Source: a virus. From it: 64,000 nt of DNA. A model generated the notes under the pieces. It did not search any database, was not told the DNA's origin, and saw only the letters and a list, made by a program, of their open reading frames with translations. The stretch is taken from the IMG/VR virus record IMGVR_UViG_3300025316_000590, positions 62,001-126,000 of that record; one strand, 5' to 3'. Of the stretch, positions 1 to 64,000 are shown one piece after another. The translations under genes and the position numbers were made by a program. How positions within the stretch are numbered: the stretch's first letter is position 1; each line of letters opens with the position of its first letter.

Positions 1-512
1 GGGCGATGCTTCCGCCAGACGTCACCAATCGGGTAGGAACCCTGGTGCGAGGTCTCAGTATTCCCGTGGGTTTTCACGCCCACAATAATCTAGGCATGGC
101 TATCGCTAACTCGATCACCGCCGTGCAGGCCGGGGCTACAATCATCGACGGTACGGCCCGTGGATTTGGGCCTGGTGCTGGTAATGCTCAACTAGAGGTG
201 CTGGTTGCGGTAATGGAGAAGATGGGCGTATCGACGGGCATCAGTTTGTACGGTATTCTTGACCTGAGCGACTTGGCGGAAAGAGAGATCATCCCATCGG
301 TTCCGATCATTAATTCGATCAGCATCGTTAGTGGTATGGCCGGTGTGTTCTCGGCATTTGGCAAGCACGTCGACCGCATTTCCAAGCAGTACCATGTTGA
401 TCCACGCGACGTATTTTTTGAACTTGGTCGCCGCCGTATTGTGGCGGGCCAGGAAGATATAATCCTAGAGGCCGCACAGCAACTAGCACAAATGAAGGGC
501 ACACCAGCATGA
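1..512 (+). CDS. 4-hydroxy-2-oxovalerate aldolase-like protein (DmpG/MhpE type), C-terminal part
   Basis: The frame is already open at the window edge (first full codon at base 3), so only about the last 169 residues are seen. They carry the family's GFHAHNNLG and GAGNAQLE motifs and the DPRDVFFELGRRR stretch near the end. Known members are TIM-barrel metal-dependent aldolases that split 4-hydroxy-2-oxoacids. No partner acetaldehyde dehydrogenase is visible. The stop overlaps the start of the glycosyltransferase that follows (ATGA), so the two are translationally coupled. I infer a role in making or modifying a sugar or acid for surface or virion glycosylation; the substrate cannot be told from sequence. 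Confidence 0.8.
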   Translation, partial: AMLPPDVTNRVGTLVRGLSIPVGFHAHNNLGMAIANSITAVQAGATIIDGTARGFGPGAGNAQLEVLVAVMEKMGVSTGISLYGILDLSDLAEREIIPSVPIINSISIVSGMAGVFSAFGKHVDRISKQYHVDPRDVFFELGRRRIVAGQEDIILEAAQQLAQMKGTPA

Positions 513-1300
513 GCTTCACGTTCGCCGTCACTGCGTTTCAGGAGAGCAGTACCCGTCGCCGTTGCGGCGAGCGTATTCGGGCATGCCTGCGGGCTGCACA
601 GGATCATCCCGACATCAATGAAATCACGGTCGTTGACGACTGTAGCGAGGACTACGACGCCCTCGTGCAAATCCTCGCTCCATTTTCCAAGGTTGTTCTT
701 CACCGTAATGACCGCCGCTTGAAATGCTTCGGCAACAAGATCGAGGCGATTGTTCGCAGCACGTCCGAATGGGTCATCACGTGTGACAGCGACAATGTGA
801 TGAGCCGTGAATATTTGGACCTGGTGATCAGCAGGGCGAAGCGGCCCACGTCGTGGTACTGCCCCACGTTTGCTAGGCCGCTGTTCAACTACCGCAGCGT
901 CGTCGGCACGTGGAACGGACGCAATATCAAAGACGCCGCAGCCCAATCCTGCTTCTGCTGCTTTATCAACACGGGCAACCAGACTGTTAGACGGGACGAG
1001 TTCACGACCGTGTTCAGCCCGTACCGTGGCAGATCGCTCAGTTCGTTCATGCCCGATATTATAGGATTAGGTCACGGGTATCCGGACGGCGTGTGGGACG
1101 GCAACGATTCCAGAACTTTTAACCTCATCTGGCTGCGGGCAGGTGGGCAACTGGATGCTGTGGCTGGAATGGAATACGAGCATACGGCCAATGATTCTGA
1201 ACAAGGCAACTACGTGATTTGTGCTCAGGATCCACGATGTGGTGAGATTGGGCAGGTCATCGACAAATTATTTGAGGAGGAAATATGTCCGGTGTCATAA
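509..1300 (+). CDS. Glycosyltransferase, GT-A fold (GT2-like)
   Basis: 263 residues. An N-terminal nucleotide-binding region with VVDDCS is followed near residue 93 by CDSDN, the DxD-type metal and nucleotide-sugar site of GT-A enzymes. The middle and C-terminal parts (FINTGNQTVRR, DGVWDGNDSRTFNLIWLRAGG) are acceptor-side and not diagnostic. The start is fixed by the 4-base ATGA overlap with the aldolase. It overlaps the next glycosyltransferase by 16 bases, so the three genes form one operon. Donor and acceptor are unknown; virion or host-surface glycosylation is inferred. Confidence 0.75.
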   Translation: MSFTFAVTAFQESSTRRRCGERIRACLRAAQDHPDINEITVVDDCSEDYDALVQILAPFSKVVLHRNDRRLKCFGNKIEAIVRSTSEWVITCDSDNVMSREYLDLVISRAKRPTSWYCPTFARPLFNYRSVVGTWNGRNIKDAAAQSCFCCFINTGNQTVRRDEFTTVFSPYRGRSLSSFMPDIIGLGHGYPDGVWDGNDSRTFNLIWLRAGGQLDAVAGMEYEHTANDSEQGNYVICAQDPRCGEIGQVIDKLFEEEICPVS

Positions 1301-2748
1301 CAATGTCGAATCTTGGTCGCTACGGTCGACTGGCGAACCAAGTTTTTCAGGCTTCGTTTCTCCACTGCTACGCCAAAATGTACGGTCTCACTGTGCAGGC
1401 CCCGCGTCCCGAGGGATGGCCATTCGATTTCTGGTTCGAGCCTGTGACGACGGCCACCGTGCCGCTTGAGGAAACGTATAACTCTCAGGGTAAGCCTGAT
1501 TTCGGAACAAGACCGCCTGCCGGGCCGGAGTTCGTTAACCGCGAATTCCTCGGCTATGCCCAGTGGAACACGTCATGGTACAAGCCCTGGAAGGACGAGC
1601 TACAGAAGTGGTTCACCATTGACCGACCAGCTCTCGGTGACGGGACGAATACCGTTGTTGGTATCCATCATCGGGCAGGTGATTACGATAACAAGACCAT
1701 CAAGTGGCGAGCACCCTGGGCATGGTACGAAAACTGGCTGGCCGCGAACTGGAGCCGCCTGAAGAACCCGATATTAGTCATCGCTTCCGAAGGTCCGGTT
1801 CCGGAAGACCTCCGCACGCCGGCACCGCCGCGAATACTTTCTGGATCGCCAGAGGAGGACTGGGCCGATCTTGCCCACTGCGACATCGTGCTGTGCCCGA
1901 ACAGTACTTACAGCTATGCAGCAGCTATGATGAATCCAAACCTTAAGGAGGCGTGGCGAGCCTGTTTGCCCGCTGGCGGGTTTGTTCGGTTCGATCCGTG
2001 GGATTCCACACCACTGCTTTACGACCAGTGTGAGGTGTACTGGAAGATTCTTGGTATGCCCGAGCCGCCGCCTCCGCCGGCTCCGCCGAGATCGACGAGC
2101 AACCGAGTCAGCGTCATCATTCCGTGTTACAATCACGGTCGGTGGCTGCGTTCAGCTATAACGTCGGCCTATAAGCAGTCCTGGCCCGCACACGAGGTCA
2201 TTGTTGTCGACGACGGATCGACGGATGATACTGCTGCGGTCGCCACTGAAATGGGTGTGAAGCTCATACAGCAGCCCCACAGTGGCCCGTCTGCTGCTCG
2301 CAACGCCGGCATTGCTGCAGCCACTGGAAGCCACATTCTGCCGTTGGACGCAGACGATATTCTACATAAGAACTTCATCGAGGTGACTCTGCGTCGGCGA
2401 CGTGATATCGTTGGAACTTACGTGCAGAACTTTGGCACGGACAACCGGCTGTGGCGGCAGAACAATTTGCAGCCCACATATAACGATATGATGCGGGAGA
2501 ACAGCTTGGTGGTGACCTGTCTATTCCAGCGTGTGATCTGGGAAACCATCGGTGGATTCGACACCAAGTTCGACGGTGTTGAGGACTGGGAATTCTGGGT
2601 GCGGGCACTAGACCGTGGCTATACCGCGGTTATTGTACCGGAGGTGCTGTTCTACTATCGGCACTGCGATGGGCCGTCAGTATCCAAAAACACTATCGGC
2701 GTGCGAAGTTCGTTGCGGGAATCCGTGCGGGCTAAGCGTGCTGTATGA
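1285..2748 (+). CDS. Two-domain glycosyltransferase: GT11 fucosyltransferase-like plus GT2
   Basis: 487 residues. Residues about 1-255 look like alpha-1,2-fucosyltransferase family GT11: an N-terminal GRLANQVFQ motif, a VVGIHHRAGDY motif corresponding to the HxRRGDY site, and CPNSTYSYAAAMM near the end of the domain. A proline-rich linker (PEPPPPPAPPR) leads to a GT2 domain with VSVIIPCYNHG, VVDDGSTDD, LDADD and GVEDWEFWVRA. A strong GGAGGAAAT ribosome site inside the upstream gene supports this start. The fusion suggests two consecutive transfers to one glycan. Confidence 0.85.
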   Translation: MSGVITMSNLGRYGRLANQVFQASFLHCYAKMYGLTVQAPRPEGWPFDFWFEPVTTATVPLEETYNSQGKPDFGTRPPAGPEFVNREFLGYAQWNTSWYKPWKDELQKWFTIDRPALGDGTNTVVGIHHRAGDYDNKTIKWRAPWAWYENWLAANWSRLKNPILVIASEGPVPEDLRTPAPPRILSGSPEEDWADLAHCDIVLCPNSTYSYAAAMMNPNLKEAWRACLPAGGFVRFDPWDSTPLLYDQCEVYWKILGMPEPPPPPAPPRSTSNRVSVIIPCYNHGRWLRSAITSAYKQSWPAHEVIVVDDGSTDDTAAVATEMGVKLIQQPHSGPSAARNAGIAAATGSHILPLDADDILHKNFIEVTLRRRRDIVGTYVQNFGTDNRLWRQNNLQPTYNDMMRENSLVVTCLFQRVIWETIGGFDTKFDGVEDWEFWVRALDRGYTAVIVPEVLFYYRHCDGPSVSKNTIGVRSSLRESVRAKRAV

Positions 2749-3024
2749 TACCAACGCCATTTTAAGACGATGAGGCATATCAATTTGTGCCTTGACGGTT
2801 TCTGTGGAAATCAACAGACTGGGATAAATGATGTTGATGTGTCCGCAGGAGAACATGATACAAAACCCAATACTTGCCGGTTTAGACCAGCAAAAATAAT
2901 CGTTGAACGACGTGCATAGAGATGGCACACTGAACGAAGCATTGGGAGATCAGTCGATCCTGATAGGAAACACTACGGCATCGGAAAGCACAGCCGTCGC
3001 ACTTAAAACAAAGGAGATTTAGTC
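2749..3024. other. Intergenic region before the capsid genes
   Basis: 276 bases with no convincing gene. A ribosome-binding site (AAAGGAGATT) sits just before the next start. A TGGCAC at about 2934 lacks the correctly spaced GC of the sigma-54-like sites found elsewhere. I see no other clear promoter or terminator. Confidence 0.5.
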
Positions 3025-4047
3025 ATGCCTTCTTATCCCGTTCTCGGCGAACTCATCAGGATTGGTGATATCATCCTGCAAGAACGCCCGAACTACGAGT
3101 CCCGCAAATTGGTCAACGTCGTGAATCCCACGACCGCCGCCATGACCATCTTGAAGGGCCAGGTTCTGGCAGGCAACGCCGTCATGGCGACCTTCCCCGC
3201 GTACACCAGCAACGTCAACTACATGATCGGTGCCGTGGTCAACTACAGCGGTGCGAACTACGTCTGCACCGTGAACAACACGACCCAGACGCCTGGTTCG
3301 GGCACGGCCTGGGCCTTGCTGTCCGCAGCCAAGTCTGGCGTGGTCTACCCGCTGGCCGACAACCCGCTGGGTCAGTCGACCACGGTGACGATCACCCTCG
3401 CCGCGACGCCCACCGGCGGTACGTTCCAGATCGGCTACGGTTCGCTGGGCTACGGTGCTTACAGCCTGGGCCAGGAAATCACCGGAGCCTTGGCGTACAA
3501 CGCCGCCGCGGCCACAATCGTGGCCGCCTTGCAGCAGCTCAGCCCCGACCTCGCGGGTGTCACCGCGACCTGGACAACCGCAGCGATTCTGACGCTGACC
3601 ATTCCCGCCTCGGCCATGCCCCAGGACGGCCTGCTTCCGTTCACCGTCTACCCGGCGAGCTTGACGGGTGCAGGTGCTAACGGCATCCCGGTCATCGTCG
3701 TTCAGGAAGGTGTTCTGCCCCAGCAGCCCGCCTCCTGCGTGAGCCTTCAGCAGGTCACGGTGGCCGCAGGCCAGTCAGCCCAGCTTCTGGTGGTGGTCCG
3801 CGAAGCCATGTTGAAGCCTGGCTACCTCACCTATGTTCCGGTGCAGAACACCAACGTGCTGGCCTCGGGCCTCACGCAAGTGGCCTTCACCGAAGCGGCG
3901 AGTGCGGCCACGATTGCCCTGGCCAACCAGCAACTCGAATACTACCAGTTGATGGTAGTCCTCACGCAGCCGAGCTTCGGCACGGCTCAGGACGTCGACC
4001 TCAACGAGCGTGTGATGACTCCCACGCAGGGTATCGTCGGCCTGTAA
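3025..4047 (+). CDS. Putative capsid decoration protein with a carbohydrate-binding-like insert
   Basis: 340 residues, directly upstream of the major capsid gene, where lambda-like phages place the head decoration protein. Residues 1-55 (ending TILKGQVLAGNAVMA) and the C-terminal part read like head-decoration beta-structure. Residues about 68-105 (IGAVVNYSGANYVCTVNN, then TPGSGTAWALL) resemble a chitin-binding type 3 / CBM5/12-like module. A further beta domain with GGTFQIGYG follows. Start supported by AAAGGAGATT. Role inferred from position and composition; a separate structural protein is also possible. Confidence 0.5.
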   Translation: MPSYPVLGELIRIGDIILQERPNYESRKLVNVVNPTTAAMTILKGQVLAGNAVMATFPAYTSNVNYMIGAVVNYSGANYVCTVNNTTQTPGSGTAWALLSAAKSGVVYPLADNPLGQSTTVTITLAATPTGGTFQIGYGSLGYGAYSLGQEITGALAYNAAAATIVAALQQLSPDLAGVTATWTTAAILTLTIPASAMPQDGLLPFTVYPASLTGAGANGIPVIVVQEGVLPQQPASCVSLQQVTVAAGQSAQLLVVVREAMLKPGYLTYVPVQNTNVLASGLTQVAFTEAASAATIALANQQLEYYQLMVVLTQPSFGTAQDVDLNERVMTPTQGIVGL

Positions 4048-4215
4048 ACCGAAACGGTACGAACCACCTTACGGCCCGTTGGCTGCGACAGGATCGCGGC
4101 GACGGGCCTATAGGCGTGACAAAGGCCGATGCCTTGGAACCGAATACATTGACCACGGCGGCATGAGCCACGTGCGAACAAGCGAATGTAACCCGTCTCA
4201 GAAGGAGTTTTAACC

Positions 4216-5367
4216 ATGATTCTTGACGTCTTTCGCGGCGATGCCTACAGCATGACCGCGCTGACACAGTCCATCCTCAAGCTGCCCTACAAACCGGGAC
4301 GCCTGGGCGAGATGGGCCTGTTCCAGGACAAGTCGGTCAACACCTTGACGGTGGTCGTCGAGGAAAAGAACGGCGTCCTGGCACTGCTGAACCCGATGCC
4401 CCGTGGGGCACAGTCGGCGAGCGACTACCGTACCATGCGGAAGGCTCGTTCTTTCCTGATCCCGCACATCCCGATGGACGGCCAGATTCTGGCCGCCGAT
4501 GTCATGGGCGTGCGAGCCTTCGGGTCCGAGAACGAACTTCTCACGGTGGCGGGGCTTGTCAACGAGCGACTGATGGAAATGCGGTCGCACCACGAGGTCA
4601 CCCTCGAATACCTGCGCATGGGCGCACTGCACGGTGTGATCCTGAACCCGGACGGCACAACCCTCTACGATCTCTTCAACGAGTTCGGCATGGCCAACGT
4701 TCCGGTTCCGGTGGGCTTCACCAGCGGCTACGCTCAGGCCACCACGCCCGACAGCAGCGCGGCAGCGTACAACCCCGAATTCGGCATGGGCCAAGCCTAT
4801 CTCGACATCGGCGGTAAGGGCAACAGCCCGACGTTGCTCGGCTTGGGTGCCGGTCAGCACTGCTACACGTTCAACTTCTCCGATCCGACGTATGACGTCC
4901 GTGGAACGTGCGTGAGCATCGCCCGCGACATGGAGAAGAGCCTGGGCATGGCGACCTACGATCACCTGCACGCGTTCTGCGGTGCGAACTTCTTCGACGC
5001 CTTGATCGATCACGACGACGTTCGTGCGACCTTCCTGAACTGGTTCCAGGCCCAGAACCTGCGCCAGGACGTGCGCAAGGGTTTCGATTACGGCGGAATC
5101 GTGTGGGAAAACTACCGCGGTACGGTCGGCGGCACGGTCTTCCAAGACCCGAATAGCTGCACGATCTTCCCGGTCGGCGTTCCCCAGTTGTTCATGACCT
5201 ACTACGCCCCGGCAGACTTCGCCGAGACGGTGAACACCCCCGGCTTGCCGATCTACGCCAAGCAGGAGCCGCTGCCCTTCAACCGCGGCGTTCAGCTTCA
5301 CACGCAGAGCAACCCTCTGCCGCTGTGCTGCCGTCCGCTGACCCTGATCAAGGGCCGGGCCAGCTAA
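4216..5367 (+). CDS. Major capsid protein, lambda gpE family
   Basis: 383 residues, normal for phage major capsid protein E. The N-terminal region (MTALTQSILKLPYKPGRLGEMGLF), the V-E-E-K strand and PMPRGAQ near residue 60 are typical of the family; the middle (GALHGVILNPDG) fits the HK97-fold P-domain. It builds the icosahedral shell. A strong AAGGAGTTTT site precedes the start, and the upstream candidate decoration gene fits a lambda-like D-E order. No protease or scaffold gene is visible next to it. Confidence 0.9.
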   Translation: MILDVFRGDAYSMTALTQSILKLPYKPGRLGEMGLFQDKSVNTLTVVVEEKNGVLALLNPMPRGAQSASDYRTMRKARSFLIPHIPMDGQILAADVMGVRAFGSENELLTVAGLVNERLMEMRSHHEVTLEYLRMGALHGVILNPDGTTLYDLFNEFGMANVPVPVGFTSGYAQATTPDSSAAAYNPEFGMGQAYLDIGGKGNSPTLLGLGAGQHCYTFNFSDPTYDVRGTCVSIARDMEKSLGMATYDHLHAFCGANFFDALIDHDDVRATFLNWFQAQNLRQDVRKGFDYGGIVWENYRGTVGGTVFQDPNSCTIFPVGVPQLFMTYYAPADFAETVNTPGLPIYAKQEPLPFNRGVQLHTQSNPLPLCCRPLTLIKGRAS

Positions 5368-5415
5368 GTACGAACCCTGATAGTAGCGGGGGTTGATTAA
5401 ACATTGGAAACGTAA

Positions 5416-5435
5416 CGGCCCGCGCAAGCGGGCCG
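5416..5435 (+). terminator. Hairpin after the major capsid gene
   Basis: CGGCCCGC and GCGGGCCG form an 8-bp stem with a GCAA tetraloop, about 50 bases after the capsid stop. There is no clear run of T after it, so it may stabilise or process the capsid mRNA rather than terminate it. Confidence 0.4.
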
Positions 5436-5515
5436 CGGCGTTTCGGCAGACAGTACCGGGCCGAACGCCAACTATCATCGACGGTACAACCAACAATTGT
5501 TTGGAGATTACTCAA

Positions 5516-5749
5516 ATGGTCATCGCTCTTTCAGTCCACGCCACCCACGACGAAGCCCAGGCCCATGCCGTCACCATGTGTGAAGAGGCATACGGCGGTC
5601 AACTCGTGTCGGCCATCGTCGCCCTCATCAAGCAGGGCCTCACCAGCCTGCCGGAAATCCTGGCCGAACTCCAGAAGCTGGGCATCTCCCTGCCGCCTTG
5701 GGTGAGCTTGGTGATCAACATCCTTCTGACCGTCCTGAAGCCGGCCTAA
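5516..5749 (+). CDS. Small hydrophobic-tailed protein
   Basis: 77 residues from the ATG that follows TTTGGAGATTACTCAA; an upstream in-frame ATG has no ribosome site. The N-terminal part is polar (HATHDEAQAH). From about residue 30 it alternates short helices with a hydrophobic C-terminus (PPWVSLVINILLTVLKPA). It could be a small membrane protein or peptide of the virion or lysis region. No family recognised. Confidence 0.6.
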   Translation: MVIALSVHATHDEAQAHAVTMCEEAYGGQLVSAIVALIKQGLTSLPEILAELQKLGISLPPWVSLVINILLTVLKPA

Positions 5750-5765
5750 CCCGCCCGAGGTTTCA

Positions 5766-6005
5766 ATGGACGGGAACCGGATTGTAATTAACCGGGTGGA
5801 CGACGAGAATACAGGGTGCTGCGGCGTCGAGATCAGTTACGGTAAGACGCTAATTGTTCTCGACCCCCAGCACAACTGCGCGCGGTCCACCCGGTTCGAC
5901 TTGGTTCTCGAACGAACCATCATCTTCGATAGCAACCTCCACTGCAATCACAAACAGCCGAACGAGACCGAATCATGCGAAAGTATCTCTTCTCCTGCGC
6001 AGTAA
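5766..6005 (+). CDS. Small hypothetical protein
   Basis: 79 residues, preceded by CCCGAGGTTTCA. Predicted mostly beta, with a CC pair near residue 18 and two cysteines near the C-terminus. It overlaps the next gene by 31 bases. I do not recognise a family. Confidence 0.5.
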   Translation: MDGNRIVINRVDDENTGCCGVEISYGKTLIVLDPQHNCARSTRFDLVLERTIIFDSNLHCNHKQPNETESCESISSPAQ

Positions 6006-7117
6006 TGTTTGTCACGACATTGCTCGCCTGCATGGCCCTGCTGGCTGCCGCCGCGGGCACGAATGACTCCGATGTGCCTCCGCCGCCGAAGGCGACCGTG
6101 GCCGATCACCAAGTACCCGCGGGCGTCCTGCCCGCTAAACCGAAGGCGGCGGACCCAGTTCCCACGCCGACACCCGCACCAACGCCCATTCCTGCCCCGA
6201 CACCGCCACCGTCGCCCGCACCCACGCCCGAGCCGTCCGATCCCCTAGTCAGCCTTCTGCTGGCCTCACAGACCGCCGACGCGGCCCTCAAGAAGGCTCA
6301 GGCTATAACGGACGACGCAGCAGCCGCCCTGGCCAAGACACAAGACGGCCTGAAAACAGCCCAGACTGCCAGCGAGGAAGCATGGCTGGCGTTTATGGGC
6401 GAGGTAAGTCGCCGACACCGCCCGACGCCCGTGCTGACGAAGATCACCGTATCCCCGACCAAGGTCGCCCTGGCAACAGGCAGCGTGCAGATATTTGCTG
6501 CCGCGGCCTACGACCAGACCGGCGTGAAGATGGATAAGCAGCCCGCGTTCAAGTGGACGACCAGCGTAGGCACGATCAACAGCAACGGTATGCTGACCGC
6601 CAGGGCTTCGGCCTGTGAAGGCGACGTGACGGCCACCAGCGGCAACATCAGCGGCACGGCTACCGTGAACGTGACCGCCCCAGTCGATCCGAACCCGCCC
6701 GCACCACAGCCTCCTACGCCGCAGCCCGGAACCACGAGCAACCTTCGCGTTCTGGTCTGCTACAACCCGATGGCTGACATTCAGGAAGCACAGTGGGTGA
6801 TCTTCACGTCGCCTAAGCTACGCACGTGGCTGGACGCTCATTGCCCGAACGAAGATGGTCAGATACGCAAGTGCAACGGTAACGGAACATGCACCATGCA
6901 AACCGTCACCAAGCACAGCTATCGGATCATCCCGTCGTCCAACGACCCCACCGGCGATACAGCCATCTGGTTGCCGCTGGAACGAGACATCATACAGCAC
7001 GGCAACTTCCCGTGGATTCGCGCATGGGATACCAAGGGTGAATTGGTTATCGACCAGTCCCTGCCGTCGTCCGTCGCGGATACGTTGACGCTGCTGAAGA
7101 AGTACGGCGGCGACTAA
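5975..7117 (+). CDS. Exported or membrane-anchored Ig-like domain protein
   Basis: 380 residues. Residues 1-27 form a signal or anchor segment with a C-A-L-L-A-A region, followed by a long Pro/Thr linker (residues about 65-90), a helical stretch (95-140), a bacterial Ig-like (Big_2) domain (about 150-230) with TKITVSPTKVALATGS, a second Pro-rich linker, and a C-terminal domain of about 130 residues ending PWIRAWDTKGELVIDQSLP. The last 35 residues recur as a remnant near 9.1 kb. It precedes the papain-like peptidase. A surface or spanin-like role is possible but not shown. Confidence 0.7.
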   Translation: MRKYLFSCAVMFVTTLLACMALLAAAAGTNDSDVPPPPKATVADHQVPAGVLPAKPKAADPVPTPTPAPTPIPAPTPPPSPAPTPEPSDPLVSLLLASQTADAALKKAQAITDDAAAALAKTQDGLKTAQTASEEAWLAFMGEVSRRHRPTPVLTKITVSPTKVALATGSVQIFAAAAYDQTGVKMDKQPAFKWTTSVGTINSNGMLTARASACEGDVTATSGNISGTATVNVTAPVDPNPPAPQPPTPQPGTTSNLRVLVCYNPMADIQEAQWVIFTSPKLRTWLDAHCPNEDGQIRKCNGNGTCTMQTVTKHSYRIIPSSNDPTGDTAIWLPLERDIIQHGNFPWIRAWDTKGELVIDQSLPSSVADTLTLLKKYGGD

Positions 7118-7152
7118 TCATCCTTTAACCGAAGAACCTGGAGCATACGATC

Positions 7153-7968
7153 ATGTCTGCATTTCCCTACTTGGTTTTGACTTCCCGTAACCGCCGGCAG
7201 TACGCCGCGACCAAGGCGTCCCGCGGGACGCCGAACAGCAAGGGCTACATGGGCTGGACCAAGCCCGGCACGAACAAGATGATGGAGGCTGGCGAGCCCC
7301 TCACCGAGATCATTCCTCGCAGCGAGTGGAAGGATCGCATCATCGCCGGGCAGGGCAACTTCCTGTCCGACTTGGTGAAACAGGCTGGCATGCCCGTGAA
7401 GGATCAGGACGGCCTGGGTTACTGCTGGGTCTACGGATCCACCACCTGCGTTCAGGTGGCCCGTATCAAGGCCGGCCTGCCCCACGTCGAACTGTCTCCG
7501 GAAAGTGTCGGCGGTCCCTGCACCGGATGGCGCAACCAGGGCGGCTACGCCAGCGAGGCGTTCCAGCAGCTTGAGACGTATGGTGCGTGCGAGAGCAGCT
7601 TCATGAACGCCCCCAACAGCCTGAACTGGCGTGGTTGGCAGGCGGGTTGGCAAGCCAACGCCCTCAAGCACCGCGTGCAGCGATGGTACGATATCGGCAA
7701 TGAGTTCCCGATCTACGATGAGGTGATCAGCCTCCTGCTCAAGGGCATGCCGGTCGCGGCGGGCTTGGATTGGTGGGGTCACCTGATCATCTTCATGGAC
7801 GCCATCATCCTTCCCGACAACACGGTCGGTGTGCTGGCCCGCAACTCCTGGGGCACAAGCTGGCCTGGCATTCAGGGATTGACCAGCGACGGTTGGTTCT
7901 GCCTGGACGAGGACTCGGCCACTCCCGATGGTGCGGCTTCGCCAATTGTGGTGACTCTCGACCAGTAG
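7153..7968 (+). CDS. Papain-like (C1 family) cysteine peptidase, candidate lysin
   Basis: 271 residues. The catalytic triad is readable: Cys in DQDGLGYCWVYGS (near residue 95, with the oxyanion Gln/Asp preceding), His in WWGHLIIFMDA, and Asn in ARNSWGTSWPG. The ~75-residue N-terminal segment (MSAFPYLVLTSRNRRQY) is not a signal peptide and may be a propeptide or targeting region. It sits among membrane-protein genes typical of a lysis module, so I infer a protein-degrading endolysin; virion maturation protease is the alternative. A truncated copy lies at 9203-9643. Confidence 0.8.
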   Translation: MSAFPYLVLTSRNRRQYAATKASRGTPNSKGYMGWTKPGTNKMMEAGEPLTEIIPRSEWKDRIIAGQGNFLSDLVKQAGMPVKDQDGLGYCWVYGSTTCVQVARIKAGLPHVELSPESVGGPCTGWRNQGGYASEAFQQLETYGACESSFMNAPNSLNWRGWQAGWQANALKHRVQRWYDIGNEFPIYDEVISLLLKGMPVAAGLDWWGHLIIFMDAIILPDNTVGVLARNSWGTSWPGIQGLTSDGWFCLDEDSATPDGAASPIVVTLDQ

Positions 7969-8002
7969 GATAAACGGGGTTTTTGTTCCCCGCCGAATCC
8001 TG

Positions 8003-8062
8003 TATAATAAACGCAACCGAAAGATGACCTGGACCGACAAGGCAGGGCTGTGTGGCCCTGCC
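8003..8062 (+). promoter_or_regulatory. Possible -10 element and leader hairpin
   Basis: A perfect TATAAT lies at 8003-8008 in TGTATAAT, but no good -35 is at the usual distance. At 8041-8062 GGCAGGGC and GCCCTGCC form an 8-bp hairpin about 35 bases before the ribosome site of the next gene. Confidence 0.4.
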
Positions 8063-8098
8063 GTAAGTCGGTCAAAACCTTGGAAGGAGAATTTCCAA

Positions 8099-8527
8099 AT
8101 GAAGTTCGCGTGTTACCTGTTGGTCGCCGTGGCGGCCTTGTTCCTCCTCGCCTCGCCCGCAATGGCTTGGCCCTGGACCCCCGTACCGAAGCCCTGTGCT
8201 CCGGTTACCGTTCTTCCGGCTGCCTGTGCCCAGGTTGCGACCTGCACCACATGTGCCACCTGTGAGACTGCGATCTGCGAGGGCCGACGTCACATCGCTC
8301 CGGTACGAAATTTACTGAAGGGCGTCGTCGAACGTCACCAGGCTCGCGTTGCCGACCGGGAGGCCCGCCGTGAGGCGAGACACGCGGCTAAGGCTACGTG
8401 CTCAGCTTGTGCCCCTGCGGCCAAGTGTACCGCGTGTGCCCCCGCGTGCTGCGCACCAGCAGCCTGCACGCCGAACGCTCCGCTAGGGTCTGTCCCCGCT
8501 ATTCCAGCGGCACCGGCCCCCAAGTAA
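8099..8527 (+). CDS. Small secreted cysteine-rich protein
   Basis: 142 residues from the ATG after TGGAAGGAGAATTTCCAA. Residues 1-23 are a clean signal peptide (hydrophobic core, cleavage after SPAMA). The mature protein has two Cys-rich clusters (CTTCATCETAIC and CSACAPAAKCTACAPACC) separated by a basic helical stretch of Arg/Ala/Glu, and ends in Pro/Ala. Such Cys-rich secreted peptides are common in planctomycetes. Role unknown; periplasmic or envelope action is inferred from the signal peptide. Confidence 0.7.
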   Translation: MKFACYLLVAVAALFLLASPAMAWPWTPVPKPCAPVTVLPAACAQVATCTTCATCETAICEGRRHIAPVRNLLKGVVERHQARVADREARREARHAAKATCSACAPAAKCTACAPACCAPAACTPNAPLGSVPAIPAAPAPK

Positions 8528-8615
8528 GCGTGACGGCTTAGCTTCCGATGAGCCCTGCTGATCATCTCGGTACGGCTCATCCAAGGTAAGCCGTTGTTGT
8601 TGCAGAAAGGACATC

Positions 8616-9017
8616 ATGGACGTGCCAGGAACTGATACCGCAATTCGCATGGCTGAGCACCGTGGTTACGAAGCTGTGCTCCTAACAATCGTCGTCATAG
8701 CCTGCCTGCTTCTGGTTGGTGTTCTTATCCGCTGGCTCATGAAAAGCCAGGACGCCCGTTACGCTGATCTGACCACCGACAAAAACCGGCTGGAGAATCG
8801 TGTTTCGGAATTGGAGAAGTTCGTCGAGACCACGATGCTGGAGCAGGTGCGGCAATGCACTATGGCTATACAGTCGAATACGGCGGCGGTGGAAACACTG
8901 AATAAGGCTTTAGATAATCGGCCATGTATGCTCGACCACGAGAAACAAACCACTTTAATCCAAGCTATCGCTATGGAGGCTGCGAAGGAGTCATCCGAAG
9001 CGAGGCAGGGTAGGTAA
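8616..9017 (+). CDS. Membrane-anchored coiled-coil protein, holin or spanin candidate
   Basis: 133 residues. One transmembrane helix (about residues 19-42, VLLTIVVIACLLLVGVLIRWL) is followed by a heptad-like coiled coil (LTTDKNRLENRVSELEKFVE). Ribosome site AGAAAGGACATC. Placement beside the peptidase and other one-helix proteins suggests a lysis function; a structural membrane protein is the alternative. Confidence 0.65.
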   Translation: MDVPGTDTAIRMAEHRGYEAVLLTIVVIACLLLVGVLIRWLMKSQDARYADLTTDKNRLENRVSELEKFVETTMLEQVRQCTMAIQSNTAAVETLNKALDNRPCMLDHEKQTTLIQAIAMEAAKESSEARQGR

Positions 9018-9054
9018 ACGAACCAAGGAGACCGCCCTCCTGAGCGCGAAGAAA

Positions 9055-9168
9055 ACCGTGCCCTGGATCCAAGCCTGGGATCAGAAGGGCAACATGGTGA
9101 TCGACCAGGAGCTTCCCGGTACGGTCACCGACACCCTCAGTCTCCTCAAGAAGTACGTGAGCGAGTAA
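9055..9168 (+). pseudogene. Remnant of the C-terminus of the Ig-like domain protein
   Basis: An open stretch without its own start encodes PWIQAWDQKGNMVIDQELP and a tail ending in LLKKY. It matches the last ~35 residues of the gene ending at 7117 (PWIRAWDTKGELVIDQSLP). Homology begins abruptly near 9061. A truncated peptidase copy follows, in the same order as the intact pair. Confidence 0.8.
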
Positions 9169-9202
9169 TCATCAACCATCCACACTCCGGAGAGAAAGTA
9201 CC

Positions 9203-9643
9203 ATGTCTGCGTTTCCTTATCTCGTCATGACCTCCCGCAACCGTCGCCAGTATTCGGCGACCAAGGCATCCCGTGGTGCGCCAAACGGCACGGGCTACAA
9301 GGGATGGTATAACCCGAACCAGCCCCGCATCATGGAGGCCGGTGAGCCCCTGAACGCCATCATCCCCCGCGATGAATGGATCGAACGCATCACCACGGGC
9401 CAGGGCAGCATGCTGTCCGACATCGTGAAGCAGGCGGGCATCCCCGTGAAAAATCAGGACGGACTCGGCTACTGCTGGGTCTATGGATCCACGTCATGCG
9501 TCGAGGAGCGAAAGCAGCGACTCACAAAGCTGGAGCTGATCTCTGACGGTCATACCAAACAACTAGCCTGGTTTGAGCAGGTGCTTCGTCGTTGTTCGTC
9601 GTGCCAGCGCGCATCGCAGGAAATAGATAAGGGCGGATCATGA
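9203..9643 (+). CDS. Truncated duplicate of the papain-like peptidase fused to an unrelated tail
   Basis: 146 residues. Residues 1-98 closely match the peptidase at 7153 (MSAFPYLVMTSRNRRQYSATKAS), including the Cys motif (GLGYCWVYGSTSC). The frame then switches to an unrelated tail starting EERKQRLTKLELISDG with HTKQLAWFEQVLRRC. Histidine and asparagine of the triad are lost, so it cannot be an active C1 peptidase. It keeps a good ribosome site (CCGGAGAGAAAGTACC) and couples to the next gene by ATGA. It may be a relic or may have gained a new role. Confidence 0.75.
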   Translation: MSAFPYLVMTSRNRRQYSATKASRGAPNGTGYKGWYNPNQPRIMEAGEPLNAIIPRDEWIERITTGQGSMLSDIVKQAGIPVKNQDGLGYCWVYGSTSCVEERKQRLTKLELISDGHTKQLAWFEQVLRRCSSCQRASQEIDKGGS

Positions 9644-9975
9644 TCGAAAAGATTCTAAGCAAGATCGCGGATATCGTCGATCGTGTATTCAAGTCGGGGC
9701 TCGCTAAGGAGCTGCTGCATGCGACGTGGTTCCCATCCGCGATGCTTGGGATTTTGATCGTCGCGTTATTCACGGTCGCCCAGCGGGGATACATCGATAC
9801 GCCCAAGAAGAATCATGAGCTGATCCAGCACAACACGGATCAGTTGAATAGCATTCAGGAAGAGCTGTCGACGCGCAAGAAGAAGTTTGAGCGGCTGGAG
9901 GCCGAGGACGTTAAGATAAAGGCGAAGATCGTCGAGCTATGTCCCGACAAGAACGCGAAGGCGGGGCCTAAATGA
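9640..9975 (+). CDS. Single-helix membrane protein with coiled coil
   Basis: 111 residues: an amphipathic N-terminal helix, one transmembrane segment (about residues 31-48, WFPSAMLGILIVALFTVA), then a charged coiled coil (NSIQEELSTRKKKFERLEAE). ATGA overlaps on both sides show a tight three-gene operon with the truncated peptidase and the following two-helix protein. Inner-membrane spanin or holin partner is a reasonable guess. Confidence 0.65.
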   Translation: MIEKILSKIADIVDRVFKSGLAKELLHATWFPSAMLGILIVALFTVAQRGYIDTPKKNHELIQHNTDQLNSIQEELSTRKKKFERLEAEDVKIKAKIVELCPDKNAKAGPK

Positions 9976-10190
9976 ACTATCTCAACTACTCGATTGCCAT
10001 CATACTCGGATCGCTTTGCGGAGGCCTCCTGTGGGATGCTTTTCTCGCATTTCGCGGGAAGTTGCGCGACGGATGCGATTACTGCGATGGACTGCGGGCC
10101 ATCAACAGATACACGGGCGGCCTACTCGCCCTCATCCTGCTGGCGATCTGGTGGCATTGTTTTGGTTGGATACCTGAAAATTGGAGATAA
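9972..10190 (+). CDS. Two-helix membrane protein, holin candidate
   Basis: 72 residues with two transmembrane helices (about 7-26 and 48-65) separated by a short charged loop with CDYC. Size and topology fit a class II holin. It starts by a 4-base overlap with the gene before. Confidence 0.6.
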   Translation: MNYLNYSIAIILGSLCGGLLWDAFLAFRGKLRDGCDYCDGLRAINRYTGGLLALILLAIWWHCFGWIPENWR

Positions 10191-10193
10191 ATT

Positions 10194-10538
10194 ATGTCTA
10201 ATCCGTTTATTTTAGTTACCACCCCTCCCACCCCCGAGCAGATCAAGTCCGCAAAGCTAGAACTAGAGCAGGTGCGGTTGATCCAGGACGGGCAGGCACT
10301 CTTGCAGCAATCGCTTGATGTCGTGACGAAGCAATGGGAAGGAGTCTGGAACAATCCCGTGTTTACCCCCGCCGAAAAGCTGTCGGCGATGGGCACGAAT
10401 GCCTGTGCGATCTTCGACACGTCGGCGATTTTCACGGCGGCAATCTACTCGATCGACTCGTCATTGCTCGACGCGAAATACTTGTCGGCAGGCTTGCCGT
10501 ACACCCGTCACGATGATGGCACGATTACACTGGCATAG
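10194..10538 (+). CDS. Hypothetical virion-region protein
   Basis: 114 residues; a helical middle (KSAKLELEQVRLIQDGQALL), no signal or membrane segment. Start follows TTGGAGATAAATT. Placement before the fibre-like gene suggests a virion or assembly role. No family recognised. Confidence 0.55.
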   Translation: MSNPFILVTTPPTPEQIKSAKLELEQVRLIQDGQALLQQSLDVVTKQWEGVWNNPVFTPAEKLSAMGTNACAIFDTSAIFTAAIYSIDSSLLDAKYLSAGLPYTRHDDGTITLA

Positions 10539-10548
10539 GAGTTAGGTT

Positions 10549-12876
10549 ATGTCAATAGCTGCTGCCGGAAATGGTGACTGGAACAGTATCACTCCAAATG
10601 CACCCTGGCCGAGTGGGACCATTCCCACTATCACGGATGCCGTGGACCTGAATGGGAAAGCAGTCACGCTTGCCGCCACCGCCAACTGTCTCTCCCTAGT
10701 CAACGGCACTGGCACCGGCACGCTCACGATGGGCAACAATTCCATATTGAACTGTGCCACAATCACCACAGCGGCTCAGGTGATCGTCAATGGCACGAAT
10801 TGTGTCATCAATGCTCAAACCATCACTGCCACGACTGTCACTGCAATCTTTGTCAACGATGGATGCTCTGTTTCGGGGACCGGAAATATAACTGGTGGTT
10901 CTTCCGGCTCTGTTTATGGAATGGATTTATCTGGCTCTGGTGGCAACGCATTAGCTGGCACAGTAATTTCATGGTATGGAAATGTTACGGGTGGGGCTGG
11001 TTCTAGTTCTGCTGGTTTATATAGCAGAAATGGCGTAGTGCGATCCTGGTTCGGTAATGTTACAGCTGGTGGGTCCGCCAGTGCATACGGAGTATATTTT
11101 GGATATTCTGCATTCGCCGGAGCAGGGATAATCTATAACTGGTATGGGGATATTCGAGCGACTACTATAATTGGACTTTATCTTAATCATGGCGCAACTG
11201 TGGTTTCCTGGTATGGAAACGTCTACGGCGGAACTGCTAATGGTGCTTATGGGATCAATAATGTTTCATCTACTCAAAATATCTATTCCTGGTATGGAAA
11301 CGTCTACGGCGGAACCGTTTCAGGTGCTCATGGGGTCAGTTTTGGCAATCAGAGTCTTGCTATTTATTCATGGGTAGGTGACATATTCGCTACGGTAGTT
11401 GGAGCTTACGGCGTCTATACCTCTAACTCCAGCGGTAATACAGGTATTTTGTCATGGTACGGAAACCTTCACGCAAACACTGGTTGCTATGCAGTTTATT
11501 GCACTTCAACGAGTGGTACTAGAGTATTCTATACCAGCATAGCTTGTCCAGCAGCGGCAGCGTATCAGGCAACTCCAACTCTGAATGCCGCACTCGTAAC
11601 GGCGGCTTGGCAAGTTATGATGTTCGGCGGCAATGTCTATACCATCGCCTATACCGGTGATGCCGTTGTTCCGAACCCTACCACGATTGACGGATACCTA
11701 ATCACATCTGCCAAGAGCTATCAATTGGCCACAGGCACGGGAACCATCGTCGATCCCTCCACTGTGCTAGTGGGGGCAGCGGGGTATCCTACAGGAACCC
11801 GCGTGGACTGCCCCACTGCCGACGCCCGACACAAGGGGATCGGATATTACAAGGCAGGTGGTGCTAGCGATGGAACCTGTTATGTTCCAGCCGCGGCCAA
11901 TGTGCGATCTGGAATTAGCGTCGATGCTACATCTGGAACCTGCATAGTGCCAGCCGCTTCCAGTGTGGCTTATGGCGTGCCGGTGGACGTTAGTCCCGGA
12001 GTTGGAACTGCGGTGCTGACGGCACAAGCGGCACAGAACGCCGCAACCACCGCGCTCGGGGTAGCAGGATTCTCTGGTGCAACTCCGGACACTATTCCAG
12101 AGAAGATTACCAAAGCACTGAATCTACAAAGCACGACTGCCGCGACTAAGGCCGCCGGAGAAGCGGGCGGGCTGGCGTTGTCGGATATAATCCAGATGTT
12201 TGGAATTGCCGGTATTCGGATGATTGGGAACCGCCCAAGTGGTGCTGCGTTCGATTACTCGTTTTATCCGTCTGAGGCTGGTGATTCCGGTGGTGTGTAT
12301 TGGACCACAACGGACCAATTATCGTATATTACGATTGCTGGGACAGGTGCTTATTGGACCATGGCCAGTTCCGAGGGAGATAGCATAACGGGAATTAGCT
12401 TAAGTCGCGGAATCCTATATAATTGGACGGTGACCTCTGGGGGAAGTAGCGAGATCTCCAACATCACCGCCATCACCATCCAAGACGCCGCCACCGCCGC
12501 CATGCTGGGCGGCATCCAGGGATATCTGCCCGCCGTATCCCAGGTATCCATCAGCGGCAGCAAGGCCGCGGGCCTGGACGGGGTCTATAACATCAACGTC
12601 GGGGTCATTCACAATGGCACCCTTGTGTTCTTCAATAGTGCCGGCACCGCAGCCGTGTACAGCAGCACTGCCCTGGGCGTGTGGGTCGCCGCGGCTGTGA
12701 CATCGGCCACCGCTATCGGCATTACAGACTCCCCCACGAACGGCCTTCGTGGCAACACCGGCCCGTATCCCACGGACGGCGTGTGGGGCGGCATGGGATC
12801 ATACGCAACGAACATCGGTAACATCACAACTCTGGGTGTAGTACCGACCCTGACCAAAATTACTCAAAGGCGTTAA
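10549..12876 (+). CDS. Repeat-rich beta-solenoid protein, fibre or adhesin candidate
   Basis: 775 residues, rich in Gly, Ser, Thr and Ala. Residues about 130-330 hold repeats of about 27 residues with a core SWYGNVYGGTxxGAYGV, as expected of a beta-solenoid. A glycine-rich, less regular C-terminal half follows and includes VYNINVGVIHNG. The repeat region is less GC-rich than its neighbours. Start follows TAGGAGTTAGGTT. Likely a receptor-binding or tail-associated fibre. Confidence 0.65.
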   Translation: MSIAAAGNGDWNSITPNAPWPSGTIPTITDAVDLNGKAVTLAATANCLSLVNGTGTGTLTMGNNSILNCATITTAAQVIVNGTNCVINAQTITATTVTAIFVNDGCSVSGTGNITGGSSGSVYGMDLSGSGGNALAGTVISWYGNVTGGAGSSSAGLYSRNGVVRSWFGNVTAGGSASAYGVYFGYSAFAGAGIIYNWYGDIRATTIIGLYLNHGATVVSWYGNVYGGTANGAYGINNVSSTQNIYSWYGNVYGGTVSGAHGVSFGNQSLAIYSWVGDIFATVVGAYGVYTSNSSGNTGILSWYGNLHANTGCYAVYCTSTSGTRVFYTSIACPAAAAYQATPTLNAALVTAAWQVMMFGGNVYTIAYTGDAVVPNPTTIDGYLITSAKSYQLATGTGTIVDPSTVLVGAAGYPTGTRVDCPTADARHKGIGYYKAGGASDGTCYVPAAANVRSGISVDATSGTCIVPAASSVAYGVPVDVSPGVGTAVLTAQAAQNAATTALGVAGFSGATPDTIPEKITKALNLQSTTAATKAAGEAGGLALSDIIQMFGIAGIRMIGNRPSGAAFDYSFYPSEAGDSGGVYWTTTDQLSYITIAGTGAYWTMASSEGDSITGISLSRGILYNWTVTSGGSSEISNITAITIQDAATAAMLGGIQGYLPAVSQVSISGSKAAGLDGVYNINVGVIHNGTLVFFNSAGTAAVYSSTALGVWVAAAVTSATAIGITDSPTNGLRGNTGPYPTDGVWGGMGSYATNIGNITTLGVVPTLTKITQRR
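11206..11310 (+). repeat. 81-bp tandem repeat inside the solenoid gene
   Basis: The string TCCTGGTATGGAAACGTCTA occurs at 11206 and 11287, 81 bases (27 codons) apart, and continues identically for several more bases. Weaker copies lie on either side (about 10970 to 11470). Confidence 0.7.
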
Positions 12877-12878
12877 TC

Positions 12879-13520
12879 ATGAGCACGGGCACGATCACGA
12901 GCGCAAGTGGAATCACGGTGACGGCATCGGGCCGATATCACGCTATCGACGACGTGGCATTGTGTTTTGGCATCGACAATATCGTGATCTGGTTGCGGCT
13001 GGGAGCGAGCGACACCGGCGACACGGTCGTGAACGGCGCAGTAACCGTGAAGGGTACGATGAGCGCACGAGCCCAGCACATCATTAACTGGACGGAGAGC
13101 CTAGTGGATTCCTGGTTCCGCCGCAGCCGCTACCTGACGCCGTTCACCCTGCCGCCACCGCTGGAGGTCGAGGAGATATGCTCGCACCTGAGCGGCAGTA
13201 AGATGTACGAACCGCGAACCACTGACGACTACAGCGGTGAGGGTGGGGCGTCGCCCCTGAAGACCTTCGTGATGGCCAAGCGGAAAGAAGCTATGGACAC
13301 CATCAAGCAAATCCTCGCCGGGAAGATGGAACTTAACGCGGCCCTGGATCCCAGTATCACCGAGGCTCCAGCCCTGGTGCGAACGGATAGCATGCGTATG
13401 CACCAAGTTCGCAGCCAGGAGATCAACCTCGATGCCTTGGCAAACATGATACTGACCTCGGACGGCGGCCAGCAGGCGTGCTTCAGCGATGGTAGTCCGC
13501 CGCCTCCCACGGGATGGTAA
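12879..13520 (+). CDS. Head-tail connector-like protein (Gp36/DUF1320-like)
   Basis: 213 residues. The middle (NWTESLVDSWFRRSRYLTPF, then EVEEICSHLSGSKMY and KRKEAMDTIKQILAGKMEL) has the order of motifs seen in Gp36-type head completion proteins: an R-Y-x-P helix, a hydrophobic helix and a K-x2-A-x2-I-x3-G helix. It would join the neck. The match is by eye and distant. Confidence 0.5.
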   Translation: MSTGTITSASGITVTASGRYHAIDDVALCFGIDNIVIWLRLGASDTGDTVVNGAVTVKGTMSARAQHIINWTESLVDSWFRRSRYLTPFTLPPPLEVEEICSHLSGSKMYEPRTTDDYSGEGGASPLKTFVMAKRKEAMDTIKQILAGKMELNAALDPSITEAPALVRTDSMRMHQVRSQEINLDALANMILTSDGGQQACFSDGSPPPPTGW

Positions 13521-13545
13521 CCGATTAGTTTGCGGGAGTGTTCTA

Positions 13546-14124
13546 ATGTCCTTAGTCATCGGAAATGATCCATTCAGCCTAGCGTTCACCGGCCTGTGGA
13601 GCACGCTTAACGCGTCGCCCGCGTTTACGTCGGTGGTTCCTACGACGAACCAGATCCACTACGATATGGGGAATCGTCAGCCCGAGAAGGTAATGGGACC
13701 GGCATCAAATGAACTGCCTGCCGACCGACCTCTGGTGCGTATCCAGCCGCGGGGCGGTGTATCGTACCTGCCAAGCGGCATCGCGTCGAACAGTACCAAG
13801 CTCGTCAAGCGATATCAGATACTGGTGGCCCTCGGTGATCTGCGTGTAAATGTCTGGCTCCATCCGCTACAATTCATCATTGTTGGTGCGCTGGCTAACT
13901 GGGAAACCTACCTCACGACGCTGACGTGGCAGGGGCGGGTATGTACAGACCAGTTCATCAAGGTGCTGCGTGTGGATGATATACCAGAGGGCAAGAACCT
14001 CGCCGACGCAGCGAAGGGCATTAATACATGGGCGGCCTTATTTAACATATCATTGGAGATGTGGTTCACTACCAGGAACTTGATAGCCCTACAACCCGGC
14101 GATATCAGCATAGGAGAATTTTAA
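13546..14124 (+). CDS. Hypothetical minor tail or tail completion protein
   Basis: 192 residues from the ATG after TTTGCGGGAGTGTTCTA; a longer in-frame start would overlap the previous gene. Contains a conserved-looking W-x-T-L-N-A-S-P start and beta-rich middle (RIQPRGGVSYLP). Position between connector and tail genes suggests tail completion. No firm family. Confidence 0.5.
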   Translation: MSLVIGNDPFSLAFTGLWSTLNASPAFTSVVPTTNQIHYDMGNRQPEKVMGPASNELPADRPLVRIQPRGGVSYLPSGIASNSTKLVKRYQILVALGDLRVNVWLHPLQFIIVGALANWETYLTTLTWQGRVCTDQFIKVLRVDDIPEGKNLADAAKGINTWAALFNISLEMWFTTRNLIALQPGDISIGEF

Positions 14125-14127
14125 GTT

Positions 14128-15300
14128 ATGAGTATGATCAACGACAACCTTACGGTCACGGGCACGCTTCAGGCCGGTACTACCGTGCTGTCCGCTGGGT
14201 GTGTGAACGACACAATCGTCGCCCAGAACGCGGGTATCGCCGCCGCCAAATTGTGGCATCGCTATCGTAAGTCGCACGGGCCTGACGCCATTCTCATTCC
14301 AGGCACGAACTGCCTGCACCTCGTGCAGACGACCAACGGGGCAACGCTGAACAGCGTCTACTTCGGGGCTCGGCTGATCGATACGAACGCCGCCCACACG
14401 TCGAACGTGGTGCTGGACGTGCGACGCAACGGCGTATCGGTACTTAGCTCGCCCGGCCCGATGTTCTTCGGATCAGCGGGCTGGTCTCCAGCCTCCTGGG
14501 CCGCGGGCAACGGCGACGGTGCGGCTGGAGTCTATCTGGTGGGTCAAGTGGTGCAGGACAACGCCACAGGCGGCAACGGGTACTTCTACGTCGCCGTGGT
14601 GGCAGGCGGCGGGGCAACAGCACCGCACTTGGACGTTTGGTCGACAGGCAGCCCAACAAACCACTGGCTCCAGGTGGCGAACGCGGGAATTACAGCATCG
14701 GCGGGTGGCGGCGGGAACCGCTTGGCTTTGTGCGTACCGACGCTGATCTTGTCCACGCTGAGCCAGTATGATTGGCTCGACTTTGTTATCATATCGACTT
14801 ACCCAGGCGCACCGACCATCGCTACCGCAACCATCAGCGTGACTGGCAGCAACGCGACTACGATCAAAACGGCGGCAACTCTGTCAGCCGGGCAGACCGG
14901 CACGATGCTCACGGGCGGGCAAGCGGGCCGGTACTTTACCGTGGTTTCAGGATCAGCCCCAACTTATACGGTCACGAGCAACTTCGCCAACACGGCGGGC
15001 ACTACGGCCCTGTGGCCCGCCGCCGGCGACGCTATTTGCCTGAGTACGATATCGAACGTGGGCGTAAGCACGCCCACCCTTATCTACACCGCGGCTACCT
15101 TGACTGCGGGTCAGCCGTACTCGCTCAGCAGCGGGGCTCAAGCCGGTCGGTACTTTACCGTGGTTTCAGGGCCTGTCGGTGGGGCTTACGTGGTCACCAG
15201 TAACATGACGGCTGGGCCGCAGCCCGGTGATATCATTGGACTTGGTATCATACCGCAGGGGCTGTATGGTTGTGTGGAAGTCGAAGAGGCTGCCCTGTGA
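14128..15300 (+). CDS. Hypothetical virion protein with internal duplication
   Basis: 390 residues. The C-terminal third has two related beta units sharing the string AGRYFTVVSG (near residues 271 and 341). The N-terminal part (MSMINDNLTVTGTLQAGTTV) resembles phage tail proteins with repeated beta strands. RBS TAGGAGAATTTT. Likely tail or fibre-associated. Confidence 0.55.
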   Translation: MSMINDNLTVTGTLQAGTTVLSAGCVNDTIVAQNAGIAAAKLWHRYRKSHGPDAILIPGTNCLHLVQTTNGATLNSVYFGARLIDTNAAHTSNVVLDVRRNGVSVLSSPGPMFFGSAGWSPASWAAGNGDGAAGVYLVGQVVQDNATGGNGYFYVAVVAGGGATAPHLDVWSTGSPTNHWLQVANAGITASAGGGGNRLALCVPTLILSTLSQYDWLDFVIISTYPGAPTIATATISVTGSNATTIKTAATLSAGQTGTMLTGGQAGRYFTVVSGSAPTYTVTSNFANTAGTTALWPAAGDAICLSTISNVGVSTPTLIYTAATLTAGQPYSLSSGAQAGRYFTVVSGPVGGAYVVTSNMTAGPQPGDIIGLGIIPQGLYGCVEVEEAAL

Positions 15301-15944
15301 AATTGAATGTGAAGTGCAAAATCGATATGTCGGGATTCCGCAACCTGCGTGATCGCGTCGTTCGTATTGCACGTAAGGATACTTCAGGTGATGCTGCTCT
15401 GGAGGAGCTTGATCGTTCGTGGATGCGGCGGGTTCGGCAGTTCGTTGCCGATCATTTCGCAAAATCATCACAGGGTGGTGGCGACTGGACGGCTCTAGCC
15501 GAAGCAACCATGAAAGCCCGTGCCCGTGAGGTGAACGCCATCCGCGAGGCCCACGGGCAGAAGCCACTTAAGCTGGCCCGCACGAAGGGCGGAGAAGTAT
15601 CACCAAGACGGAATCCAAATTCTGTCTCGCTTGGTGGGGGCAATTTCCCTATACTGGACGCTAATGGTACTTTGCGTGACGCGGTATCGTCCTTGGATGA
15701 TGGATCGTCGATCATACAAGAGGCGAGCCCCTTGTTGGGGCGAGGTGGCCTTTTGTTCGTCGGCGGCGAGGCTGATGGTGGAATACTTACGTCAGAATTA
15801 GCAGCCATTCATCAACAGGGTAACGACCGCATGCCACCACGTGAGATCATCCCCGAAGAACTGGATGAAGACTGCAAGGCCGGTATGATGGAAGACTTGC
15901 AGGAAGCCATAAAACGAATCAAAGAAGAAACAAAGATTAAATAG
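15297..15944 (+). CDS. Tail completion / virion morphogenesis protein (gpS-like)
   Basis: 215 residues from a GTG that overlaps the previous stop by 4 bases. Features of the phage virion morphogenesis family: WTALAEATMKAR, a leucine-rich LDANGTLRDAVSS, the IHQQGN motif and MPPREIIPEE near the end. These proteins finish the tail so that it can join the head. Direct coupling to the gene before supports the start. Confidence 0.75.
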   Translation: MKLNVKCKIDMSGFRNLRDRVVRIARKDTSGDAALEELDRSWMRRVRQFVADHFAKSSQGGGDWTALAEATMKARAREVNAIREAHGQKPLKLARTKGGEVSPRRNPNSVSLGGGNFPILDANGTLRDAVSSLDDGSSIIQEASPLLGRGGLLFVGGEADGGILTSELAAIHQQGNDRMPPREIIPEELDEDCKAGMMEDLQEAIKRIKEETKIK

Positions 15945-15953
15945 GAGCATGCA

Positions 15954-16457
15954 ATGCCTACGCCAGTTGGACTTCGTCCCCTTCTCATCGCCAAGAACTA
16001 CACCATCAATGGTGTACAGTTGCCCGCCCTTAACCTATCGGCCACATCCGCAGACGGTGACCAGGTGGGTCCGGTTACGATTCCGAACGCTGGTGCGGGT
16101 ATCGTGGGTGTGGCTCAAACCATCAACGCCCTTAACGGGCTGATTTCGGCCAACGCCGTGATGGTCTACTTGCTCGCCACTGGTGCTGACGTCGAGGTCG
16201 ATATTACAGCATCTGGTGGTCCAGCGACAACGTATAAGTTCTGCCTCACGGCGGGCGTCCCGTATATGTGGGATGCCGCGTCAGGCGGAACCAATCCGCT
16301 CACGCTGGCCGGCACTACGGTTACGGCAACCACGGCGACGAACCGCGGATCGAGCGGAGCGTCGGGAACCAGCGGCACTGGAGCAACGAACTGGGGTTTG
16401 ACGCCGACCAGTGCAAACGCCGCCACCCTGGTCATGTACATTGAGGTTAACTCGTAA
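15954..16457 (+). CDS. Hypothetical virion protein
   Basis: 167 residues, Ala/Thr/Gly/Val-rich and mostly beta, with a Gly/Ser stretch (RGSSGASGTSGTG). Ribosome site AATAGGAGCATGCA. Composition and position before the tail tube candidate suggest a structural protein. Confidence 0.5.
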   Translation: MPTPVGLRPLLIAKNYTINGVQLPALNLSATSADGDQVGPVTIPNAGAGIVGVAQTINALNGLISANAVMVYLLATGADVEVDITASGGPATTYKFCLTAGVPYMWDAASGGTNPLTLAGTTVTATTATNRGSSGASGTSGTGATNWGLTPTSANAATLVMYIEVNS

Positions 16458-16498
16458 TCTTACACGCAACAGCAAACTAAAAATCGAGGGAGTATATC

Positions 16499-17668
16499 AT
16501 GCCCGCAACATTAACCGTCTATTCCGGCATCAACGGCTTTGTCGGAAACGCTGCCGACAGTGCGGTGTCACTGCCCGCCGCTCCGACCAATACGATTAAT
16601 GCCATCGGCAAGTGGGACATCAACCACAAGGCCGAGCTATCGGAGGTCGCGTCATCGGCTACGGCTCAGGCGATGGACCGCGTGGCGGGCAACGACGACT
16701 GGGACGGAAATTACATGGCCTATGGTGATTCGCCCGCGTACTTTCCGGGCGACTTCCTCATGATTTACGGGTTTGTGACGTCGAGCACCGTAGGCCCGCT
16801 GGCCAAGTACATGAGTGGCCGCGGCATCGTCGATGAGGTCAGCGTCAAGCTGGATATCGAGGGTGCGAAGGAAATCGAGCATAGCGTCAAGATGTCGTGT
16901 GCCTACAACGGCATTGCCAACGGACAGCTCAATCCCAGTGCGACGGAGGTACTGGCTCCTTACGACAGCAGCCCCATGAACGTGGCGAGTGCCGCGGGAT
17001 GCGTGGTGGCCATCGCCCTGCCCGCATCCACACCCGCAAGCCAGACATGGTATGTTCTCAAGGACGTGCGGTCGGTAGACTTGTCCCTGAAGACGTCCAA
17101 CAAGAACTACCACTCCAGCGCGACAGCCAACCTCGACCAGAGCATCGCCACGGGCGGGTCGCCGGGTGGCATCTGGCGTAACTGGTGCGGTCGCGTGCGA
17201 GGCAATATGGACGCCACGGTCAGCGTGACGCAGTACGCCATCCCCGAAGAACTTATCCCGAACAAGGCCATTCTTGGCGTTCGTATCTACACGACGCCGC
17301 CGCCGTTGACTGAATTCTCGGCGGGTGCCACGTTCCTTCGATTGGACGGCACGACCAGCAACAGCGCACCGGGCATCGCAGTCACGGGAACCCTGCAGAA
17401 CAGCAGCGCGGCTCGTTATTGGGAAGTCGACTGGATCCAGTTCCAGGCACACTCAGGCATCGAGGTTGACCGCAAGACAGCGAATATCCTCGGGGCAACA
17501 ACCAACGGCGGCCTTAAGGCCGTGGCCAATATCAGCAACCTGTACCTGACCGCCAGCGGTGGTACACCGACGTTTGGCATGATCAAACCGCCGGCATACG
17601 GCAGCGTGGGATCGTCCTACCTGACGCCCGCAACGTACTGGTGGCCCTGGACGCTACCTCGCAGTTGA
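16499..17668 (+). CDS. Major tail tube protein candidate
   Basis: 389 residues, beta-rich, immediately before two tail-assembly-chaperone-like genes and the tape measure, the classical site of the major tail protein. It contains KWDINHKAELSEV near the start, often seen in tail tube N-terminal strands, and a long beta middle (VDEVSVKLDIEG). Preceded by GAGGGAGTATATC. No sheath gene is visible in the window. Confidence 0.6.
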   Translation: MPATLTVYSGINGFVGNAADSAVSLPAAPTNTINAIGKWDINHKAELSEVASSATAQAMDRVAGNDDWDGNYMAYGDSPAYFPGDFLMIYGFVTSSTVGPLAKYMSGRGIVDEVSVKLDIEGAKEIEHSVKMSCAYNGIANGQLNPSATEVLAPYDSSPMNVASAAGCVVAIALPASTPASQTWYVLKDVRSVDLSLKTSNKNYHSSATANLDQSIATGGSPGGIWRNWCGRVRGNMDATVSVTQYAIPEELIPNKAILGVRIYTTPPPLTEFSAGATFLRLDGTTSNSAPGIAVTGTLQNSSAARYWEVDWIQFQAHSGIEVDRKTANILGATTNGGLKAVANISNLYLTASGGTPTFGMIKPPAYGSVGSSYLTPATYWWPWTLPRS

Positions 17669-17777
17669 TTCAATGGCTGGGGGCGGCGGTCGGCCTGGAT
17701 GATTCGGCTTCCGGGTAAGATGACCTCCGCCGTGCCCCAGCCTAAAATAGTTCCTTCATCATCTAAAGGAGAATATA

Positions 17778-18215
17778 GTGACGACGCAAGCTCAAGCTAC
17801 GGGAGCATCCGTACCCGTGCAGATTGGCGAGAAGACATTCATGGCCAGTATGCTGTCCGACCGGCAGTGGGGTGAACTCACCCTATGGCTGCAGGCCCGC
17901 CAGCTTCGCATAGCCAAGGCCGCCATCGATCCCGAGTTGAACGAGCCTGATCATGACCGCGAGGAGTCTCGTGTCATGTCTTTGATCAGCCGCCTCGACG
18001 CTCGCATGTCGATGCGTGATATTGCGTCTGTTCCCGATGGATTCTCATACTGGACGTGGCAGCTTCTTCGCAAATCTCATCCTGCTATCACGATTGAGGA
18101 AGTGCACCAGATGATCGAGGCCAGTCCGGGCGACACCAAGAACGTGTACGAGGCATGGAAGCTCCTGAACGCCGTTGGTGAAACCCGCCCTCCCGCAGCC
18201 GCGAAACAGGCGTAA
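17778..18215 (+). CDS. Tail assembly chaperone-like protein
   Basis: 145 residues, GTG start after AAAGGAGAATATA. Mostly helical and acidic with W-x-L-L-R-K-S-H-P near residue 95. Size, position just upstream of the tape measure and coupling to a short downstream frame match gpG/gpT-type chaperones. Assignment by synteny. Confidence 0.6.
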   Translation: MTTQAQATGASVPVQIGEKTFMASMLSDRQWGELTLWLQARQLRIAKAAIDPELNEPDHDREESRVMSLISRLDARMSMRDIASVPDGFSYWTWQLLRKSHPAITIEEVHQMIEASPGDTKNVYEAWKLLNAVGETRPPAAAKQA

Positions 18216-18400
18216 TGCCTGATAGCGGCGAGGTTTACAGGGCTCTTGCGAGTCGCTACGGGTTCGGGCCGGACATTGTGGCGAACATGACGGCGGATCA
18301 GCAGCTCATGTACTTTGAGGACTCGCAAGGAAAATCCGTAGAGGTTTGCGGTACGATGGAGGAGGCCCGCGCCCTGCAGGCTATGCTACGCGGAGGATAG
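18215..18400 (+). CDS. Small second tail assembly chaperone-like protein
   Basis: 61 residues starting in a TAATG overlap with the gene before. In many phages this second frame is reached by ribosomal slippage; here I see no clear slippery heptamer, so stop-start coupling is more likely. It includes FGPDIVANMTADQQLMYFE. Confidence 0.55.
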   Translation: MPDSGEVYRALASRYGFGPDIVANMTADQQLMYFEDSQGKSVEVCGTMEEARALQAMLRGG

Positions 18401-18404
18401 TAAT

Positions 18405-21400
18405 ATGGCTCATGGTGACGTTGATACAACATTTGAAGCTGATCCTAGTCCGCTTCTGGGAGCTATCGATAAGTCCAAGGAGGCTTTCGAGAGCCTATCT
18501 AATAAGGTCGCCCTTGTTGCCGGCCTAGCGGAAATTGCGTTTGCTTACGTTACCAACGCCTCGGCCAATCATATCGTGGCCATGAAGCGGTTGTCCGATC
18601 AGTACGATATGAACATCAAGACCGTGCAGGCGTTCAGCATTGCTATTCAGGAGCAAGGCGGAAGTGCCGAGCAGGCGATGGGTATGATCCAGCGCTTTGA
18701 GATGCGTTTGGGTCAGGCTGAAATGGGATCGGGACGTCTGGGTAAAGCCATCCGCCGCATGGGTCTCGATCTTGATACCCTGAAGTCCGAGGATGCTGCG
18801 ACCGCCCTCACTGACGTGTTGTCTCACATCAACGAAATTCAGGGCGGTAGCGAACGCATGGCCATTGCCCGCCAGCTAGGTCTTGGTCCAGAAGCCATCC
18901 GAGCCTTCCAAGAAGGCGGGGAGGCGATGGAGGAGTATAAGAAGAAGGCCGAGGAGATGGGCGTCGCCATCGACGACCAGAAGGCCACACAGGTTCTTCA
19001 GGCAAAACTGGCGTATCAGGAGCTTCACCACTCGCTGGAAGGTTTGGCTCAGACGATTACGATTGCCGTAGCACCAACTGTGAAGATGCTGTCAAAGACT
19101 CTGGCTGAGCTAGTGCAGTGGTTCACACGACACCAGTTCGTTGCCACGTTTGCAGCATCATTTGCGGGCTTGGTTGCTGGGGCTGTGAGCGTCGCGTGGA
19201 CTATCCAGAAGGTGATCAAGGTCACGGAAACTCTGGCTGCGGTCACGAAGCTTTCGGCTATCGCCAACTTGTTCTGCATGGCTACGGCAAAAGCGAAGGC
19301 CACATCCGAGGTCGGCGATGCCCTTGCTACGACTGTCGATACGGTGGCGACTAACGCCAACACCGCCGCCAAATACCGCGAGGCTGCGGCTAATGTCGCG
19401 GTTCAGGCGTCCAATCCCGCCGGCTGGGTTATGCTGGCTGTCGCTGCCGTGGCGGCCCTAGCTGTTGCTTGGTGGAACGCAGCACAGGCTACAGACGATG
19501 CTGCCGATAAGGCGGAAGGGGCACGTGAGGAAACCGAACGCCTTCAGCACGCTCAGGACAAGGCGGCTAAACTGCACGAGTCTGAGTTCAATAAGTTTTT
19601 TGCGGGGAATGATTCGACGCAGCACATGTCCTCCGGCGGGGAGATGTTCGACAGTATGTCGGACTCGGCCAAGCACGCTCAGGACGAAGTTGATAAGGCA
19701 TTCGACAAGGCCCACGAAGCCTACGATAAATGGTCAAAGCTGAATGACGAGTGGAGTGCCCTGCCACTGAAAGGCCCGAGTACGGCTACGGTCGATAAGG
19801 CTGGAGCCGAAGTTGACGCGGCTAATAAGGAATATGCTGACGCACTGGAGGTGTGGAAGCAGGTAGCCGAAACAAAGGCTGGAGCCATTGCTAAGGCGAT
19901 GGGTAAGATGTGGGAAGAAGGCATGATGCCGGAAACCATGAAGGGCCGTAAGGCGGCGGCAACAGCCCTTACCGAGGGCATGTTCGGCAGTCCCATGCAG
20001 CAGATCAAGGTGCAGGAGCGTGCCCGTAAGCAACTTGATGATTTGATAGCTAATCCGCGTGCCATCGAGAAGCTGGAAAAGGAGGCATCGGAGAAGGCCG
20101 GGCATCAGGTTCACTTCGAGGCCGGTCGAGCTACACGCGAGATGCACGACGCACAGTTAAAGCAGGCCGGTATCGCTCCAGAGGCAGCATCTGAAATCGG
20201 CAAGCTCAACGATACCATTCGCCGGAATGTCGAGATTAATAAGCTTGGTATCATCACCACGGATACCATGATCCGTGAGTTCTATAAGCTGACGTCAACG
20301 TTCGGAGTTACCGAGTCAAAGGCCGACGCGTACAGGCATCAGATGGCGGCGATTGCCGCTACCGACTGGACAGGGCACGAGAAGGAGCATCAGCAGGCCA
20401 TAGATGCTACGACAGCGAAGTTCTCCGGTGTGAAGGACGCGGCCAAAGACTACAATCGAGCCCTCGACGACATCAAAAAATCACACTTCGACAAGGCCAC
20501 CGAGGCGAAGGCCATTGCCAAGATTGGCGAGGAGTATTTCCACGTCAAGGACGCCGTGCTGGAATATCAGAAGGCCAGCGACGCCATCAACCGATCTAAC
20601 ATGTCCTCGGACGAGAAGGCCAAGGCGAACCGAGCCCACGTATCCAGCACTTTCGGCATCAAGGAAGAAGGCCAGGACTTCCTACAGCGTAAGAAGGAAC
20701 TGGAAACAATGCTCGCGGGCGCACCGAGTTTGCTGGATCGGGCCATGCAGGAAGCCCGCAAGAAGGCGTTCGGCGAAGGATCCCTCACAGCTACCGATAA
20801 GGACACGGAGAAATGGCGTCGCATCGATGAGCTTCAGTTCGCGGGAGCGTTCGGTAACAAGCCGGGTACGGGCGTTGGTGATATGACCGGCGAGCAGAAG
20901 GCGGCCATGCTGGAGATGGGTGGCTACAAGGAAGCTGCTGAAATGGCCCGCGGCGGCAAAGCTGGTGTGATGCAGTTTGAACTGGCTTCTCTGGAACTGC
21001 ACAGGGAGGCTATGACCGCCGTGGGCTACCGCAAGGAGCAGGTCGCCATCATGAACAAGCTCGCCAAGGAGGCCGGTGCGAGCGACGTGCGGTCGCCTAG
21101 CGAGGTGCTGAACGAAACGTCGGCTCATATCCGTGAGGCGTTTGACGCCGGTATATTTGGCAACGGTCCGCAGGTGGCGGCATTGCGTCGTAAGCTGGAA
21201 CACCAGGCCGATGAGAAGTGGTCGCAAGCTATGGGTCTCAGCGGCGAGGGTATGAAGGCAAGCAGAGGTGGAGTCCCAGGTGAGTTGGCTGATGCCTTGC
21301 GGAACCTCACCGAGAACCGGGCGGAGCTAATTGCTAAATTCGGAACAGCCGGCTACGGGGCCGAGGTTAAGTCGAAGATGGACATGTTCGCCCCCGAGAA

Positions 21401-21623
21401 GCAGCGTTCGGTGCAGCTTGAGGGAGCATCGGCGACTTACGACCGCATCGCCAAGTCAGCGTTCTCGCGTTCGACGCAGGATCCCGCACTTCGTATTCAG
21501 CAGCGTATTCACGATGTTATGGTGGCCCAGCAGAAAGCCCAGCAGGAGCAGATTGCGTACTCGAAGACCAGCGACCAGGCTTTGCAGTTGCTGACTAAGG
21601 GTATTACGGCCCGCGTGGGCTAG
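18405..21623 (+). CDS. Tape measure protein
   Basis: 1072 residues. Long helical, Ala/Lys/Glu-rich protein with two hydrophobic segments at about 243-265 (FAASFAGLVAGAVSVAW) and 343-360 (GWVMLAVAAVAALAVAWW), as usual for tape measures. At roughly 0.15 nm per residue it would set a tail of about 160 nm. Strong GGAGGATAGTAAT ribosome site. The N-terminal part (residues 60-190) resembles the TMP minor-tail-protein region (NIKTVQAFSIAIQEQGGSAE). Confidence 0.85.
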   Translation: MAHGDVDTTFEADPSPLLGAIDKSKEAFESLSNKVALVAGLAEIAFAYVTNASANHIVAMKRLSDQYDMNIKTVQAFSIAIQEQGGSAEQAMGMIQRFEMRLGQAEMGSGRLGKAIRRMGLDLDTLKSEDAATALTDVLSHINEIQGGSERMAIARQLGLGPEAIRAFQEGGEAMEEYKKKAEEMGVAIDDQKATQVLQAKLAYQELHHSLEGLAQTITIAVAPTVKMLSKTLAELVQWFTRHQFVATFAASFAGLVAGAVSVAWTIQKVIKVTETLAAVTKLSAIANLFCMATAKAKATSEVGDALATTVDTVATNANTAAKYREAAANVAVQASNPAGWVMLAVAAVAALAVAWWNAAQATDDAADKAEGAREETERLQHAQDKAAKLHESEFNKFFAGNDSTQHMSSGGEMFDSMSDSAKHAQDEVDKAFDKAHEAYDKWSKLNDEWSALPLKGPSTATVDKAGAEVDAANKEYADALEVWKQVAETKAGAIAKAMGKMWEEGMMPETMKGRKAAATALTEGMFGSPMQQIKVQERARKQLDDLIANPRAIEKLEKEASEKAGHQVHFEAGRATREMHDAQLKQAGIAPEAASEIGKLNDTIRRNVEINKLGIITTDTMIREFYKLTSTFGVTESKADAYRHQMAAIAATDWTGHEKEHQQAIDATTAKFSGVKDAAKDYNRALDDIKKSHFDKATEAKAIAKIGEEYFHVKDAVLEYQKASDAINRSNMSSDEKAKANRAHVSSTFGIKEEGQDFLQRKKELETMLAGAPSLLDRAMQEARKKAFGEGSLTATDKDTEKWRRIDELQFAGAFGNKPGTGVGDMTGEQKAAMLEMGGYKEAAEMARGGKAGVMQFELASLELHREAMTAVGYRKEQVAIMNKLAKEAGASDVRSPSEVLNETSAHIREAFDAGIFGNGPQVAALRRKLEHQADEKWSQAMGLSGEGMKASRGGVPGELADALRNLTENRAELIAKFGTAGYGAEVKSKMDMFAPEKQRSVQLEGASATYDRIAKSAFSRSTQDPALRIQQRIHDVMVAQQKAQQEQIAYSKTSDQALQLLTKGITARVG

Positions 21624-21632
21624 GAGGAATAA

Positions 21633-23039
21633 GTGTCATATTCATCGACGATATGGTGTGAGGAGATGCTGGGATCGCCCCAGGAATCTGGCAGTAACGA
21701 TAAGGGCGGTTCGTTCCAGGCCACGGTGAATCTCAAGTGTGCGTGGAGTAAGCGTTACGATCTTCTTGCCGATATCATCGGCAACCAGAACCTGTATCCG
21801 CGTCTAAAGAAAAGCGGGGCTCGTGCCGTCAGTGGCACAGCCAAACCGCATCCGGGTGCTGTCAGGAACATGACGAACCCGACAGATTACGGCGGTGCCG
21901 ACTACGACTTCGCCCAGGTGGATATCACCTATAAGGTGCAGGCCGAGACGAAAGATCTGATCAGCGAGACACTCACGCCCACTCTGGAAATCATGACGTT
22001 GGATTACCGGAGGTTCCGCTGGGCCACGGATACAAGCTCTGCTGTCATTCCCGATGGTCGCTATCAGCTAATGAAGTCCGCCCTCACACAGGGATTCGGA
22101 AAGATTAACTGGGGGCGATCAGTTGATGAGGTTTTCAACGATACCGTAACCATCATCATGAACGCGTGCAAGACGAAGCCCTGCACCATTGCGATTAACA
22201 CAAGCGGTGGATGCTATGCAGCGTCGGGAACCGGGCACGGACCGTACTTCAAGGACTCGGTCGCTGCCGTTCAGCCGTTGATGAACGCCGTGAGCGCAGC
22301 CCGAGACTTGGCCATCAAACCGCCACCGCGGAACGCGAAGGAGGCGAAGGCCGCTCCGACGAGCATGGATCAGTTCACGAACATGCTCAAGACCAGCCCC
22401 ATCGTCAATGCACGCGGTGTTAACGTAGCAGGCCCGCCCAACGCAAACACGCCGGTCAATGTCCAGGGCAAGGCGGCGGATATCCAGAAGGCAGTTAATA
22501 ACTTTCTGGGCGGCATGACGCCACGATTCCAAAAGCTGGGTACACCGATCAATGAGAACGAAGCTCCGGGTCGGCGTATGCTGGGTCTGGACTACGGCCT
22601 GACGTTTTACAAGGTGAAAGACTTGCCGTGGTGGCTTACGTGCTACCTGGGATGCGTCAACGACGACGTTGTTATAGCCAAACTGCTGGGCCTGTCATTC
22701 GCTCCCGGCACGCTGCTGTTCGATACGCCCAATGTCAGTCGCAAATGGAATTTCGTCGACGATCCGTACTGGCAGGTGGAGTACAAACTCAAGTTCAAGC
22801 CGCAGGGCTGGAACGTTTTTCCACGTTCCGACATCAATAGCTGGATTCAGGATTCCAAGGGGAACAAGTATCTATCGTGCGGAGCGTTCGACTCTATGAT
22901 CGTTAACTCCGGAACCGACGCAGCACCGCGGTGGGGGCCGTTCTTCCAGTATCCACCCGCTGACTTCGGCCAGATCTGGGGTATGAGTGGTGGCGGTAGC
23001 GGTACGTTCTCCACAGCATGGCCCACAGGAGGTCCGTGA
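21633..23039 (+). CDS. Minor tail / tail-tip protein
   Basis: 468 residues, GTG start after AGGAGGAATAA. Beta-rich with aromatic residues (PWWLTCYLGCVND, WQVEYKLKFKPQGWNVFPR). Direct position after the tape measure suggests distal tail or baseplate hub. No firm family. Its stop overlaps the next start (TGATG). Confidence 0.55.
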   Translation: MSYSSTIWCEEMLGSPQESGSNDKGGSFQATVNLKCAWSKRYDLLADIIGNQNLYPRLKKSGARAVSGTAKPHPGAVRNMTNPTDYGGADYDFAQVDITYKVQAETKDLISETLTPTLEIMTLDYRRFRWATDTSSAVIPDGRYQLMKSALTQGFGKINWGRSVDEVFNDTVTIIMNACKTKPCTIAINTSGGCYAASGTGHGPYFKDSVAAVQPLMNAVSAARDLAIKPPPRNAKEAKAAPTSMDQFTNMLKTSPIVNARGVNVAGPPNANTPVNVQGKAADIQKAVNNFLGGMTPRFQKLGTPINENEAPGRRMLGLDYGLTFYKVKDLPWWLTCYLGCVNDDVVIAKLLGLSFAPGTLLFDTPNVSRKWNFVDDPYWQVEYKLKFKPQGWNVFPRSDINSWIQDSKGNKYLSCGAFDSMIVNSGTDAAPRWGPFFQYPPADFGQIWGMSGGGSGTFSTAWPTGGP

Positions 23040-24697
23040 TGGCGGGTGAACGATTACGCGTTCTGAGTGCGGGCGATCCCATACTGGCATCGCAGTGGAA
23101 CGAGATTGTCCGCAACCTCCAGAGATCCAACACCGAAGCGGAGGGCGTGACTGAAGACAACGGTTCGGCTCGCCGCATAAAGGCTATGCCCGCCCCGTGG
23201 ATGCAGGTCAAGGTACACAACCTGCCTAATACCACCAGCGACGACAGCAGCAGCGGCGGTATAAGCTGTGGCGCAGCCGTGGCCGTTCCCTGGCCGATGC
23301 AGTCCCCAACCGGCGACGAGGACACGCCCGACCACGACGGGATGAACGAGCTTCTCTCCCGCCCGCTGGATATGATGGGCGTACTGCCGCATCTGGAGAC
23401 TTCACCACCCAATAACGGACCGACGTCGTTCGGTAAGTTCGCGGTGACGGTCGCCGACGCCGACGAACACGATAACGCCGAGGGCGTCATGAGCGGTCCT
23501 GTGGTGGCCTGGGTCAATATCGACGAGGGCCATGAATGGTACGGATTCGCGGATGTTGTGGACGGTAACAATCATCTGCAGGCGTATCCAATTGGTAGTG
23601 CTCAGATCATCTGGCAGCCGGTCGAAGATGACGGTGTTCCCAAGTCGGGGGCACAATTATGCGTCGTGCGTGTAGGAAACGCCCACGCGTGTACGATGCC
23701 GTTTGAGCTGCACACCAGGCTGGAGCCAAACGGAACATGCCAGGGCACGCCCATGTTCTGGGATGGTCAATCATACACCGCACAGAAGGCTGTCGACAAT
23801 GGATGGCAGGAAACGCTGCACGATGATGTCAGCAAGCACAGCGACGCGTTAGTTGGTAGTGTCGTGTGGGCTCGCTGGGAGATGGGCGACGGAGGTTGCG
23901 GAAGCGGTCGCTGGGAGGTGATCTCGCATACGCCGAAGATTCGTCGCGTGCGGCTGCTCGATGATTTATATGAATGCGGTACAGCCAACGCCGTGGTGCT
24001 ACGCACTATTAACGGTCAAGTGCAACCTGATCCTGATAATCCAGATATCATAGGAATCTGTGACCCGTTGGATACTGTACTGGCGAGTTTGCTTGCGATA
24101 GAGGCTACGGGTGGGTTGTTCTACGTTCCAGCGGGAACGTGTGCTTATGTTACGATCAGCGACAACCCACGGCCCGTGAGCAGCATGGGTAGCGACGTTG
24201 AGACAAGTTCATTTGCAAGCGTTCCTGATGCGAGTTCCTATAACTCGGATGCATGGTGGGAACCAATATCATTCGGGTTATGCTGCATGGAGACCAGCGG
24301 CAGCGAACAATCCGAGGGCAGTGAGGGCAGTGAGCATAGCGAACATAGCGAGGGCTCAGAAGTGTCTGGTGTGTCGGAAACCAGCATTCACGGCTGCGAT
24401 TGCTGGATCGGTCTCGACGGTTGTCACCTGACACCGCAGGTATCGCGGCAAATTCCAGACTGCAGTAAGGCATGGGTTGCCGGTCCGAACGGCGGAGGTC
24501 TGTGCGGACCATCGGGATACTCAGCACTGGTGTTTGACGACGCTGGTCACTATATGGGTTATTGGGATTGCGGTTCACACAGATACGGATATCCAGATGT
24601 TACACCAGCATGGCATTCTCCGTGGGGCCTGCCCGCACCGAAGGGATCATGGTCGTGGAACGGAACGACGTATGGTTGGGATTGGACACCGGGATAA
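23039..24697 (+). CDS. Tail-tip protein with Ser-Glu-X repeats
   Basis: 552 residues. Residues about 418-444 are a run of Ser-Glu-x triplets (SEQSEGSEGSEHSEHSEGSE) that probably forms a flexible acidic linker between two folded parts. The C-terminal ~100 residues are Gly/Trp-rich (GYPDVTPAWHSPWGLP). The start lies in a TGATG overlap with AGGAGG before it. Likely tail-tip or fibre. Confidence 0.55.
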   Translation: MAGERLRVLSAGDPILASQWNEIVRNLQRSNTEAEGVTEDNGSARRIKAMPAPWMQVKVHNLPNTTSDDSSSGGISCGAAVAVPWPMQSPTGDEDTPDHDGMNELLSRPLDMMGVLPHLETSPPNNGPTSFGKFAVTVADADEHDNAEGVMSGPVVAWVNIDEGHEWYGFADVVDGNNHLQAYPIGSAQIIWQPVEDDGVPKSGAQLCVVRVGNAHACTMPFELHTRLEPNGTCQGTPMFWDGQSYTAQKAVDNGWQETLHDDVSKHSDALVGSVVWARWEMGDGGCGSGRWEVISHTPKIRRVRLLDDLYECGTANAVVLRTINGQVQPDPDNPDIIGICDPLDTVLASLLAIEATGGLFYVPAGTCAYVTISDNPRPVSSMGSDVETSSFASVPDASSYNSDAWWEPISFGLCCMETSGSEQSEGSEGSEHSEHSEGSEVSGVSETSIHGCDCWIGLDGCHLTPQVSRQIPDCSKAWVAGPNGGGLCGPSGYSALVFDDAGHYMGYWDCGSHRYGYPDVTPAWHSPWGLPAPKGSWSWNGTTYGWDWTPG

Positions 24698-24700
24698 ATC

Positions 24701-25267
24701 ATGACAGCGATGGCTTCATTACAGGTGATCGTGATGTCGAACGGCACGCCACCGTGCAAAGAGTTGGCATTATGGCTGTCCGATAACTGCCCCGGATGGA
24801 AGTACGGGAGTGAGGACTACGGAATTGATAACGCCCGCAACCAAAACTGTGAGCGTTTTCTCGCTGATGATGTCGGTAAGTCGCATTTGATGATGATCGA
24901 CCACGATATGGTTCCGGTGACCAGCACCAGTGCCATATTCACGGCGACGGAGGAACTGGTCTACTGTGGCTATGCTGATCGCTACGGGTCGAAGGGTCAT
25001 TACGGCGACGGCGACTTTGGTGCTGCCTGCTTTAAGGTATCTCGCGATCTGTTAATTACAATGGGCATGCCGTGGTTTGCCACCAGATCGATTCATAGTC
25101 ATCGGCAGAATTGTGAATGTAACTTCTTTCGCGTTAAAGCGGCCACGTTCGGAATCATCCCGCGCATGGTTGGCGTCGTAGGTCATCAGCAGCGGTGTAT
25201 ACTGTTGCCTGATCCGAAGCCTCCGGGATGGCGTATCGCTTGGCCCGGAGACATCAAACGGATATGA
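24701..25267 (+). CDS. Glycosyltransferase-like protein (GT-A fold)
   Basis: 188 residues. IDNARNQNCERFL followed by SHLMMIDHDMVP has the pattern of phage GT-A enzymes in which a D-x-D-M motif binds nucleotide sugar. Shorter than typical GTs, so it may be a minimal domain. It opens a three-gene operon with ATGA overlaps. Confidence 0.6.
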   Translation: MTAMASLQVIVMSNGTPPCKELALWLSDNCPGWKYGSEDYGIDNARNQNCERFLADDVGKSHLMMIDHDMVPVTSTSAIFTATEELVYCGYADRYGSKGHYGDGDFGAACFKVSRDLLITMGMPWFATRSIHSHRQNCECNFFRVKAATFGIIPRMVGVVGHQQRCILLPDPKPPGWRIAWPGDIKRI

Positions 25268-26673
25268 ACTGCGATTTCGAGACAACGCTTGAAACCGGCA
25301 CACAAAATTACTGGCATGTTTGCCGCGTGTGTGCTCGCACGCGATGCACGCTAGAATCTACGCTAGTGATGCAATGTCCAGGATCATCGGTTCTGCACGG
25401 GCCACCAGTACAGGACTACTTGCCACCACAGCAGGAACGTGCGCCCATCGATGAGGCTGTGCAGCGTCTGGCGATCTGCCGAACTTGCGAACACCACCGG
25501 CGCGACGACATGAAGTACTGGTGCGATAAGTTTGATGACAATCATTCGAGTAACTACAACTGCTCGCGCTCGAAGTACGCTCGATGTACTGTGCGATTGT
25601 TGCGTCGCATGTCGACGTGCGATGAATGGTCGCGGAAACTGATCCCGCACGAGGACTCGACGATTGAAACTGCGTTTGCTCCCATGTCATCGTTGTGCCA
25701 CGTATGTACGATTGATATGGGACCGATCACGACAATTCACGAAGTTCATCGAGCCGTAGGTGAAATCATTCACAGCGATCTACAACCGCCAGCGACATTC
25801 AAACTGCCGCGATGTATTGTCACCGCTGGTGAGGGTATGTACGAAGACGGCATTGTAATCATGGTACGGCTGCTGCGTGATAACGTGAAATGTGGTATCC
25901 CGATCAAAATATTTCATAAAGGCCCGTGGCGTACTGACCTAAGCAACTATGAGAATGTTGAGCTGATTGATACGCGTGCCATGCAGCCCGCACACCCGGC
26001 CAAGGAGTACGGTGGGTGGGCTGCCAAGACGTATGCCGTAATGCATGCCGATGCTGAGCGTGTGATGTGGCTGGACGCGGATGCCTACCCGGTTCGTGAT
26101 CCGACGCCGTTGTTCAATTTGCTAGATAATCATCGGTATATTTTATGGGCCGACTACGGGCCGGGCGAGGCGTGCGACGAGATGCCGAACCCCGTCAGGC
26201 ATCATCAGAACGGTGGCGAGTATCTAGTGAACATGCGCACGTACTGGCGTGAGATGATGGCGACGCGGTTCCTCGATAACCATTCCCGCATCTACTGGAG
26301 CACTCGCAAGAACGGGCAGTCGTATCGCAGCATCGGTGACGAGTGCAGCACGCGGTTGGTGCGCAGCCTGATTTCCGATAAGGGCGTGTTGACTGCCGAC
26401 TGGGTTAGGCGTACACGTGGCGTCGGTATTCTGTGTTGCTGGCGTAACCATCCGTATGTAGCTCACCGCATGCGGAGGGAATCGAAGTTAATTCTAGGTC
26501 GTGTTCCGGTGAGCAATCCAAAGTGGCCATACGAGAAAGAGGTGATGCGGTACTTCGCTGAGGTATCGCCAGGATTCCCGATTCTACGCCCGGAGCATCT
26601 TGGTGATACGCGTGACGAGATGATCAAGAACCGTGAGCGACGTTTAGCCGCCGCGGGGAGAAAGTCACGATGA
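25264..26673 (+). CDS. Glycosyltransferase with N-terminal zinc-binding region
   Basis: 469 residues from the ATG overlapping the previous stop. Residues 1-140 have many Cys pairs (CRVCARTRC, CRTCEHHRRDDMKYWC) likely to bind zinc. Residues about 185-400 form a GT domain like GT71/alpha-mannosyltransferases: EYGGWAAKTYAVMHAD followed by VMWLDADAYPVRDP, the DxD site. Probably glycosylates virion or host surface. Ends with ATGA overlap to the next gene. Confidence 0.7.
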   Translation: MNCDFETTLETGTQNYWHVCRVCARTRCTLESTLVMQCPGSSVLHGPPVQDYLPPQQERAPIDEAVQRLAICRTCEHHRRDDMKYWCDKFDDNHSSNYNCSRSKYARCTVRLLRRMSTCDEWSRKLIPHEDSTIETAFAPMSSLCHVCTIDMGPITTIHEVHRAVGEIIHSDLQPPATFKLPRCIVTAGEGMYEDGIVIMVRLLRDNVKCGIPIKIFHKGPWRTDLSNYENVELIDTRAMQPAHPAKEYGGWAAKTYAVMHADAERVMWLDADAYPVRDPTPLFNLLDNHRYILWADYGPGEACDEMPNPVRHHQNGGEYLVNMRTYWREMMATRFLDNHSRIYWSTRKNGQSYRSIGDECSTRLVRSLISDKGVLTADWVRRTRGVGILCCWRNHPYVAHRMRRESKLILGRVPVSNPKWPYEKEVMRYFAEVSPGFPILRPEHLGDTRDEMIKNRERRLAAAGRKSR

Positions 26674-27428
26674 GGTTTTTTACATACTCGTCACTACCCC
26701 TTCAAGATAATAGAAATCTGAGCCGCAACCGACAGCCGTGGATGATGGTGGAATCAACACAGTACTACGAGATACCGCTGGAGGTTTTGTTATGGCCCGC
26801 TGACTGGTCGGGACGAACGCACATAGCAAGAATGATTGATGTATGCCGCAGCGTTCCGAGAAACGAAATCATATTATTTAGCGACGGATGGGATGTGTTC
26901 TACAACGCCGGCCCGCAGGAAATTCTAGACAAGTTTCTGGCCGCAGATACGCCGGTGTTGTTGCATGCAGAGCGTCAGTACTGGTCTGGGTGCGAGGATC
27001 CAAATTTCCCGCATCCCAGGTCGCCGACGAGCTTCGGTCACGTTAACGGAGGTGGTGTTGTAGCCTACGCGGGTGCGTTCGCCGACATACTGTCAGCTCC
27101 GGACTTCTGGCCCGCTGCCGCAGGCAATAACCAGATGGCACTGGAGCATTGGTACGATCATCACCCAGATACATGCAAGCTCGATCATTACTGCCATGTA
27201 TTTCAGTGGTACTATTCAGGAGTTGCTGTCGACGTGGTGGGCGACCGCGTGGTGAACTTCGAGACGAATTCAAAGCCATCGATAATTCACGGATGCGGAG
27301 GGCACGCGTTTTGGGCATCCGAAATGTGGCGTAGGGTGCGTCAACTGTTGCCGAACCGGAACCCGCCGTTAGATCGTGTCACGCGTGCTCGCAACGACCG
27401 CCGTCGCGTTATTGCACGCCGGCGGTGA
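26670..27428 (+). CDS. PLOD/collagen-galactosyltransferase-like glycosyltransferase
   Basis: 252 residues. ILFSDGWDVFYN has the (F/S)DxxDV metal site; HAERQYWSGCED, the FGHVNGGGVVAYAG segment and LDHYCHVFQ follow in the order seen in PLOD-type glycosyltransferases. Last gene of the rightward late block; its stop lies next to the stop of the leftward phosphatase gene. Confidence 0.65.
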   Translation: MRFFTYSSLPLQDNRNLSRNRQPWMMVESTQYYEIPLEVLLWPADWSGRTHIARMIDVCRSVPRNEIILFSDGWDVFYNAGPQEILDKFLAADTPVLLHAERQYWSGCEDPNFPHPRSPTSFGHVNGGGVVAYAGAFADILSAPDFWPAAAGNNQMALEHWYDHHPDTCKLDHYCHVFQWYYSGVAVDVVGDRVVNFETNSKPSIIHGCGGHAFWASEMWRRVRQLLPNRNPPLDRVTRARNDRRRVIARRR

Positions 27429-28094
27429 TCAGGACGCCTGGTTCTGCAACGCCTCCTCGCGGGCAAGCTGCCGGTGCAGGCCCATGATGATATCATAGAC
27501 ATGTTTGTTGGGGCGGAACCGCCCGTGGCAGCCGCCGTTCACGAACTCGCCGTCGTCGCCGAAGTAGATGTTCGATAGGGCCGCAGCCGTGCCTGCTGAT
27601 CGCGAGATACCGGCTTGGCAGTGAACCACAAGCACGTCGATCTTGGGCCACACCTTGGCCGCGAATTCCAGAACCTGACGGCCCTGGTCCACCGAGAACA
27701 GCTTATCGCCGGGGCGAAGCCAGGGTGACGTCGGCGTGGCATCGTGAAACTTCAACCGCAGGATATCGACGCGGTGGGCATCGTTCAAGTCGGCGTCGCG
27801 TGAGATCGGGCTGGTGATGCTGATGCAGGCCCACGGGCAGTGGTAGGCCGACAGGGCTTCGGCTTCCTCCTGCGACTGCACGATGATATGAGGCTTGCGG
27901 TGGGCTTTGTATTCGGCCTTGCCAACGTAATAAGTGCCGGGTCGAACGTCGATCAAGCCAGCCTCGTTCCGGGTGAAGTGCAGGCGGCGGAAGTTCTCCA
28001 AGGCCCGAGCCTGCCCACGAACCGTACCCCAGTCAAACGGGAATGTCTGGTTCTTGCGGATATAGCGTTCGATCTGGAAGGTAGCAGTAGGCAT
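27429..28094 (-). CDS. Dual-specificity-type protein phosphatase
   Basis: 221 residues. VVHCQAGISRSAG is the HCx5R phosphatase loop (Cys near residue 156). The N-terminal part lacks the usual domain features but has a plausible general-acid loop region (RPGDKLFSVDQ). Could dephosphorylate protein, RNA 5' ends or nucleotides; substrate unknown. Start after AAGGAATCC; last gene of the leftward block. Confidence 0.75.
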   Translation of the reverse strand: MPTATFQIERYIRKNQTFPFDWGTVRGQARALENFRRLHFTRNEAGLIDVRPGTYYVGKAEYKAHRKPHIIVQSQEEAEALSAYHCPWACISITSPISRDADLNDAHRVDILRLKFHDATPTSPWLRPGDKLFSVDQGRQVLEFAAKVWPKIDVLVVHCQAGISRSAGTAAALSNIYFGDDGEFVNGGCHGRFRPNKHVYDIIMGLHRQLAREEALQNQAS

Positions 28095-28095
28095 A

Positions 28096-28371
28096 TCAGG
28101 ATTCCTTAACGTGAGCCGCTACGCGGCGAGACAGTTCGATGATGGTTTGCAACATGCCAGGACCGATGCTGGTACATGCTGGGTTCAGCTTGTCGATCTC
28201 GTCGGTCAGGCGGCGAGCGTCCACGACAAGGGCTGCGAGATCATACATCATGCCCGAAGCCAGCCAGGCCATGCGTTCTTCATTCACCAGTTCGCAGCCG
28301 GGCGTGGCCTCGCGGCCTCGCAGCCAAGCGTCGCACAGGCGTCGTAGTTCGTTGAGTTGTTCGGTGGTCAT
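28096..28371 (-). CDS. Small helical hypothetical protein
   Basis: 91 residues, mostly helical (QLNELRRLCDAWLRGRE). Stop and the next start form TGATATG. Ribosome site weak. No family recognised. Confidence 0.55.
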   Translation of the reverse strand: MTTEQLNELRRLCDAWLRGREATPGCELVNEERMAWLASGMMYDLAALVVDARRLTDEIDKLNPACTSIGPGMLQTIIELSRRVAAHVKES

Positions 28372-28374
28372 GAC

Positions 28375-28596
28375 TTAGCTCTTTTGGTACACGGGGCAAT
28401 TCGCACCGTGCGAAATCACGATGACGTACTTGGTGTCGGGGTTGGCCGGGTTCAAGCTCCAGATCACGGTCTGGCCCCATGTCTCGACGGATCCCGATGC
28501 TGAGCTGTTGATGACTTCAGCTAAGGCCGCTGACGCGTTGGGGTTCAGTTTGTCCCGCAGGAACGCAAGCATATCAGATTTGAGTACAAGACGCAT
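28375..28596 (-). CDS. Small hypothetical protein
   Basis: 73 residues from the ATG reading MRLVLKSDMLAFLRDK, with AAAGG upstream; a longer frame has no ribosome site. Helical start and a C-terminal beta part (YVIVISHGANCPVY). No family recognised. Confidence 0.55.
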   Translation of the reverse strand: MRLVLKSDMLAFLRDKLNPNASAALAEVINSSASGSVETWGQTVIWSLNPANPDTKYVIVISHGANCPVYQKS

Positions 28597-28606
28597 GTTG
28601 GGCTTT

Positions 28607-28783
28607 CTAATACCTTTCACCGCCCGAGGCGACCACGGGTGGTTCGCGTCCTTCGCGGAGGGCCGCCTTGGTTTCATGGCGAAACTTGCGGGCGACCTTT
28701 TTCGTCGTAACCTTGACCGCGGGCAGGTGTTGAATGCACTTGCTCCAGGGTTCGCGGCAGAGTTTGATGGGGTTGATCTTCAT
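28607..28783 (-). CDS. Small basic hypothetical protein
   Basis: 58 residues, Lys/Arg-rich (KVTTKKVARKFRHETKAA). ATGA overlap with the membrane protein gene upstream, and AGGACATCG before the start. Possibly nucleic-acid binding. Confidence 0.55.
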   Translation of the reverse strand: MKINPIKLCREPWSKCIQHLPAVKVTTKKVARKFRHETKAALREGREPPVVASGGERY

Positions 28784-28950
28784 ATCGATGTCCTGTAATC
28801 GGTGTACGCCAGTATCGCAGCACCAATGATCATGGAAACTACACATCCCAGGGCGGGACTCCAGAACTGGGTTACCTCGGTTGTGTAGTAATGCGTGCAT
28901 CCGCAAATACCGGAACCGAAAATCGTGTAGCCTACAAATCTGGTGAACAC
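28780..28950 (-). CDS. Small membrane protein
   Basis: 56 residues, GTG start in a TAGTG overlap with the gene upstream, ending in ATGA overlap with the gene downstream. It has a hydrophobic helix in the second half (ALGCVVSMIIGAAILAY) and Cys residues in the first half (GICGC). Tight coupling on both sides makes it credible despite its size. Function unknown. Confidence 0.55.
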   Translation of the reverse strand: MFTRFVGYTIFGSGICGCTHYYTTEVTQFWSPALGCVVSMIIGAAILAYTDYRTSI

Positions 28951-29162
28951 TATTCGATCTCCTTCTTGAGTCGGCGTGCGGCAAGGGCTTTGTCGACACG
29001 CTTCAGGTAGCGGCGAGACTCCGCTTTGTGCTTGGGGGACTGGTTGCTGCGAGCCTTGCCACCGCGGACGCGGAGGTTCACAGCCGAAGCCTTGCGGCCT
29101 TCCAGCTTGCCGTCCGCGACGTCGGGGCAGGGGTCGAGCTTGATGTGCTGATATGGTTTCAT
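28950..29162 (-). CDS. Small strongly basic protein
   Basis: 70 residues, Arg/Lys-rich (KLEGRKASAVNLRVRGGKAR, then RRYLKRVDKALAARRLKK), start after GAAAGGAAAGAACC. Likely to bind nucleic acid. First coding gene after the sigma-54-like promoter at 29396, with a ~200-base leader holding a strong nested stem. Confidence 0.6.
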   Translation of the reverse strand: MKPYQHIKLDPCPDVADGKLEGRKASAVNLRVRGGKARSNQSPKHKAESRRYLKRVDKALAARRLKKEIE

Positions 29163-29277
29163 GGTTCTTTCCTTTCGCAGGGACGCCCGCGCGCCGCCCT
29201 TCCTACTGCTCCCAAGCACGTATGCGTCCACCGTCTACTTGGCTTCAGTCGGGCGGAAAGCGGTCGTCCCCGCGTTA

Positions 29278-29355
29278 CGCTGACTTCGCCTGCACCAAGT
29301 TTACCCAAGGCACGCGTATCCTTGGGAAGCTCCCTCGATGCAGGCGGGGTCAGCG
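29278..29355 (-). ncRNA. Nested-stem structured leader RNA
   Basis: Three nested perfect stems of 7 bp each: CGCTGAC/GTCAGCG, GCCTGCA/TGCAGGC and CCCAAGG/CCTTGGG, separated by internal loops, in 78 bases. It lies just downstream of the minus promoter at 29396 and ~115 bases before the next start. It may be an mRNA leader element or a small RNA. No known family recognised. Confidence 0.55.
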
Positions 29356-29553
29356 TTCTACCTTTCTAGGTTCAGTATCATGCGAACCGCGTGCCGAAAC
29401 ACGCAAAACCTGAATTTCATCACCAAGCTCCTCGTCGGGAGCGAAGCCGTACCGTTCCTCAAATGCTGCGAGGGCTTCGCGTTCGGCGGTCTTCAGGCTT
29501 TCGGAGGTGATCACGACTGCCCGCCCGTTGCTGCGGCATAGGTATCGGGGCAT
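29350..29553 (-). CDS. Small hypothetical protein
   Basis: 67 residues (MPRYLCRSNGRAVVITSESL), start after GGAGAATGAACC. A compact alpha/beta pattern with TAEREALAAFEERYG helix. Its last codons overlap promoter M4. No family recognised. Confidence 0.6.
   Translation of the reverse strand: MPRYLCRSNGRAVVITSESLKTAEREALAAFEERYGFAPDEELGDEIQVLRVSARGSHDTEPRKVER
29375..29396 (-). promoter_or_regulatory. Sigma-54-like promoter M4
   Basis: CGGCACGCGGTTCGCATGAT: GG and GC 12 bp apart, followed by the shared ATGATA box. It lies inside the 3' end of the gene above it and reads into the structured leader and the 70-residue basic protein gene. Confidence 0.75.
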
Positions 29554-29556
29554 GGT

Positions 29557-29931
29557 TCATTCTCCGCACGGGCACATCGGGCCGCAAAGGTGGTCGGGGC
29601 CGCTGGTGTTCGCCTGCGGCAGGTCATACTCAGTGTTGCGGGATCCGTCCGCGTTCCAGGCGGTCGCCTCCTGCATGGCCAAGGCCCGGTCGCTGCATAC
29701 GGCGGCCAAGGCGTGCCAGCCGCAGTCGTTGCTGCGGGCCATTTCATCCAGAGCCTGGAAGTTCGCCCCGATCACCGGCAGTTCATCGGTCTGCACGCAC
29801 AGGCACTGGGCGATGCGGGCGATGGCAATTCGCAGCCGTATCGCGCTGTCCTCGGCGTTATTCACCGCCACTTCGGCCAAATTGCCGCGGGCCAGTTCAC
29901 GCATACTTCTGCCTTGGGGAAATATGGACAC
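29557..29931 (-). CDS. Hypothetical protein
   Basis: 124 residues, GTG start after TTAGGAGACTACC. Helical, with Cys residues at the end (HLCGPMCPCGE) that could bind metal. Operon with the genes either side. Confidence 0.55.
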   Translation of the reverse strand: MSIFPQGRSMRELARGNLAEVAVNNAEDSAIRLRIAIARIAQCLCVQTDELPVIGANFQALDEMARSNDCGWHALAAVCSDRALAMQEATAWNADGSRNTEYDLPQANTSGPDHLCGPMCPCGE

Positions 29932-29940
29932 GGTAGTCTC

Positions 29941-30117
29941 CTAATGAGTTCGGTGGTTGACGGTCAGCTTTCGTCGCGGGGCTTTCCGTTTTGGTTCATC
30001 GTAATGGCTTGGAGCGATATCGAAAAGCGTCCGCTGCACGGGGGTGTCGTCGAGGCACGCTCCGATCTCACGATCAAAGCGTTCGACGCTTTCTTTCGGT
30101 GGCCAGGGCTTATTCAT
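29941..30117 (-). CDS. Small hypothetical protein
   Basis: 58 residues (MNKPWPPKESVERFDREIGA, basic C-terminus KRKAPRRKLTVNHRTH). Start overlaps the upstream stop by ATGA, which fixes it. No family recognised. Confidence 0.55.
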   Translation of the reverse strand: MNKPWPPKESVERFDREIGACLDDTPVQRTLFDIAPSHYDEPKRKAPRRKLTVNHRTH

Positions 30118-30595
30118 CTTTGGGCTCCTCGGTTTTGCCGTAGTACTGATCCTGCTCGGCCTCGGTCATATCATGAACGTGGATGGGCGTGGCCGAGGTG
30201 ATATCCCACGTCCAGTCGCCGCTGCCGACAACCTTCAGTTGGCATGGTCCGTCACGGTGTAGGGTCTCGTGGCCGGCAATATCGGCTTCGTCTCCGTCCG
30301 TGGGCACAACGTCGGGGCCTGTGGGCTGCGGGGCAACGGTGGGCGTCCACTTGAAGCTATCGTAGAACGGGGCCAGCGTGCCCGGAACACGGCGATACAC
30401 GCCGATCAGCCGCCCGCCGTCCTCAAAGCTCTCGACATACTCGTGCAGTTCGGTAGCGGCTTCAGGACCATCGCAGTAGAACAGCCGCACGTCGCCGATG
30501 ATCAAAGCCAGGCCGATCCATTCGCAGTTGGGATCGAAGTCGTAGCTGATGCCTTTGTATGTGCGGTCTTGACCGCGAACATGAATGCTTCTCAT
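30110..30595 (-). CDS. Hypothetical protein
   Basis: 161 residues. Start after GAGAGGAAATCGACTGAT. Beta-rich N-terminal part with a YESFEDGGRLIGVYRR-like stretch; acidic C-terminus. Member of the leftward small-gene operon. No family recognised. Confidence 0.6.
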   Translation of the reverse strand: MRSIHVRGQDRTYKGISYDFDPNCEWIGLALIIGDVRLFYCDGPEAATELHEYVESFEDGGRLIGVYRRVPGTLAPFYDSFKWTPTVAPQPTGPDVVPTDGDEADIAGHETLHRDGPCQLKVVGSGDWTWDITSATPIHVHDMTEAEQDQYYGKTEEPKDE

Positions 30596-30596
30596 A

Positions 30597-30986
30597 TCAG
30601 TCGATTTCCTCTCCGGTAAAGTGCTTAGTGCAGTACGGGCACGTCCAGTCCGCACCGAGGGGCCGGTTGACGAACGGGTCGCCTTCCATCGGGCAGCAGA
30701 ACTCGCAGCCCGAGTATGCTGCGGGACGACCGTGGCAGACACTGGCTTCAGCACCGTGGCGGACACCGGCTTCAGCACCGTGAGCAAACGCCACCAGTGT
30801 ATGAATCCAGTCGCGGCTAATCGGCCTGCCAGTGTTGCGAACGGCAGTGATATCGATACCGTTGCCGCCGTTACGTGCGACCTTAGCGAACGTCATATCG
30901 GTATATGTACGCCGCAGGGCGTTCAGGGTGGATTCGGTGACGGCGTCGTTGCCGCCGTTGTAAATAGTGATCGGGGGTCGCGGCAT
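30597..30986 (-). CDS. Zinc-ribbon hypothetical protein
   Basis: 129 residues. The C-terminal part has CEFCCP and later CPYC, a likely zinc ribbon. In the middle an imperfect short repeat (HGAEAGVRHGAEASVCHG) reflects a ~21-base tandem duplication. Start after AGGATAAACC. Confidence 0.6.
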   Translation of the reverse strand: MPRPPITIYNGGNDAVTESTLNALRRTYTDMTFAKVARNGGNGIDITAVRNTGRPISRDWIHTLVAFAHGAEAGVRHGAEASVCHGRPAAYSGCEFCCPMEGDPFVNRPLGADWTCPYCTKHFTGEEID

Positions 30987-30989
30987 GGT

Positions 30990-31157
30990 TTATCCTTTCA
31001 GGTATCCGAGATCGTCCTTGGGCCAGTCGTGGCGGGCATACAGGGCTTGCCACCAAGCCGCCGCCTCCTTCTCGTCGGCGGGCTTGGGCTTCCAGCACTT
31101 GTCGCACGAACAATTCACCGCAGCGTGGCGTTCGGGCTTCTGTTTGTTCTTGGGCAT
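30990..31157 (-). CDS. Small Cys/Trp-containing protein
   Basis: 55 residues (MPKNKQKPERHAAVNCSCDK, then CWKPKPADEKEAAAWWQAL). Start after AAAGGAACC, 25 bases downstream of promoter M1. CSCxxC suggests a metal site. Confidence 0.6.
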   Translation of the reverse strand: MPKNKQKPERHAAVNCSCDKCWKPKPADEKEAAAWWQALYARHDWPKDDLGYLKG

Positions 31158-31180
31158 GATACGGTTCCTTTCGGTATCCG

Positions 31181-31201
31181 TATCATGCAATCGCCGTGCC
31201 C
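31181..31201 (-). promoter_or_regulatory. Sigma-54-like promoter M1
   Basis: GGGCACGGCGATTGCATGAT: TTGCA at -12 and GG 12 bp before. GCATGATACGG here and CCGTATCATGC over the start codon are an exact 11-bp inverted repeat with the ribosome site between them. Confidence 0.75.
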
Positions 31202-31207
31202 GTCGAA

Positions 31208-32038
31208 TCAAACCTCGTCGCGGATTCGCAGGTAGGTCGGGAACCGAGGCACTCCGTCGTCGGTCAGTTCTTGGTAGCGGAAGGTGATCACGGTGCCGAC
31301 CGGGAATCGGGACTCTTCGCGTTGTACGTCGTCGAACCCGCTGCCGACCGAGAACTCTTTACCGTTCGTCGCCCGGCATCGCAGGGCACCGAGGCGTCCG
31401 CGATGGCGGCCCTTGCCCGCGACGTAGCCGATTACCGTAGCCTCGGCGTCGTGGGTTAGCCATGTTCTACCGTGTAGGACGTGCTGCACCGCACCCTTGC
31501 TCACGTCAAGTTCTGTTGCGATTTCTCGAATCAACCACCCGATTCCGCGTAGTCTCCATACTTCATGAATATCGTCTTCTGTCAGTTTTGACCGGCAGTG
31601 CTGCTCGCCCCTGGGCATTCGACCTTTGGAAACAGCATCTCGAATATTGTCTTCTTGTGATCCTAAAAACAGGTGGTCGGGACGGCAGCACCCACGGTTA
31701 TCACAATGATGACAGACACTCTGGCCTTCCGGTATAGGACCGTGGGTTATGATCCATGCCGCCACATGCGGTCCGTACCCCGCGAACTTGCAACTCTCCA
31801 TAGCCCGTGCTTCCGTGACCACCGAGCCATTCCCAGCAGCTAGTGGCATCGTCTACTTTTGCAACGCGAGACCATAGACGGTCTGCGAGACTAGCCTCCC
31901 GATCTCCGATCAAAATCGCTAGCGGGTCACCGTGTGTTTTCCATCGCAGGTAGTGCTTTCGGCACCAACCGCGAGCTAGATGCACGTTCGGTTCGCTTGA
32001 CCCAGTGTCTGACGTTCGCTAGATTTACGTTTAGCCAT
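31208..32038 (-). pseudogene. Decayed HNH homing endonuclease fused to a DNA ligase C-terminal domain (HEG A)
   Basis: The pieces of an HNH_3-type HEG are present in three frames. MAKRKSSERQTLGQANRTC starts at 32038; the next frame has CRKHYLRWKTHGDPL and CWEWLGGHGSTGYGELQVRG; the third has HGPIPEGQSVCHHCDNRGCC and PDHLFLGSQEDN. The second break is at a GGGG run (about 31793) and looks like one extra G. From about 31450 the frame continues as an ATP-dependent ligase OB domain (HDAEATVIGYVAGKGRHRG to VPRFPTYLRIRDEV), close to the OB domain of the intact ligase. The OB-containing part (31208-31849) is still open. Confidence 0.8.
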
Positions 32039-32068
32039 GACTGCACTTCTACTGCATGTTGTGGATAG

Positions 32069-32100
32069 AACAGCCTGGAGGTTGGCCCCTCCAGGCTGTT
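32069..32100 (-). promoter_or_regulatory. HEG A leader hairpin
   Basis: AACAGCCTGGAGG pairs perfectly with CCTCCAGGCTGTT (13 bp, 6-base loop). It begins at about the transcription start predicted from the promoter at 32104-32132. Confidence 0.65.
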
Positions 32101-32103
32101 TGT

Positions 32104-32132
32104 ATTCTAGCCCAACTTGCGGAAAGCGTCAA
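32104..32132 (-). promoter_or_regulatory. HEG A sigma-70-type promoter
   Basis: TTGACG, 17-base spacer, TAGAAT on the minus strand. The -35 overlaps the ligase stop codon, so the cassette abuts the ligase gene exactly. Confidence 0.75.
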
Positions 32133-33151
32133 GCTTGGTTTTCCGCCATTCGTAAGAACGTAGGAAAGCGTGGAACTCCTCGGTCGGTCAACTCTTGATA
32201 GCTGTAAGTGATGCGGCTGCCGATAGTCGGTGGGTTCGACCGCTGTTCGTCTGAAAAACCAGACCCGACCGAAAACGTCTGGCCGTCTGGCATCTCGCAA
32301 ATCACTGCACCCATCACGCCTCGGTGCCTGCCCTTGCCCTGGGTGATACCGACGACTCTGGCTTCCATATCATGTCGGGTCTTCACCTTCAGGAGGGTCG
32401 TGCTGCGGCGGGCTTCGTACTTCGACTTGGGCTTGCGAAGCATCAAACCTTCCGCACCCTGAGCTTCGACCGAGGCGAGGTGCTGCCGCAGGTGTTCTTC
32501 GCCCTTGCAGCGAACCTGTCGAACCACCTGGGCCGGTCCTTCGCCTTGGACGACCTCGCGGAGGTATTCGTACCGTTCCTCAAACTCGCCGCCGTGCTTG
32601 GGGGCGTCGAAGACCATGTACTTGATCTGATGCCATTCCTCGCCGGGGTTCAGGCGACGGACGATGCTCATGGTTTCCTGAAACCGCTTGCGTCCGAGCC
32701 AAAGTTCGCCGTCCAGACAGACGTTCTTGGGCATCGCGTCTTTGAACCACTGCGGGGCGTGGAATTCGTTGCCCAGGCGGCTTATGAACTTCTTGCCGTC
32801 CCACCAAGCCCGAACCCCGTCGAGCTTCTCGCTCATGTGCCATCCAGTCGGATCTTGGACACCGTCCCACTTTTCGGCCAACAGTACGGGCGGGGCTTCG
32901 ACCGTTGGTTTTTCGATAGCAGGCCGTAACGTAGTACTTGCGATTGATGCAGTAGCCAAACCAAGACGTTCGTTTTCGGAAGCTTCACCTCGGAATTTCT
33001 TCAGGTGCTTGCACGTCCTCTGGTCTGGATGCAGATGTTGGTTTCTCCAGGACGGACAGGAGCAACTGTAGGCCCCGTTCGTGTTCTTAAGGATGTACGG
33101 GTTTTTACCCGATCCTTGCATGGTAGTTGATTCGCCGTTTTTCAAGTTCAT
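32129..33151 (-). CDS. ATP-dependent DNA ligase with N-terminal SWIM zinc finger
   Basis: 340 residues. Residues about 26-55 are a SWIM finger (YSCSCPSWRNQHLHP, then TCKHLKK). From residue 90 a ligase domain: SEKLDGVRAWWDG is motif I with the adenylated lysine, CLDGELW motif III, EGLMLRKP motif IV, LLKVKTRHDMEARV motif V, then an OB domain ending VPRFPTFLRM. Seals nicks in phage DNA. Start after AAGGAACTTAACC. Fragments of a second copy lie on both sides. Confidence 0.9.
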   Translation of the reverse strand: MNLKNGESTTMQGSGKNPYILKNTNGAYSCSCPSWRNQHLHPDQRTCKHLKKFRGEASENERLGLATASIASTTLRPAIEKPTVEAPPVLLAEKWDGVQDPTGWHMSEKLDGVRAWWDGKKFISRLGNEFHAPQWFKDAMPKNVCLDGELWLGRKRFQETMSIVRRLNPGEEWHQIKYMVFDAPKHGGEFEERYEYLREVVQGEGPAQVVRQVRCKGEEHLRQHLASVEAQGAEGLMLRKPKSKYEARRSTTLLKVKTRHDMEARVVGITQGKGRHRGVMGAVICEMPDGQTFSVGSGFSDEQRSNPPTIGSRITYSYQELTDRGVPRFPTFLRMAENQA

Positions 33152-33186
33152 GGTTAAGTTCCTTGGAGTTTGTGTTTCCGTAGGCT

Positions 33187-33208
33187 ACATCATGCATCTT
33201 ACGTGCCA
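33187..33208 (-). promoter_or_regulatory. Sigma-54-like promoter M2
   Basis: TGGCACGTAAGATGCATGAT with the GAATTC box upstream. It contains the stop codon (TAA) of HEG B and reads into the ligase gene 36 bases on. Confidence 0.75.
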
Positions 33209-33849
33209 ATATTTTGAATTCGACGGCGTATCAGAAGCGGCTTGCGGCCTGAACTCATTTTGGGCATGGATAGGGCAATTTCGACTCCGTGTTTTTGAAT
33301 ACGTTCACGAAGCGTTCCCCAGGAAATTCCTATGCGTCGTGCCCATTCCGTTAGACTGGCTGTTTGACCATTGTAAGTTAGCGGGGCTTTCCGAATTTCA
33401 GTGCGAAAGGCACGATGTGGGTCAACGTGCAGGCGGATATTCACAGCTTCCTTTGTAATGCCAAGACGACGTGCCCAGCCAGGAGCCGATAAGGTAATTC
33501 CGTCGTAAGTGTACATGGCCTTACGACGGTTGCCCTGCTGTTCCAGCCATGTGGCCCAGCGGCAGTTTTCTGGACAGTAGTTGCCGTCGTTATCGGGGTA
33601 GCGATCAATACTATGGCCGGGCGACGGGCGAGGCCCTATGTCGGCTAGGAAATTATCGAATGACTCGATCCAACGATCACAGACGCGAATTCCTCGACCA
33701 CCGTAGTTTGCGTATTCACGGCGGTTCGAGTTGTAGCATCTCTGTAGCATGCCAGTCCAAATACTGTATTCAGTTGGATACTGAGATCGTCGTGTAGATC
33801 GCCTGTATTTTCTTCGGACGTTTTCAACGCTAGAATGGCTTTTAGCCAT
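33199..33849 (-). CDS. HNH-type homing endonuclease (HEG B)
   Basis: 216 residues. YGGRGIRVCDRWIESFDNFL, SIDRYPDNDGNYCPENCRWAT and WLEQQGNRR are the conserved blocks of this HNH-like HEG group. Two helix-turn-helix repeats follow (APGWARRLGITKEAVNIRL and TEWARRIGISWGTLRERIQ), likely for DNA recognition. The last codons (RRRIQNIGT) are encoded by the conserved upstream part and -24 box of promoter M2. Probably a free-standing mobile gene between the SWIM stub and the ligase. Confidence 0.8.
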   Translation of the reverse strand: MAKSHSSVENVRRKYRRSTRRSQYPTEYSIWTGMLQRCYNSNRREYANYGGRGIRVCDRWIESFDNFLADIGPRPSPGHSIDRYPDNDGNYCPENCRWATWLEQQGNRRKAMYTYDGITLSAPGWARRLGITKEAVNIRLHVDPHRAFRTEIRKAPLTYNGQTASLTEWARRIGISWGTLRERIQKHGVEIALSMPKMSSGRKPLLIRRRIQNIGT

Positions 33850-33877
33850 GACAGCCTCTGTAATAGGTTGTAGTGGT

Positions 33878-33909
33878 GAACGGTCAAGGTATAGGCACCT
33901 TGACCGTTC
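33878..33909 (-). promoter_or_regulatory. HEG B leader hairpin
   Basis: GAACGGTCAAGGT and ACCTTGACCGTTC form a perfect 13-bp stem with a 6-base loop, beginning at the predicted transcription start about 60 bases before the HEG start. Confidence 0.65.
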
Positions 33910-33911
33910 TT

Positions 33912-33940
33912 ATTCTAGCACGACCCCGTCTAACTTTCAA
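33912..33940 (-). promoter_or_regulatory. HEG B sigma-70-type promoter
   Basis: TTGAAA, 17-base spacer, TAGAAT on the minus strand, directly before the leader hairpin and 5 bases after the end of the SWIM gene. Confidence 0.7.
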
Positions 33941-33944
33941 GTGC

Positions 33945-34337
33945 TCACAATTCCCAACTTGGTCGTTCGATATCGGGCGTCCATTTCTCGGCCAGCAGGC
34001 AGGGCAGGTCGCCTGCAACCCCGACCGCTACGGGGGCCGCTGAGCGGCTCACGCGGGCTACCGAGCGTCGTGCGGCTGAAACTGCGACCGGGGCTGCTAC
34101 GGCGGCGGGTGCTACCTGTACGGCGACCTGCTGGCCCAGGCGGGCCAGTTCTGCGGCGACTCCGCGAAGGGCCTTGATATGCTTGCAGGTTCGCATATCG
34201 GGGTGCAGGTGTTGGTTCCGCCACGCGGGGCAAGAACAGCTATACACGCCGTGAACGTTCTTGATCTGGTAGGGCTCGCGGGCCGAACCCTGAACATAGG
34301 CGACTTCGCCGTCTGCGAGGTTTCGGAAGGCTGGCAT
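33945..34337 (-). CDS. SWIM zinc-finger protein, truncated ligase copy
   Basis: 130 residues. A SWIM finger (YSCSCPAWRNQHLHPDMRTC then KHIKALRG) as in the ligase, an Ala/Val-rich linker, then LLAEKW, which in the ligase opens the catalytic domain. The protein then ends in TPDIERPSWEL, so the ligase domain is gone. The C-terminal peptide resembles that of two unrelated proteins here. Start after GAAGGAAAGTACC. May keep nucleic-acid binding. Confidence 0.75.
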   Translation of the reverse strand: MPAFRNLADGEVAYVQGSAREPYQIKNVHGVYSCSCPAWRNQHLHPDMRTCKHIKALRGVAAELARLGQQVAVQVAPAAVAAPVAVSAARRSVARVSRSAAPVAVGVAGDLPCLLAEKWTPDIERPSWEL

Positions 34338-34402
34338 GGTACTTTCCTTCGGTTGGGTGGCCGGGCCGCGTGGGGCCGGCAGGGTGTATTTTTCTACCGA
34401 CC

Positions 34403-34424
34403 ATATCATGCGAACGCCGTGCCA
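34403..34424 (-). promoter_or_regulatory. Sigma-54-like promoter M3
   Basis: TGGCACGGCGTTCGCATGAT on the minus strand, about 65 bases before the SWIM gene. It forms a divergent pair with P1, about 95 bp away. Confidence 0.8.
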
Positions 34425-34519
34425 GGCCGCATTAAAACCAGACACGTAATATGGTGGGCCGGGCGGAGCGGAAACGGGCAAAACGGGCCGGATTTAGGCC
34501 AATACGAATTCTGATTCAC

Positions 34520-34541
34520 TGGCACGCCGTTCGCATGATAT
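34520..34541 (+). promoter_or_regulatory. Sigma-54-like promoter P1
   Basis: TGGCACGCCGTTCGCATGAT with GAATTC 14 bases before. First rightward site; drives the 231-residue gene 70 bases on. Divergent from M3. Confidence 0.8.
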
Positions 34542-34610
34542 GCCCCGTAGAAAACACGAACCCGCCGAGGCAGGCACCCCGCCCGCCGAGGCCCAACCAA
34601 GGAAAAAGCC

Positions 34611-35306
34611 ATGCCCGCTACGATTAGAAGCTTTCTGGACACGCAGTTACACGCCGGCTGCAACATCATCAGCCTTGCCTACATCAGCAAGAAGACAGCA
34701 GGCGACGGCCTTTTGCAAAAGAGCCGAGCGACCGGCCAGCCGACCTCCGAGGTTTATCTGATGGGGGTGCAGCGTGAGGCCCAAGGTCGGTTTTTCCTGG
34801 GGTTCGACTACGCCAAGAACGTCGACGCCCAGCGGGAACGCGAGGGCAAAGCCGGCGACCCCTACGTGGTCGAGGGCCTGTGGTGCGACAAGGACGGCAA
34901 CGCCAAGGGCCGCCACTTTGCCGACTACCCCAGCTTGGTTTTCCACGTTGACCGGCCCGCCAGCGAGTACCTTTACACGCGACCGTACCAGGACAAACAG
35001 GGGAGGATTCAGAAAGAGTACAGCGTGTGGCGGGATATCGCTACCCAGCGGATCCTGACCGCCGAAGAGGTGGCCGACCTCAAGGCCAACTACCTGCCCA
35101 AGGTCAGCCCGAGCAAGAAGCAGGATTTGGCGAAGGAAATCCCGGTGCGGGTTTTCAAACTGGAAACCATGTTCGCCCTCAAGGTCAAGGGCAAGGGCGA
35201 GTGGGTTTACCTTACCGAAGACCGCCCGAGCCGAGCCGAGCGAGTTGTGGCCCGCCGCCGCATGCAAACCGCCAACGCCGAACTTCGGCCCACCTGGGAA
35301 ATCTGA
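34611..35306 (+). CDS. Hypothetical protein with RPTWEI tail
   Basis: 231 residues; alpha/beta with FFLGFDYAKNVDAQRERE and a VFHVDRPASEYLYTRPY stretch. No catalytic motif recognised. The C-terminus (ELRPTWEI) matches the last residues of the SWIM protein and of the protein ending at 43757. Ribosome site AAGGAAAAAGCC. Confidence 0.65.
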   Translation: MPATIRSFLDTQLHAGCNIISLAYISKKTAGDGLLQKSRATGQPTSEVYLMGVQREAQGRFFLGFDYAKNVDAQREREGKAGDPYVVEGLWCDKDGNAKGRHFADYPSLVFHVDRPASEYLYTRPYQDKQGRIQKEYSVWRDIATQRILTAEEVADLKANYLPKVSPSKKQDLAKEIPVRVFKLETMFALKVKGKGEWVYLTEDRPSRAERVVARRRMQTANAELRPTWEI

Positions 35307-35307
35307 G

Positions 35308-35426
35308 GTTGACCTCGGGCTAGACAAACTATAATACTAGTGTTGTCAGCACATACCCCAAACACCCCCGTCCCGCAGAGGCTCTGCATCTTCTAGATGC
35401 TGTGCTGACAACACCTGCGGGGCGGG
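35308..35426 (+). promoter_or_regulatory. HEG C sigma-70-type promoter and interleaved-stem leader
   Basis: GTTGAC (35308), 16-base spacer, perfect TATAAT (35330-35335). Stem A: GTGTTGTCAGCACA (35340-35353) with TGTGCTGACAACAC (35401-35414), 14 bp. Stem B: CCCGTCCCGCAG (35367-35378) with CTGCGGGGCGGG (35415-35426), 12 bp with one G-U. The order is A-B-A'-B'. A small GCATC/GATGC hairpin lies between B and A'. B' is followed by CTTTTAATT. Confidence 0.75.
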
Positions 35427-35443
35427 CTTTTAATTCAACGATC

Positions 35444-36118
35444 ATGCCGTACAAAAACCCTGCCGACAAAAAGGCGAATGACGCACGACGTGCGGCGGCT
35501 ATCCTTGCTGACCCTGTTCAACGGGAGAGACGCAATGCACGGCATTGTAAGAACTATGCCCGCCTCAAAAAGAACTCATCTTGGTGTAGGAAACGAGCCG
35601 AGGATTCGCACCGCCGCAACCAAACCAAATACTACGCTGATGTGGCGGCATCCCGCAAGCTCGTGCGGGAGCGGTTATCGCAAATGCGGGTGGCCAACAC
35701 AGGCAATATCAACGGAAAAACCAAGGCGTATCGCCAACAGCACCGGAAGCAAATCAACGCCAGTACCAAGGCATGGCTGGTGGCCCATCCTGAACGGGCC
35801 AAAGCGTACCGGCGGGCGGCACATCTTCAGGCAAAATATAAGATGACCCACAAAACATACGAGGAGATGTTTAACGCTCAGGGTGGCGTATGTGCTGCGT
35901 GCGGTCAGCCTGAAACAAGTAAACGGCTAGGAGTGATTCGGCACATGCACGTCGATCACGACCACGCCACCGGCAAGGTGCGAGCCCTATTGTGCCACAG
36001 ATGTAATTCCGCCCTTGGACTTCTCAAGGACGACCGAACACTGGTGGCTAACCTGCTACTCTACATCAGCAAGTACCAACCCGTCACCCGCCGAAGAATT
36101 CAAACTGTTGGCACATGA
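35444..36118 (+). CDS. Endonuclease VII-like homing endonuclease (HEG C)
   Basis: 224 residues. The C-terminal domain (CAACGQPE then HVDHDHATGKVRALLCHRC and NSALGLLKDD) is the recombination endonuclease VII fold with two zinc-binding Cys pairs and the catalytic H-x-D-H-D-H. The N-terminal ~120 residues are basic and helical, for DNA binding. Last codons (RRRIQTVGT) and the stop lie in promoter P2. Own promoter and structured leader. Likely mobile. Confidence 0.85.
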   Translation: MPYKNPADKKANDARRAAAILADPVQRERRNARHCKNYARLKKNSSWCRKRAEDSHRRNQTKYYADVAASRKLVRERLSQMRVANTGNINGKTKAYRQQHRKQINASTKAWLVAHPERAKAYRRAAHLQAKYKMTHKTYEEMFNAQGGVCAACGQPETSKRLGVIRHMHVDHDHATGKVRALLCHRCNSALGLLKDDRTLVANLLLYISKYQPVTRRRIQTVGT

Positions 36119-36130
36119 CGTGCATGATAC
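36109..36130 (+). promoter_or_regulatory. Sigma-54-like promoter P2
   Basis: TGGCACATGACGTGCATGAT with GAATTC upstream. It contains the HEG C stop codon. A start codon with a good ribosome site lies 23 bases on. Confidence 0.75.
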
Positions 36131-36152
36131 GACCAGCGAAAGGAACTGAATT

Positions 36153-36347
36153 ATGAGAATTAGAAGACCAGCAGTCGAATGCCCAAACTGGTGCCCGTAC
36201 AAGACCTATACGTGGACGACCAAACAACTGGCCGCGTGGTATCTCAAGTATGGCGAATGGTGCCAGTACGATGGCCGTGTGTGGGTGCCCGTGACGAAAC
36301 GTCTCGGTGGCGGAGTAGTGAGTGTCAGATTCAAGGAGAAGGTGTAG
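36153..36347 (+). CDS. Small aromatic-rich protein
   Basis: 64 residues with many Trp and Tyr (CPNWCPYKTYTWTTKQLAAW).  Start after GAAAGGAACTGAATT. No family recognised; operon with the next gene (3-base gap). Confidence 0.6.
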   Translation: MRIRRPAVECPNWCPYKTYTWTTKQLAAWYLKYGEWCQYDGRVWVPVTKRLGGGVVSVRFKEKV

Positions 36348-36350
36348 GCT

Positions 36351-36605
36351 ATGAACGTCGGTGACATATTCTACAACACGCAGGACGAGCCATCACTGCC
36401 CGGCGTTCCGCCGTTCAAGAAGGGATTCTACAAGGTCATCAGCATCCGCGACAGCCTGCTCCTGCGACACCTGAAACCGCACCAGCGGCGGATGTACGAA
36501 ATCCGCCGTTGCACCAAGAACGGTGGCAAACTGATGAAGTACCACAACGACTGGTGCTGTACGAAGCTCGACGCGTGGTTGGCGTCCGGTCGGCTACAGC
36601 AATAA
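36351..36605 (+). CDS. Small hypothetical protein
   Basis: 84 residues (MNVGDIFYNTQDEPSLPGVP), basic C-terminal half (RHLKPHQRRMYEIRRC). The N-terminus resembles SH3-like or PAS-less small beta domains. Function unknown. Confidence 0.6.
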   Translation: MNVGDIFYNTQDEPSLPGVPPFKKGFYKVISIRDSLLLRHLKPHQRRMYEIRRCTKNGGKLMKYHNDWCCTKLDAWLASGRLQQ

Positions 36606-36612
36606 ATACGAA

Positions 36613-36634
36613 CGGCACGCCGGTTGCATGATAA
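36613..36634 (+). promoter_or_regulatory. Sigma-54-like promoter P3
   Basis: CGGCACGCCGGTTGCATGAT, matching TTGCA at -12. It reads into a non-coding stretch with three hairpins, not directly into a gene. Confidence 0.75.
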
Positions 36635-36655
36635 GACCGGCATACGAAACAACAG

Positions 36656-36750
36656 CCGCTCAATAAGCGGAATGCGGGTGCAGGTCTCGTAGACCTGCAC
36701 CCTGCGGATACAAGAGGCGACGGTCGGCGGGCGGTGAAGTCCTCACCGCC
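36656..36750 (+). ncRNA. Three-hairpin non-coding RNA downstream of P3
   Basis: CCGCT/AGCGG (5 bp), GGGTGCAGGTCT/AGACCTGCACCC (12 bp, 3-base loop) and GGCGGTGA/TCACCGCC (8 bp, 5-base loop) follow each other. No open frame of note. The HEG D promoter follows, so the cassette may have displaced a gene this leader once served. Alternatively a small RNA. Confidence 0.5.
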
Positions 36751-36763
36751 TGGGCCACCACGG

Positions 36764-36890
36764 TTGACGTAGCGAGTAGATCAGCTAGACTAACGTTAGT
36801 CGGTTGACCTTGCACTTGGCCGACGAGCTTTGATTCATTTACGCCCAACCCGTCTCACGTCACTCGCAAGGTCAAACGTGGGGCGGGTTG
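36764..36890 (+). promoter_or_regulatory. HEG D sigma-70-type promoter and interleaved-stem leader
   Basis: TTGACG (36764), 16-base spacer, TAGACT (36786-36791). Stem A: TTGACCTTGC (36804-36813) with GCAAGGTCAA (36866-36875). Stem B: CAACCCGTCTCACG (36846-36859) with CGTGGGGCGGGTTG (36877-36890), 14 bp with two G-U pairs. GTCGG (36799) and CCGAC (36820) can form a small competing hairpin over the 5' strand of A. Confidence 0.75.
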
Positions 36891-36909
36891 GTGTCGTTAG
36901 GATCATATC

Positions 36910-37431
36910 ATGCCGGAAAGACGCAGAATAACGAGCGTGCGGTTCATACCGCTGACGCAGGGCCGGTTTGCTATCGTGGATGCAGCCGATTACGAATGGC
37001 TGACGCGATTCAGCAAGTGGTGCTACAACGGAACCAAAGGCTATGCCGTCAGCAGCCTAGTTCGCCGGTTGTCTCGGGCCGGCGAATCGTATCAGATGCA
37101 CCAGATCATTATGCGGGCTCCTCCCGGCGTAAGCCCAGACCATAAGAATGGCAACAAGCTCGATAACCGCCGCAGCAATCTGCGGCTGGCCAACGGTACG
37201 CAGAATATGGCCAACCGCGATCTACAGAGCAACAACACGACCGGCTACAAAGGTGTAGTTAGGCATCGTGGTAAATTCCGAGCCCGCATCGGCGATGGAC
37301 TTCGCAAGGGTGGTCGGCATCTTGGCATATTCTTGACCGTTGAAGAAGCAGCTTTGGCCTACAACACGGCGGCTGTTGAAATGTACGGTGAGTTCGCTTG
37401 TTTGAATTCGGTTGGCACGCGATTCGCATGA
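36910..37431 (+). CDS. HNH/AP2 homing endonuclease (HEG D)
   Basis: 173 residues. HNH_3-type core (MHQIIMRAPPGVSPDHKNGN, then KLDNRRSNLRLANGTQN) followed by an AP2 DNA-binding domain (GYKGVVRHRGKFRARI to TVEEAALAYNTAA). The last codons (SVGTRFA) and stop lie within promoter P4. Homing endonuclease, probably mobile. Confidence 0.85.
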   Translation: MPERRRITSVRFIPLTQGRFAIVDAADYEWLTRFSKWCYNGTKGYAVSSLVRRLSRAGESYQMHQIIMRAPPGVSPDHKNGNKLDNRRSNLRLANGTQNMANRDLQSNNTTGYKGVVRHRGKFRARIGDGLRKGGRHLGIFLTVEEAALAYNTAAVEMYGEFACLNSVGTRFA

Positions 37432-37434
37432 TAC
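37413..37434 (+). promoter_or_regulatory. Sigma-54-like promoter P4
   Basis: TGGCACGCGATTCGCATGAT, GAATTC upstream; overlaps the HEG D stop codon. Confidence 0.75.
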
Positions 37435-37446
37435 TTCCATCGTAAA

Positions 37447-37526
37447 CGGTCAGCGTAAATCCTGCGGGCTCCCAAGCCTTCGGGCAGCAAAACAAGGTGG
37501 GCATACCCCACCGAATACGCTGACCG
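37447..37526 (+). ncRNA. Structured leader downstream of P4
   Basis: CGGTCAGCGTA pairs with TACGCTGACCG (11 bp perfect) enclosing a second stem GGTGGG/CCCACC (6 bp) and a small GGCT/AGCC hairpin. It ends ~30 bases before the next start. It may be a leader with a regulatory role. Confidence 0.5.
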
Positions 37527-37557
37527 CCGCTCAAACCAGCAGCGAAGGAATGCTAGA

Positions 37558-37686
37558 ATGTCTGAACGAGAAAAAAACGCCTGGAACGAGATCGACGAAC
37601 AAGCCGCCCGCGAGGGTTCGGCCCGCCGCCGCGAGTTGCACGGCCCCGAAAACGGCCCCGAAGATGATGGAGACGCACCGTGCTAA
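37558..37686 (+). CDS. Small charged protein
   Basis: 42 residues (MSEREKNAWNEIDEQAAREG, then SARRRELHGPENGPEDDGDA), very polar. Start after GAAGGAATGCTAG. The next gene starts inside its last codons. Function unknown. Confidence 0.5.
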   Translation: MSEREKNAWNEIDEQAAREGSARRRELHGPENGPEDDGDAPC

Positions 37687-37943
37687 CCGTCGAACTCAAA
37701 CACGAACGAGCGAAGGGCCGAACCGCCGAGGTCGCCACCCTCCGCGAAGCATCCGAGACCGTTCGCCTATACATCAGCTACTTTAGCCTTGGGAACGGCA
37801 ACTGGCAGGGCGGGCTGGTACGCCAGAACGGCAAGCGGAAGTACATGATCTCTTACAATGGTCGTGTCTGGAAGTATGAGCCGAAAGGCTGGACGAACAC
37901 GACGCCTGAAATCACTGGTGAAGAACTGGACAAACCATTATGA
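37680..37943 (+). CDS. Small hypothetical protein
   Basis: 87 residues, GTG start overlapping the previous gene. Contains a beta-rich core (RLYISYFSLGNGNWQGGLV). ATGA overlap with the next. No family recognised. Confidence 0.6.
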   Translation: MLTVELKHERAKGRTAEVATLREASETVRLYISYFSLGNGNWQGGLVRQNGKRKYMISYNGRVWKYEPKGWTNTTPEITGEELDKPL

Positions 37944-38293
37944 CCACAGCGACGCAACCGACCCTCGACGCCCGCGGCTGGTTTGACTTCGTCAGCGAGA
38001 TTCACGAGCAGGTGAAAAAGGCGGGCCGCATCTACACGACCGGCCAGATCGCTCGCCGCATCCGGGTCAAAGTCCTGAAGCAGTACCGCGATCAGGGCGA
38101 CGACGAGATGACCGCCGAACGCGTGCGGCATGGCCTCGACCGTGTTGGCCCAGGCGGGCTTACCGGAATGATACTGCGATATGTAGAGGGCACCCTGGCC
38201 GTGCGAACGCGGGCGGGCGTGATCGATCAGCGGAACTACCACAACCGCGACGCATTCCTTGCGGCCATCCGAAACCTGAATCCAAGGGCATAG
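37940..38293 (+). CDS. Hypothetical protein
   Basis: 117 residues; helical, with GRIYTTGQIARRIRVKVLKQY resembling a winged-helix or DNA-binding element. Start fixed by ATGA overlap. Function unknown. Confidence 0.6.
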   Translation: MTTATQPTLDARGWFDFVSEIHEQVKKAGRIYTTGQIARRIRVKVLKQYRDQGDDEMTAERVRHGLDRVGPGGLTGMILRYVEGTLAVRTRAGVIDQRNYHNRDAFLAAIRNLNPRA

Positions 38294-38295
38294 TC

Positions 38296-38451
38296 ATGGA
38301 CGAAGATATCGACGAACTCGATTACGAGTGCCCGCCGGTGTGCAGCGAGTGTGGCGAGAATCTTTGCGATTCGTGCGGCTGCTGCGGCAACCCGCACTGC
38401 GAAGCGTGCTGCTGCCCGCTTGTGGAACGCGAGGACGACGCGGGAGAATGA
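38296..38451 (+). CDS. Small Cys-rich protein
   Basis: 51 residues with 13 Cys (CPPVCSECGENLCDSCGCCG, then CEACCCP) between acidic ends. Likely binds zinc in one or two knuckles. Start 3 bases after the previous stop. Function unknown. Confidence 0.6.
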   Translation: MDEDIDELDYECPPVCSECGENLCDSCGCCGNPHCEACCCPLVEREDDAGE

Positions 38452-38454
38452 GCC

Positions 38455-38853
38455 ATGAACGAATATGAAAAGTAATTCGCCTCGTTATCCCTAGCGGAGG
38501 TGATGGAGCTTCGGAAGATCAAGACGAAGCTGACCGATCAGTACCTGCATGAGGAACTGCCCACGGTGCAGGGCTGGTGTAACAAGTGCGATGCCTGCGG
38601 GGCGGTCGGATACCAAGACCCGCCCGTGATGTACACCGATCCCGAGTCTGGATCAGTGATCACGTTGCAGGGCCGTATTTACAACAAGACGATGTTTCGC
38701 GCGATCGGCGAGATTTTATGCGAGAAGTGTTTCGTCCGGGAGTATTACAACGGACCGACCAACGACGTGCCCAAGCGGGGCAACCCACACCTGACGACAC
38801 CGCACTCGCAGTGGAGTTACGACGGTGGTAGATTTGGAAGCGGAGAATGGTGA
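38455..38853 (+). CDS. Hypothetical zinc-binding protein with in-frame stop near its start
   Basis: From the ATG at 38455 the frame reads MNEYEK, then TAA at 38473, then FASLSLAEVMELRKIKTKL and on without a break. The likely functional start is now the ATG at 38503 (117-residue product), close behind GGAGG. Cys pairs (CNKCDAC, CEKC) suggest a zinc ribbon. Either a nonsense mutation or read-through. Confidence 0.6.
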
Positions 38854-38854
38854 T

Positions 38855-39187
38855 ATGAACCACGAAGAATTCCTCAAGTTTCTTGGCAGCGAGGCCCGAC
38901 CCAAGTGTGGCCGGTGCTGGTGGCGGGAGGGCCGCAAGTGCTACAACGAGAACCTCGGTGCAGTACCGGGCGAGGGTCAGGACATCACCGCTGAACTGTG
39001 GGCTACCTGCTCTGCCACACCCGCGTACCAGAACAGTCGGGCGACCCTGGCTCAGGCCCTGCCGAACATCTTGCTGGCCGTCGCGGCACAGACGCAGCCC
39101 GCTGAAAAGGTTGTCCAGTGCTGCGAAGCTGTCGAGTCGGCATACGATTCGCATGATACCGCTGGTCAGAAAGGAACTGAATCATGA
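38855..39187 (+). CDS. Hypothetical Cys-containing protein
   Basis: 110 residues from the ATG after AATGGTGAT. CGRCWWREGRKC near residue 20 may bind metal. The last ~17 codons run through promoter P5. Function unknown. Confidence 0.6.
   Translation: MNHEEFLKFLGSEARPKCGRCWWREGRKCYNENLGAVPGEGQDITAELWATCSATPAYQNSRATLAQALPNILLAVAAQTQPAEKVVQCCEAVESAYDSHDTAGQKGTES
39138..39159 (+). promoter_or_regulatory. Sigma-54-like promoter P5
   Basis: CGGCATACGATTCGCATGAT; weaker -24 box (GGCATA) but GG-GC spacing kept. Inside the end of the gene before; next start 25 bases on. Confidence 0.6.
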
Positions 39188-39642
39188 CTATCGGAACCCC
39201 AAGTGTCTGCGAGTGGATTCGCAGCCTGCCGAATACTAGCAACGTTCGCCCGTGCCGAGTCACCATCAAGGGCCAAACCTGGGAGGGTGCTTATTACGAG
39301 GAGGAACGCGAGTGGCAGCAGGGCATGGACGGCGTGCAGCGAGGTGAACACAAGGCGGGCGATAAGTACGTCATCCGCCGCATCTACCTGCTCGGCGACC
39401 GGCCTGTGTTCAACCGTGAACGTGTCTGCTTCCCGTCGTATGAGGGCCTGGACTGGTACGTTTCGGGCTACTGCGTCACCTTCAAGCCCGAGCAGAAAAA
39501 GTATCATCCCTTCGGCAAGAGCTTTCAGATCATGCCGTGGGAGATCGAGGGCAAGCCCGACTGCAAGATCGACAGTCACGAACTGCACCCGTACCTGCGG
39601 GTGCCGATGACGGTCGAGTTCATCGAGGAGACCGCGTCATGA
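39184..39642 (+). CDS. Hypothetical protein
   Basis: 152 residues. Start after GAAAGGAACTGAATC. A compact alpha/beta sequence with CRVTIKGQTWEGAYYEEERE; no family recognised. ATGA overlap with the next gene. Confidence 0.6.
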   Translation: MTIGTPSVCEWIRSLPNTSNVRPCRVTIKGQTWEGAYYEEEREWQQGMDGVQRGEHKAGDKYVIRRIYLLGDRPVFNRERVCFPSYEGLDWYVSGYCVTFKPEQKKYHPFGKSFQIMPWEIEGKPDCKIDSHELHPYLRVPMTVEFIEETAS

Positions 39643-39977
39643 CATGCCCCAACAAGCACCCCGAAGGCCCGGTTTGTCCGACCTGCGGCGGATCCTGTGC
39701 TCCGTCCGGAGTCGACAGAGGATCGTGGGTTCACTTCCCTGTGACGGCCAGCGGTCGCGTGATCGATAGACTGGCCATCGAAGGTCATGGTGCGATTCAG
39801 GTGGACGAGTCTCCCGACCGCGAGCCGCCCATCATCGTCCTCGCCGGCCCGATCAAGTTCTGGTGGCAGGAAGGTCAGTGGGATAGCCTGCGGCATCAGG
39901 AATACGTGCAGTGGCGGGACGCAGTGCGGGTGGCCTTGGTGAAGGCCGGATTCGCCGTCTATTCGCCACAGGTCTAG
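39639..39977 (+). CDS. Nucleoside deoxyribosyltransferase-like protein, N-terminal half
   Basis: 112 residues. Cys-rich start (CPNKHPEGPVCPTCGG), then PPIIVLAGPIKFWW and WRDAVRVALVKAGFAVYSP, the first half of the Rossmann-like fold of nucleoside 2-deoxyribosyltransferases or DUF4406 proteins. It stops right after YSP. The missing half lies at 40463-40705, beyond HEG H. Probably one enzyme split in two. Confidence 0.75.
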   Translation: MTCPNKHPEGPVCPTCGGSCAPSGVDRGSWVHFPVTASGRVIDRLAIEGHGAIQVDESPDREPPIIVLAGPIKFWWQEGQWDSLRHQEYVQWRDAVRVALVKAGFAVYSPQV

Positions 39978-40003
39978 ACATTATGCCCTGTATAGCCTAT
40001 ACT
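39975..40003 (+). promoter_or_regulatory. HEG H sigma-70-type promoter
   Basis: TAGACA (overlapping the stop codon of the gene before), 17-base spacer, TATACT. HEG H starts 20 bases after the -10. Confidence 0.65.
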
Positions 40004-40022
40004 ATGTTTGGAGGGCGTAAGT

Positions 40023-40466
40023 ATGCTATGCAGAGTATGCAACGAGCGAGAGGTTCCTGAAGGCCACAAACGGAACAGGAATTACATTTGTAGCCAGTGC
40101 CACTACGGACGATACAAGGAAAAGGCACAAATCCTAAATCGAAGGAACGGTAAACGTTACCGCAAGGAGTTGCGGGAACGTATGTTTGATGCTTACGGCA
40201 GGGAGTGTGTTTACTGCCACAGCACGACGAATTTGCAGTTCGATCATACTAACGGTGACGGTTGCCGCAAAACGCGGGGATATGATACGCGGCAGTGGTT
40301 TCTGATGCTTATTGCCGCAGGATTCCCGCCTAGCTGCCAAGTGGTGTGCGGGCAGTGTAACGTAGCAAAACAGAATATGACCGATGCTCAGTTCCGAGCC
40401 TGGATCAAGATGGTATATCACGCTATTCACGGCGTGGAACGGCGACGCATACGGAGTACTACATGA
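40023..40466 (+). CDS. HNH homing endonuclease (HEG H)
   Basis: 147 residues from the ATG after GGAGGGCGTAAGT. Zinc pairs CRVCNE and CSQCHY at the start; a C-terminal HNH domain with CVYCHSTTNLQFDHTNGDG and VVCGQCNVAKQ. Ends RRRIRSTT, like other HEGs here. It separates the two halves of a deoxyribosyltransferase-like gene and its stop overlaps the start of the second half (ATGA). No room for an intron core. Confidence 0.85.
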   Translation: MLCRVCNEREVPEGHKRNRNYICSQCHYGRYKEKAQILNRRNGKRYRKELRERMFDAYGRECVYCHSTTNLQFDHTNGDGCRKTRGYDTRQWFLMLIAAGFPPSCQVVCGQCNVAKQNMTDAQFRAWIKMVYHAIHGVERRRIRSTT

Positions 40467-40705
40467 TCCTTCAACACCGAGCGATCCAGGGCCGCTGGAA
40501 CGAAGGGCTTCAGCGGATTAACGATGCCGCGATCATGAACGCCGACGTCATCGTGGTGCTGACGCCGCGGGACGTGCCCGCCGAAGGAACAGCACGCGAG
40601 GTCAAATTGGCGAAGCGGTTCAACATACCAGTCATTACCGCCCCACCAGGCAGCGATAGAAATCTCAGCACGCTCGTTGAAAGCTGCCTTGAGGAGGCTC
40701 GATGA
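40463..40705 (+). CDS. Nucleoside deoxyribosyltransferase-like protein, C-terminal half
   Basis: 80 residues. HRAIQGRWNEGLQRINDAA, then NADVIVVLTPRDVPAEGTARE and KLAKRFNIPVI match the second half of the family, including the D-x2-V-V-x-L and G-T-A-x-E nucleotide-binding site. Its start overlaps the HEG stop. With the half ending at 39977 it completes one domain. ATGA overlap with the next gene. Confidence 0.75.
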   Translation: MILQHRAIQGRWNEGLQRINDAAIMNADVIVVLTPRDVPAEGTAREVKLAKRFNIPVITAPPGSDRNLSTLVESCLEEAR

Positions 40706-41610
40706 ACTTCCACGAGTTCCCACTGTTCTACGTTTCGGCCAAACGCCTGGGCATGGTTCCCAGAGGCGTCTCATCTGCGGTGTTCTACGCGAACCACTTT
40801 CGTGATATGCATTGCATCGGAACATCCGCCGAGGCTGAAGTGCTGGGCGTTCACCTGTTCATGGAAGGCTGGTGGGCGGAGCATAACCGGCCCTTCTATA
40901 ACGTGTGGCCTAAGATCATCCCGATGCTGACCCGCCTCGACCTGTCACAGATCACGGGCAAGATGCTGAAGTCTCCCAAGCAGGTCATGTGTCTGCGGTT
41001 CCCGCAGGAAGGAAACCCGTTGACCCGCGACGGCGTGACTCTGCGGTCGATGCTGGTTGGTCCGGTCAGCACAACCGCAGGTCACCCGGCCTATTTCACG
41101 GCACAGGACTACGGAGAAACGATAAGCGGCCTGCCCGTGGTATCAACGAACTGGGTGCCGCTGCGGCCCGACCAGCCGCTGCTGGAGACCTTCGGCGGTT
41201 GCAAGAAGCGGGAATCCGCGATGGACGGCATCCAGATTCCCGAGGAACTAATGCTAGATGTGTGGCGTCTGGTGTTCACCTTGTCCCTACTGGATGATGA
41301 TCCCGAATTGATCGAACGCATCGTCCTCGCCGCCGACCGGAACGACTATGATCGCAGCGGTGACCAGAAGTACGTTGCCAAGGCGGAACGTCGCGGCGTG
41401 TTGGGTTGGGATATCGGCAAACGTGTCGAGGTGATGCCGCACTATCGCCGCCCGCACCTGGGCCTGCGGTGGACGGGCGAGGGCCGTACCGTGGCCAAGA
41501 TCGTGCCGATCAAGGGAGCAATCATTCACCGCGAGGCTGTTCTTCAACAGCCGACCGGCGAGGAAGGGCCGGTGGACGTGTCTAATGATCAACAAGGAGA
41601 CAAGCCATGA
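40702..41610 (+). CDS. Conserved hypothetical protein
   Basis: 302 residues. Large central part with MLVGPVSTTAGHP and a C-terminal segment MPHYRRPHLGLRWTGEGRT followed by VAKIVPIKGAIIHREAVLQ, which I recall from uncharacterised phage and bacterial proteins. No catalytic motif recognised. Coupled on both sides by ATGA. Confidence 0.6.
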   Translation: MNFHEFPLFYVSAKRLGMVPRGVSSAVFYANHFRDMHCIGTSAEAEVLGVHLFMEGWWAEHNRPFYNVWPKIIPMLTRLDLSQITGKMLKSPKQVMCLRFPQEGNPLTRDGVTLRSMLVGPVSTTAGHPAYFTAQDYGETISGLPVVSTNWVPLRPDQPLLETFGGCKKRESAMDGIQIPEELMLDVWRLVFTLSLLDDDPELIERIVLAADRNDYDRSGDQKYVAKAERRGVLGWDIGKRVEVMPHYRRPHLGLRWTGEGRTVAKIVPIKGAIIHREAVLQQPTGEEGPVDVSNDQQGDKP

Positions 41611-42044
41611 ACGACAGCGACGTTAAGTATGTAGCTGTACCCCGCACCAATCCTGAGATGTACCAGGAAATTCGTGCGAAGTACTATTCCCGCAAATGGT
41701 GGATGGCTATTGGATTTGATGGCGAGGACGCGATGTCGGTCATGGAGGCTATCGGTGCAGCCGTCGATCTTACCGGAGACGTCGATGGATCCGTGCTGTA
41801 TGAGTGCCCCGTGGGGATTTACGGAGATGACGGTGTACCAGAGAAAGATATATTCTGCATCCTGTTCATTCACAAACGGGTTGACTGGAATGCAATATTC
41901 CGAGCGTGTCGTCAAAATCGCCTGGATGCGTTTCCAGAGCAGCCGCCCCAGCAGGACGTTTTGATTCTTAGCACGAGTCTGCATAAAACAGCCATGACTA
42001 CCTACGATAATGTTCTGAGCTGTTACTCGCATCTGGACAACTAG
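41607..42044 (+). CDS. Hypothetical protein
   Basis: 145 residues; alpha/beta with YYSRKWWMAIGFDGEDAMSV. Start fixed by ATGA overlap. No family recognised. Confidence 0.6.
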   Translation: MNDSDVKYVAVPRTNPEMYQEIRAKYYSRKWWMAIGFDGEDAMSVMEAIGAAVDLTGDVDGSVLYECPVGIYGDDGVPEKDIFCILFIHKRVDWNAIFRACRQNRLDAFPEQPPQQDVLILSTSLHKTAMTTYDNVLSCYSHLDN

Positions 42045-42077
42045 CGTGAAACGAAACGAGTAGACCAGATTGAGGAT

Positions 42078-42269
42078 ATGATGCGATACATAGTAATTGA
42101 GCACAACAGCCGTGACCCGCAGAACCCGAAGGTGAAGGTGTTCTCAGGATCGAGTGCGAAGAGTAACGCACTGTTATTCGATGACGTATCATCGAACACA
42201 TGCCAGATTTACTTTGTGAAGGGCGACCTGACCCTCCAACCCGTAGAACGAAACGGAAAGTCATCTTGA
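42078..42269 (+). CDS. Small hypothetical protein
   Basis: 63 residues (MMRYIVIEHNSRDPQNPKVK), beta-rich start. Start after GATTGAGGAT. Function unknown. Confidence 0.55.
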   Translation: MMRYIVIEHNSRDPQNPKVKVFSGSSAKSNALLFDDVSSNTCQIYFVKGDLTLQPVERNGKSS

Positions 42270-42281
42270 TCGGAAGTACCT

Positions 42282-42584
42282 ATGAAATCCAAAGACTGGG
42301 CTAATCCGCTGCGGAAACACCTGAAGGCCAAAGGCTGGGCGAGGCAGGACAGGGGCGGTGTCGAGCTATGGCGGGATCCGATTCGCCGCGACACGCTGGG
42401 CCACTCCTTCTTTATGACGTTCGCCGGGGCGGTCAAAGTGCAGAAGAGCCGCGATGACGGCAGCGACAAGATCACCTGCCAGGCCAACATCGTCGATCAC
42501 GATTTATTCGGCATTCGCAAGTGCAGTCGCAAGCCAAAGGCGAACGGGTACTGCCACCAGCACAGGAAGCAAGCACAATCATGA
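42282..42584 (+). CDS. Small basic hypothetical protein
   Basis: 100 residues, Lys/Arg-rich, with CSRKPKANGYCHQHRKQ at the C-terminus, a likely zinc-binding C-x-H type end. ATGA overlap with the next gene. Confidence 0.55.
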   Translation: MKSKDWANPLRKHLKAKGWARQDRGGVELWRDPIRRDTLGHSFFMTFAGAVKVQKSRDDGSDKITCQANIVDHDLFGIRKCSRKPKANGYCHQHRKQAQS

Positions 42585-42958
42585 AGATCACCATCGTAGA
42601 CCAGATCGTGCGGCCCAAGGTTGAGGGCGGATGTGAGTGGGGCAATTTTCGCAAGGTGCTGGTCAGGCTCGTGCGGGGCGGAAAGCCCGTGAAGGAACTG
42701 TGGTGGATGCCGGGCTTCACGGGTTGGGCCGGCAGGGGATGTACCGACTACTATCATTCTCAGCTTATGACCGATGCTGAAGACGGCAGCGGACGCCCGC
42801 TGGGCGGGGCCAACAGTGAGTGGAAAACACTGCACGAGGGCGGCAGGCTCAGCGTGAAACTTATTGCAAAATACGCGAAGCAAATCGACGCGTTCTTCGG
42901 TGATTCGGTGTCTGGTCTTATCAGGAATACCAGAAAAACCATGATCATCGAGGACTAG
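42581..42958 (+). CDS. Hypothetical protein
   Basis: 125 residues from the ATG overlapping the stop before. Contains KELWWMPGFTGWAGRGCTDY. No family recognised. Confidence 0.55.
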   Translation: MKITIVDQIVRPKVEGGCEWGNFRKVLVRLVRGGKPVKELWWMPGFTGWAGRGCTDYYHSQLMTDAEDGSGRPLGGANSEWKTLHEGGRLSVKLIAKYAKQIDAFFGDSVSGLIRNTRKTMIIED

Positions 42959-42971
42959 TCAATTGCCCCAC

Positions 42972-43757
42972 ATGCGAGTCTTCATCCGAGTTAGGCTGAG
43001 CGAGGCCGGTCGCCGTGCCGACGTGACCGCCGGCGGCAATGGGGCAGCCGAGTTTGATATCGAGGTGTTCCGGGCAACGACCGCACCGGATGATTGGGCC
43101 GCCGTCGTCGATCAGGCCGACCTCGACCGCGACGAAGCTGTCCTCGATATGCGAGGCGGTATCACACGCGACGGCATCACTGTACCCATCGCGGACTTCT
43201 CGTGGGTTCCCGACGTCAGGCAGGCCCTAGTTGTCTATCGGGACGCTGTACGAGAATGGGTACGAATGCGATGGGAGGAGGACACTCGCCGAGCAAATCT
43301 GGGCCTGCGGCCTGGTGATTTTGATTTCCCGATGTGCCGCGACGTGCTACTGCGGGTGCCGGTCTATGAGAAGACGCCCGGCAGCAGGAACTGGATGGCG
43401 TCTGTGCGGCTTGCCCCGAACGCACCGGGAGGCCTGGATCGAGCGTGGATGATGCGGGTGCGCGACGGCGACGACGGTTACTACAGGCTGCGACCGTTGC
43501 AAATAGGTGACGTGGTTGAGTTCGGGGCTGACCTGCTGACCGACCGCAGTAAGAGGTTCAAAAACCGCTGGTACGGATACGTGGTGCGACGTACCGATGA
43601 TATGCTCGTCTTGCACAAGACCAACACCGCCGAGGTGGCATTCCGCGAGGGGGCGGTTTACGCAGCCAGCGTTGCCCCGCCGCCCGTCGTGCCCAAGCCC
43701 CGCCGACGCCGAATTGGTGGCCATATCGAGGAAGAACGCCCGACGTGGGAGCTGTGA
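42972..43757 (+). CDS. Hypothetical protein with RPTWEL tail
   Basis: 261 residues from ATG at 42972 (a TTG at 42963 is possible). Beta-rich C-terminal half (DVVEFGADLLTDRSKRFKNR). Ends in EEERPTWEL, like the SWIM protein and the protein ending at 35306. Function unknown. Confidence 0.6.
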   Translation: MRVFIRVRLSEAGRRADVTAGGNGAAEFDIEVFRATTAPDDWAAVVDQADLDRDEAVLDMRGGITRDGITVPIADFSWVPDVRQALVVYRDAVREWVRMRWEEDTRRANLGLRPGDFDFPMCRDVLLRVPVYEKTPGSRNWMASVRLAPNAPGGLDRAWMMRVRDGDDGYYRLRPLQIGDVVEFGADLLTDRSKRFKNRWYGYVVRRTDDMLVLHKTNTAEVAFREGAVYAASVAPPPVVPKPRRRRIGGHIEEERPTWEL

Positions 43758-43836
43758 GGCGACTTTATGCCGCGTGCGGGCCACTGTAGGCCAGACGTGG
43801 CGAGGTGTTCCCGACTGCGGCTACCGGGCCACCCGA

Positions 43837-43870
43837 GCCGCCTGCCGCACAGCGGGCCTATACAGGCGGC
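43837..43870. terminator. Hairpin between convergent genes
   Basis: GCCGCCTG/CAGGCGGC, 8 bp with an 18-base loop, between the rightward gene ending at 43757 and the end of leftward HEG E. No T run; weak bidirectional terminator at best. Confidence 0.35.
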
Positions 43871-44389
43871 TTACACGGGCGGAGCTTCCACAGTCTGATT
43901 CCGAAATAGCACCTCGTCTTCGGGCGACCTGAAGGCATAGAGTATCATGTCTCCGGTGACAAGGGCTAAAACGTCACACTTACCGTTCTGGAACTGGCGG
44001 TTTTTGCAGTGCTGAACAAGACTCGTGGTCTTGTACATTTTGCCAGTCGATACCTGTACGGTGAGCAGGCGGTCGCCGATACCCACAACGAGATCATGCC
44101 CACACCCCGCCGAGATCGCACGGTAAACGTCCCACCCACGTCGAAGCATATCGACAGAAACGATTAGCTCATGGGCCGCACCCGTATCGCTGTTGCACTT
44201 GCAGCTTGACGTTGCGGATGTGGTTCGGAGGAATCGTGTGCCAGAACAATCCCAGATATGATCGGCAGTAGCGATGCGTCGCCGCACTGATCGCCTAGCC
44301 GCGTTTGATGCACAAGATCGAGAGCAGAACATCTGGTTGGCGTTGCCGCTGTACCGCCCTCCGCAGAAATCACAGTAGCCTAACATCAT
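43871..44389 (-). CDS. PD-(D/E)XK-type homing endonuclease (HEG E)
   Basis: 172 residues from the first of two ATGs. N-terminal Cys4 finger (YCDFCGGRYSGNANQMFCSR). C-terminal domain ELIVSVDMLRRGWDVYRAIS then HDLVVGIGDRLLTVQVSTGK fits the PDDEXK_5 family of intron- or phage-encoded nucleases. The QVKTG active-site block reads QVSTG here, so the catalytic lysine is not in its usual place and activity may be lost. Own promoter and interleaved-stem leader like the HNH genes. Confidence 0.7.
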   Translation of the reverse strand: MMLGYCDFCGGRYSGNANQMFCSRSCASNAARRSVRRRIATADHIWDCSGTRFLRTTSATSSCKCNSDTGAAHELIVSVDMLRRGWDVYRAISAGCGHDLVVGIGDRLLTVQVSTGKMYKTTSLVQHCKNRQFQNGKCDVLALVTGDMILYAFRSPEDEVLFRNQTVEAPPV

Positions 44390-44397
44390 TAGACTCC

Positions 44398-44515
44398 ACC
44401 CGCCCGCCGTGCATGGCCATACCACTGGAGACGCACAGCGGGACGGGTAGGTTTGGTTTGTTAGGTGGTATGGCCGAACAGCAGTCATAATAGCACAAAC
44501 CAGCCCTGTGACCAA
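44398..44515 (-). promoter_or_regulatory. HEG E sigma-70-type promoter and interleaved-stem leader
   Basis: On the minus strand: TTGGTC (44515-44510), 17-base spacer, TATTAT with TGC before it (extended -10). Stem A: GGCCATACCAC (44475-44465) with GTGGTATGGCC (44425-44415), 11 bp. Stem B: ACCCGTCC (44448-44441) with GGGCGGGT (44405-44398), 8 bp with one G-U pair. Order A-B-A'-B'; the start codon is ~9 bases after B'. Confidence 0.7.
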
Positions 44516-44578
44516 CCTGGCCCTTCGGCAGTCGCCAGTGACCAACCTCGGTGACCAAGTTCCGGTATTTGATTCAAT

Positions 44579-44600
44579 TGGCACAGCGTTCGCATGATAT
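44579..44600 (+). promoter_or_regulatory. Sigma-54-like promoter P6
   Basis: TGGCACAGCGTTCGCATGAT followed by ATGCC. Leader has a GCGGGC/GCCCGC hairpin before the next gene. Confidence 0.75.
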
Positions 44601-44655
44601 GCCTCCTAGAAATACAACCTCGCGGGCCAACGCCCGCCCAAGCAAGGAAACGAAC

Positions 44656-44961
44656 ATGACCGCCACAACGATTCAACTGTCCGCCCTGGCTGACGTGATC
44701 CAAGTTTACAGCGGCAGGGCGAACGCCTGCTGCTGCGGATGCAGCGGCAAGCATACCGTAGCCTCGGCCCACCGAGCCGAAGCGGCCCGACGCTGCGGAT
44801 ACGCGGTGGCTGACGAGGACGTCAGCGACCGCACGGTCAAGCTGATCTACAACAAGGTCGCAAAAGCCGCCGAGGCCGGTGTCGAGTTCATTTGCACGGG
44901 CGAGTCGAACTGCTGGTCGGTCGATGTCGGCAGCCGCACGTATTGCCTGTACATAGCATAA
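44656..44961 (+). CDS. Hypothetical Cys-containing protein
   Basis: 101 residues, start after AAGGAAACGAAC. CCCGCSGKH near residue 25 and CGY may bind metal. Function unknown. Confidence 0.6.
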   Translation: MTATTIQLSALADVIQVYSGRANACCCGCSGKHTVASAHRAEAARRCGYAVADEDVSDRTVKLIYNKVAKAAEAGVEFICTGESNCWSVDVGSRTYCLYIA

Positions 44962-44973
44962 AGCAGATTCGGC

Positions 44974-44995
44974 TGGCACGCCATTCGCATGATAT
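44974..44995 (+). promoter_or_regulatory. Sigma-54-like promoter P7
   Basis: TGGCACGCCATTCGCATGAT; reads into a 230-base structured region. Confidence 0.8.
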
Positions 44996-44999
44996 GCCA

Positions 45000-45229
45000 G
45001 CCGATAGCACCCTGCCGGTAAGCCCGCAAAGAATCGTCGCGGGCCTTGGTGCAACCCACCGACCGCCGTTAAGCCAGCACCTAGCAGGACTCGTCGCTGG
45101 CCGGTCGGAAACCGCTGAACCCACGGCGGTAAGCCCTAGCGAGGCTTTGTGGGGTCTTTTCTTCGGACGGGTTAGGTGGGCGAGGGCTCGTAGCTCCTCG
45201 CCCACCAACCTCCTAAGCATAGCAGGTGA
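45000..45229 (+). ncRNA. Multi-hairpin non-coding RNA downstream of P7
   Basis: Successive stems: GCACC/GGTGC with inner GCCCGC/GCGGGC (45007-45052); CCGACC/GGTCGG with inner GCCAGC/GCTGGC (45059-45108); ACCGC/GCGGT (45111-45130); AAGCC/GGCTT (45131-45147). ACCCAC (45119) can pair with GTGGGGT (45149-45155) just before CTTTTCTT, a possible terminator. Then GGTGGGCGAGG/CCTCGCCCACC (45175-45206, 11 bp). No open frame. TAAGCC recurs at 45020, 45070 and 45130, suggesting repeated units. Confidence 0.6.
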
Positions 45230-45232
45230 ACC

Positions 45233-45346
45233 ATGAACGGTAAACGAGCCATCAAAAAGAGCAGCAGGAACAACCCAGTGAAGAAGTCGCTGCGGTTGGT
45301 GAAGGCCAAGGTTCGCAAGCTGCATCTCAAAGAGCATAAGAACTAA
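45233..45346 (+). CDS. Small strongly basic protein
   Basis: 37 residues with 14 Lys/Arg (KSSRNNPVKKSLRLVKAKVR). Start after AGCAGGTGAACC. Perhaps nucleic-acid binding. Function unknown. Confidence 0.45.
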   Translation: MNGKRAIKKSSRNNPVKKSLRLVKAKVRKLHLKEHKN

Positions 45347-45357
45347 GGAACCTGAAC

Positions 45358-45621
45358 GTGATACAGGCACTGAAAGATCTGGTCGCCGCCGACCAAACCG
45401 AGGTCGCGGCCATCAAACGGCAGTTGCGTCAGCACCGCAAGGAGCGATACGAGCAACTGGCTCTGACTCTGATGGCCGAGTTCAACCTGCCCCGCGACCG
45501 TGTGGATTGCCACATCGCAGAGGGCCGACTGCGTAATACCGACTTCGTTGAAGTTTGCCGTATTGCCGAGCGTCAGAGCATCGCTTCGCGGAGACAACTT
45601 GATCAAGGAGTTCGACGATGA
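45358..45621 (+). CDS. Small helical protein
   Basis: 87 residues, GTG start after AAGGAACCTGAAC. Helical and charged (AAIKRQLRQHRKERYEQLAL). ATGA overlap with the next gene. No family recognised. Confidence 0.55.
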   Translation: MIQALKDLVAADQTEVAAIKRQLRQHRKERYEQLALTLMAEFNLPRDRVDCHIAEGRLRNTDFVEVCRIAERQSIASRRQLDQGVRR

Positions 45622-45974
45622 ACGCAAACGAACCAACAATTCTCAGCAGCGAAGAAGCTGGCGTGAGGATCACCCTCACGCCCGACAAAAAGGAATGGCT
45701 GGAGCAGGGCCTGAAGATCGAGTGCCTGAAGGTGGACTGCGGACGCGAGTTTGAAGTGGGCCACATCCTCGATCCCTATGGCCCCGCGCCAGCCCTGCGT
45801 CTCGACGCTCCGCTGGGCGTCCGCACCGTAGCCCTAATCCTGAAGGCTTTGGAACTGCGACTTGTATGTATTCCTCCTGGGCCAGCCAATGGGCCTACAA
45901 CGGGCTACCAGGCTGAAACAGGGGCCGAACGGTCGCATCGGGCCGCGACCCAATGGCCAGATTTCACCCAATGA
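45618..45974 (+). CDS. Hypothetical protein
   Basis: 118 residues. Start fixed by ATGA overlap. Contains ILKALELRLVCIPPGP. No family recognised. Confidence 0.5.
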   Translation: MNANEPTILSSEEAGVRITLTPDKKEWLEQGLKIECLKVDCGREFEVGHILDPYGPAPALRLDAPLGVRTVALILKALELRLVCIPPGPANGPTTGYQAETGAERSHRAATQWPDFTQ

Positions 45975-46001
45975 GACGTAGACCGTCGAATTCGGATTTA
46001 T

Positions 46002-46023
46002 TGGCACGGCATTCGCATGATAT
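46002..46023 (+). promoter_or_regulatory. Sigma-54-like promoter P8
   Basis: TGGCACGGCATTCGCATGAT, GAATTC upstream; reads into a ~300-base non-coding RNA. Confidence 0.8.
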
Positions 46024-46028
46024 GCTTA

Positions 46029-46316
46029 CCGTTCCTGCGGCCCTTGCCTGAGTGAGGTGAAGGCCCGACAAGCGAGGTGCGAAGTACAAGCAATACCGGC
46101 TCCGTCCCCCGACGCCAAGATCGAGGGCACGAGGCCGCAGGAGCGAACGGTCCTTAGAACGCGGGGTAAAACCTGCGGGTCAGGTCTTACGGGAGTAAGA
46201 CCGCAGCGGTTCGATTCCGCAGGGATCACCTCAGAAACCGAACTGGCTCGAAAATCATGGCTGGGCAACACTCGCGCGTGAGCCCACGGGTTCCTGCGGC
46301 CCCAAGAGCAGTTCGG
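46029..46316 (+). ncRNA. Large structured RNA with tRNA-like element between P8 and P9
   Basis: Domain I (46029-46150) is closed by CCGTTC and CTGCGGCC pairing with GGCCGCAG and GAACGG (14 bp, 4-base bulge). Domain II (46149-46228) is tRNA-like: GGTCCTT/AGGGATC 7-bp end stem, a T-arm-like GCGG-TTCGATT-CCGC, and GGTCTTAC/GTAAGACC as a long arm, but no canonical D-arm. Domain III is closed by CCGAACTG/CAGTTCGG (46238-46316) and contains a second TTCCTGCGGCC (46291), able to pair with the 3' strand of domain I. No known family recognised. Confidence 0.6.
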
Positions 46317-46331
46317 TGGATTCACAGCGAA

Positions 46332-46353
46332 TGGCACAGCCTTCGCATGATAG
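46332..46353 (+). promoter_or_regulatory. Sigma-54-like promoter P9
   Basis: TGGCACAGCCTTCGCATGAT. The HEG F cassette follows ~60 bases on, so the gene it once served may be displaced. Confidence 0.7.
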
Positions 46354-46410
46354 GGTAGGCAGAAAGCAAACACGACCGAGTCGGGTGACGGCCCAAAGTG
46401 CGGCGTCCCG

Positions 46411-46536
46411 TTGACGCCGCAGGTAAACCGACTAGAATAAGGGCAGTCGGTTGACCTCACAACTTGGCCGACAAACGAATCATGACTAACCAACCCGTCC
46501 TGCGTGACTTGTGAGGTCAAACGTGGGGCGGGTTGG
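46411..46536 (+). promoter_or_regulatory. HEG F sigma-70-type promoter and interleaved-stem leader
   Basis: TTGACG (46411), 16-base spacer, TAGAAT (46433-46438). Stem A: TTGACCTCAC (46451-46460) with GTGAGGTCAA (46511-46520). Stem B: CCAACCCGTCCTGCG (46490-46504) with CGTGGGGCGGGTTGG (46522-46536). Stem A differs from that of HEG D at two base pairs, both compensated. GTCGG/CCGAC around A is also kept. Confidence 0.8.
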
Positions 46537-46556
46537 CGTCATTTCGGAGTTATATT

Positions 46557-47054
46557 ATGTCGCGTAATCCAGTTGGTACGGCGTGGCGGGACATGAAGTA
46601 CCGCTGTTTTAATTCAAGCCACCAAGCCTATTTTAACTATGGTGGTCGTGGAATTACGGTCTGCTTGGGTTTACAAGATTTTACTAAGTTCACCCAGGTT
46701 CTAGGCCCACGACCAGAAGGCTACACTCTTGACCGCGAAGATAACGAGGGTAGCTACACCTGTGGTGAATGCGACCAGTGCCGGGAGAATGAGTGGGTGA
46801 AGAACGTAAGGTGGGCTACGCGAAGTGATCAGCAGCTTAACCGAAGGACAACGAATCATACCGTACTGTACAGGGGTGTAAGTCTCCATCTTGGAAAGTA
46901 CTACTTAGCCCAAATTCGCTGTAACGGGTTACTACAATACGTGGGGTGTTTTCCTACGGCAAGGGAAGCCGCCATCGCGTACAACCAGGCGGCTACAGCC
47001 ATTCGAGGGGCGAACGCTAAGATAAACCGAATTCGGATTCAGACCGGCACGTGA
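46557..47054 (+). CDS. HNH-like/AP2 homing endonuclease (HEG F)
   Basis: 165 residues. YGGRGITVCLGLQDFTKF, GYTLDREDNEGSYTC and VRWATRSDQQLNRR are HEG blocks; then an AP2 domain (LYRGVSLHLGKYYLAQI to TAREAAIAYNQAA). A longer frame start exists but ATG 46557 fits the leader. The end (NRIRIQTGT) lies in promoter P10. Confidence 0.8.
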   Translation: MSRNPVGTAWRDMKYRCFNSSHQAYFNYGGRGITVCLGLQDFTKFTQVLGPRPEGYTLDREDNEGSYTCGECDQCRENEWVKNVRWATRSDQQLNRRTTNHTVLYRGVSLHLGKYYLAQIRCNGLLQYVGCFPTAREAAIAYNQAATAIRGANAKINRIRIQTGT

Positions 47055-47066
47055 TTCGCATGTTAA
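47045..47066 (+). promoter_or_regulatory. Sigma-54-like promoter P10
   Basis: CGGCACGTGATTCGCATGTT; GAATTC upstream; contains the HEG F stop codon (TGA). The downstream box is ATGTTAA rather than ATGATAT. Confidence 0.65.
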
Positions 47067-47156
47067 TTCTTCTGAAATAGGTAGGCTAACCGATAGTAAT
47101 AAACGCTTACGGTTCACCCGCCTCGGTTCTATAAACCACAAACCCCTGAAACGACC

Positions 47157-47783
47157 ATGCTAGACAAAACATTCATCCTCGGCGGCAAGGCCATCTTCAC
47201 CCTTGAGGTTTCGCCGGCCTTCCAAGCAGCCAACGCGAGTGCCAAGCCGCACTATACCTACAAGGTCACGCACAAGGCCCCGACCCCGCAGTACCCAAAC
47301 GAGAAGTGGTTCGTGGCCCTGCTGACCGGCCCTGATAACACCAACGACTATCAGTACCAGGGGATGCTCGACGCCGCGACCGGAATTTTCATTCGCGGCA
47401 AGAAGGCCCTGCCCGAGACCTGCCACCCCCTGCGGCTGTTCGCCCGAACCATGAAGGCGATTTGGGAAGGCCGCAGCGAGCAGATCGAAGCGGCTGGTTT
47501 CAGCCTGCACCACGAAGGACGGTGCGGCTGCTGCGGTCGCCGCCTGACCACCCCGGCCAGCATCGAGCTGGGCATCGGGCCTGAGTGTGCCGCGAAGCGA
47601 GGCTTGGGCCTTGCGGTCGCCGCCGTACACGCGGCTGACGAGGATATCGACCTTACGGCAGAGCAGCGGGGCGTGCTGAACGCTCTGGGTGTAGAACCTA
47701 CAGCCGCTGCCCAAAAAGCCCTTGTGCGGGCGGGCATTCCGACCTACAACACGCCCAACGTACAGCTTTCCCTTTTGAGCTAA
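47157..47783 (+). CDS. Zinc-binding protein of the DUF6011 type
   Basis: 208 residues. RCGCCGRRLTTPASIELGIG followed by PECAAKRG is the zinc-binding signature of DUF6011-type proteins. The N-terminal 120 residues are alpha/beta (GKAIFTLEVSPAFQAAN). Preceded by a ~90-base leader from P10. Function unknown. Confidence 0.65.
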   Translation: MLDKTFILGGKAIFTLEVSPAFQAANASAKPHYTYKVTHKAPTPQYPNEKWFVALLTGPDNTNDYQYQGMLDAATGIFIRGKKALPETCHPLRLFARTMKAIWEGRSEQIEAAGFSLHHEGRCGCCGRRLTTPASIELGIGPECAAKRGLGLAVAAVHAADEDIDLTAEQRGVLNALGVEPTAAAQKALVRAGIPTYNTPNVQLSLLS

Positions 47784-47786
47784 ACT

Positions 47787-47975
47787 ATGGATGACCTAAC
47801 CAGAAAGCTGATCAGCAAGTGTTCGTACCAGCAAGACTTCGCGGCAGCCCTGAAATTTGCCGCCGACGTCTTGGCGATTCTGAACAAGCACGATGCCGAT
47901 CAGCCGACCATCCTGATGTCATCCATCGAGTTGTACGAAACTGAAAAAGTAGTAAACGGCACGTCAAGTGCATGA
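47787..47975 (+). CDS. Small helical protein
   Basis: 62 residues, helical (QDFAAALKFAADVLAILNKH). Its last codons and stop (NGTSSA) are within promoter P11. Function unknown. Confidence 0.5.
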   Translation: MDDLTRKLISKCSYQQDFAAALKFAADVLAILNKHDADQPTILMSSIELYETEKVVNGTSSA

Positions 47976-47978
47976 TAT
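47957..47978 (+). promoter_or_regulatory. Sigma-54-like promoter P11
   Basis: CGGCACGTCAAGTGCATGAT; includes the stop codon of the small gene before. Leader has an ACCGCC/GGCGGT hairpin. Confidence 0.7.
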
Positions 47979-48058
47979 GCCCAACGGAAAAACAACCGCC
48001 AACGCGGCGGTCACCGTGTCCAGTATGATAGCAACCTGAAGAACTAAGGAGTTCCACC

Positions 48059-48661
48059 ATGCCCGAAAACCGACCTATGCCCGCCCCGACCGAACTGGTC
48101 AACGAGTCCATCGAGTTCAGCCAAGACCTCTTGGAGGCCGCTCAGAACTTCGCCCGCAGCAAGCCGTGGAAGGGCGACCTCGACCTGCGTATCGCCAAGT
48201 TCCGCGAGTTTCACGACGCCATTTGCGGCGGCAGCGGCCCGGCCCTGATGATCGACATCGACGATGTCGAGACCAACAGTGGGGAGAGCCGCTTCAACCC
48301 GGAAATGAACGCCATCGAGATCAATGGTAAGCTCTCGGTGGTGACGTATCTGTTCCTGTACTTCATGAGCGTGGCCTTTGAGGACGTACAGCGAGGCACG
48401 TTCGACGGAGTCGAGCCGATGGTCAAGGCCATGACCTTGTTCAAGAAGGTCTTCCCCCGCAGCTTCGCCCGCCTTCGCGGCGAGAACGGTATTTTTGTCG
48501 CGGGTGGCCTGCACCGCGACCACAACCTTCCCGTCGCCGCCCCGAGCCAAGCACCGGCCCTGGGTACGGAGAGCGACCCGCAGGTGTTGCCTCCCGCCCC
48601 GCAGGTGATCGACATCACCAGCAAGCCGACCCGCACCGACGAGGAGGTCGGCGAACTGTAA
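48059..48661 (+). CDS. Hypothetical protein
   Basis: 200 residues; a helical N-terminal half, a hydrophobic stretch (VVTYLFLYFMSVAFEDVQRG) and a Pro-rich tail ending EEVGEL. RBS AAGGAGTTCCACC. No family recognised. Confidence 0.6.
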   Translation: MPENRPMPAPTELVNESIEFSQDLLEAAQNFARSKPWKGDLDLRIAKFREFHDAICGGSGPALMIDIDDVETNSGESRFNPEMNAIEINGKLSVVTYLFLYFMSVAFEDVQRGTFDGVEPMVKAMTLFKKVFPRSFARLRGENGIFVAGGLHRDHNLPVAAPSQAPALGTESDPQVLPPAPQVIDITSKPTRTDEEVGEL

Positions 48662-48765
48662 TCCTGAACGGTGGGCTCAGCATCCGAGCGTAATCGGGTC
48701 AAACCGAGTTGACGGTGCTGAGCCTGCCGACCAAGCAACGCACGGCCCGCCTGGGTCTACGATAT

Positions 48766-49206
48766 ATGAACACAAAACTACGCACGAAGATCGACGAATT
48801 CCTTCAGCACCGGCGGAAGAGTGAGGCTGGAGGCTGGGCCAAGATCACGAACGACGACGTCACGAAGCTGGAGGAGATCATCCGACTGCTGATCGAAGCC
48901 AAGTGCAAGCCCGACTCCGAGGGCGAGCGACCCATCGAGTTCATGCTCATCAACCGTCGCACGCACCACAGCATGAACTACTGCGCCCTGCCCTACGACG
49001 CGTGGATCCGTCACGACGATGCTGATCTTCCGCCGCCAGCGACCGCCGACGAAATCATGGACCTGGCAATGCTGAACCTGGGCCTCGCCAGCGGCGACGT
49101 GACCCAGCAGTATCGCCAGCAGCGGCACGACCGCACCGAAGCCGCACAGCGGGCCAAGAGCGAGCCCAAGCCGCGGGCTGACGATATCGAAGACGAGGAT
49201 AACTGA
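48766..49206 (+). CDS. Hypothetical protein
   Basis: 146 residues from the ATG at 48766; no clear ribosome site, so the start is uncertain and a longer frame begins at 48709. Helical, charged C-terminus (PKPRADDIEDEDN). A GGCTCAGCA/TGCTGAGCC hairpin lies at 48673-48725. Confidence 0.5.
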   Translation: MNTKLRTKIDEFLQHRRKSEAGGWAKITNDDVTKLEEIIRLLIEAKCKPDSEGERPIEFMLINRRTHHSMNYCALPYDAWIRHDDADLPPPATADEIMDLAMLNLGLASGDVTQQYRQQRHDRTEAAQRAKSEPKPRADDIEDEDN

Positions 49207-49219
49207 CGAAGGGTCATCG

Positions 49220-49281
49220 TTGACACAAGGCCCAACGTGTACTATGCTGCGGTTCAGCCGCGTGCTTAGTACACGTTGGGC
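49220..49281 (+). promoter_or_regulatory. Promoter candidate and 15-bp hairpin before the tRNA-tmRNA locus
   Basis: TTGACA (49220), 17-base spacer, TATGCT (49243). GCCCAACGTGTACTA (49230-49244) pairs perfectly with TAGTACACGTTGGGC (49267-49281). The -10 lies in the hairpin, so this may instead be a terminator of the leftward gene block; both are possible. Confidence 0.45.
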
Positions 49282-49341
49282 TTCAAATAATAGGGACGGG
49301 AGCATCACCGAGGGATGTTACCGAGGTGGTGGATAGAAACG

Positions 49342-49372
49342 CGGGAGTGGAGGTGATGAACCTCCACTCCCG
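49342..49372 (+). other. Perfect 12-bp hairpin before the tRNA
   Basis: CGGGAGTGGAGG and CCTCCACTCCCG with a 7-base loop, 22 bases before the tRNA. Possible processing site or terminator. Confidence 0.5.
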
Positions 49373-49394
49373 TGCCCGAGTCTGGTAAGTATGA

Positions 49395-49468
49395 CGCGGA
49401 GTGGAGCAGTCCGGTAGCTCATGAGATTCATAATCTCAAGGTCGCAGGTTCAAATCCTGTCTCCGCCA
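49395..49468 (+). tRNA. tRNA-Met (CAU), initiator-like
   Basis: Acceptor G2-G7/C66-C71 with an unpaired C1xC72; D-stem GAGC/GCTC with A11-U24; anticodon arm TGAGA-TTCATAA-TCTCA, anticodon CAT; T-arm GCAGG-TTCAAAT-CCTGT; A73. The C1 mismatch and A11-U24 pair are hallmarks of bacterial initiator tRNA. The three G-C pairs of a classical initiator anticodon stem are not present. CCA is not encoded. Confidence 0.85.
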
Positions 49469-49496
49469 CTCGTAGCCATCAGGCTAGGTTAGGTCG

Positions 49497-49542
49497 CCCG
49501 CACGAACGCCGACAGCGTGCGGGACGGCAGCAGATTGTCGGC
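49497..49542 (+). ncRNA. H-type pseudoknot between tRNA and tmRNA
   Basis: S1: CCCGCACG (49497-49504) with CGTGCGGG (49516-49523). S2: GCCGACA (49508-49514) with TGTCGGC (49536-49542). Loops are 3, 1 and 12 bases: a geometrically sound H-type pseudoknot. Its 3' end is 4 bases before the tmRNA 5' end. Confidence 0.65.
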
Positions 49543-49546
49543 AACC

Positions 49547-49922
49547 GGGGGCGAATTGGATTCGACCGGGCAGCTAGAAGATTGAGTTGCGTGTCGTGGT
49601 TGGTCAGCAGGCCACGTTAATAGCCGACCAAAAACTTACTTGCCAAAAACAAGTTCGAGAAGGCTCCGGCCTTCGCCCTCGTGGCCTAATAACCACGAGC
49701 CGACTGCGAACCCATCCGAGAGGTTCAAAAGCCGGCTGTAAACTCGGATCGTTCACGGTCGCTGCTGGTCACGCCGTGGATTAAAAATGCTACCGGCTGG
49801 TCGAACGACAACCCTGTTGATCCGGGGATCGCGAGACGACAGCTTGCAAATAGGATCGACTACACACGTAGACGCTTGATCGGAAATGTCGCGGGACGCG
49901 GGTTCGATCCCCGCCGCCTCCA
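49547..49922 (+). ncRNA. ssrA: tmRNA (ssrA)
   Basis: Rescues stalled ribosomes and tags their nascent proteins. The ends GGGGGCG and CGCCTCC pair (one G-U), and the T-arm is GCGGG-TTCGATC-CCCGC with A73. The 5' GGATTCGAC block is present. Pseudoknot PK1 (CGTGG/CCACG with TTGGTC/GACCAA) precedes the tag frame, which starts at GCC (49642) and encodes AKNKFEKAPAFALVA, then two TAA stops in the loop of CTCGTGG/CCACGAG. A further pseudoknot (AGCCG/CGGCT with ATCCGAG/CTCGGAT) follows. Length 376 bases, normal for a one-piece tmRNA. Confidence 0.95.
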
Positions 49923-49925
49923 CTA

Positions 49926-49995
49926 GGCCGACTGCACGCCGGGACTACATCTACCATGAACGAAGATGTCTCGGCAAACACCTCGTCGGCCTTTT
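49926..49995 (+). terminator. Terminator of the tRNA-tmRNA transcript
   Basis: GGCCGAC (49926) and GTCGGCC (49985) close a stem enclosing ACATCT/AGATGT, followed by TTTT. It abuts the end of the leftward primase gene. Confidence 0.6.
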
Positions 49996-50937
49996 CTACT
50001 TCCAGATGGTAGCCGCCTCGGCGGCGTTCATCTCGCCGGGATCCTTGCGGTGTTCCGGAACCAGAGCCGTGCGGTTCTCGTGGATAAGCTGACCGGCCAG
50101 GACCAGAGCCTGCTCCTCCGCCGCCTGGTCGAGGAGAATCACCACCTCATCGAAACGCTCCGACAGCTTGTTGAGGATGACCTTCTGCTGCGGCGTGATC
50201 GATGTGGTTTGCACCGATACCGCGTAGCATCCGCGAGGAGCGTAGACGTTCAGGTTCAGGGCATCGAACGGGCCTTCGTTCACGATGAGCTTTCGTCCGC
50301 CGTGTTTGGCCTGCGGCAGTCCGAAGATGCCCCACTTTGGCTGCGGGCCGGCGGGCTCGGCTTTGTACCGCAGTCGGGACTTGGTGATCGCCCTGCCGTA
50401 GAACGCGATCATGTTTCCGGCCCAGTCGTGAATCGGGAACAGGATGCGATTGGCATGTTTGCCGGTTACGGCACACTTCAGGTCATACTCGTCGCAGGCC
50501 CAGGCGATATCGCGGTTGGGTATCTTGCGGTCATAACGCATGTAATCCCAATAGTCCCGCGTGACGCCTTCAGGGTGTATTATGCGGGCTTCCTGCGGCC
50601 AATTGATCACCTTGACCGATTTCTTTACGGGATGCTCCTTGGCCATGAACGCGGCGACCGCGGCTTCGTAACCTTCCAGCGGCGGACCTTCATCTTCGCC
50701 GATACTGCGGGCCGCCTCGTGGCCGGCGAGCAGTGAGATGATCCGTTGGAAACTCATGCCGTGGTTTTTGTTACGCCAGCAGAAGTAACCGCCGTCACGC
50801 AAACTGATATTACCGTGTTCGCTGCGGTCGGCTTCGCCACACATCGGGCAGTGGATGCTTACGCAGCCTCGCTTCGTGTTCTTGCCGTCCGTGACGTACT
50901 TAATACGGAAGCGGTCGAGGATTTCTTTAACGTTCAT
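49996..50937 (-). CDS. DnaG-type primase with CHC2 zinc finger and TOPRIM domain
   Basis: 313 residues from the ATG after GAGGTGATC (a GTG two codons before is possible). Residues about 25-65: zinc-binding HCPMCGEADRSEHGNI. TOPRIM: KLIVNEGPFDALNLNVYA (E-G-x2-D) then VVILLDQAAEEQA. It makes RNA primers for the phage helicase. Alone on the minus strand within a rightward block. Confidence 0.85.
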   Translation of the reverse strand: MNVKEILDRFRIKYVTDGKNTKRGCVSIHCPMCGEADRSEHGNISLRDGGYFCWRNKNHGMSFQRIISLLAGHEAARSIGEDEGPPLEGYEAAVAAFMAKEHPVKKSVKVINWPQEARIIHPEGVTRDYWDYMRYDRKIPNRDIAWACDEYDLKCAVTGKHANRILFPIHDWAGNMIAFYGRAITKSRLRYKAEPAGPQPKWGIFGLPQAKHGGRKLIVNEGPFDALNLNVYAPRGCYAVSVQTTSITPQQKVILNKLSERFDEVVILLDQAAEEQALVLAGQLIHENRTALVPEHRKDPGEMNAAEAATIWK

Positions 50938-50949
50938 GATCACCTCATG

Positions 50950-51073
50950 TGGAGCATACGGGGATCGAACCCGCAGGCGAATGGCTACGCTGCGAGTCGG
51001 TCGCCTCCATTGCGCGGTAGCGACCGCCGCCCTGCGTAACTATTCAGCATCCGCGCCGCGTGCGGCATGCCCC
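50950..51073 (-). other. Degenerate tRNA-like sequence
   Basis: On the minus strand the ends GGGGCAT and ATGCTCC can pair (7 bp, one G-U), with a proper T-arm GCGGG-TTCGATC-CCCGT and A73, about 124 bases apart. A GGTCGC/GCGACC arm lies between, but no good D- or anticodon arm. Probably a decayed tRNA. Confidence 0.4.
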
Positions 51074-51243
51074 GTACCACAAATAGACACGGCAAAGCTC
51101 ATCGTGTCTAGTCGTTAGCTCGGCCTGCGGTGGCCAGTAATAGTGCCAGGGGCGGATCTTCGGATCCGACGCCACACCGCGGCGGCGACGCCCGCCCATA
51201 GCGGACGTGGGCAGCCGCGGGCCGGGCGTTTGATAACCTCGCG

Positions 51244-51272
51244 TTGACGGGAGGTGGCAACCTCGCTATGTT
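51244..51272 (+). promoter_or_regulatory. Sigma-70-type promoter before the winged-helix genes
   Basis: TTGACG, 17-base spacer, TATGTT. Confidence 0.6.
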
Positions 51273-51305
51273 GGGAAGTTGCTAACGAAATACCGATAAA
51301 CGAGG

Positions 51306-51333
51306 AACAGGCGACCCGCGACGGTCGCCTGTT
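51306..51333 (+). promoter_or_regulatory. Leader hairpin
   Basis: AACAGGCGACC/GGTCGCCTGTT, 11 bp perfect, 6-base loop, between the promoter and the first winged-helix gene. Confidence 0.55.
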
Positions 51334-51361
51334 CATGGCTTGCAGCAATCGGAGGTTGCTA

Positions 51362-51760
51362 GTGCCTACTCCTCATCCTAACACGATCATACAGGACGGT
51401 CAAGGGCCACATCGTACTATCTCGGAATCTACACGACGGCTTATTCTAGCCATCGATCAGCAGCTACTCGACGATCTTAGCAAGCGTGACCTTCTGCTCA
51501 TGCTGGAGTGCTTTTATCACACGGACAAAGATACGTGCCGGTTCCCGATGCGTAATCGGGACGTCATGCAGCGGTTTCGATGGAGCCACCAGGAGACTCT
51601 ACACCACATCTGGGAGCTTGAGCGTCGCTTTATCATCATGTGTAGAACAGGGTGTCGGTGGGAGTTCCTACCCGACCGTGAATACTACAGCGAACTGGTA
51701 GTCGAATTAAATAAAACACGGAAACGCGTCAGTCCGCGTTCTCGCAACGGGGAATTGTAG
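51362..51760 (+). CDS. Winged-helix DNA-binding protein
   Basis: 132 residues from a GTG after CGGAGGTTGCTA; a longer frame would include the leader hairpin. A winged-helix core (FPMRNRDVMQRFRWSHQETL then WELERRFIIM) ends in RWEFLPDREYY, like the next gene. Likely replication-initiation or regulatory protein. Ends RSRNGEL. Confidence 0.6.
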   Translation: MPTPHPNTIIQDGQGPHRTISESTRRLILAIDQQLLDDLSKRDLLLMLECFYHTDKDTCRFPMRNRDVMQRFRWSHQETLHHIWELERRFIIMCRTGCRWEFLPDREYYSELVVELNKTRKRVSPRSRNGEL

Positions 51761-51762
51761 GC

Positions 51763-52836
51763 ATGGCTAGATTACACGAATCAGAATACCGAAGCCGTGA
51801 GGCTACCCGCCTCCGCCGCCTGGATCATATCAGCAAGCGTGGCATGCTGCTGTACGAGTTTTGCAGGCAGCGGGCACACTGGAAATCATGCCGGTTCTAT
51901 ATGAGCCCAGGCGAAACCGCCGAGACCCTTGGTTGGTGTGCGAGGGAGGAATATCGCCGCCGCAGGGAACTGATCGATGCCGGTATCATCAAGATCATCA
52001 AGGGGCGACGATACGAGTTTCTCCCGTGGTTGGAAACCGCAGAAACCAATGCAGTCACAGAAGATACCGCTGCTGTTGATGATACACGTCCCGCAGATCA
52101 TACAGCAGATCATACAGCCGGTTGTGACGAAGTGAATCGGACAACTCTTGTCCGGTTAATCGGACAAAAGCTGTCCGACCATGAAACAGAACACCTAAAC
52201 AGAAGCAACGAGTACGTTGCCGCCGCAAAGCGGCGACGACAGCAGCCGCCAGTTGTTGGCAGGGAAGACACCAATAGATCATCCACCCCTGGATCATCAA
52301 CGCGACGCTTCCAGCGAAGACGTCCAATACGGCCTGTCGAGGATGAGACAACCGTCCTGCAAGATCATGAAAATATCGTAACCCAGCACAGTACACCAGA
52401 AGGAGATCATACAGTGCCAAGTCGACAAGTACCTGCTCGCCCTGTGCGACCAATATCATATAACAACCGAACCAGCAACAGTCGTCTCTCAGCAATCATG
52501 GCAGACGAGATCAGCAACGCCCTGCATCCGTCGCGTAGCGACTGGCAGCGTATCAGCGAAATGACGTCCATCGGCCTGCGTGGGGCACGCAGCCATTACT
52601 TCAGGTTGGGATCAGCCACCTGTGTCCGTATGCTGCAGCGACTTCAGGACGAACGTCGCCGGATGGAAGACGTGGAAATGCGAACCGAAGACTACATCGC
52701 ATCCCGCCTGCTCGTAATGATCAAGCGTTACGTTGCCCATCCCGTGGAGATCACGTTTGATATGGAAGAAGCACCCGAAGAGGAATCTTGGGCCGACGTG
52801 CGATGCAACCGGCCCAAACCGGACGGAGTCATTTAA
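51763..52836 (+). CDS. Winged-helix replication-associated protein
   Basis: 357 residues. Residues 25-95 form a winged helix (FYMSPGETAETLGWCAREEY, then RRYEFLPWLE) related to the gene before. A long polar linker is followed by a helical C-terminal domain (RMLQRLQDERRRMEDVEMR). Immediately upstream of the DnaB gene, so a helicase loader or origin-binding role is likely. Start 2 bases after the previous stop. Confidence 0.6.
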   Translation: MARLHESEYRSREATRLRRLDHISKRGMLLYEFCRQRAHWKSCRFYMSPGETAETLGWCAREEYRRRRELIDAGIIKIIKGRRYEFLPWLETAETNAVTEDTAAVDDTRPADHTADHTAGCDEVNRTTLVRLIGQKLSDHETEHLNRSNEYVAAAKRRRQQPPVVGREDTNRSSTPGSSTRRFQRRRPIRPVEDETTVLQDHENIVTQHSTPEGDHTVPSRQVPARPVRPISYNNRTSNSRLSAIMADEISNALHPSRSDWQRISEMTSIGLRGARSHYFRLGSATCVRMLQRLQDERRRMEDVEMRTEDYIASRLLVMIKRYVAHPVEITFDMEEAPEEESWADVRCNRPKPDGVI

Positions 52837-52838
52837 TT

Positions 52839-54395
52839 GTGAGCATGAATTACCTTGAGCAGATAGACCTGCTCACCATTTGCTGTTACCGCGACCGCGG
52901 CGGCAAAACAATCTCAGCTATCTGTCCCACGACCCTGTACGAACCCGCCGAGGTACGCAACCTCGCCGATAAGCTGTACGCCTATATCGACGAGCATCAC
53001 TGCCCGCCCAAAGATCTGTTCATCAACATGATCGAGGAACTGCGGGAACGCTACCCCGACGACGAGGATACTTACGATCACATTCAGCGGTCGATTCTCG
53101 ACGCCAAGACGACCGTCAACGAGGACTACACCGTCCCCAAGCTGCGGCGGTTCATGCGAACGCAGAACATGAGCCTGGCACTGCGAAGGATCATCGAACT
53201 GCACAACGCCGGCGATGACGAGGCCGCGATGCACGCGATGGTGAAGGCCGCCGACGAACGTGACGCAGCCCTTGACCCTGGCCTCGACCTGAATCTTCTG
53301 GGTAAGTTCGTTGGCCCGCAGCACCGCGAGCAGAACGACAGCTTCGAGACCGGCATCGAAATCCTCGACAAGCATCGCGTGACGCCCGCCCGCAAAGAGA
53401 TGCTGATGTTCGTCGCCCCAGCGAAGCACGGCAAGACCTTTGCGATGGTACAGTTTGGCAAGCGGGCCATGCTCCAGCGCAAGAAGGTCTGCCACGTGAC
53501 CTTGGAGATGTCGCAAGAGGAGATCATGTATCGCTATGTGCGAACCATGACGACGATGGGCGACGCAGATACGATCACCAGGCCGTGGATTCAAAAGGAC
53601 GAGGAAGGCAAGTTCCTCGACTGCGGCACCACGGAGGTTCCCAACCCAGCCCGGTTCGGCACCGACGAGGGCGACCGAGTCATCAACAAGTTCCTGCGGA
53701 AGTTCAAGGGCAGGCTACCCCTGAAGATTAAGGAGTTCCCCAGCGGCCAGCTTTCGGTGATGGCCCTGCGGAAGTGGCTGCGGGCCTTGGAAAGCGTGCA
53801 TAACTACGTCCCCGACCTGCTCCTGGTTGATTATCCCGACCTGATGAAGGAAGACCAGTCCAGCAACCGCGACTATCGTATTCAGCTAGACAAAATTCTG
53901 GTCGGGCTTCGCGGCATCGCCAGTGAGATGGCGTGTGCCGTGGTGGTGGCCAGCCAGACGAACCGCGACGGGGCTCACAAGAAGAACGTGCGGGCTCACG
54001 ACGTTGCTGAATCGTTCGGCAAGGTGATGACGTTTGACAAGGGCATCTTCTACAGCCAGACCGACGACGAGAAGAAGGCCAACCTCGCCCGCCTGTTCGT
54101 GCTGGGCCGCAACGTCAAGAGCAGCTTCGAGTTTCTCATCAGCCAGTGCTACGATACGAATACGTTCGCCGTGGACTGTGCTTACATCGACAAGGATTGT
54201 TACCCGCCGCGTGGATCGCCGGATCGCGATTCTAATACCGCGCGAAGTGGGCGGCAACGAGTGCCTGAACGGGAAGCGGAGGACGACGGAGAGACTGCCG
54301 TCGCTCCGCCGCGAGGTCGGGCTCAGGGAAGAGCCCGACCGGACCCGGTTCTTGCGGCATATAGCGGAAGTGCTAATGCAAGTGGCCACGTTTGA
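52839..54395 (+). CDS. dnaB: DnaB-type replicative helicase
   Basis: 518 residues, GTG start 2 bases after the previous stop. Residues about 1-150: N-terminal helical domain. RecA-like domain: APAKHGKTF (Walker A, Ala for the first Gly), CHVTLEMSQEE (H1a), LLLVDYPDL (Walker B), VVVASQTNRD (H3), GRNVKSSFEF (H4). Unwinds DNA ahead of the fork. The C-terminal 60 residues are a basic/Pro-rich extension. Confidence 0.88.
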   Translation: MSMNYLEQIDLLTICCYRDRGGKTISAICPTTLYEPAEVRNLADKLYAYIDEHHCPPKDLFINMIEELRERYPDDEDTYDHIQRSILDAKTTVNEDYTVPKLRRFMRTQNMSLALRRIIELHNAGDDEAAMHAMVKAADERDAALDPGLDLNLLGKFVGPQHREQNDSFETGIEILDKHRVTPARKEMLMFVAPAKHGKTFAMVQFGKRAMLQRKKVCHVTLEMSQEEIMYRYVRTMTTMGDADTITRPWIQKDEEGKFLDCGTTEVPNPARFGTDEGDRVINKFLRKFKGRLPLKIKEFPSGQLSVMALRKWLRALESVHNYVPDLLLVDYPDLMKEDQSSNRDYRIQLDKILVGLRGIASEMACAVVVASQTNRDGAHKKNVRAHDVAESFGKVMTFDKGIFYSQTDDEKKANLARLFVLGRNVKSSFEFLISQCYDTNTFAVDCAYIDKDCYPPRGSPDRDSNTARSGRQRVPEREAEDDGETAVAPPRGRAQGRARPDPVLAAYSGSANASGHV

Positions 54396-54442
54396 TAGAA
54401 CCTGTCATAATGAGGCGTGTCTGGTTCGCTAGGAGAAATAAC

Positions 54443-55363
54443 ATGCTCACATCCGTGGCCCGCAGACCCATTGACGCTGTTCGTCACCGCCTGATTGTTC
54501 GGGTGCGTGAGCTGGACTTGGTTTATATTCCGAACATATCATTTAGCCGCGTCAAATCCCGACAGGAGGCACGCATCCTTGCGGATCGCCCGGTAGGACC
54601 GCCCGTGAAGGCCGTGAAACCCACACCGGGCCTGCCTCCGTACCTGCGGGCACTGTACGATACGCCCCTGCTGACGCGGGAACAGGAGGCTCACCTGTTC
54701 CGCAAGATGAACTACTTGAAATACAAGACGTCCCGCCTGCGAGATGATCTTGATTCGCACCGGCCATCCGTGCGGGCCATGCATGAGATTCTGCAATTAG
54801 CCGACCAGGCTATGGCCGTCCGCAACGAGATCATCACGGCCAACTTGCGACTGGTGGTGAACATCGCCCGCCGGTATGCACACAGCAGCGATGAACTGTT
54901 CGACCTGATTAGCGACGGCAATATCTCCCTGATGCGGGCTGTGGACAGGTTCGATTACGACCGCGGCTTCAGGTTTTCAACCTATGCGACCTGGGCATTG
55001 ATCAAGAACTATTCACGCAGCATCGCTGTGGAGATTCGGCAACTGGCACGTTTCCGCACGGGCGAGGAGAACCCGCTGGATAACGTGGAAAGCCCGTTAA
55101 GCGACCTTCCGCATCGTGTTGACGTGATGCAGGCCCGGCAGCATGGAATCGCCAAGATGCTTCAGCACCTTGACGAACGCGAGCATTTCATCATTGTCAG
55201 CCGATTCGGACTTGATCGCGACGCGATGACTCTTACGGACGTCGGCAAGGCCCTTGGCGTCGGCAAAGAACGCATTCGGCAGTTGGAGGCCCGAGCGATG
55301 GATAAGCTGATGCGGGCCGCCGTAACGGAACGCATCGATCCATTCAGTATGATCCAAGTTTGA
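54443..55363 (+). CDS. Sigma-70-family factor, planctomycete-like
   Basis: 306 residues from the ATG after TAGGAGAAATAAC. Region 1.2: PPYLRALYDTPLLTREQEAH; region 2: NLRLVVNIARRYAHSSDELF, then LISDGNISLMRAVDRFDYDR and FSTYATWALIKNYSR; region 4: LDEREHFIIVSRFG and GVGKERIRQLEARAMDKL. It likely redirects host RNA polymerase. The sequence resembles planctomycete housekeeping sigma factors as I recall them, suggesting capture from the host. Confidence 0.88.
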   Translation: MLTSVARRPIDAVRHRLIVRVRELDLVYIPNISFSRVKSRQEARILADRPVGPPVKAVKPTPGLPPYLRALYDTPLLTREQEAHLFRKMNYLKYKTSRLRDDLDSHRPSVRAMHEILQLADQAMAVRNEIITANLRLVVNIARRYAHSSDELFDLISDGNISLMRAVDRFDYDRGFRFSTYATWALIKNYSRSIAVEIRQLARFRTGEENPLDNVESPLSDLPHRVDVMQARQHGIAKMLQHLDEREHFIIVSRFGLDRDAMTLTDVGKALGVGKERIRQLEARAMDKLMRAAVTERIDPFSMIQV

Positions 55364-55440
55364 CGGTGTCTGGTCTTGTTGCCAGTCGACGTGGATGGTA
55401 TCCTCGTTGCGTATAGCACCAACAATCGGACCCAAATATT

Positions 55441-56013
55441 ATGCCAACAACCTATGAGGTCGCCGACGATTCGGTGAAGGAATTCGTCAACAGCGTCATG
55501 CGGTTATACCACGGTGGGCTATCGGCCCTGGAGACCACGGTCGATATTCTGATGGCTATGCCGCCTCGCGACCAGAACGGCGACCCGACTGGCCCGGCCC
55601 TTAAATTTCACGGGCACAAAGCCTACGCCATTATCCGCCAGACAAAGCCCGACGAACGAGCCTTGGGCCAAGCGGACACCCACCTGAAGATCGACAGGGA
55701 GGCGTGGGAGGAGATGGACTCCGAGGAACGCACGGCTCTGATCGACCACGAACTGTCGCACCTCGTGCCGAAGTTGGCCAGCGACGGTTCGGTGAAGCGG
55801 GATGACTATGAACGCCCGTTGTTCTGCGGCAAGCACCACGACTACGAGGTGGGCTGGTTCTTCTCGGTCGCCCACCGGCACGGTAGGAAGAGCATTGAGT
55901 GCCGTCAGCTTCAGGACTTGATGGACAGCGAGAGCTATCAGCGGTGCATGCAGCCATCGATCACGGTGACGCCGCCCGTGCGTCGCCGCATGGCCAGCAC
56001 AGGCGAGATATGA
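55441..56013 (+). CDS. Putative phage metallopeptidase
   Basis: 190 residues. LIDHELSHL (HExxH type) followed by KHHDYEVGWFFSVAHRHG fits the phage-associated zinc metallopeptidase family. Role in phage unknown. Its stop overlaps the SNF2 start. Confidence 0.7.
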   Translation: MPTTYEVADDSVKEFVNSVMRLYHGGLSALETTVDILMAMPPRDQNGDPTGPALKFHGHKAYAIIRQTKPDERALGQADTHLKIDREAWEEMDSEERTALIDHELSHLVPKLASDGSVKRDDYERPLFCGKHHDYEVGWFFSVAHRHGRKSIECRQLQDLMDSESYQRCMQPSITVTPPVRRRMASTGEI

Positions 56014-57560
56014 TTGCAAAGACCGCAATTCTCGATTGGTTAGACCGACCGCTGCGGAGCGTGTCGCGTCTGAAGCTCATCCCGCCGGCGGAAGTCGATA
56101 GACGCATCGCCGCCCTGGATCCGTCGCCCGTGTTTCATACGCCGCCCCGCCACCACCAGAAGGTGGCCTTTCTGGCGGCGGCCAAATACGACGCGTTGAT
56201 GCTAATGTTCGGCCTGGGGCTGGGCAAGACATATACAAGCTACATGATTATCTGCGATAAGCTGTCGTGTGGCGTGGCGAAGAAGGCTCTAGTGCTTGTG
56301 CCGACCGTCACCGTCTGTGGCGTGTGGGAGGATGAGGCCCGCCTGCACGCCCCGCACCTGCGGGTGCAGGTGATCGATGCAGAAGGACGCGAGGCCCGCA
56401 TCGAGCAGGCCACACGGCCCGACGTGGACGTCGTGGTGGTAACGTACCAGGGGTTCCTGGCTATGTGCAGCAAGACCGAACGCAACACCAAGAAGCCGGG
56501 CAAGAACAAGTGGGTGATCGGCAGGCACGCCGACAAAATCATCAAACAGTTCGATATCCTGGTTTGCGACGAAAGTACCAGTATCAAGTCACAGGACAGC
56601 CTGTACTTCCGTCTGTGCCGCAAGATTGGAACGCACGCCCGATTCCGGTATTGCTTGACCGGCACACCATTCGGCAGCGATCCGCAAGACCTGTGGTCGC
56701 AGTACTATGTCATTGATTACGGTGAAAGCCTGGGCGAAAGCCTGGGCCTTCTGCGTGAGGCGTGTTTCTCGGGCAAGCAGGGATACTTCGGCGGCACGGA
56801 GTGGACGCTGAAGAAAAGCCACCAGAAGGACATCCGCCGATTCCTCGACCACAGTACGCTGCGATACGACGAGAAGGAGTGCATGGATCTGCCTGCGCAG
56901 ATATTCCAGACCATCCATGTGCCGGCCCCTGCCGATTTGCTGACCCATTACGAACGCGTGGTTCACGATTTCCGCGAGGCCACCGGCGATATCACGGTGA
57001 TGCAGAATGTGTTCGTGTTGATGCGGCAGCTTACCTCTGGGTTCATGACGGGCCGCAACGAGACCGGCGATAAGGTGTATTCGGACTTCAGGCCGAATCC
57101 AAAGCTCGACGCCGCACAGGAACTACTGGAGCTTCTGCCGCCCAACAAGAAGATGGTGATATTCCACAGCTACGTCCATACGGGCGAGATTCTGGAAGGG
57201 CTTGTGGGATTCATCCTTGGCATGAACTATGAGCGGGTGTGGGGCGGGGCGAACAACAAGACGAAACGCATCGACAGGTTCCGGACGGATCCCGACTGCC
57301 GCGTGCTGATCCTCAACGACCAGGCCGGTGCGTTGGGCCTGAACCTCCAGGCCGCGAACTACTGCGTATTCTACGAGTGTCCCGTGAGCCCCATCGTCAG
57401 GCAGCAGGCTGAGAAACGCTGCCACCGGGCCGGGCAGACCGAGAGCGTTCACTATTACGATCTCGTGATGCGAAACACCATCGACGTGAAGATACTGGCG
57501 GCAGTTCGAGCCGGCAAGAACCTGATGGAGGAACTTCTTGGCGGGCGAGCGAAGATATGA
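56010..57560 (+). CDS. SNF2-family helicase/ATPase
   Basis: 516 residues; start fixed by ATGA overlap. Motifs: GLGLGKT (I), VVVTYQGF (Ia-b), LVCDEST (II), YCLTGTPFGS (III), FHSYVHTGEILEG (IV), QAGALGLNLQAANY (V), QQAEKRCHRAGQTE (VI). A translocase working on phage DNA, probably in recombination or replication restart. Confidence 0.88.
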   Translation: MIAKTAILDWLDRPLRSVSRLKLIPPAEVDRRIAALDPSPVFHTPPRHHQKVAFLAAAKYDALMLMFGLGLGKTYTSYMIICDKLSCGVAKKALVLVPTVTVCGVWEDEARLHAPHLRVQVIDAEGREARIEQATRPDVDVVVVTYQGFLAMCSKTERNTKKPGKNKWVIGRHADKIIKQFDILVCDESTSIKSQDSLYFRLCRKIGTHARFRYCLTGTPFGSDPQDLWSQYYVIDYGESLGESLGLLREACFSGKQGYFGGTEWTLKKSHQKDIRRFLDHSTLRYDEKECMDLPAQIFQTIHVPAPADLLTHYERVVHDFREATGDITVMQNVFVLMRQLTSGFMTGRNETGDKVYSDFRPNPKLDAAQELLELLPPNKKMVIFHSYVHTGEILEGLVGFILGMNYERVWGGANNKTKRIDRFRTDPDCRVLILNDQAGALGLNLQAANYCVFYECPVSPIVRQQAEKRCHRAGQTESVHYYDLVMRNTIDVKILAAVRAGKNLMEELLGGRAKI

Positions 57561-57594
57561 TGTGTTCAGTGATGTAGAAAGAAGGTAATACAAC

Positions 57595-57807
57595 ATGCCC
57601 GCACTACAAGCTAAAGCAGTCACCTCCCGTGCTCGTGAGTTATTTTGCCGCGATCCCGACCTGACCGTCGACGACGTTATGCGAATGCTGGAAGACGAGG
57701 GCTACGAGCCGAAACGTCCAGCCATTTCATTTGGCCGAAGTTACGTGCGCAATACTATCCGCGAATTGCGTAGTATCGGATGGCGGAATATAGGACGCAG
57801 CGAGTAA
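57595..57807 (+). CDS. Small helix-turn-helix-like protein
   Basis: 70 residues (SRARELFCRDPDLTVDDVMR then MLEDEGYEPKRPAISFGRSY) resembling a small winged helix. RBS GAAGGTAATACAAC. Function unknown. Confidence 0.6.
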   Translation: MPALQAKAVTSRARELFCRDPDLTVDDVMRMLEDEGYEPKRPAISFGRSYVRNTIRELRSIGWRNIGRSE

Positions 57808-57813
57808 CGCCGT

Positions 57814-58041
57814 CTAACGTGCGACGAGTTCTAGCGGTTTGTTCATGTATGCAGGCCGCGGGCGGGTTTCGATGTGGATGGAGTCCCACATTTCCTTACG
57901 CTGCACGTCTATGCAGTCGAAACCCAGCGTCACGGTTCCGTTGTTGATGGCCACCACGTGAACGCTGATCCGGCGGCTGATGCCATCGTTGCCGCCAATG
58001 ATAACTGATTCGTTAGGCTTGCGGTTCATAACTCGCATCAT
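57814..58041 (-). CDS. csrA: CsrA-like RNA-binding regulator
   Basis: 75 residues. RVMNRKPNESVIIGG then ISVHVVAINNGTVTLGF and DVQRKEMWDSI follow the CsrA pattern (L-x-R-K-x-x-E-S, V-x-L-G, V-x-R-x-E). Family members bind GGA hairpins in mRNA leaders as dimers and control translation. The ~15-residue C-terminal tail (RPRPAYMNKPLELVAR) is longer than usual. Probably modifies host or phage mRNA translation. A terminator hairpin lies just upstream. Confidence 0.75.
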   Translation of the reverse strand: MMRVMNRKPNESVIIGGNDGISRRISVHVVAINNGTVTLGFDCIDVQRKEMWDSIHIETRPRPAYMNKPLELVAR

Positions 58042-58064
58042 GATACGCCTTCGGCTAGAGGAAA

Positions 58065-58107
58065 CGAAAAAAGCCGACGTGACCGCTGGTAGTGGTCGCG
58101 TCGGCTT
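58065..58107 (-). terminator. Intrinsic terminator between the two CsrA-like genes
   Basis: On the minus strand AAGCCGACGCGACC pairs with GGTCACGTCGGCTT (mostly perfect), followed by TTTTTT. It lies 25 bases before the csrA start, so csrA may depend on read-through. Confidence 0.7.
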
Positions 58108-58108
58108 A

Positions 58109-58312
58109 CTATCTAACTAATCCCACCATGATGATCTGGCGGTATTTTTTATCCAGTCTTCCAACTATGGAAGTGTAGGTCAAGCACAGCCTCGGGGGCA
58201 AGTCCTCAAAGTAAAGAAGCCGGTCGGTGACCGTAATGATCACCGCCGGCGTCAGAAAGGATCGCTTGCCTCGCGTCAGTACCAAGATAGACTCGGCGAC
58301 TTGGCTAGTCAA
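58109..58312 (-). CDS. Small protein with CsrA-like N-terminus
   Basis: 67 residues by a TTG start, or 58 from the TTG at 58285, which gives MVLTRGKRSFLTPAVIITV, like the L-V-L-T-R start and I-x-I-T-V strand of CsrA. The second half (RLCLTYTSIVGRLDKKYRQI) is more diverged. No strong ribosome site. May be a divergent CsrA paralog or not a gene. Confidence 0.45.
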   Translation of the reverse strand: MTSQVAESILVLTRGKRSFLTPAVIITVTDRLLYFEDLPPRLCLTYTSIVGRLDKKYRQIIMVGLVR

Positions 58313-58497
58313 GGATGATTTTAGTTATCGGTGATGATGGTGTCTGGATGAAATGACCGATTTGCCAGAATACGGATTCCAAGGGCTTGACGGTAGCATA
58401 GAATTAACTAGAGTGTATTTAGATATGGGCCGACGTTCGGCCCGAACCCATCGCCCCTGCTGATTTGCCGACAGGGACGACCAACCGAGGAGATGTC

Positions 58498-58896
58498 ATG
58501 GCAAAAGCAAAAGCATCGAAGAGCGAAGACACCGAGGGCGGAACTGCCACGGCTGCTCCTGCACGGCGGCGGGCGCAGACAACTGAGGCGGCGAAGCCAG
58601 CCAAGGCCGAGAAGCCAAAGGCCGCAGCGGAGTCGAACGGTAAGGCCGAGAAGCCCATGTCGGGCACGGCAGCGGCGGTGAAGGTTCTCCGCCGGCGTAA
58701 GAACAAGGAGATGTCCGCGAACGATCTGTTGACTGCGTGCCAGGAGGCGGGCTGGAAGCCGGAAGGCAAGACGCCCAAGCAGACCCTGGTCGCCGCAATC
58801 CAAAACGAGATCAAGCGTAAGGGTGACAAGGCCCGTTTCGCCAAAGGCGGCGAGCCCGGCACCTGGAAGCTATCGGAAGTCGGATTGACCGGCTGA
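58498..58896 (+). CDS. HARE-HTH domain protein with basic Ala/Lys tail
   Basis: 132 residues from the ATG after GAGGAGATGTC. Residues 1-55: low-complexity Ala/Lys/Glu-rich tail. Residues 58-130: HARE-HTH winged helix (AVKVLRRRKNKEMSANDLLT, then GKTPKQTLVAAIQNEIKR and RFAKGGEPGTWKL). DNA-binding, perhaps chromatin-like. A GGGCCG/CGGCCC hairpin lies in the leader and a terminator follows. Confidence 0.75.
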   Translation: MAKAKASKSEDTEGGTATAAPARRRAQTTEAAKPAKAEKPKAAAESNGKAEKPMSGTAAAVKVLRRRKNKEMSANDLLTACQEAGWKPEGKTPKQTLVAAIQNEIKRKGDKARFAKGGEPGTWKLSEVGLTG

Positions 58897-58923
58897 TCGA
58901 TACGCCAACGATTTAGGTTGGTG

Positions 58924-58957
58924 CAGGCTGGACAGAATCATCTTTCTGCCCAGCCTG
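58924..58957 (+). terminator. Intrinsic terminator after the HARE-HTH gene
   Basis: CAGGCTGG/CCAGCCTG with inner CAGA/TCTG, followed by TAGTTGTTTG. Confidence 0.65.
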
Positions 58958-59021
58958 TAGTTGTTTGTGCATGTGTCTAGTGACACGAGGTATTAGAACT
59001 TGCAACCACAGGAGAAGTACG

Positions 59022-59723
59022 ATGCCCTTCCGACGACCTAAACGAGAAAGCGGCTCGGATGTAGTCGCCCGCTGGCTGATCAACAACCCCGATGCGACTC
59101 ACCGGATGGTTGAAGATCACTTTGAGGTTGATAACCCCGATGCCAATCCACCCCGCATTTACCCCAACGGCAAGATGTTTCTGGTCGACGGTAAGATGAT
59201 CAGAATCACCCTGGGCCATGTTCGCGGAGGACGCAGGAAGCTGATGTCCGACCCGTACAAGACCGCAACCCACGTCGGAGCGTCTTCAGCCAAGGCTGTG
59301 GTAGCGTCTGACTCGCTGCGAGCCCAGTCATCGGAGAGGAAGGCGTTTGATTCCAACGCGAAGTGCCGGGCTAACGCGGGCAAGGCTGGTGTGGGCGTGA
59401 CCGAGGATACCCGCGCGCTCACGAACGGTACGCCGAAGCCGAGGCCAAAGCGCAAACGCCGCAAAGACGCCGGGTACGTCAAAGTCGAGGACAGTCCGCT
59501 GTTGTCGGCCAAGCCCCCGGTTGCTGCCCCGCCGCCTCGGCAGTTGACGGTGGCCCCCGACGCCCAGGCTAACGACCTGTCCGAGGTGTTCATCGCCAGC
59601 ATGAAGGCCCAGATCGCGGCGAAGAATCCGCCTGTGGACGAGGGGGATGAGATACTGAACCAGGCCACCTTTGATGAACTCGTCGCCCGCCACCGCAGCC
59701 GGAATGCGACACGAGGCGTCTGA
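59022..59723 (+). CDS. Hypothetical basic protein
   Basis: 233 residues from the ATG after AGGAGAAGTACG. N-terminal ~75 residues folded (KMFLVDGKMIRITLGHVRGG), then a basic disordered middle (PKPRPKRKRRKDAG) and a helical end. Perhaps DNA-binding. Function unknown. Confidence 0.6.
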   Translation: MPFRRPKRESGSDVVARWLINNPDATHRMVEDHFEVDNPDANPPRIYPNGKMFLVDGKMIRITLGHVRGGRRKLMSDPYKTATHVGASSAKAVVASDSLRAQSSERKAFDSNAKCRANAGKAGVGVTEDTRALTNGTPKPRPKRKRRKDAGYVKVEDSPLLSAKPPVAAPPPRQLTVAPDAQANDLSEVFIASMKAQIAAKNPPVDEGDEILNQATFDELVARHRSRNATRGV

Positions 59724-59724
59724 T

Positions 59725-59973
59725 ATGATCACGCCTATTATCAGCGGCCTGCCGGCAACGCCATGCGATGATCCGAACTGCTATGTCAAGGCCCTTGGCA
59801 TGGGAGATGCATTCAGCGAATGGATTTGTCCGCACTGTGGGGCTCATTTGGGAAGCGGTAATATCTGTTTGAACCTGTGCGGACTGAGTTACCCCGCCGC
59901 CCGACGTTTCAACGACATCCTGGCTGAGGCTGTTGCCGCAGTTAATAGCCGTCGCCTGGAAAATCCAGGCTAA
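59725..59973 (+). CDS. Small Cys-containing protein
   Basis: 82 residues; CDDPNCY, CPHCGAH and CLNLCG may form a zinc ribbon. Start overlaps the previous gene's end (TGATATG). Function unknown. Confidence 0.55.
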   Translation: MITPIISGLPATPCDDPNCYVKALGMGDAFSEWICPHCGAHLGSGNICLNLCGLSYPAARRFNDILAEAVAAVNSRRLENPG

Positions 59974-60015
59974 GGATGTATGATCGCGTGTCTGGTTGGG
60001 AAAGGAGGATTTCCC

Positions 60016-60423
60016 ATGAAGGCAAAACGCTTCGTCGCCCTGGTTCGGATTTGGCGGTTTGTGCCGCCTTGTATCGATCAAGGGACAAACGAGATCGAAC
60101 ACGAAGGTACGATGGTCGTGAACCGGGCGACCACAGTCTGGCCGGTTTGGCGTGGCTGTACCCGCCAGCCGCTACGATCCCGCGAATACTTCTGGATCAC
60201 CTATCGCGGGAAACGGTATCCTGTAGACAGGGCCGAGGACGGTGAGGGTGTGGCGTATGAGGTGCGATTGGCATCCGACGACAACCCATTGACGGCAACA
60301 CAGCTTGACCGTAAGACGATCACCCGCGAGACGGCCCGCGAAACCGCACTGGCCCGTGAACTTCTACACCGCGGCCTGGTTGCCAAAGCCAAAACCGGGC
60401 GGCAGAAAGGAGGCCGCCGATGA
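60016..60423 (+). CDS. Hypothetical protein
   Basis: 135 residues from the ATG after GAAAGGAGGATTTCCC. Beta-rich middle (TTVWPVWRGCTRQPLRSREY). ATGA overlap with the next gene. Function unknown. Confidence 0.6.
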   Translation: MKAKRFVALVRIWRFVPPCIDQGTNEIEHEGTMVVNRATTVWPVWRGCTRQPLRSREYFWITYRGKRYPVDRAEDGEGVAYEVRLASDDNPLTATQLDRKTITRETARETALARELLHRGLVAKAKTGRQKGGRR

Positions 60424-61031
60424 TGCACGTCACAGCACTATTCAAGACACCAAAGGATACGACCTGGAGGCCGGTCAGCTACGGCACTGGAAGCAACCTG
60501 CGATGGGCGGCACATAGCTGCTTCGTTGCGACAGCAGGCACCGGCATTACCTATGAAGAGGTGAAGATCGAGGGCAAGCCCAAGGGCGAGTATGATATGG
60601 AGGCCCACGTCACCCGCAAGAACCCTGACGGGAGCGTGGCCGCCGAATGGCGGATCGTACCATCGCCGGGTTCTCGCCCCGACCCCGATGCCCCCAAGTT
60701 CGTACCGCAGCCGCCCCGACCGTCTGTGGCCGATACGCGGGCCAATAGCAAGGCCCACAAGCCCGCCGTGGCCGCACAGGCGGCCCGCCGTGGCGTGGCA
60801 GTGGGTACGGTGGTAGAACGGGCCAAGACGCCCGAACCCGCCGAACTGCCCCCAATACCGTCGCACGCGTCGGCAGGTTTGGTTCGGCGACCTATCGCCC
60901 GCCGCCCCCTGACCCGCAAGTCCCTCGACAACGCCCCGCCAGCCCCGACCGTTCGCGGTCCATTGCCCCGCCGCAGGCTAACGGTCAGCGGGCAGGCCCA
61001 GGCTGGCAGGACTATCGTGGAATACGACTGA
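60420..61031 (+). CDS. Hypothetical protein with Pro/Arg-rich tail
   Basis: 203 residues. Folded first ~75 residues (FVATAGTGITYEEVKIEGKP), then a long basic/Pro-rich tail (RRPIARRPLTRKSLDN). Start fixed by ATGA overlap. Function unknown. Confidence 0.6.
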   Translation: MMHVTALFKTPKDTTWRPVSYGTGSNLRWAAHSCFVATAGTGITYEEVKIEGKPKGEYDMEAHVTRKNPDGSVAAEWRIVPSPGSRPDPDAPKFVPQPPRPSVADTRANSKAHKPAVAAQAARRGVAVGTVVERAKTPEPAELPPIPSHASAGLVRRPIARRPLTRKSLDNAPPAPTVRGPLPRRRLTVSGQAQAGRTIVEYD

Positions 61032-61057
61032 AATCCGCGAATTCAAATTTTGGCAAT

Positions 61058-61079
61058 TGGCACGGCGGTTGCATGATAC
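61058..61079 (+). promoter_or_regulatory. Sigma-54-like promoter P12
   Basis: TGGCACGGCGGTTGCATGAT: full match to TGGCACG-N4-TTGCA. GAATTC upstream. Reads into a 200-base structured leader. Confidence 0.85.
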
Positions 61080-61127
61080 TACCCACAGAGCCGCGAGGCT
61101 AAACAACCCGACAACCCAGATGTTTTC

Positions 61128-61234
61128 CTGCTCCTTCAAATGCGGTGCCGCGAGGCTGCCTACAATCGGGGATAGTATGGCCCCAACCGCACAACTCGGC
61201 GAGGGTTGCACTTCTGAAACGAAGTGGGGAGCAG
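61128..61234 (+). ncRNA. Three-way-junction leader RNA downstream of P12
   Basis: CTGCTCC (61128) pairs with GGAGCAG (61228-61234). Inside, TGCGGT (61141) pairs with ACCGCA (61186-61191) around GGGG/CCCC (61168-61184), and CACTTC (61209) pairs with GAAGTG (61221-61226). This is a three-way junction, riboswitch-like in shape. It ends ~42 bases before the start codon. No known riboswitch recognised. Confidence 0.55.
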
Positions 61235-61276
61235 AAAGACCTCTGGGTAAACCCTGAAAGCAGAAGGAAGAATACC

Positions 61277-61606
61277 ATGCCCTGGCGCGAAGTGATCACC
61301 GACGAGGATACGCCTGAGTACGCCTTGTTCCTGGCCTTGGACAACCAAGCCTTTATGTTCCGCAGCGTCGATGCCCTTGTGGCGAAGACTTGCCGTCCCG
61401 CCGAGTGGATCCGCGAAGTGGTCGCGGCCCACCCCGATTTGGTTCGCCGTAGCAACGGCCAGCGTGAAACCTACGGGTTGGTCGAGCGAATCGGCAACCT
61501 GGAGCCCGCCCCCGTCTCGGCCCATTACGAGCAGCCGATGGTGAACGACAACCTCGGCGAGGTCGAGGACGAGGTCACCCCGCCCGACGCAGACGGCGAA
61601 CTGTAG
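61277..61606 (+). CDS. Hypothetical protein
   Basis: 109 residues from the ATG after AGAAGGAAGAATACC. Helical (RSVDALVAKTCRPAEWIREV resembles a helix-turn-helix). Ends PDADGEL. Function unknown. Confidence 0.6.
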   Translation: MPWREVITDEDTPEYALFLALDNQAFMFRSVDALVAKTCRPAEWIREVVAAHPDLVRRSNGQRETYGLVERIGNLEPAPVSAHYEQPMVNDNLGEVEDEVTPPDADGEL

Positions 61607-61619
61607 AATTGAATGCGAC

Positions 61620-61641
61620 TGGCACGGCGGTTGCATGATAC
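61620..61641 (+). promoter_or_regulatory. Sigma-54-like promoter P13
   Basis: TGGCACGGCGGTTGCATGAT, identical to P12 over 20 bases. Confidence 0.85.
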
Positions 61642-61660
61642 TACGGTAGAAACCAAACCC

Positions 61661-61691
61661 GCCCGCCCGCGAGACCCAAACGCGGGCGGGC
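61661..61691 (+). promoter_or_regulatory. Leader hairpin of the amidoligase gene
   Basis: GCCCGCCCGCG/CGCGGGCGGGC, 11 bp, 9-base loop, 18 bases before the start codon. Confidence 0.55.
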
Positions 61692-61709
61692 CTAACCGAG
61701 AGCAGAAAC

Positions 61710-62585
61710 ATGAACGCGAATGAGCTGACCTTTGGTGTTGAGATCGAGACCATTGCGGGCCAAGACGCCCGCAACGCTGGCCTGCGGGTCGGAGCTTACG
61801 GGTCGCCAGTTCAGGTTCCCTACCTGCCGCACGGATGGCGGTGCAAAGGGGACGGCAGCATTAGCTGCAACAACAGCAACCAGAACGCCTGCGAGGTGAT
61901 CAGCCCGATTCTTCGCGGTGCGGCGGGGATGGCCCAAGTGGTCGCCGCCTGCCAAGCCCTGCGGGAAAAAGGTCATATCGTCAACACGACCTGCGGCGTC
62001 CACGTCCATATCGGATGGGACCAGAGCCGCAGCGAGGTGAACGCGGAAAGCCTGAAACGTCTCATCACGATAGTGGCATACCTTGAGAAGGGACTGTACG
62101 CGATCACGGGCACGAAGGCTCGCGAGCGAGGACGCTACAGCAAGCCGGTGCGGCAGTACCTGCGACCAACGCAGGTGCAGCGTCACGCTACCTCCGACCG
62201 CTACCACGCTTTGAACCTCGCCAACATTCGGCCCGGTGGCAAGCAGACGGTCGAGTTCCGAATCTTCAGCGGCAGCATTTCTGCCACGAAGATAGTCGGG
62301 TGGATTCAGGTTTGCCTGGGCATCGTCGAGCGAGCCCAAAACGGCAAGCGATGCCCAGCTTGGTCGCCCAAGCCCCTGCAAGGTGGCTGGCGGAAGAAGG
62401 GCGAGGGCGCGGGTGAGTGCGAGCGTCTCCTCGGCTACCTTGCCTGGGCTGAAGCCTATGCACGGCGGCACGGCGGAAACAAGTACGGCTTGATCGCCCC
62501 CGACCTGATTCCTGCCGACACGATCATGGCCGAGTTTCGCCGCCTTGCCAAACGCTACGATAGCGAGGCCCGCGACGAGTTGTAA
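61710..62585 (+). CDS. Amidoligase (COOH-NH2 ligase type)
   Basis: 291 residues. LTFGVEIETI at the start, CGVHVHIG in the middle, RYHALNLANI and TVEFRIFSGS are the conserved blocks of the amidoligase family, glutamine-synthetase-like ATP-dependent enzymes that join carboxyl and amino groups. Ends EARDEL. A class II amidotransferase lies downstream, so the two may cooperate in a peptide or protein modification. Confidence 0.8.
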   Translation: MNANELTFGVEIETIAGQDARNAGLRVGAYGSPVQVPYLPHGWRCKGDGSISCNNSNQNACEVISPILRGAAGMAQVVAACQALREKGHIVNTTCGVHVHIGWDQSRSEVNAESLKRLITIVAYLEKGLYAITGTKARERGRYSKPVRQYLRPTQVQRHATSDRYHALNLANIRPGGKQTVEFRIFSGSISATKIVGWIQVCLGIVERAQNGKRCPAWSPKPLQGGWRKKGEGAGECERLLGYLAWAEAYARRHGGNKYGLIAPDLIPADTIMAEFRRLAKRYDSEARDEL

Positions 62586-62590
62586 ACCAA

Positions 62591-62612
62591 AGGCACACCA
62601 GATGCATGGTAG
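62591..62612 (+). promoter_or_regulatory. Sigma-54-like promoter P14
   Basis: AGGCACACCAGATGCATGGT; degenerate but GG-GC spacing kept. Next start 72 bases on. Confidence 0.6.
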
Positions 62613-62682
62613 TGTCTAGAGAAGCCCGCCCGCACCCACGGGCCTTACCGAACCAAACCCATAGAGCAGAAGGACGAGTATC

Positions 62683-62889
62683 ATGTGTGAAGAACAGGAA
62701 ATTCGCAGTTACGATGAGGGTCTGGAAGTTAGCGTGATGTCAGTCGAAGACTATTCGGACGAAGTTTCGGACGAATATGCTGATCGACTGGTTGTCGTAA
62801 TAACCAACGCGGACTGCGTGACGCATTCCGCCGATCTGCAAGACCTGATCGACTGGGTAAAGCAGAATCGCCCAGATATGCTGAAGTAA
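62683..62889 (+). CDS. Small acidic protein
   Basis: 68 residues, very acidic (MCEEQEIRSYDEGLEVSVMS, then VEDYSDEVSDEYADR). RBS AGAAGGACGAGTATC. Between amidoligase and amidotransferase; a possible substrate. Function unknown. Confidence 0.5.
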   Translation: MCEEQEIRSYDEGLEVSVMSVEDYSDEVSDEYADRLVVVITNADCVTHSADLQDLIDWVKQNRPDMLK

Positions 62890-62908
62890 GTGTGCCCGTG
62901 ATGGCTAG

Positions 62909-62937
62909 TTGACTAATCGCGGACACCCGTCTAGAAT
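62909..62937 (+). promoter_or_regulatory. HEG G sigma-70-type promoter
   Basis: TTGACT, 17-base spacer, TAGAAT, 17 bases before the HEG G start. No hairpin leader here. Confidence 0.7.
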
Positions 62938-62954
62938 AGCTGTAGGAGGACGTT

Positions 62955-63569
62955 ATGAAACGCCGAACGCAGCCAGACGAATGTATGACTGAGGGATGCC
63001 GCTGCAAAGCCCTGTCGCGGGGCCTGTGCCCGCCGTGTTACGCGAGAGTGAGCAGGCTGGTACAACTAGGCCAGACGACCTGGAACGTCGAGGTGTCCGC
63101 AGGGCGGGCTATACCGGCCCGCGACAACCACGGAGAAAGCGGGACAAGGCTGCACGATATTTGGGAAGGGATACGAGGCCGCTGCTACAACCGTAACAGT
63201 ACCAGCTATCGGCACTACGGAGCCCAAGGGATACGGATGTGCCGATCATGGCACCGCTACCTGAACTTCAGGGATTGGGCACTGGCGAACGGCTACCGCG
63301 ACGGGCTGGTATGCGACCGCAAGGACGGAAGGAAGAATTATACTCCCGGCAACTGCCGGTGGGTTACGCAGGCTGAGAATGTCCGCAACAATTTGAACGT
63401 GGAGTGGTTCACGGCCTGGGGCGAAACGAAAACGGTGGGTCAGTGGTTTCAGGACGCACGGTGCGTGTTGGATAATGAAAGTACGCTGCGAATGCGGATT
63501 GCTCACGGATGGGATGTGGAAAAATCGATTACAAAACCGGCCAGGGCTTATGGCACGCGAAGTGCATGA
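62955..63569 (+). CDS. HNH-like homing endonuclease (HEG G)
   Basis: 204 residues. N-terminal zinc pairs (CMTEGCRCKALSRGLCPPC), then YRHYGAQGIRMCRSWHRY, then VCDRKDGRKNYTPGNCRWVT and NVRNNLNVEW, the HEG blocks, and a C-terminal HTH-like part. Stop codon lies in promoter P15. Start after GTAGGAGGACGTT. Confidence 0.75.
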   Translation: MKRRTQPDECMTEGCRCKALSRGLCPPCYARVSRLVQLGQTTWNVEVSAGRAIPARDNHGESGTRLHDIWEGIRGRCYNRNSTSYRHYGAQGIRMCRSWHRYLNFRDWALANGYRDGLVCDRKDGRKNYTPGNCRWVTQAENVRNNLNVEWFTAWGETKTVGQWFQDARCVLDNESTLRMRIAHGWDVEKSITKPARAYGTRSA

Positions 63570-63572
63570 TAT
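63551..63572 (+). promoter_or_regulatory. Sigma-54-like promoter P15
   Basis: TGGCACGCGAAGTGCATGAT; contains the HEG G stop codon; the amidotransferase starts 46 bases on. Confidence 0.75.
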
Positions 63573-63617
63573 AGCCAGCAGGAAAGAACAATACACCATA
63601 TTGAAAGGAAGATTACT

Positions 63618-64000
63618 GTGTGCGGAATCAGTGGCTTTATCAGTCAAGACGGGCGCGGCCCGCACATCGAAACCCTGAAGAAGATCATTCTCGCGTGCGA
63701 AGCACGCCGTGGCGGTCACGCCGCAGGGCTGGCCTGGATCGATCAGCAGGGTGAGCTTCACGCCTGGAAGCGACCGGGCGAATTCGCCAGCAACAACGGT
63801 GCGGACGTCGATCAGGTTGACGGGGCACTGGCGGTTGTAGCCCATGCTCGGTGGGCGACGCACGGTAACGTCCAGATTAACGAGAACAACCATCCGCACA
63901 AAGCGGGTCGCGGCTGGCTCGTCCACAACGGTGTGGTGCATAACTACCGCGAACTGGCGGCACAGTACAAGCTGGAATTGCAGACCGAGTGCGATAGCGA
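63618..64000 (+). CDS. Class II glutamine amidotransferase, N-terminal part
   Basis: GTG start after GAAAGGAAGATTACT gives MCGISGF, with the N-terminal Cys nucleophile at position 2. AHARWATHG and HNGVVHNYREL are the glutaminase motifs, closest to GlmS-type N-terminal domains. Runs off the window, so the synthetase domain (GlmS or other) is not seen. Releases ammonia from glutamine; nearby amidoligase suggests a shared pathway. Confidence 0.85.
   Translation, partial: MCGISGFISQDGRGPHIETLKKIILACEARRGGHAAGLAWIDQQGELHAWKRPGEFASNNGADVDQVDGALAVVAHARWATHGNVQINENNHPHKAGRGWLVHNGVVHNYRELAAQYKLELQTECDS

Follow-up and report, generated by a model that had tools for sequence, protein, structure and literature searches.

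The intergenic DNA of this phage genome contains a repeated sequence that resembles the -24/-12 promoters of sigma-54, raising the question as to which RNA polymerase these sites address and whether the phage or its host provides the factor that reads them. The window analysed here is a stretch of 64,000 nucleotides, corresponding to bases 62001-126000 of a virus record of 192,133 bases. A 138-bp repeat occurs at both ends of the record (99.3% identity), and we therefore treat the genome as complete; genes for a tail tape-measure protein, a portal and a terminase mark the virus as a tailed phage. Those of its proteins that were used as queries identified no close relatives in the phage collection, and a search for more distant phage relatives with the helicase, the sigma factor, DnaB and one structural protein recovered only two near-identical contigs in IMG/VR.

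The first-pass annotation had described 19 sites in the window, 15 on the plus strand and four on the minus strand, with a fixed spacing between GG and GC. All 19 are found where it placed them, and GG-N10-GC is present in 19 of 19 (Table 1). Its shared sequence, TGGCACG-N4-TTGCA or TCGCA, describes them loosely: seven window sites are exact for TGGCACG-N4-TNGCA, and the remainder differ at the first T, at the G after CAC, or at the T two before GC. The full genome has a total of 24, five of them beyond the window, and three of the 24 are perfect for TGGCACG-N4-TTGCA. Under a matrix built from the sites and spanning 33 positions they score 24.7-44.7 bits, whereas nothing else in the 192 kb exceeds 11.1 bits and Markov shuffles give no more than 17.4 bits, so that the sites form a discrete set with intermediates absent. 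A simple 16-mer search allowing two mismatches, by comparison, yields 39 hits against 27 expected, which is hardly above chance. The element is also the leading result when the whole intergenic DNA is searched for gapped words without bias, a search in which no second conserved phage-specific motif was found.

Table 1. Promoter-like sites and sigma-related genes. Coordinates are those of the window unless marked as genome; the first T of TGGCAC is the listed start on the plus strand and the listed end on the minus strand.
Feature	Coordinates	Strand	Context
Site CGGCACGCGGTTCGCATGATA	29376..29396	-	before strongly folded leader
Site GGGCACGGCGATTGCATGATA	31181..31201	-	ATG about 45 b downstream
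Site TGGCACGTAAGATGCATGATG	33188..33208	-	57 b before DNA ligase gene
Site TGGCACGGCGTTCGCATGATA	34404..34424	-	divergent from site 34520
Site TGGCACGCCGTTCGCATGATA	34520..34540	+	divergent from 34424; 91 b before 231-aa ORF
Site TGGCACATGACGTGCATGATA	36109..36129	+	
Site CGGCACGCCGGTTGCATGATA	36613..36633	+	
Site TGGCACGCGATTCGCATGATA	37413..37433	+	before folded leader
Site CGGCATACGATTCGCATGATA	39138..39158	+	46 b before 152-aa ORF
Site TGGCACAGCGTTCGCATGATA	44579..44599	+	
Site TGGCACGCCATTCGCATGATA	44974..44994	+	
Site TGGCACGGCATTCGCATGATA	46002..46022	+	before long hairpin and tRNA-like element
Site TGGCACAGCCTTCGCATGATA	46332..46352	+	
Site CGGCACGTGATTCGCATGTTA	47045..47065	+	112 b before 208-aa ORF
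Site CGGCACGTCAAGTGCATGATA	47957..47977	+	102 b before 200-aa ORF
Site TGGCACGGCGGTTGCATGATA	61058..61078	+	perfect sigma-54 consensus
Site TGGCACGGCGGTTGCATGATA	61620..61640	+	perfect sigma-54 consensus; 90 b before amidoligase gene
Site AGGCACACCAGATGCATGGTA	62591..62611	+	
Site TGGCACGCGAAGTGCATGATA	63551..63571	+	67 b before glutamine amidotransferase gene
Four sites outside window	genome 29368, 30031, 30434, 30782	-	
One site outside window	genome 128044	+	
Sigma-70-family factor, 323 aa, regions 2 and 4	54392..55363	+	behind DnaB-like helicase gene
Region-2-like protein	genome 130127-130651		weak or partial sigma-region match
Region-4-only protein	genome 160136-160681		weak or partial sigma-region match

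The sites precede genes or structured RNAs, as had been described, lying about 20-110 bases from a start codon or else ahead of a folded leader, and many are directly behind the stop codon of the preceding gene. The genes served are small and non-structural, and the reported absence of sites from the structural and replication blocks holds for these operons across the whole genome. Their consistent direction and placement ahead of start codons argue for promoters. We judge, as an assessment rather than a computed value, that the 24 sites very probably constitute a promoter array.

The full element, YGGCACR-N4-TYGCATGATA, is longer than a sigma-54 site, with an invariant extension to the right of the core, GCATGATA, that the first-pass annotation did not mention. 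With the T of TGGCAC taken as position 0, the 24 genome-wide sites show no exceptions (24/24) to GG at 1-2, C at 3, A at 4, a purine at 6, T or C at 12, GC at 13-14, T at 16, G at 17 and T at 19. Position 5 is C in 23 sites, leaving GGCAC intact in 23/24, and position 15 is A in 23/24; position 0 is T or C, and positions 18 and 20 are each A, in 22/24, position 11 is T in 19/24, and the N4 is unconstrained. Further downstream there is a pyrimidine-purine-rich YRRAA block at 28-32, in which position 29 is a purine following a pyrimidine in 23 of the 24. Most sites, with some lacking it, also have an upstream motif at -9 to -20 of the form (T)GAATTCG or TTGATTC (log-likelihood 53, against 25-42 in controls), and a GATTC, GAATC or GAATTC word occurs within 30 bases of 15/24 sites compared to a background of 6.5%. 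This TTGAWTC-like element is found at several spacings, and there is no -35 element at a fixed spacing of 16-18 bases. A reading of the GATTC and GAATC words as GANTC (CcrM-type) methylation targets was dropped, their genome-wide counts being as expected. Since the flanks of the sites are random, uninformative and different from one site to the next, recent duplication is excluded as the source of the conservation, and the identity of the element is evidently kept by selection.

The window also contains a sigma-70-family gene that the first-pass annotation overlooked, with Pfam matches to PF04542 (5.3e-16) and PF04545 (1.6e-12); it is part of the replication operon and has no site of the 24-site class ahead of it. 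The annotation had allowed for a phage factor reading the same element, and this alternative is strengthened by the sigma-70-family gene, together with two sigma-like fragments elsewhere in the genome. The best relatives of the phage sigma are sigma factors of Planctomycetota with open frames of about 560-604 aa, to which it is up to 51% identical (E 1.8e-80) over regions 1.2, 2 and 4, whereas in single genomes of eight other groups the best values are near 1e-20, and most of these matches cover only region 2. The planctomycete proteins differ in having a helix-turn-helix N-terminal part of 250-300 residues, which is missing from the phage protein. These relatives suggest that the host of this uncultured phage is probably a planctomycete, an assignment derived from one protein. 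Sigma-54 is carried by 19 of 20 genomes of the clade to which that one protein points, making a contribution of host sigma-54 plausible. The composite motif has four hits in 20 planctomycete genomes, which is no excess, and a host regulon with the same motif can be discarded.

How well does sigma-54 account for the element? Positions 0-15 track its consensus including the degenerate places, sharing with RpoN promoters the exact GG-N10-GC spacing, the TGGCAC and TGC blocks, a purine after CAC and a free N4. The phage array differs in its relaxed T(-26) and T(-14), in the TGATA that follows the -12 element, in an A at -11 (23/24), and in the upstream TTGAWTC/GAATTC sequences. Sigma-54 does not need TGATA. 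The interpretation given by the first-pass annotation is supported in part: there is good evidence for an array of promoters whose core is sigma-54-like, but the invariant TGATA, the relaxed thymines and the lack of both an activator gene and a shared enhancer do not fit a plain sigma-54 regulon. Such a regulon would consist of 24 -24/-12 promoters activated by a host enhancer-binding protein from solution, with TGATA as an extra operator or melting element. It is consistent with the universal GG-N10-GC and near-universal GGCAC, with the purine at the G position and the T or C two before GC, with the three perfect sites, and with the presence of sigma-54 in the predicted hosts. It also has a precedent in Pseudomonas phage YuA, whose development is stated to be strictly dependent on host sigma-54 (PMC5053324). 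We nonetheless regard it as distinctly unlikely, since sigma-54 sites of the host clade show neither TGATA nor a constant A at -11: in 15 planctomycete genomes the exact consensus sites, most of which lie where there is no long open frame, carry A and T at -11 with roughly equal frequency and lack TGATA.

An external matrix gives a more mixed picture. We built it from 27 ChIP-backed intergenic Salmonella sites, a subset of those in the source (PMC3844500), and 17 of the 24 phage sites do not exceed the lowest-scoring of these verified sites: seven score 15.3-19.2, twelve 13.1-13.7 and five 7.6-10.4, compared to 13.7-19.4 for the verified Salmonella sites. At a threshold of at least 12 bits this matrix recovers 19 sites together with 13 other positions, a weaker separation than that achieved by the full element. 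Matches to the left half without TGATA show no excess over shuffles in the phage genome. Because TGATA is absent from the planctomycete sites, the Salmonella matrix separates poorly, and there is no excess of such halves, sigma-54 accounts for the left part of the element and not for the right part, and the label 'sigma-54-type promoter' should be applied to the core sequence only.

The activator said to be missing from the window is missing from the complete phage genome too. There is no gene for a phage-encoded sigma-54 or AAA+ activator, no sigma-54 DNA-binding domain, no match to Sigma54_activat (PF00158), and no GAFTGA-like loop in any of the six frames. The segments at -260 to -35 of the sites, much of which are coding, contain neither a shared upstream element nor sites of the NtrC or NifA type; enhancers have no common consensus. 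With no sigma-54 machinery in the phage, every component of it would have to come from the host, which may provide an activator. In our judgement, which is not a computed figure, host sigma-54 is probably involved in some way.

The right part of the element can be read as a -10 sequence. If CATGAT at 14-19 is so aligned, a register that we chose, then C falls at -12, A at -11 (23/24) and T at -7 (24/24). Region 2.4 of the phage sigma reads FSTYATWALIKNYSRSI, compared to FSTYATWWIRQAITR in primary sigma factors, so that K takes the place of Q437 and S that of T440 (E. coli sigma-70 numbering). The changes Q437H and T440I are known to allow sigma-70 to accept C at -12 (PMC2613000), and by analogy the lysine at the Q437 position may read the -12 C; the planctomycete homologues likewise have lysine there, so it was inherited. 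Region 4 retains the K/R-E-R-I-R-Q helix, and its sequence suggests recognition of a TTG-type -35. We judge, again without calculation, that the phage sigma is likely to participate in some capacity.

Could the phage sigma be the only reader? CATGATA would then be the -10, TTGAWTC a loose -35, and GGCAC a spacer sequence read by a further phage protein, with the resemblance to sigma-54 being coincidental. The invariant -10-like bases, the location of the sigma gene in an operon that has no site in front of it, and the additional fragments, one with region 2 only and one with region 4 only, are all consistent with this, as is the annotation of 28-bp repeats in YuA as 'putative sigma70 promoter requiring phage-encoded cofactor'. 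The ten-base gap between GG and GC and the degenerate positions of sigma-54 would, however, be reproduced by chance at about 1 in 10^4 to 10^5 by our own estimate, and no candidate spacer-binding protein was identified, making this explanation improbable. If it is correct, a perfect-looking sigma-54 match can be convergent, which is itself a warning.

Still less likely is that the element is read by some other phage factor, such as the split region-2 and region-4 proteins, or that it is a repeat that is not a promoter. Both split proteins show weak or incomplete matches to sigma regions, but a direct link between them and the sites is absent, and the strict orientation and placement before start codons favour promoters. 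Neither a single-subunit nor a large multi-subunit phage polymerase was seen: Pfam searches of the large ORFs showed no polymerase, and PF00940 (T7-type polymerase) had no match in the genome, but neither did the control for that search.

The reading that we favour, at a probability of roughly 0.4 and thus tentatively, is that the 24 sites are composite promoters of a single regulon, with a host sigma-54 core and a phage-sigma -10. The left part, YGGCACR-N4-TYGC, would be a -24/-12 core to which the host's sigma-54 polymerase could bind; the right part, CATGATA, would be a -10-like element for a sigma-70-family factor tolerating C at -12; and the upstream TTGAWTC/GAATTC elements would be -35-like or an activator site. 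The composite model is suggested because the two readings predict the same start, at base 26 from the first T. Position 29 is more start-like than position 26 and fits neither model exactly, and the demand for an overlapping double promoter that is identical at 24 sites is an unusual one, which counts against the composite.

Ordinary promoters of the type TTGAC-N16/17-TAGAAT occur in the intergenic DNA, and because one lies upstream of the block holding the DnaB and sigma genes, the sigma factor is possibly made before the 24 sites fire. In the composite model host polymerase would first produce the phage sigma from such promoters and the phage sigma would then open the 24 sites, while host sigma-54 holoenzyme would occupy the same DNA, either firing with a host activator or competing. 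In its most specific form, in which each element is both a -24/-12 for the enhancer-dependent sigma-54 of the host and, sharing its register and start, a -10 for a phage sigma captured from planctomycetes, such that the 24 sites are places of handover or competition between two unrelated sigma families, the proposal is rather unlikely. If the composite is true, one sequence lets the phage address two unrelated holoenzymes.

Several known systems share parts of this arrangement. Dedicated repeated promoters read by a phage-encoded sigma are familiar from T4 gp55 late transcription and the SPO1 sigma factors; this phage likewise pairs a repeated promoter of its own with a gene for a phage sigma, but the sigma is only the putative reader and the element contains an additional sigma-54-like block. 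Overlapping sigma-70 promoters of E. coli can be bound and repressed by sigma-54 holoenzyme, and competition is known (PMC4551910); the likeness is that both sigmas can bind one region and compete, but the E. coli cases are few and heterogeneous, whereas one element recurs 24 times in exact register here. Use of sigma-54 by phages is rare, YuA being the example named in the literature consulted. The record of YuA (Mesyanzhinovviridae) has three annotated -24/-12 promoters in the structural region, none of which closely matches the exact consensus; apart from these it annotates five 28-bp repeats as sigma-70 promoters needing a phage cofactor. It thus combines sigma-54-type promoters with a second, repeated promoter for which a phage cofactor is presumed, but its three structural-region promoters differ from the 24 near-identical sites before non-structural genes described here, and its repeats differ in sequence from the 24-site element.

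The array points to a gene-regulation system in planctomycete phages. A scan of 84,980 species with the composite motif gave scattered single hits in unrelated genomes only, and elsewhere in IMG/VR a relaxed motif occurs as single copies, the exception being a tandem pair in L032.

The two homologous units listed below are probably paired small RNAs: each has its own TTGACG-N16-TAGAMT promoter, the hairpin GTCGGTTGACC is conserved between them, and both contain a second, very stable hairpin, CCAACCCG...CGGGTTGG. Another structured segment lies downstream of one of the sigma-54-type promoter-like sites that make up the array; its long hairpin is ACCGTTCCTGCGGCC...GGCCGCAGGAGCGAACGGT, and the tRNA-like fold that follows contains GGTTCGATTCC and an anticodon-like arm of 8 bp and is called neither by ARAGORN nor by Rfam. 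Two structured leaders, at array sites 29396 (minus strand) and 37413 (plus strand), have the closing stem ACGCTGAC/GTCAGCGT in common and may belong to one RNA family.

RNA and protein features of the phage genome, of which L009, L013 and L014 are pieces
Feature	Location	Remarks
Small-RNA-like unit	window 36763-36898	homologous to next; blocks 75-83% identical
Small-RNA-like unit	window 46410-46543	homologous to preceding
Long hairpin, then tRNA-like fold	window 46026-46235	downstream of array site 46002
tRNA-Met gene	window 49395-49469	phage-carried
tmRNA gene	window 49547-49923	tag AKNKFEKAPAFALVA
Amidoligase	window 61710-62585	directly downstream of an array site
Class-II glutamine amidotransferase	genome 125618-126298	directly downstream of an array site
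Sigma region-2-like protein	L013 5127-5651	
Region-4-only sigma protein	L014 16136-16681	
DNA polymerase A	L013 9531-12203	N-terminal uracil-DNA glycosylase superfamily domain
Terminase large subunit	L009 16570-19335	intein-interrupted; intein with LAGLIDADG domain

The tag encoded by the phage tmRNA ends in ALVA rather than the usual ALAA.

Besides its sigma-70-family factor the phage encodes two additional sigma-like proteins, one resembling region 2 and the other consisting of region 4 only, with an altered recognition helix (TTVARIRQ); together they could possibly constitute a split sigma factor.

Relative to the window, both near-identical IMG/VR contigs (L021 and L022) carry an insertion of ∼391 bases at window position ∼37641, with an overlap of 13 bases. 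Two tandem TGGCAY-N5-TTGCATGATA sites, spaced 67 bases apart, are found at positions 288-375 of L032, an unrelated, AT-rich viral contig from IMG/VR.
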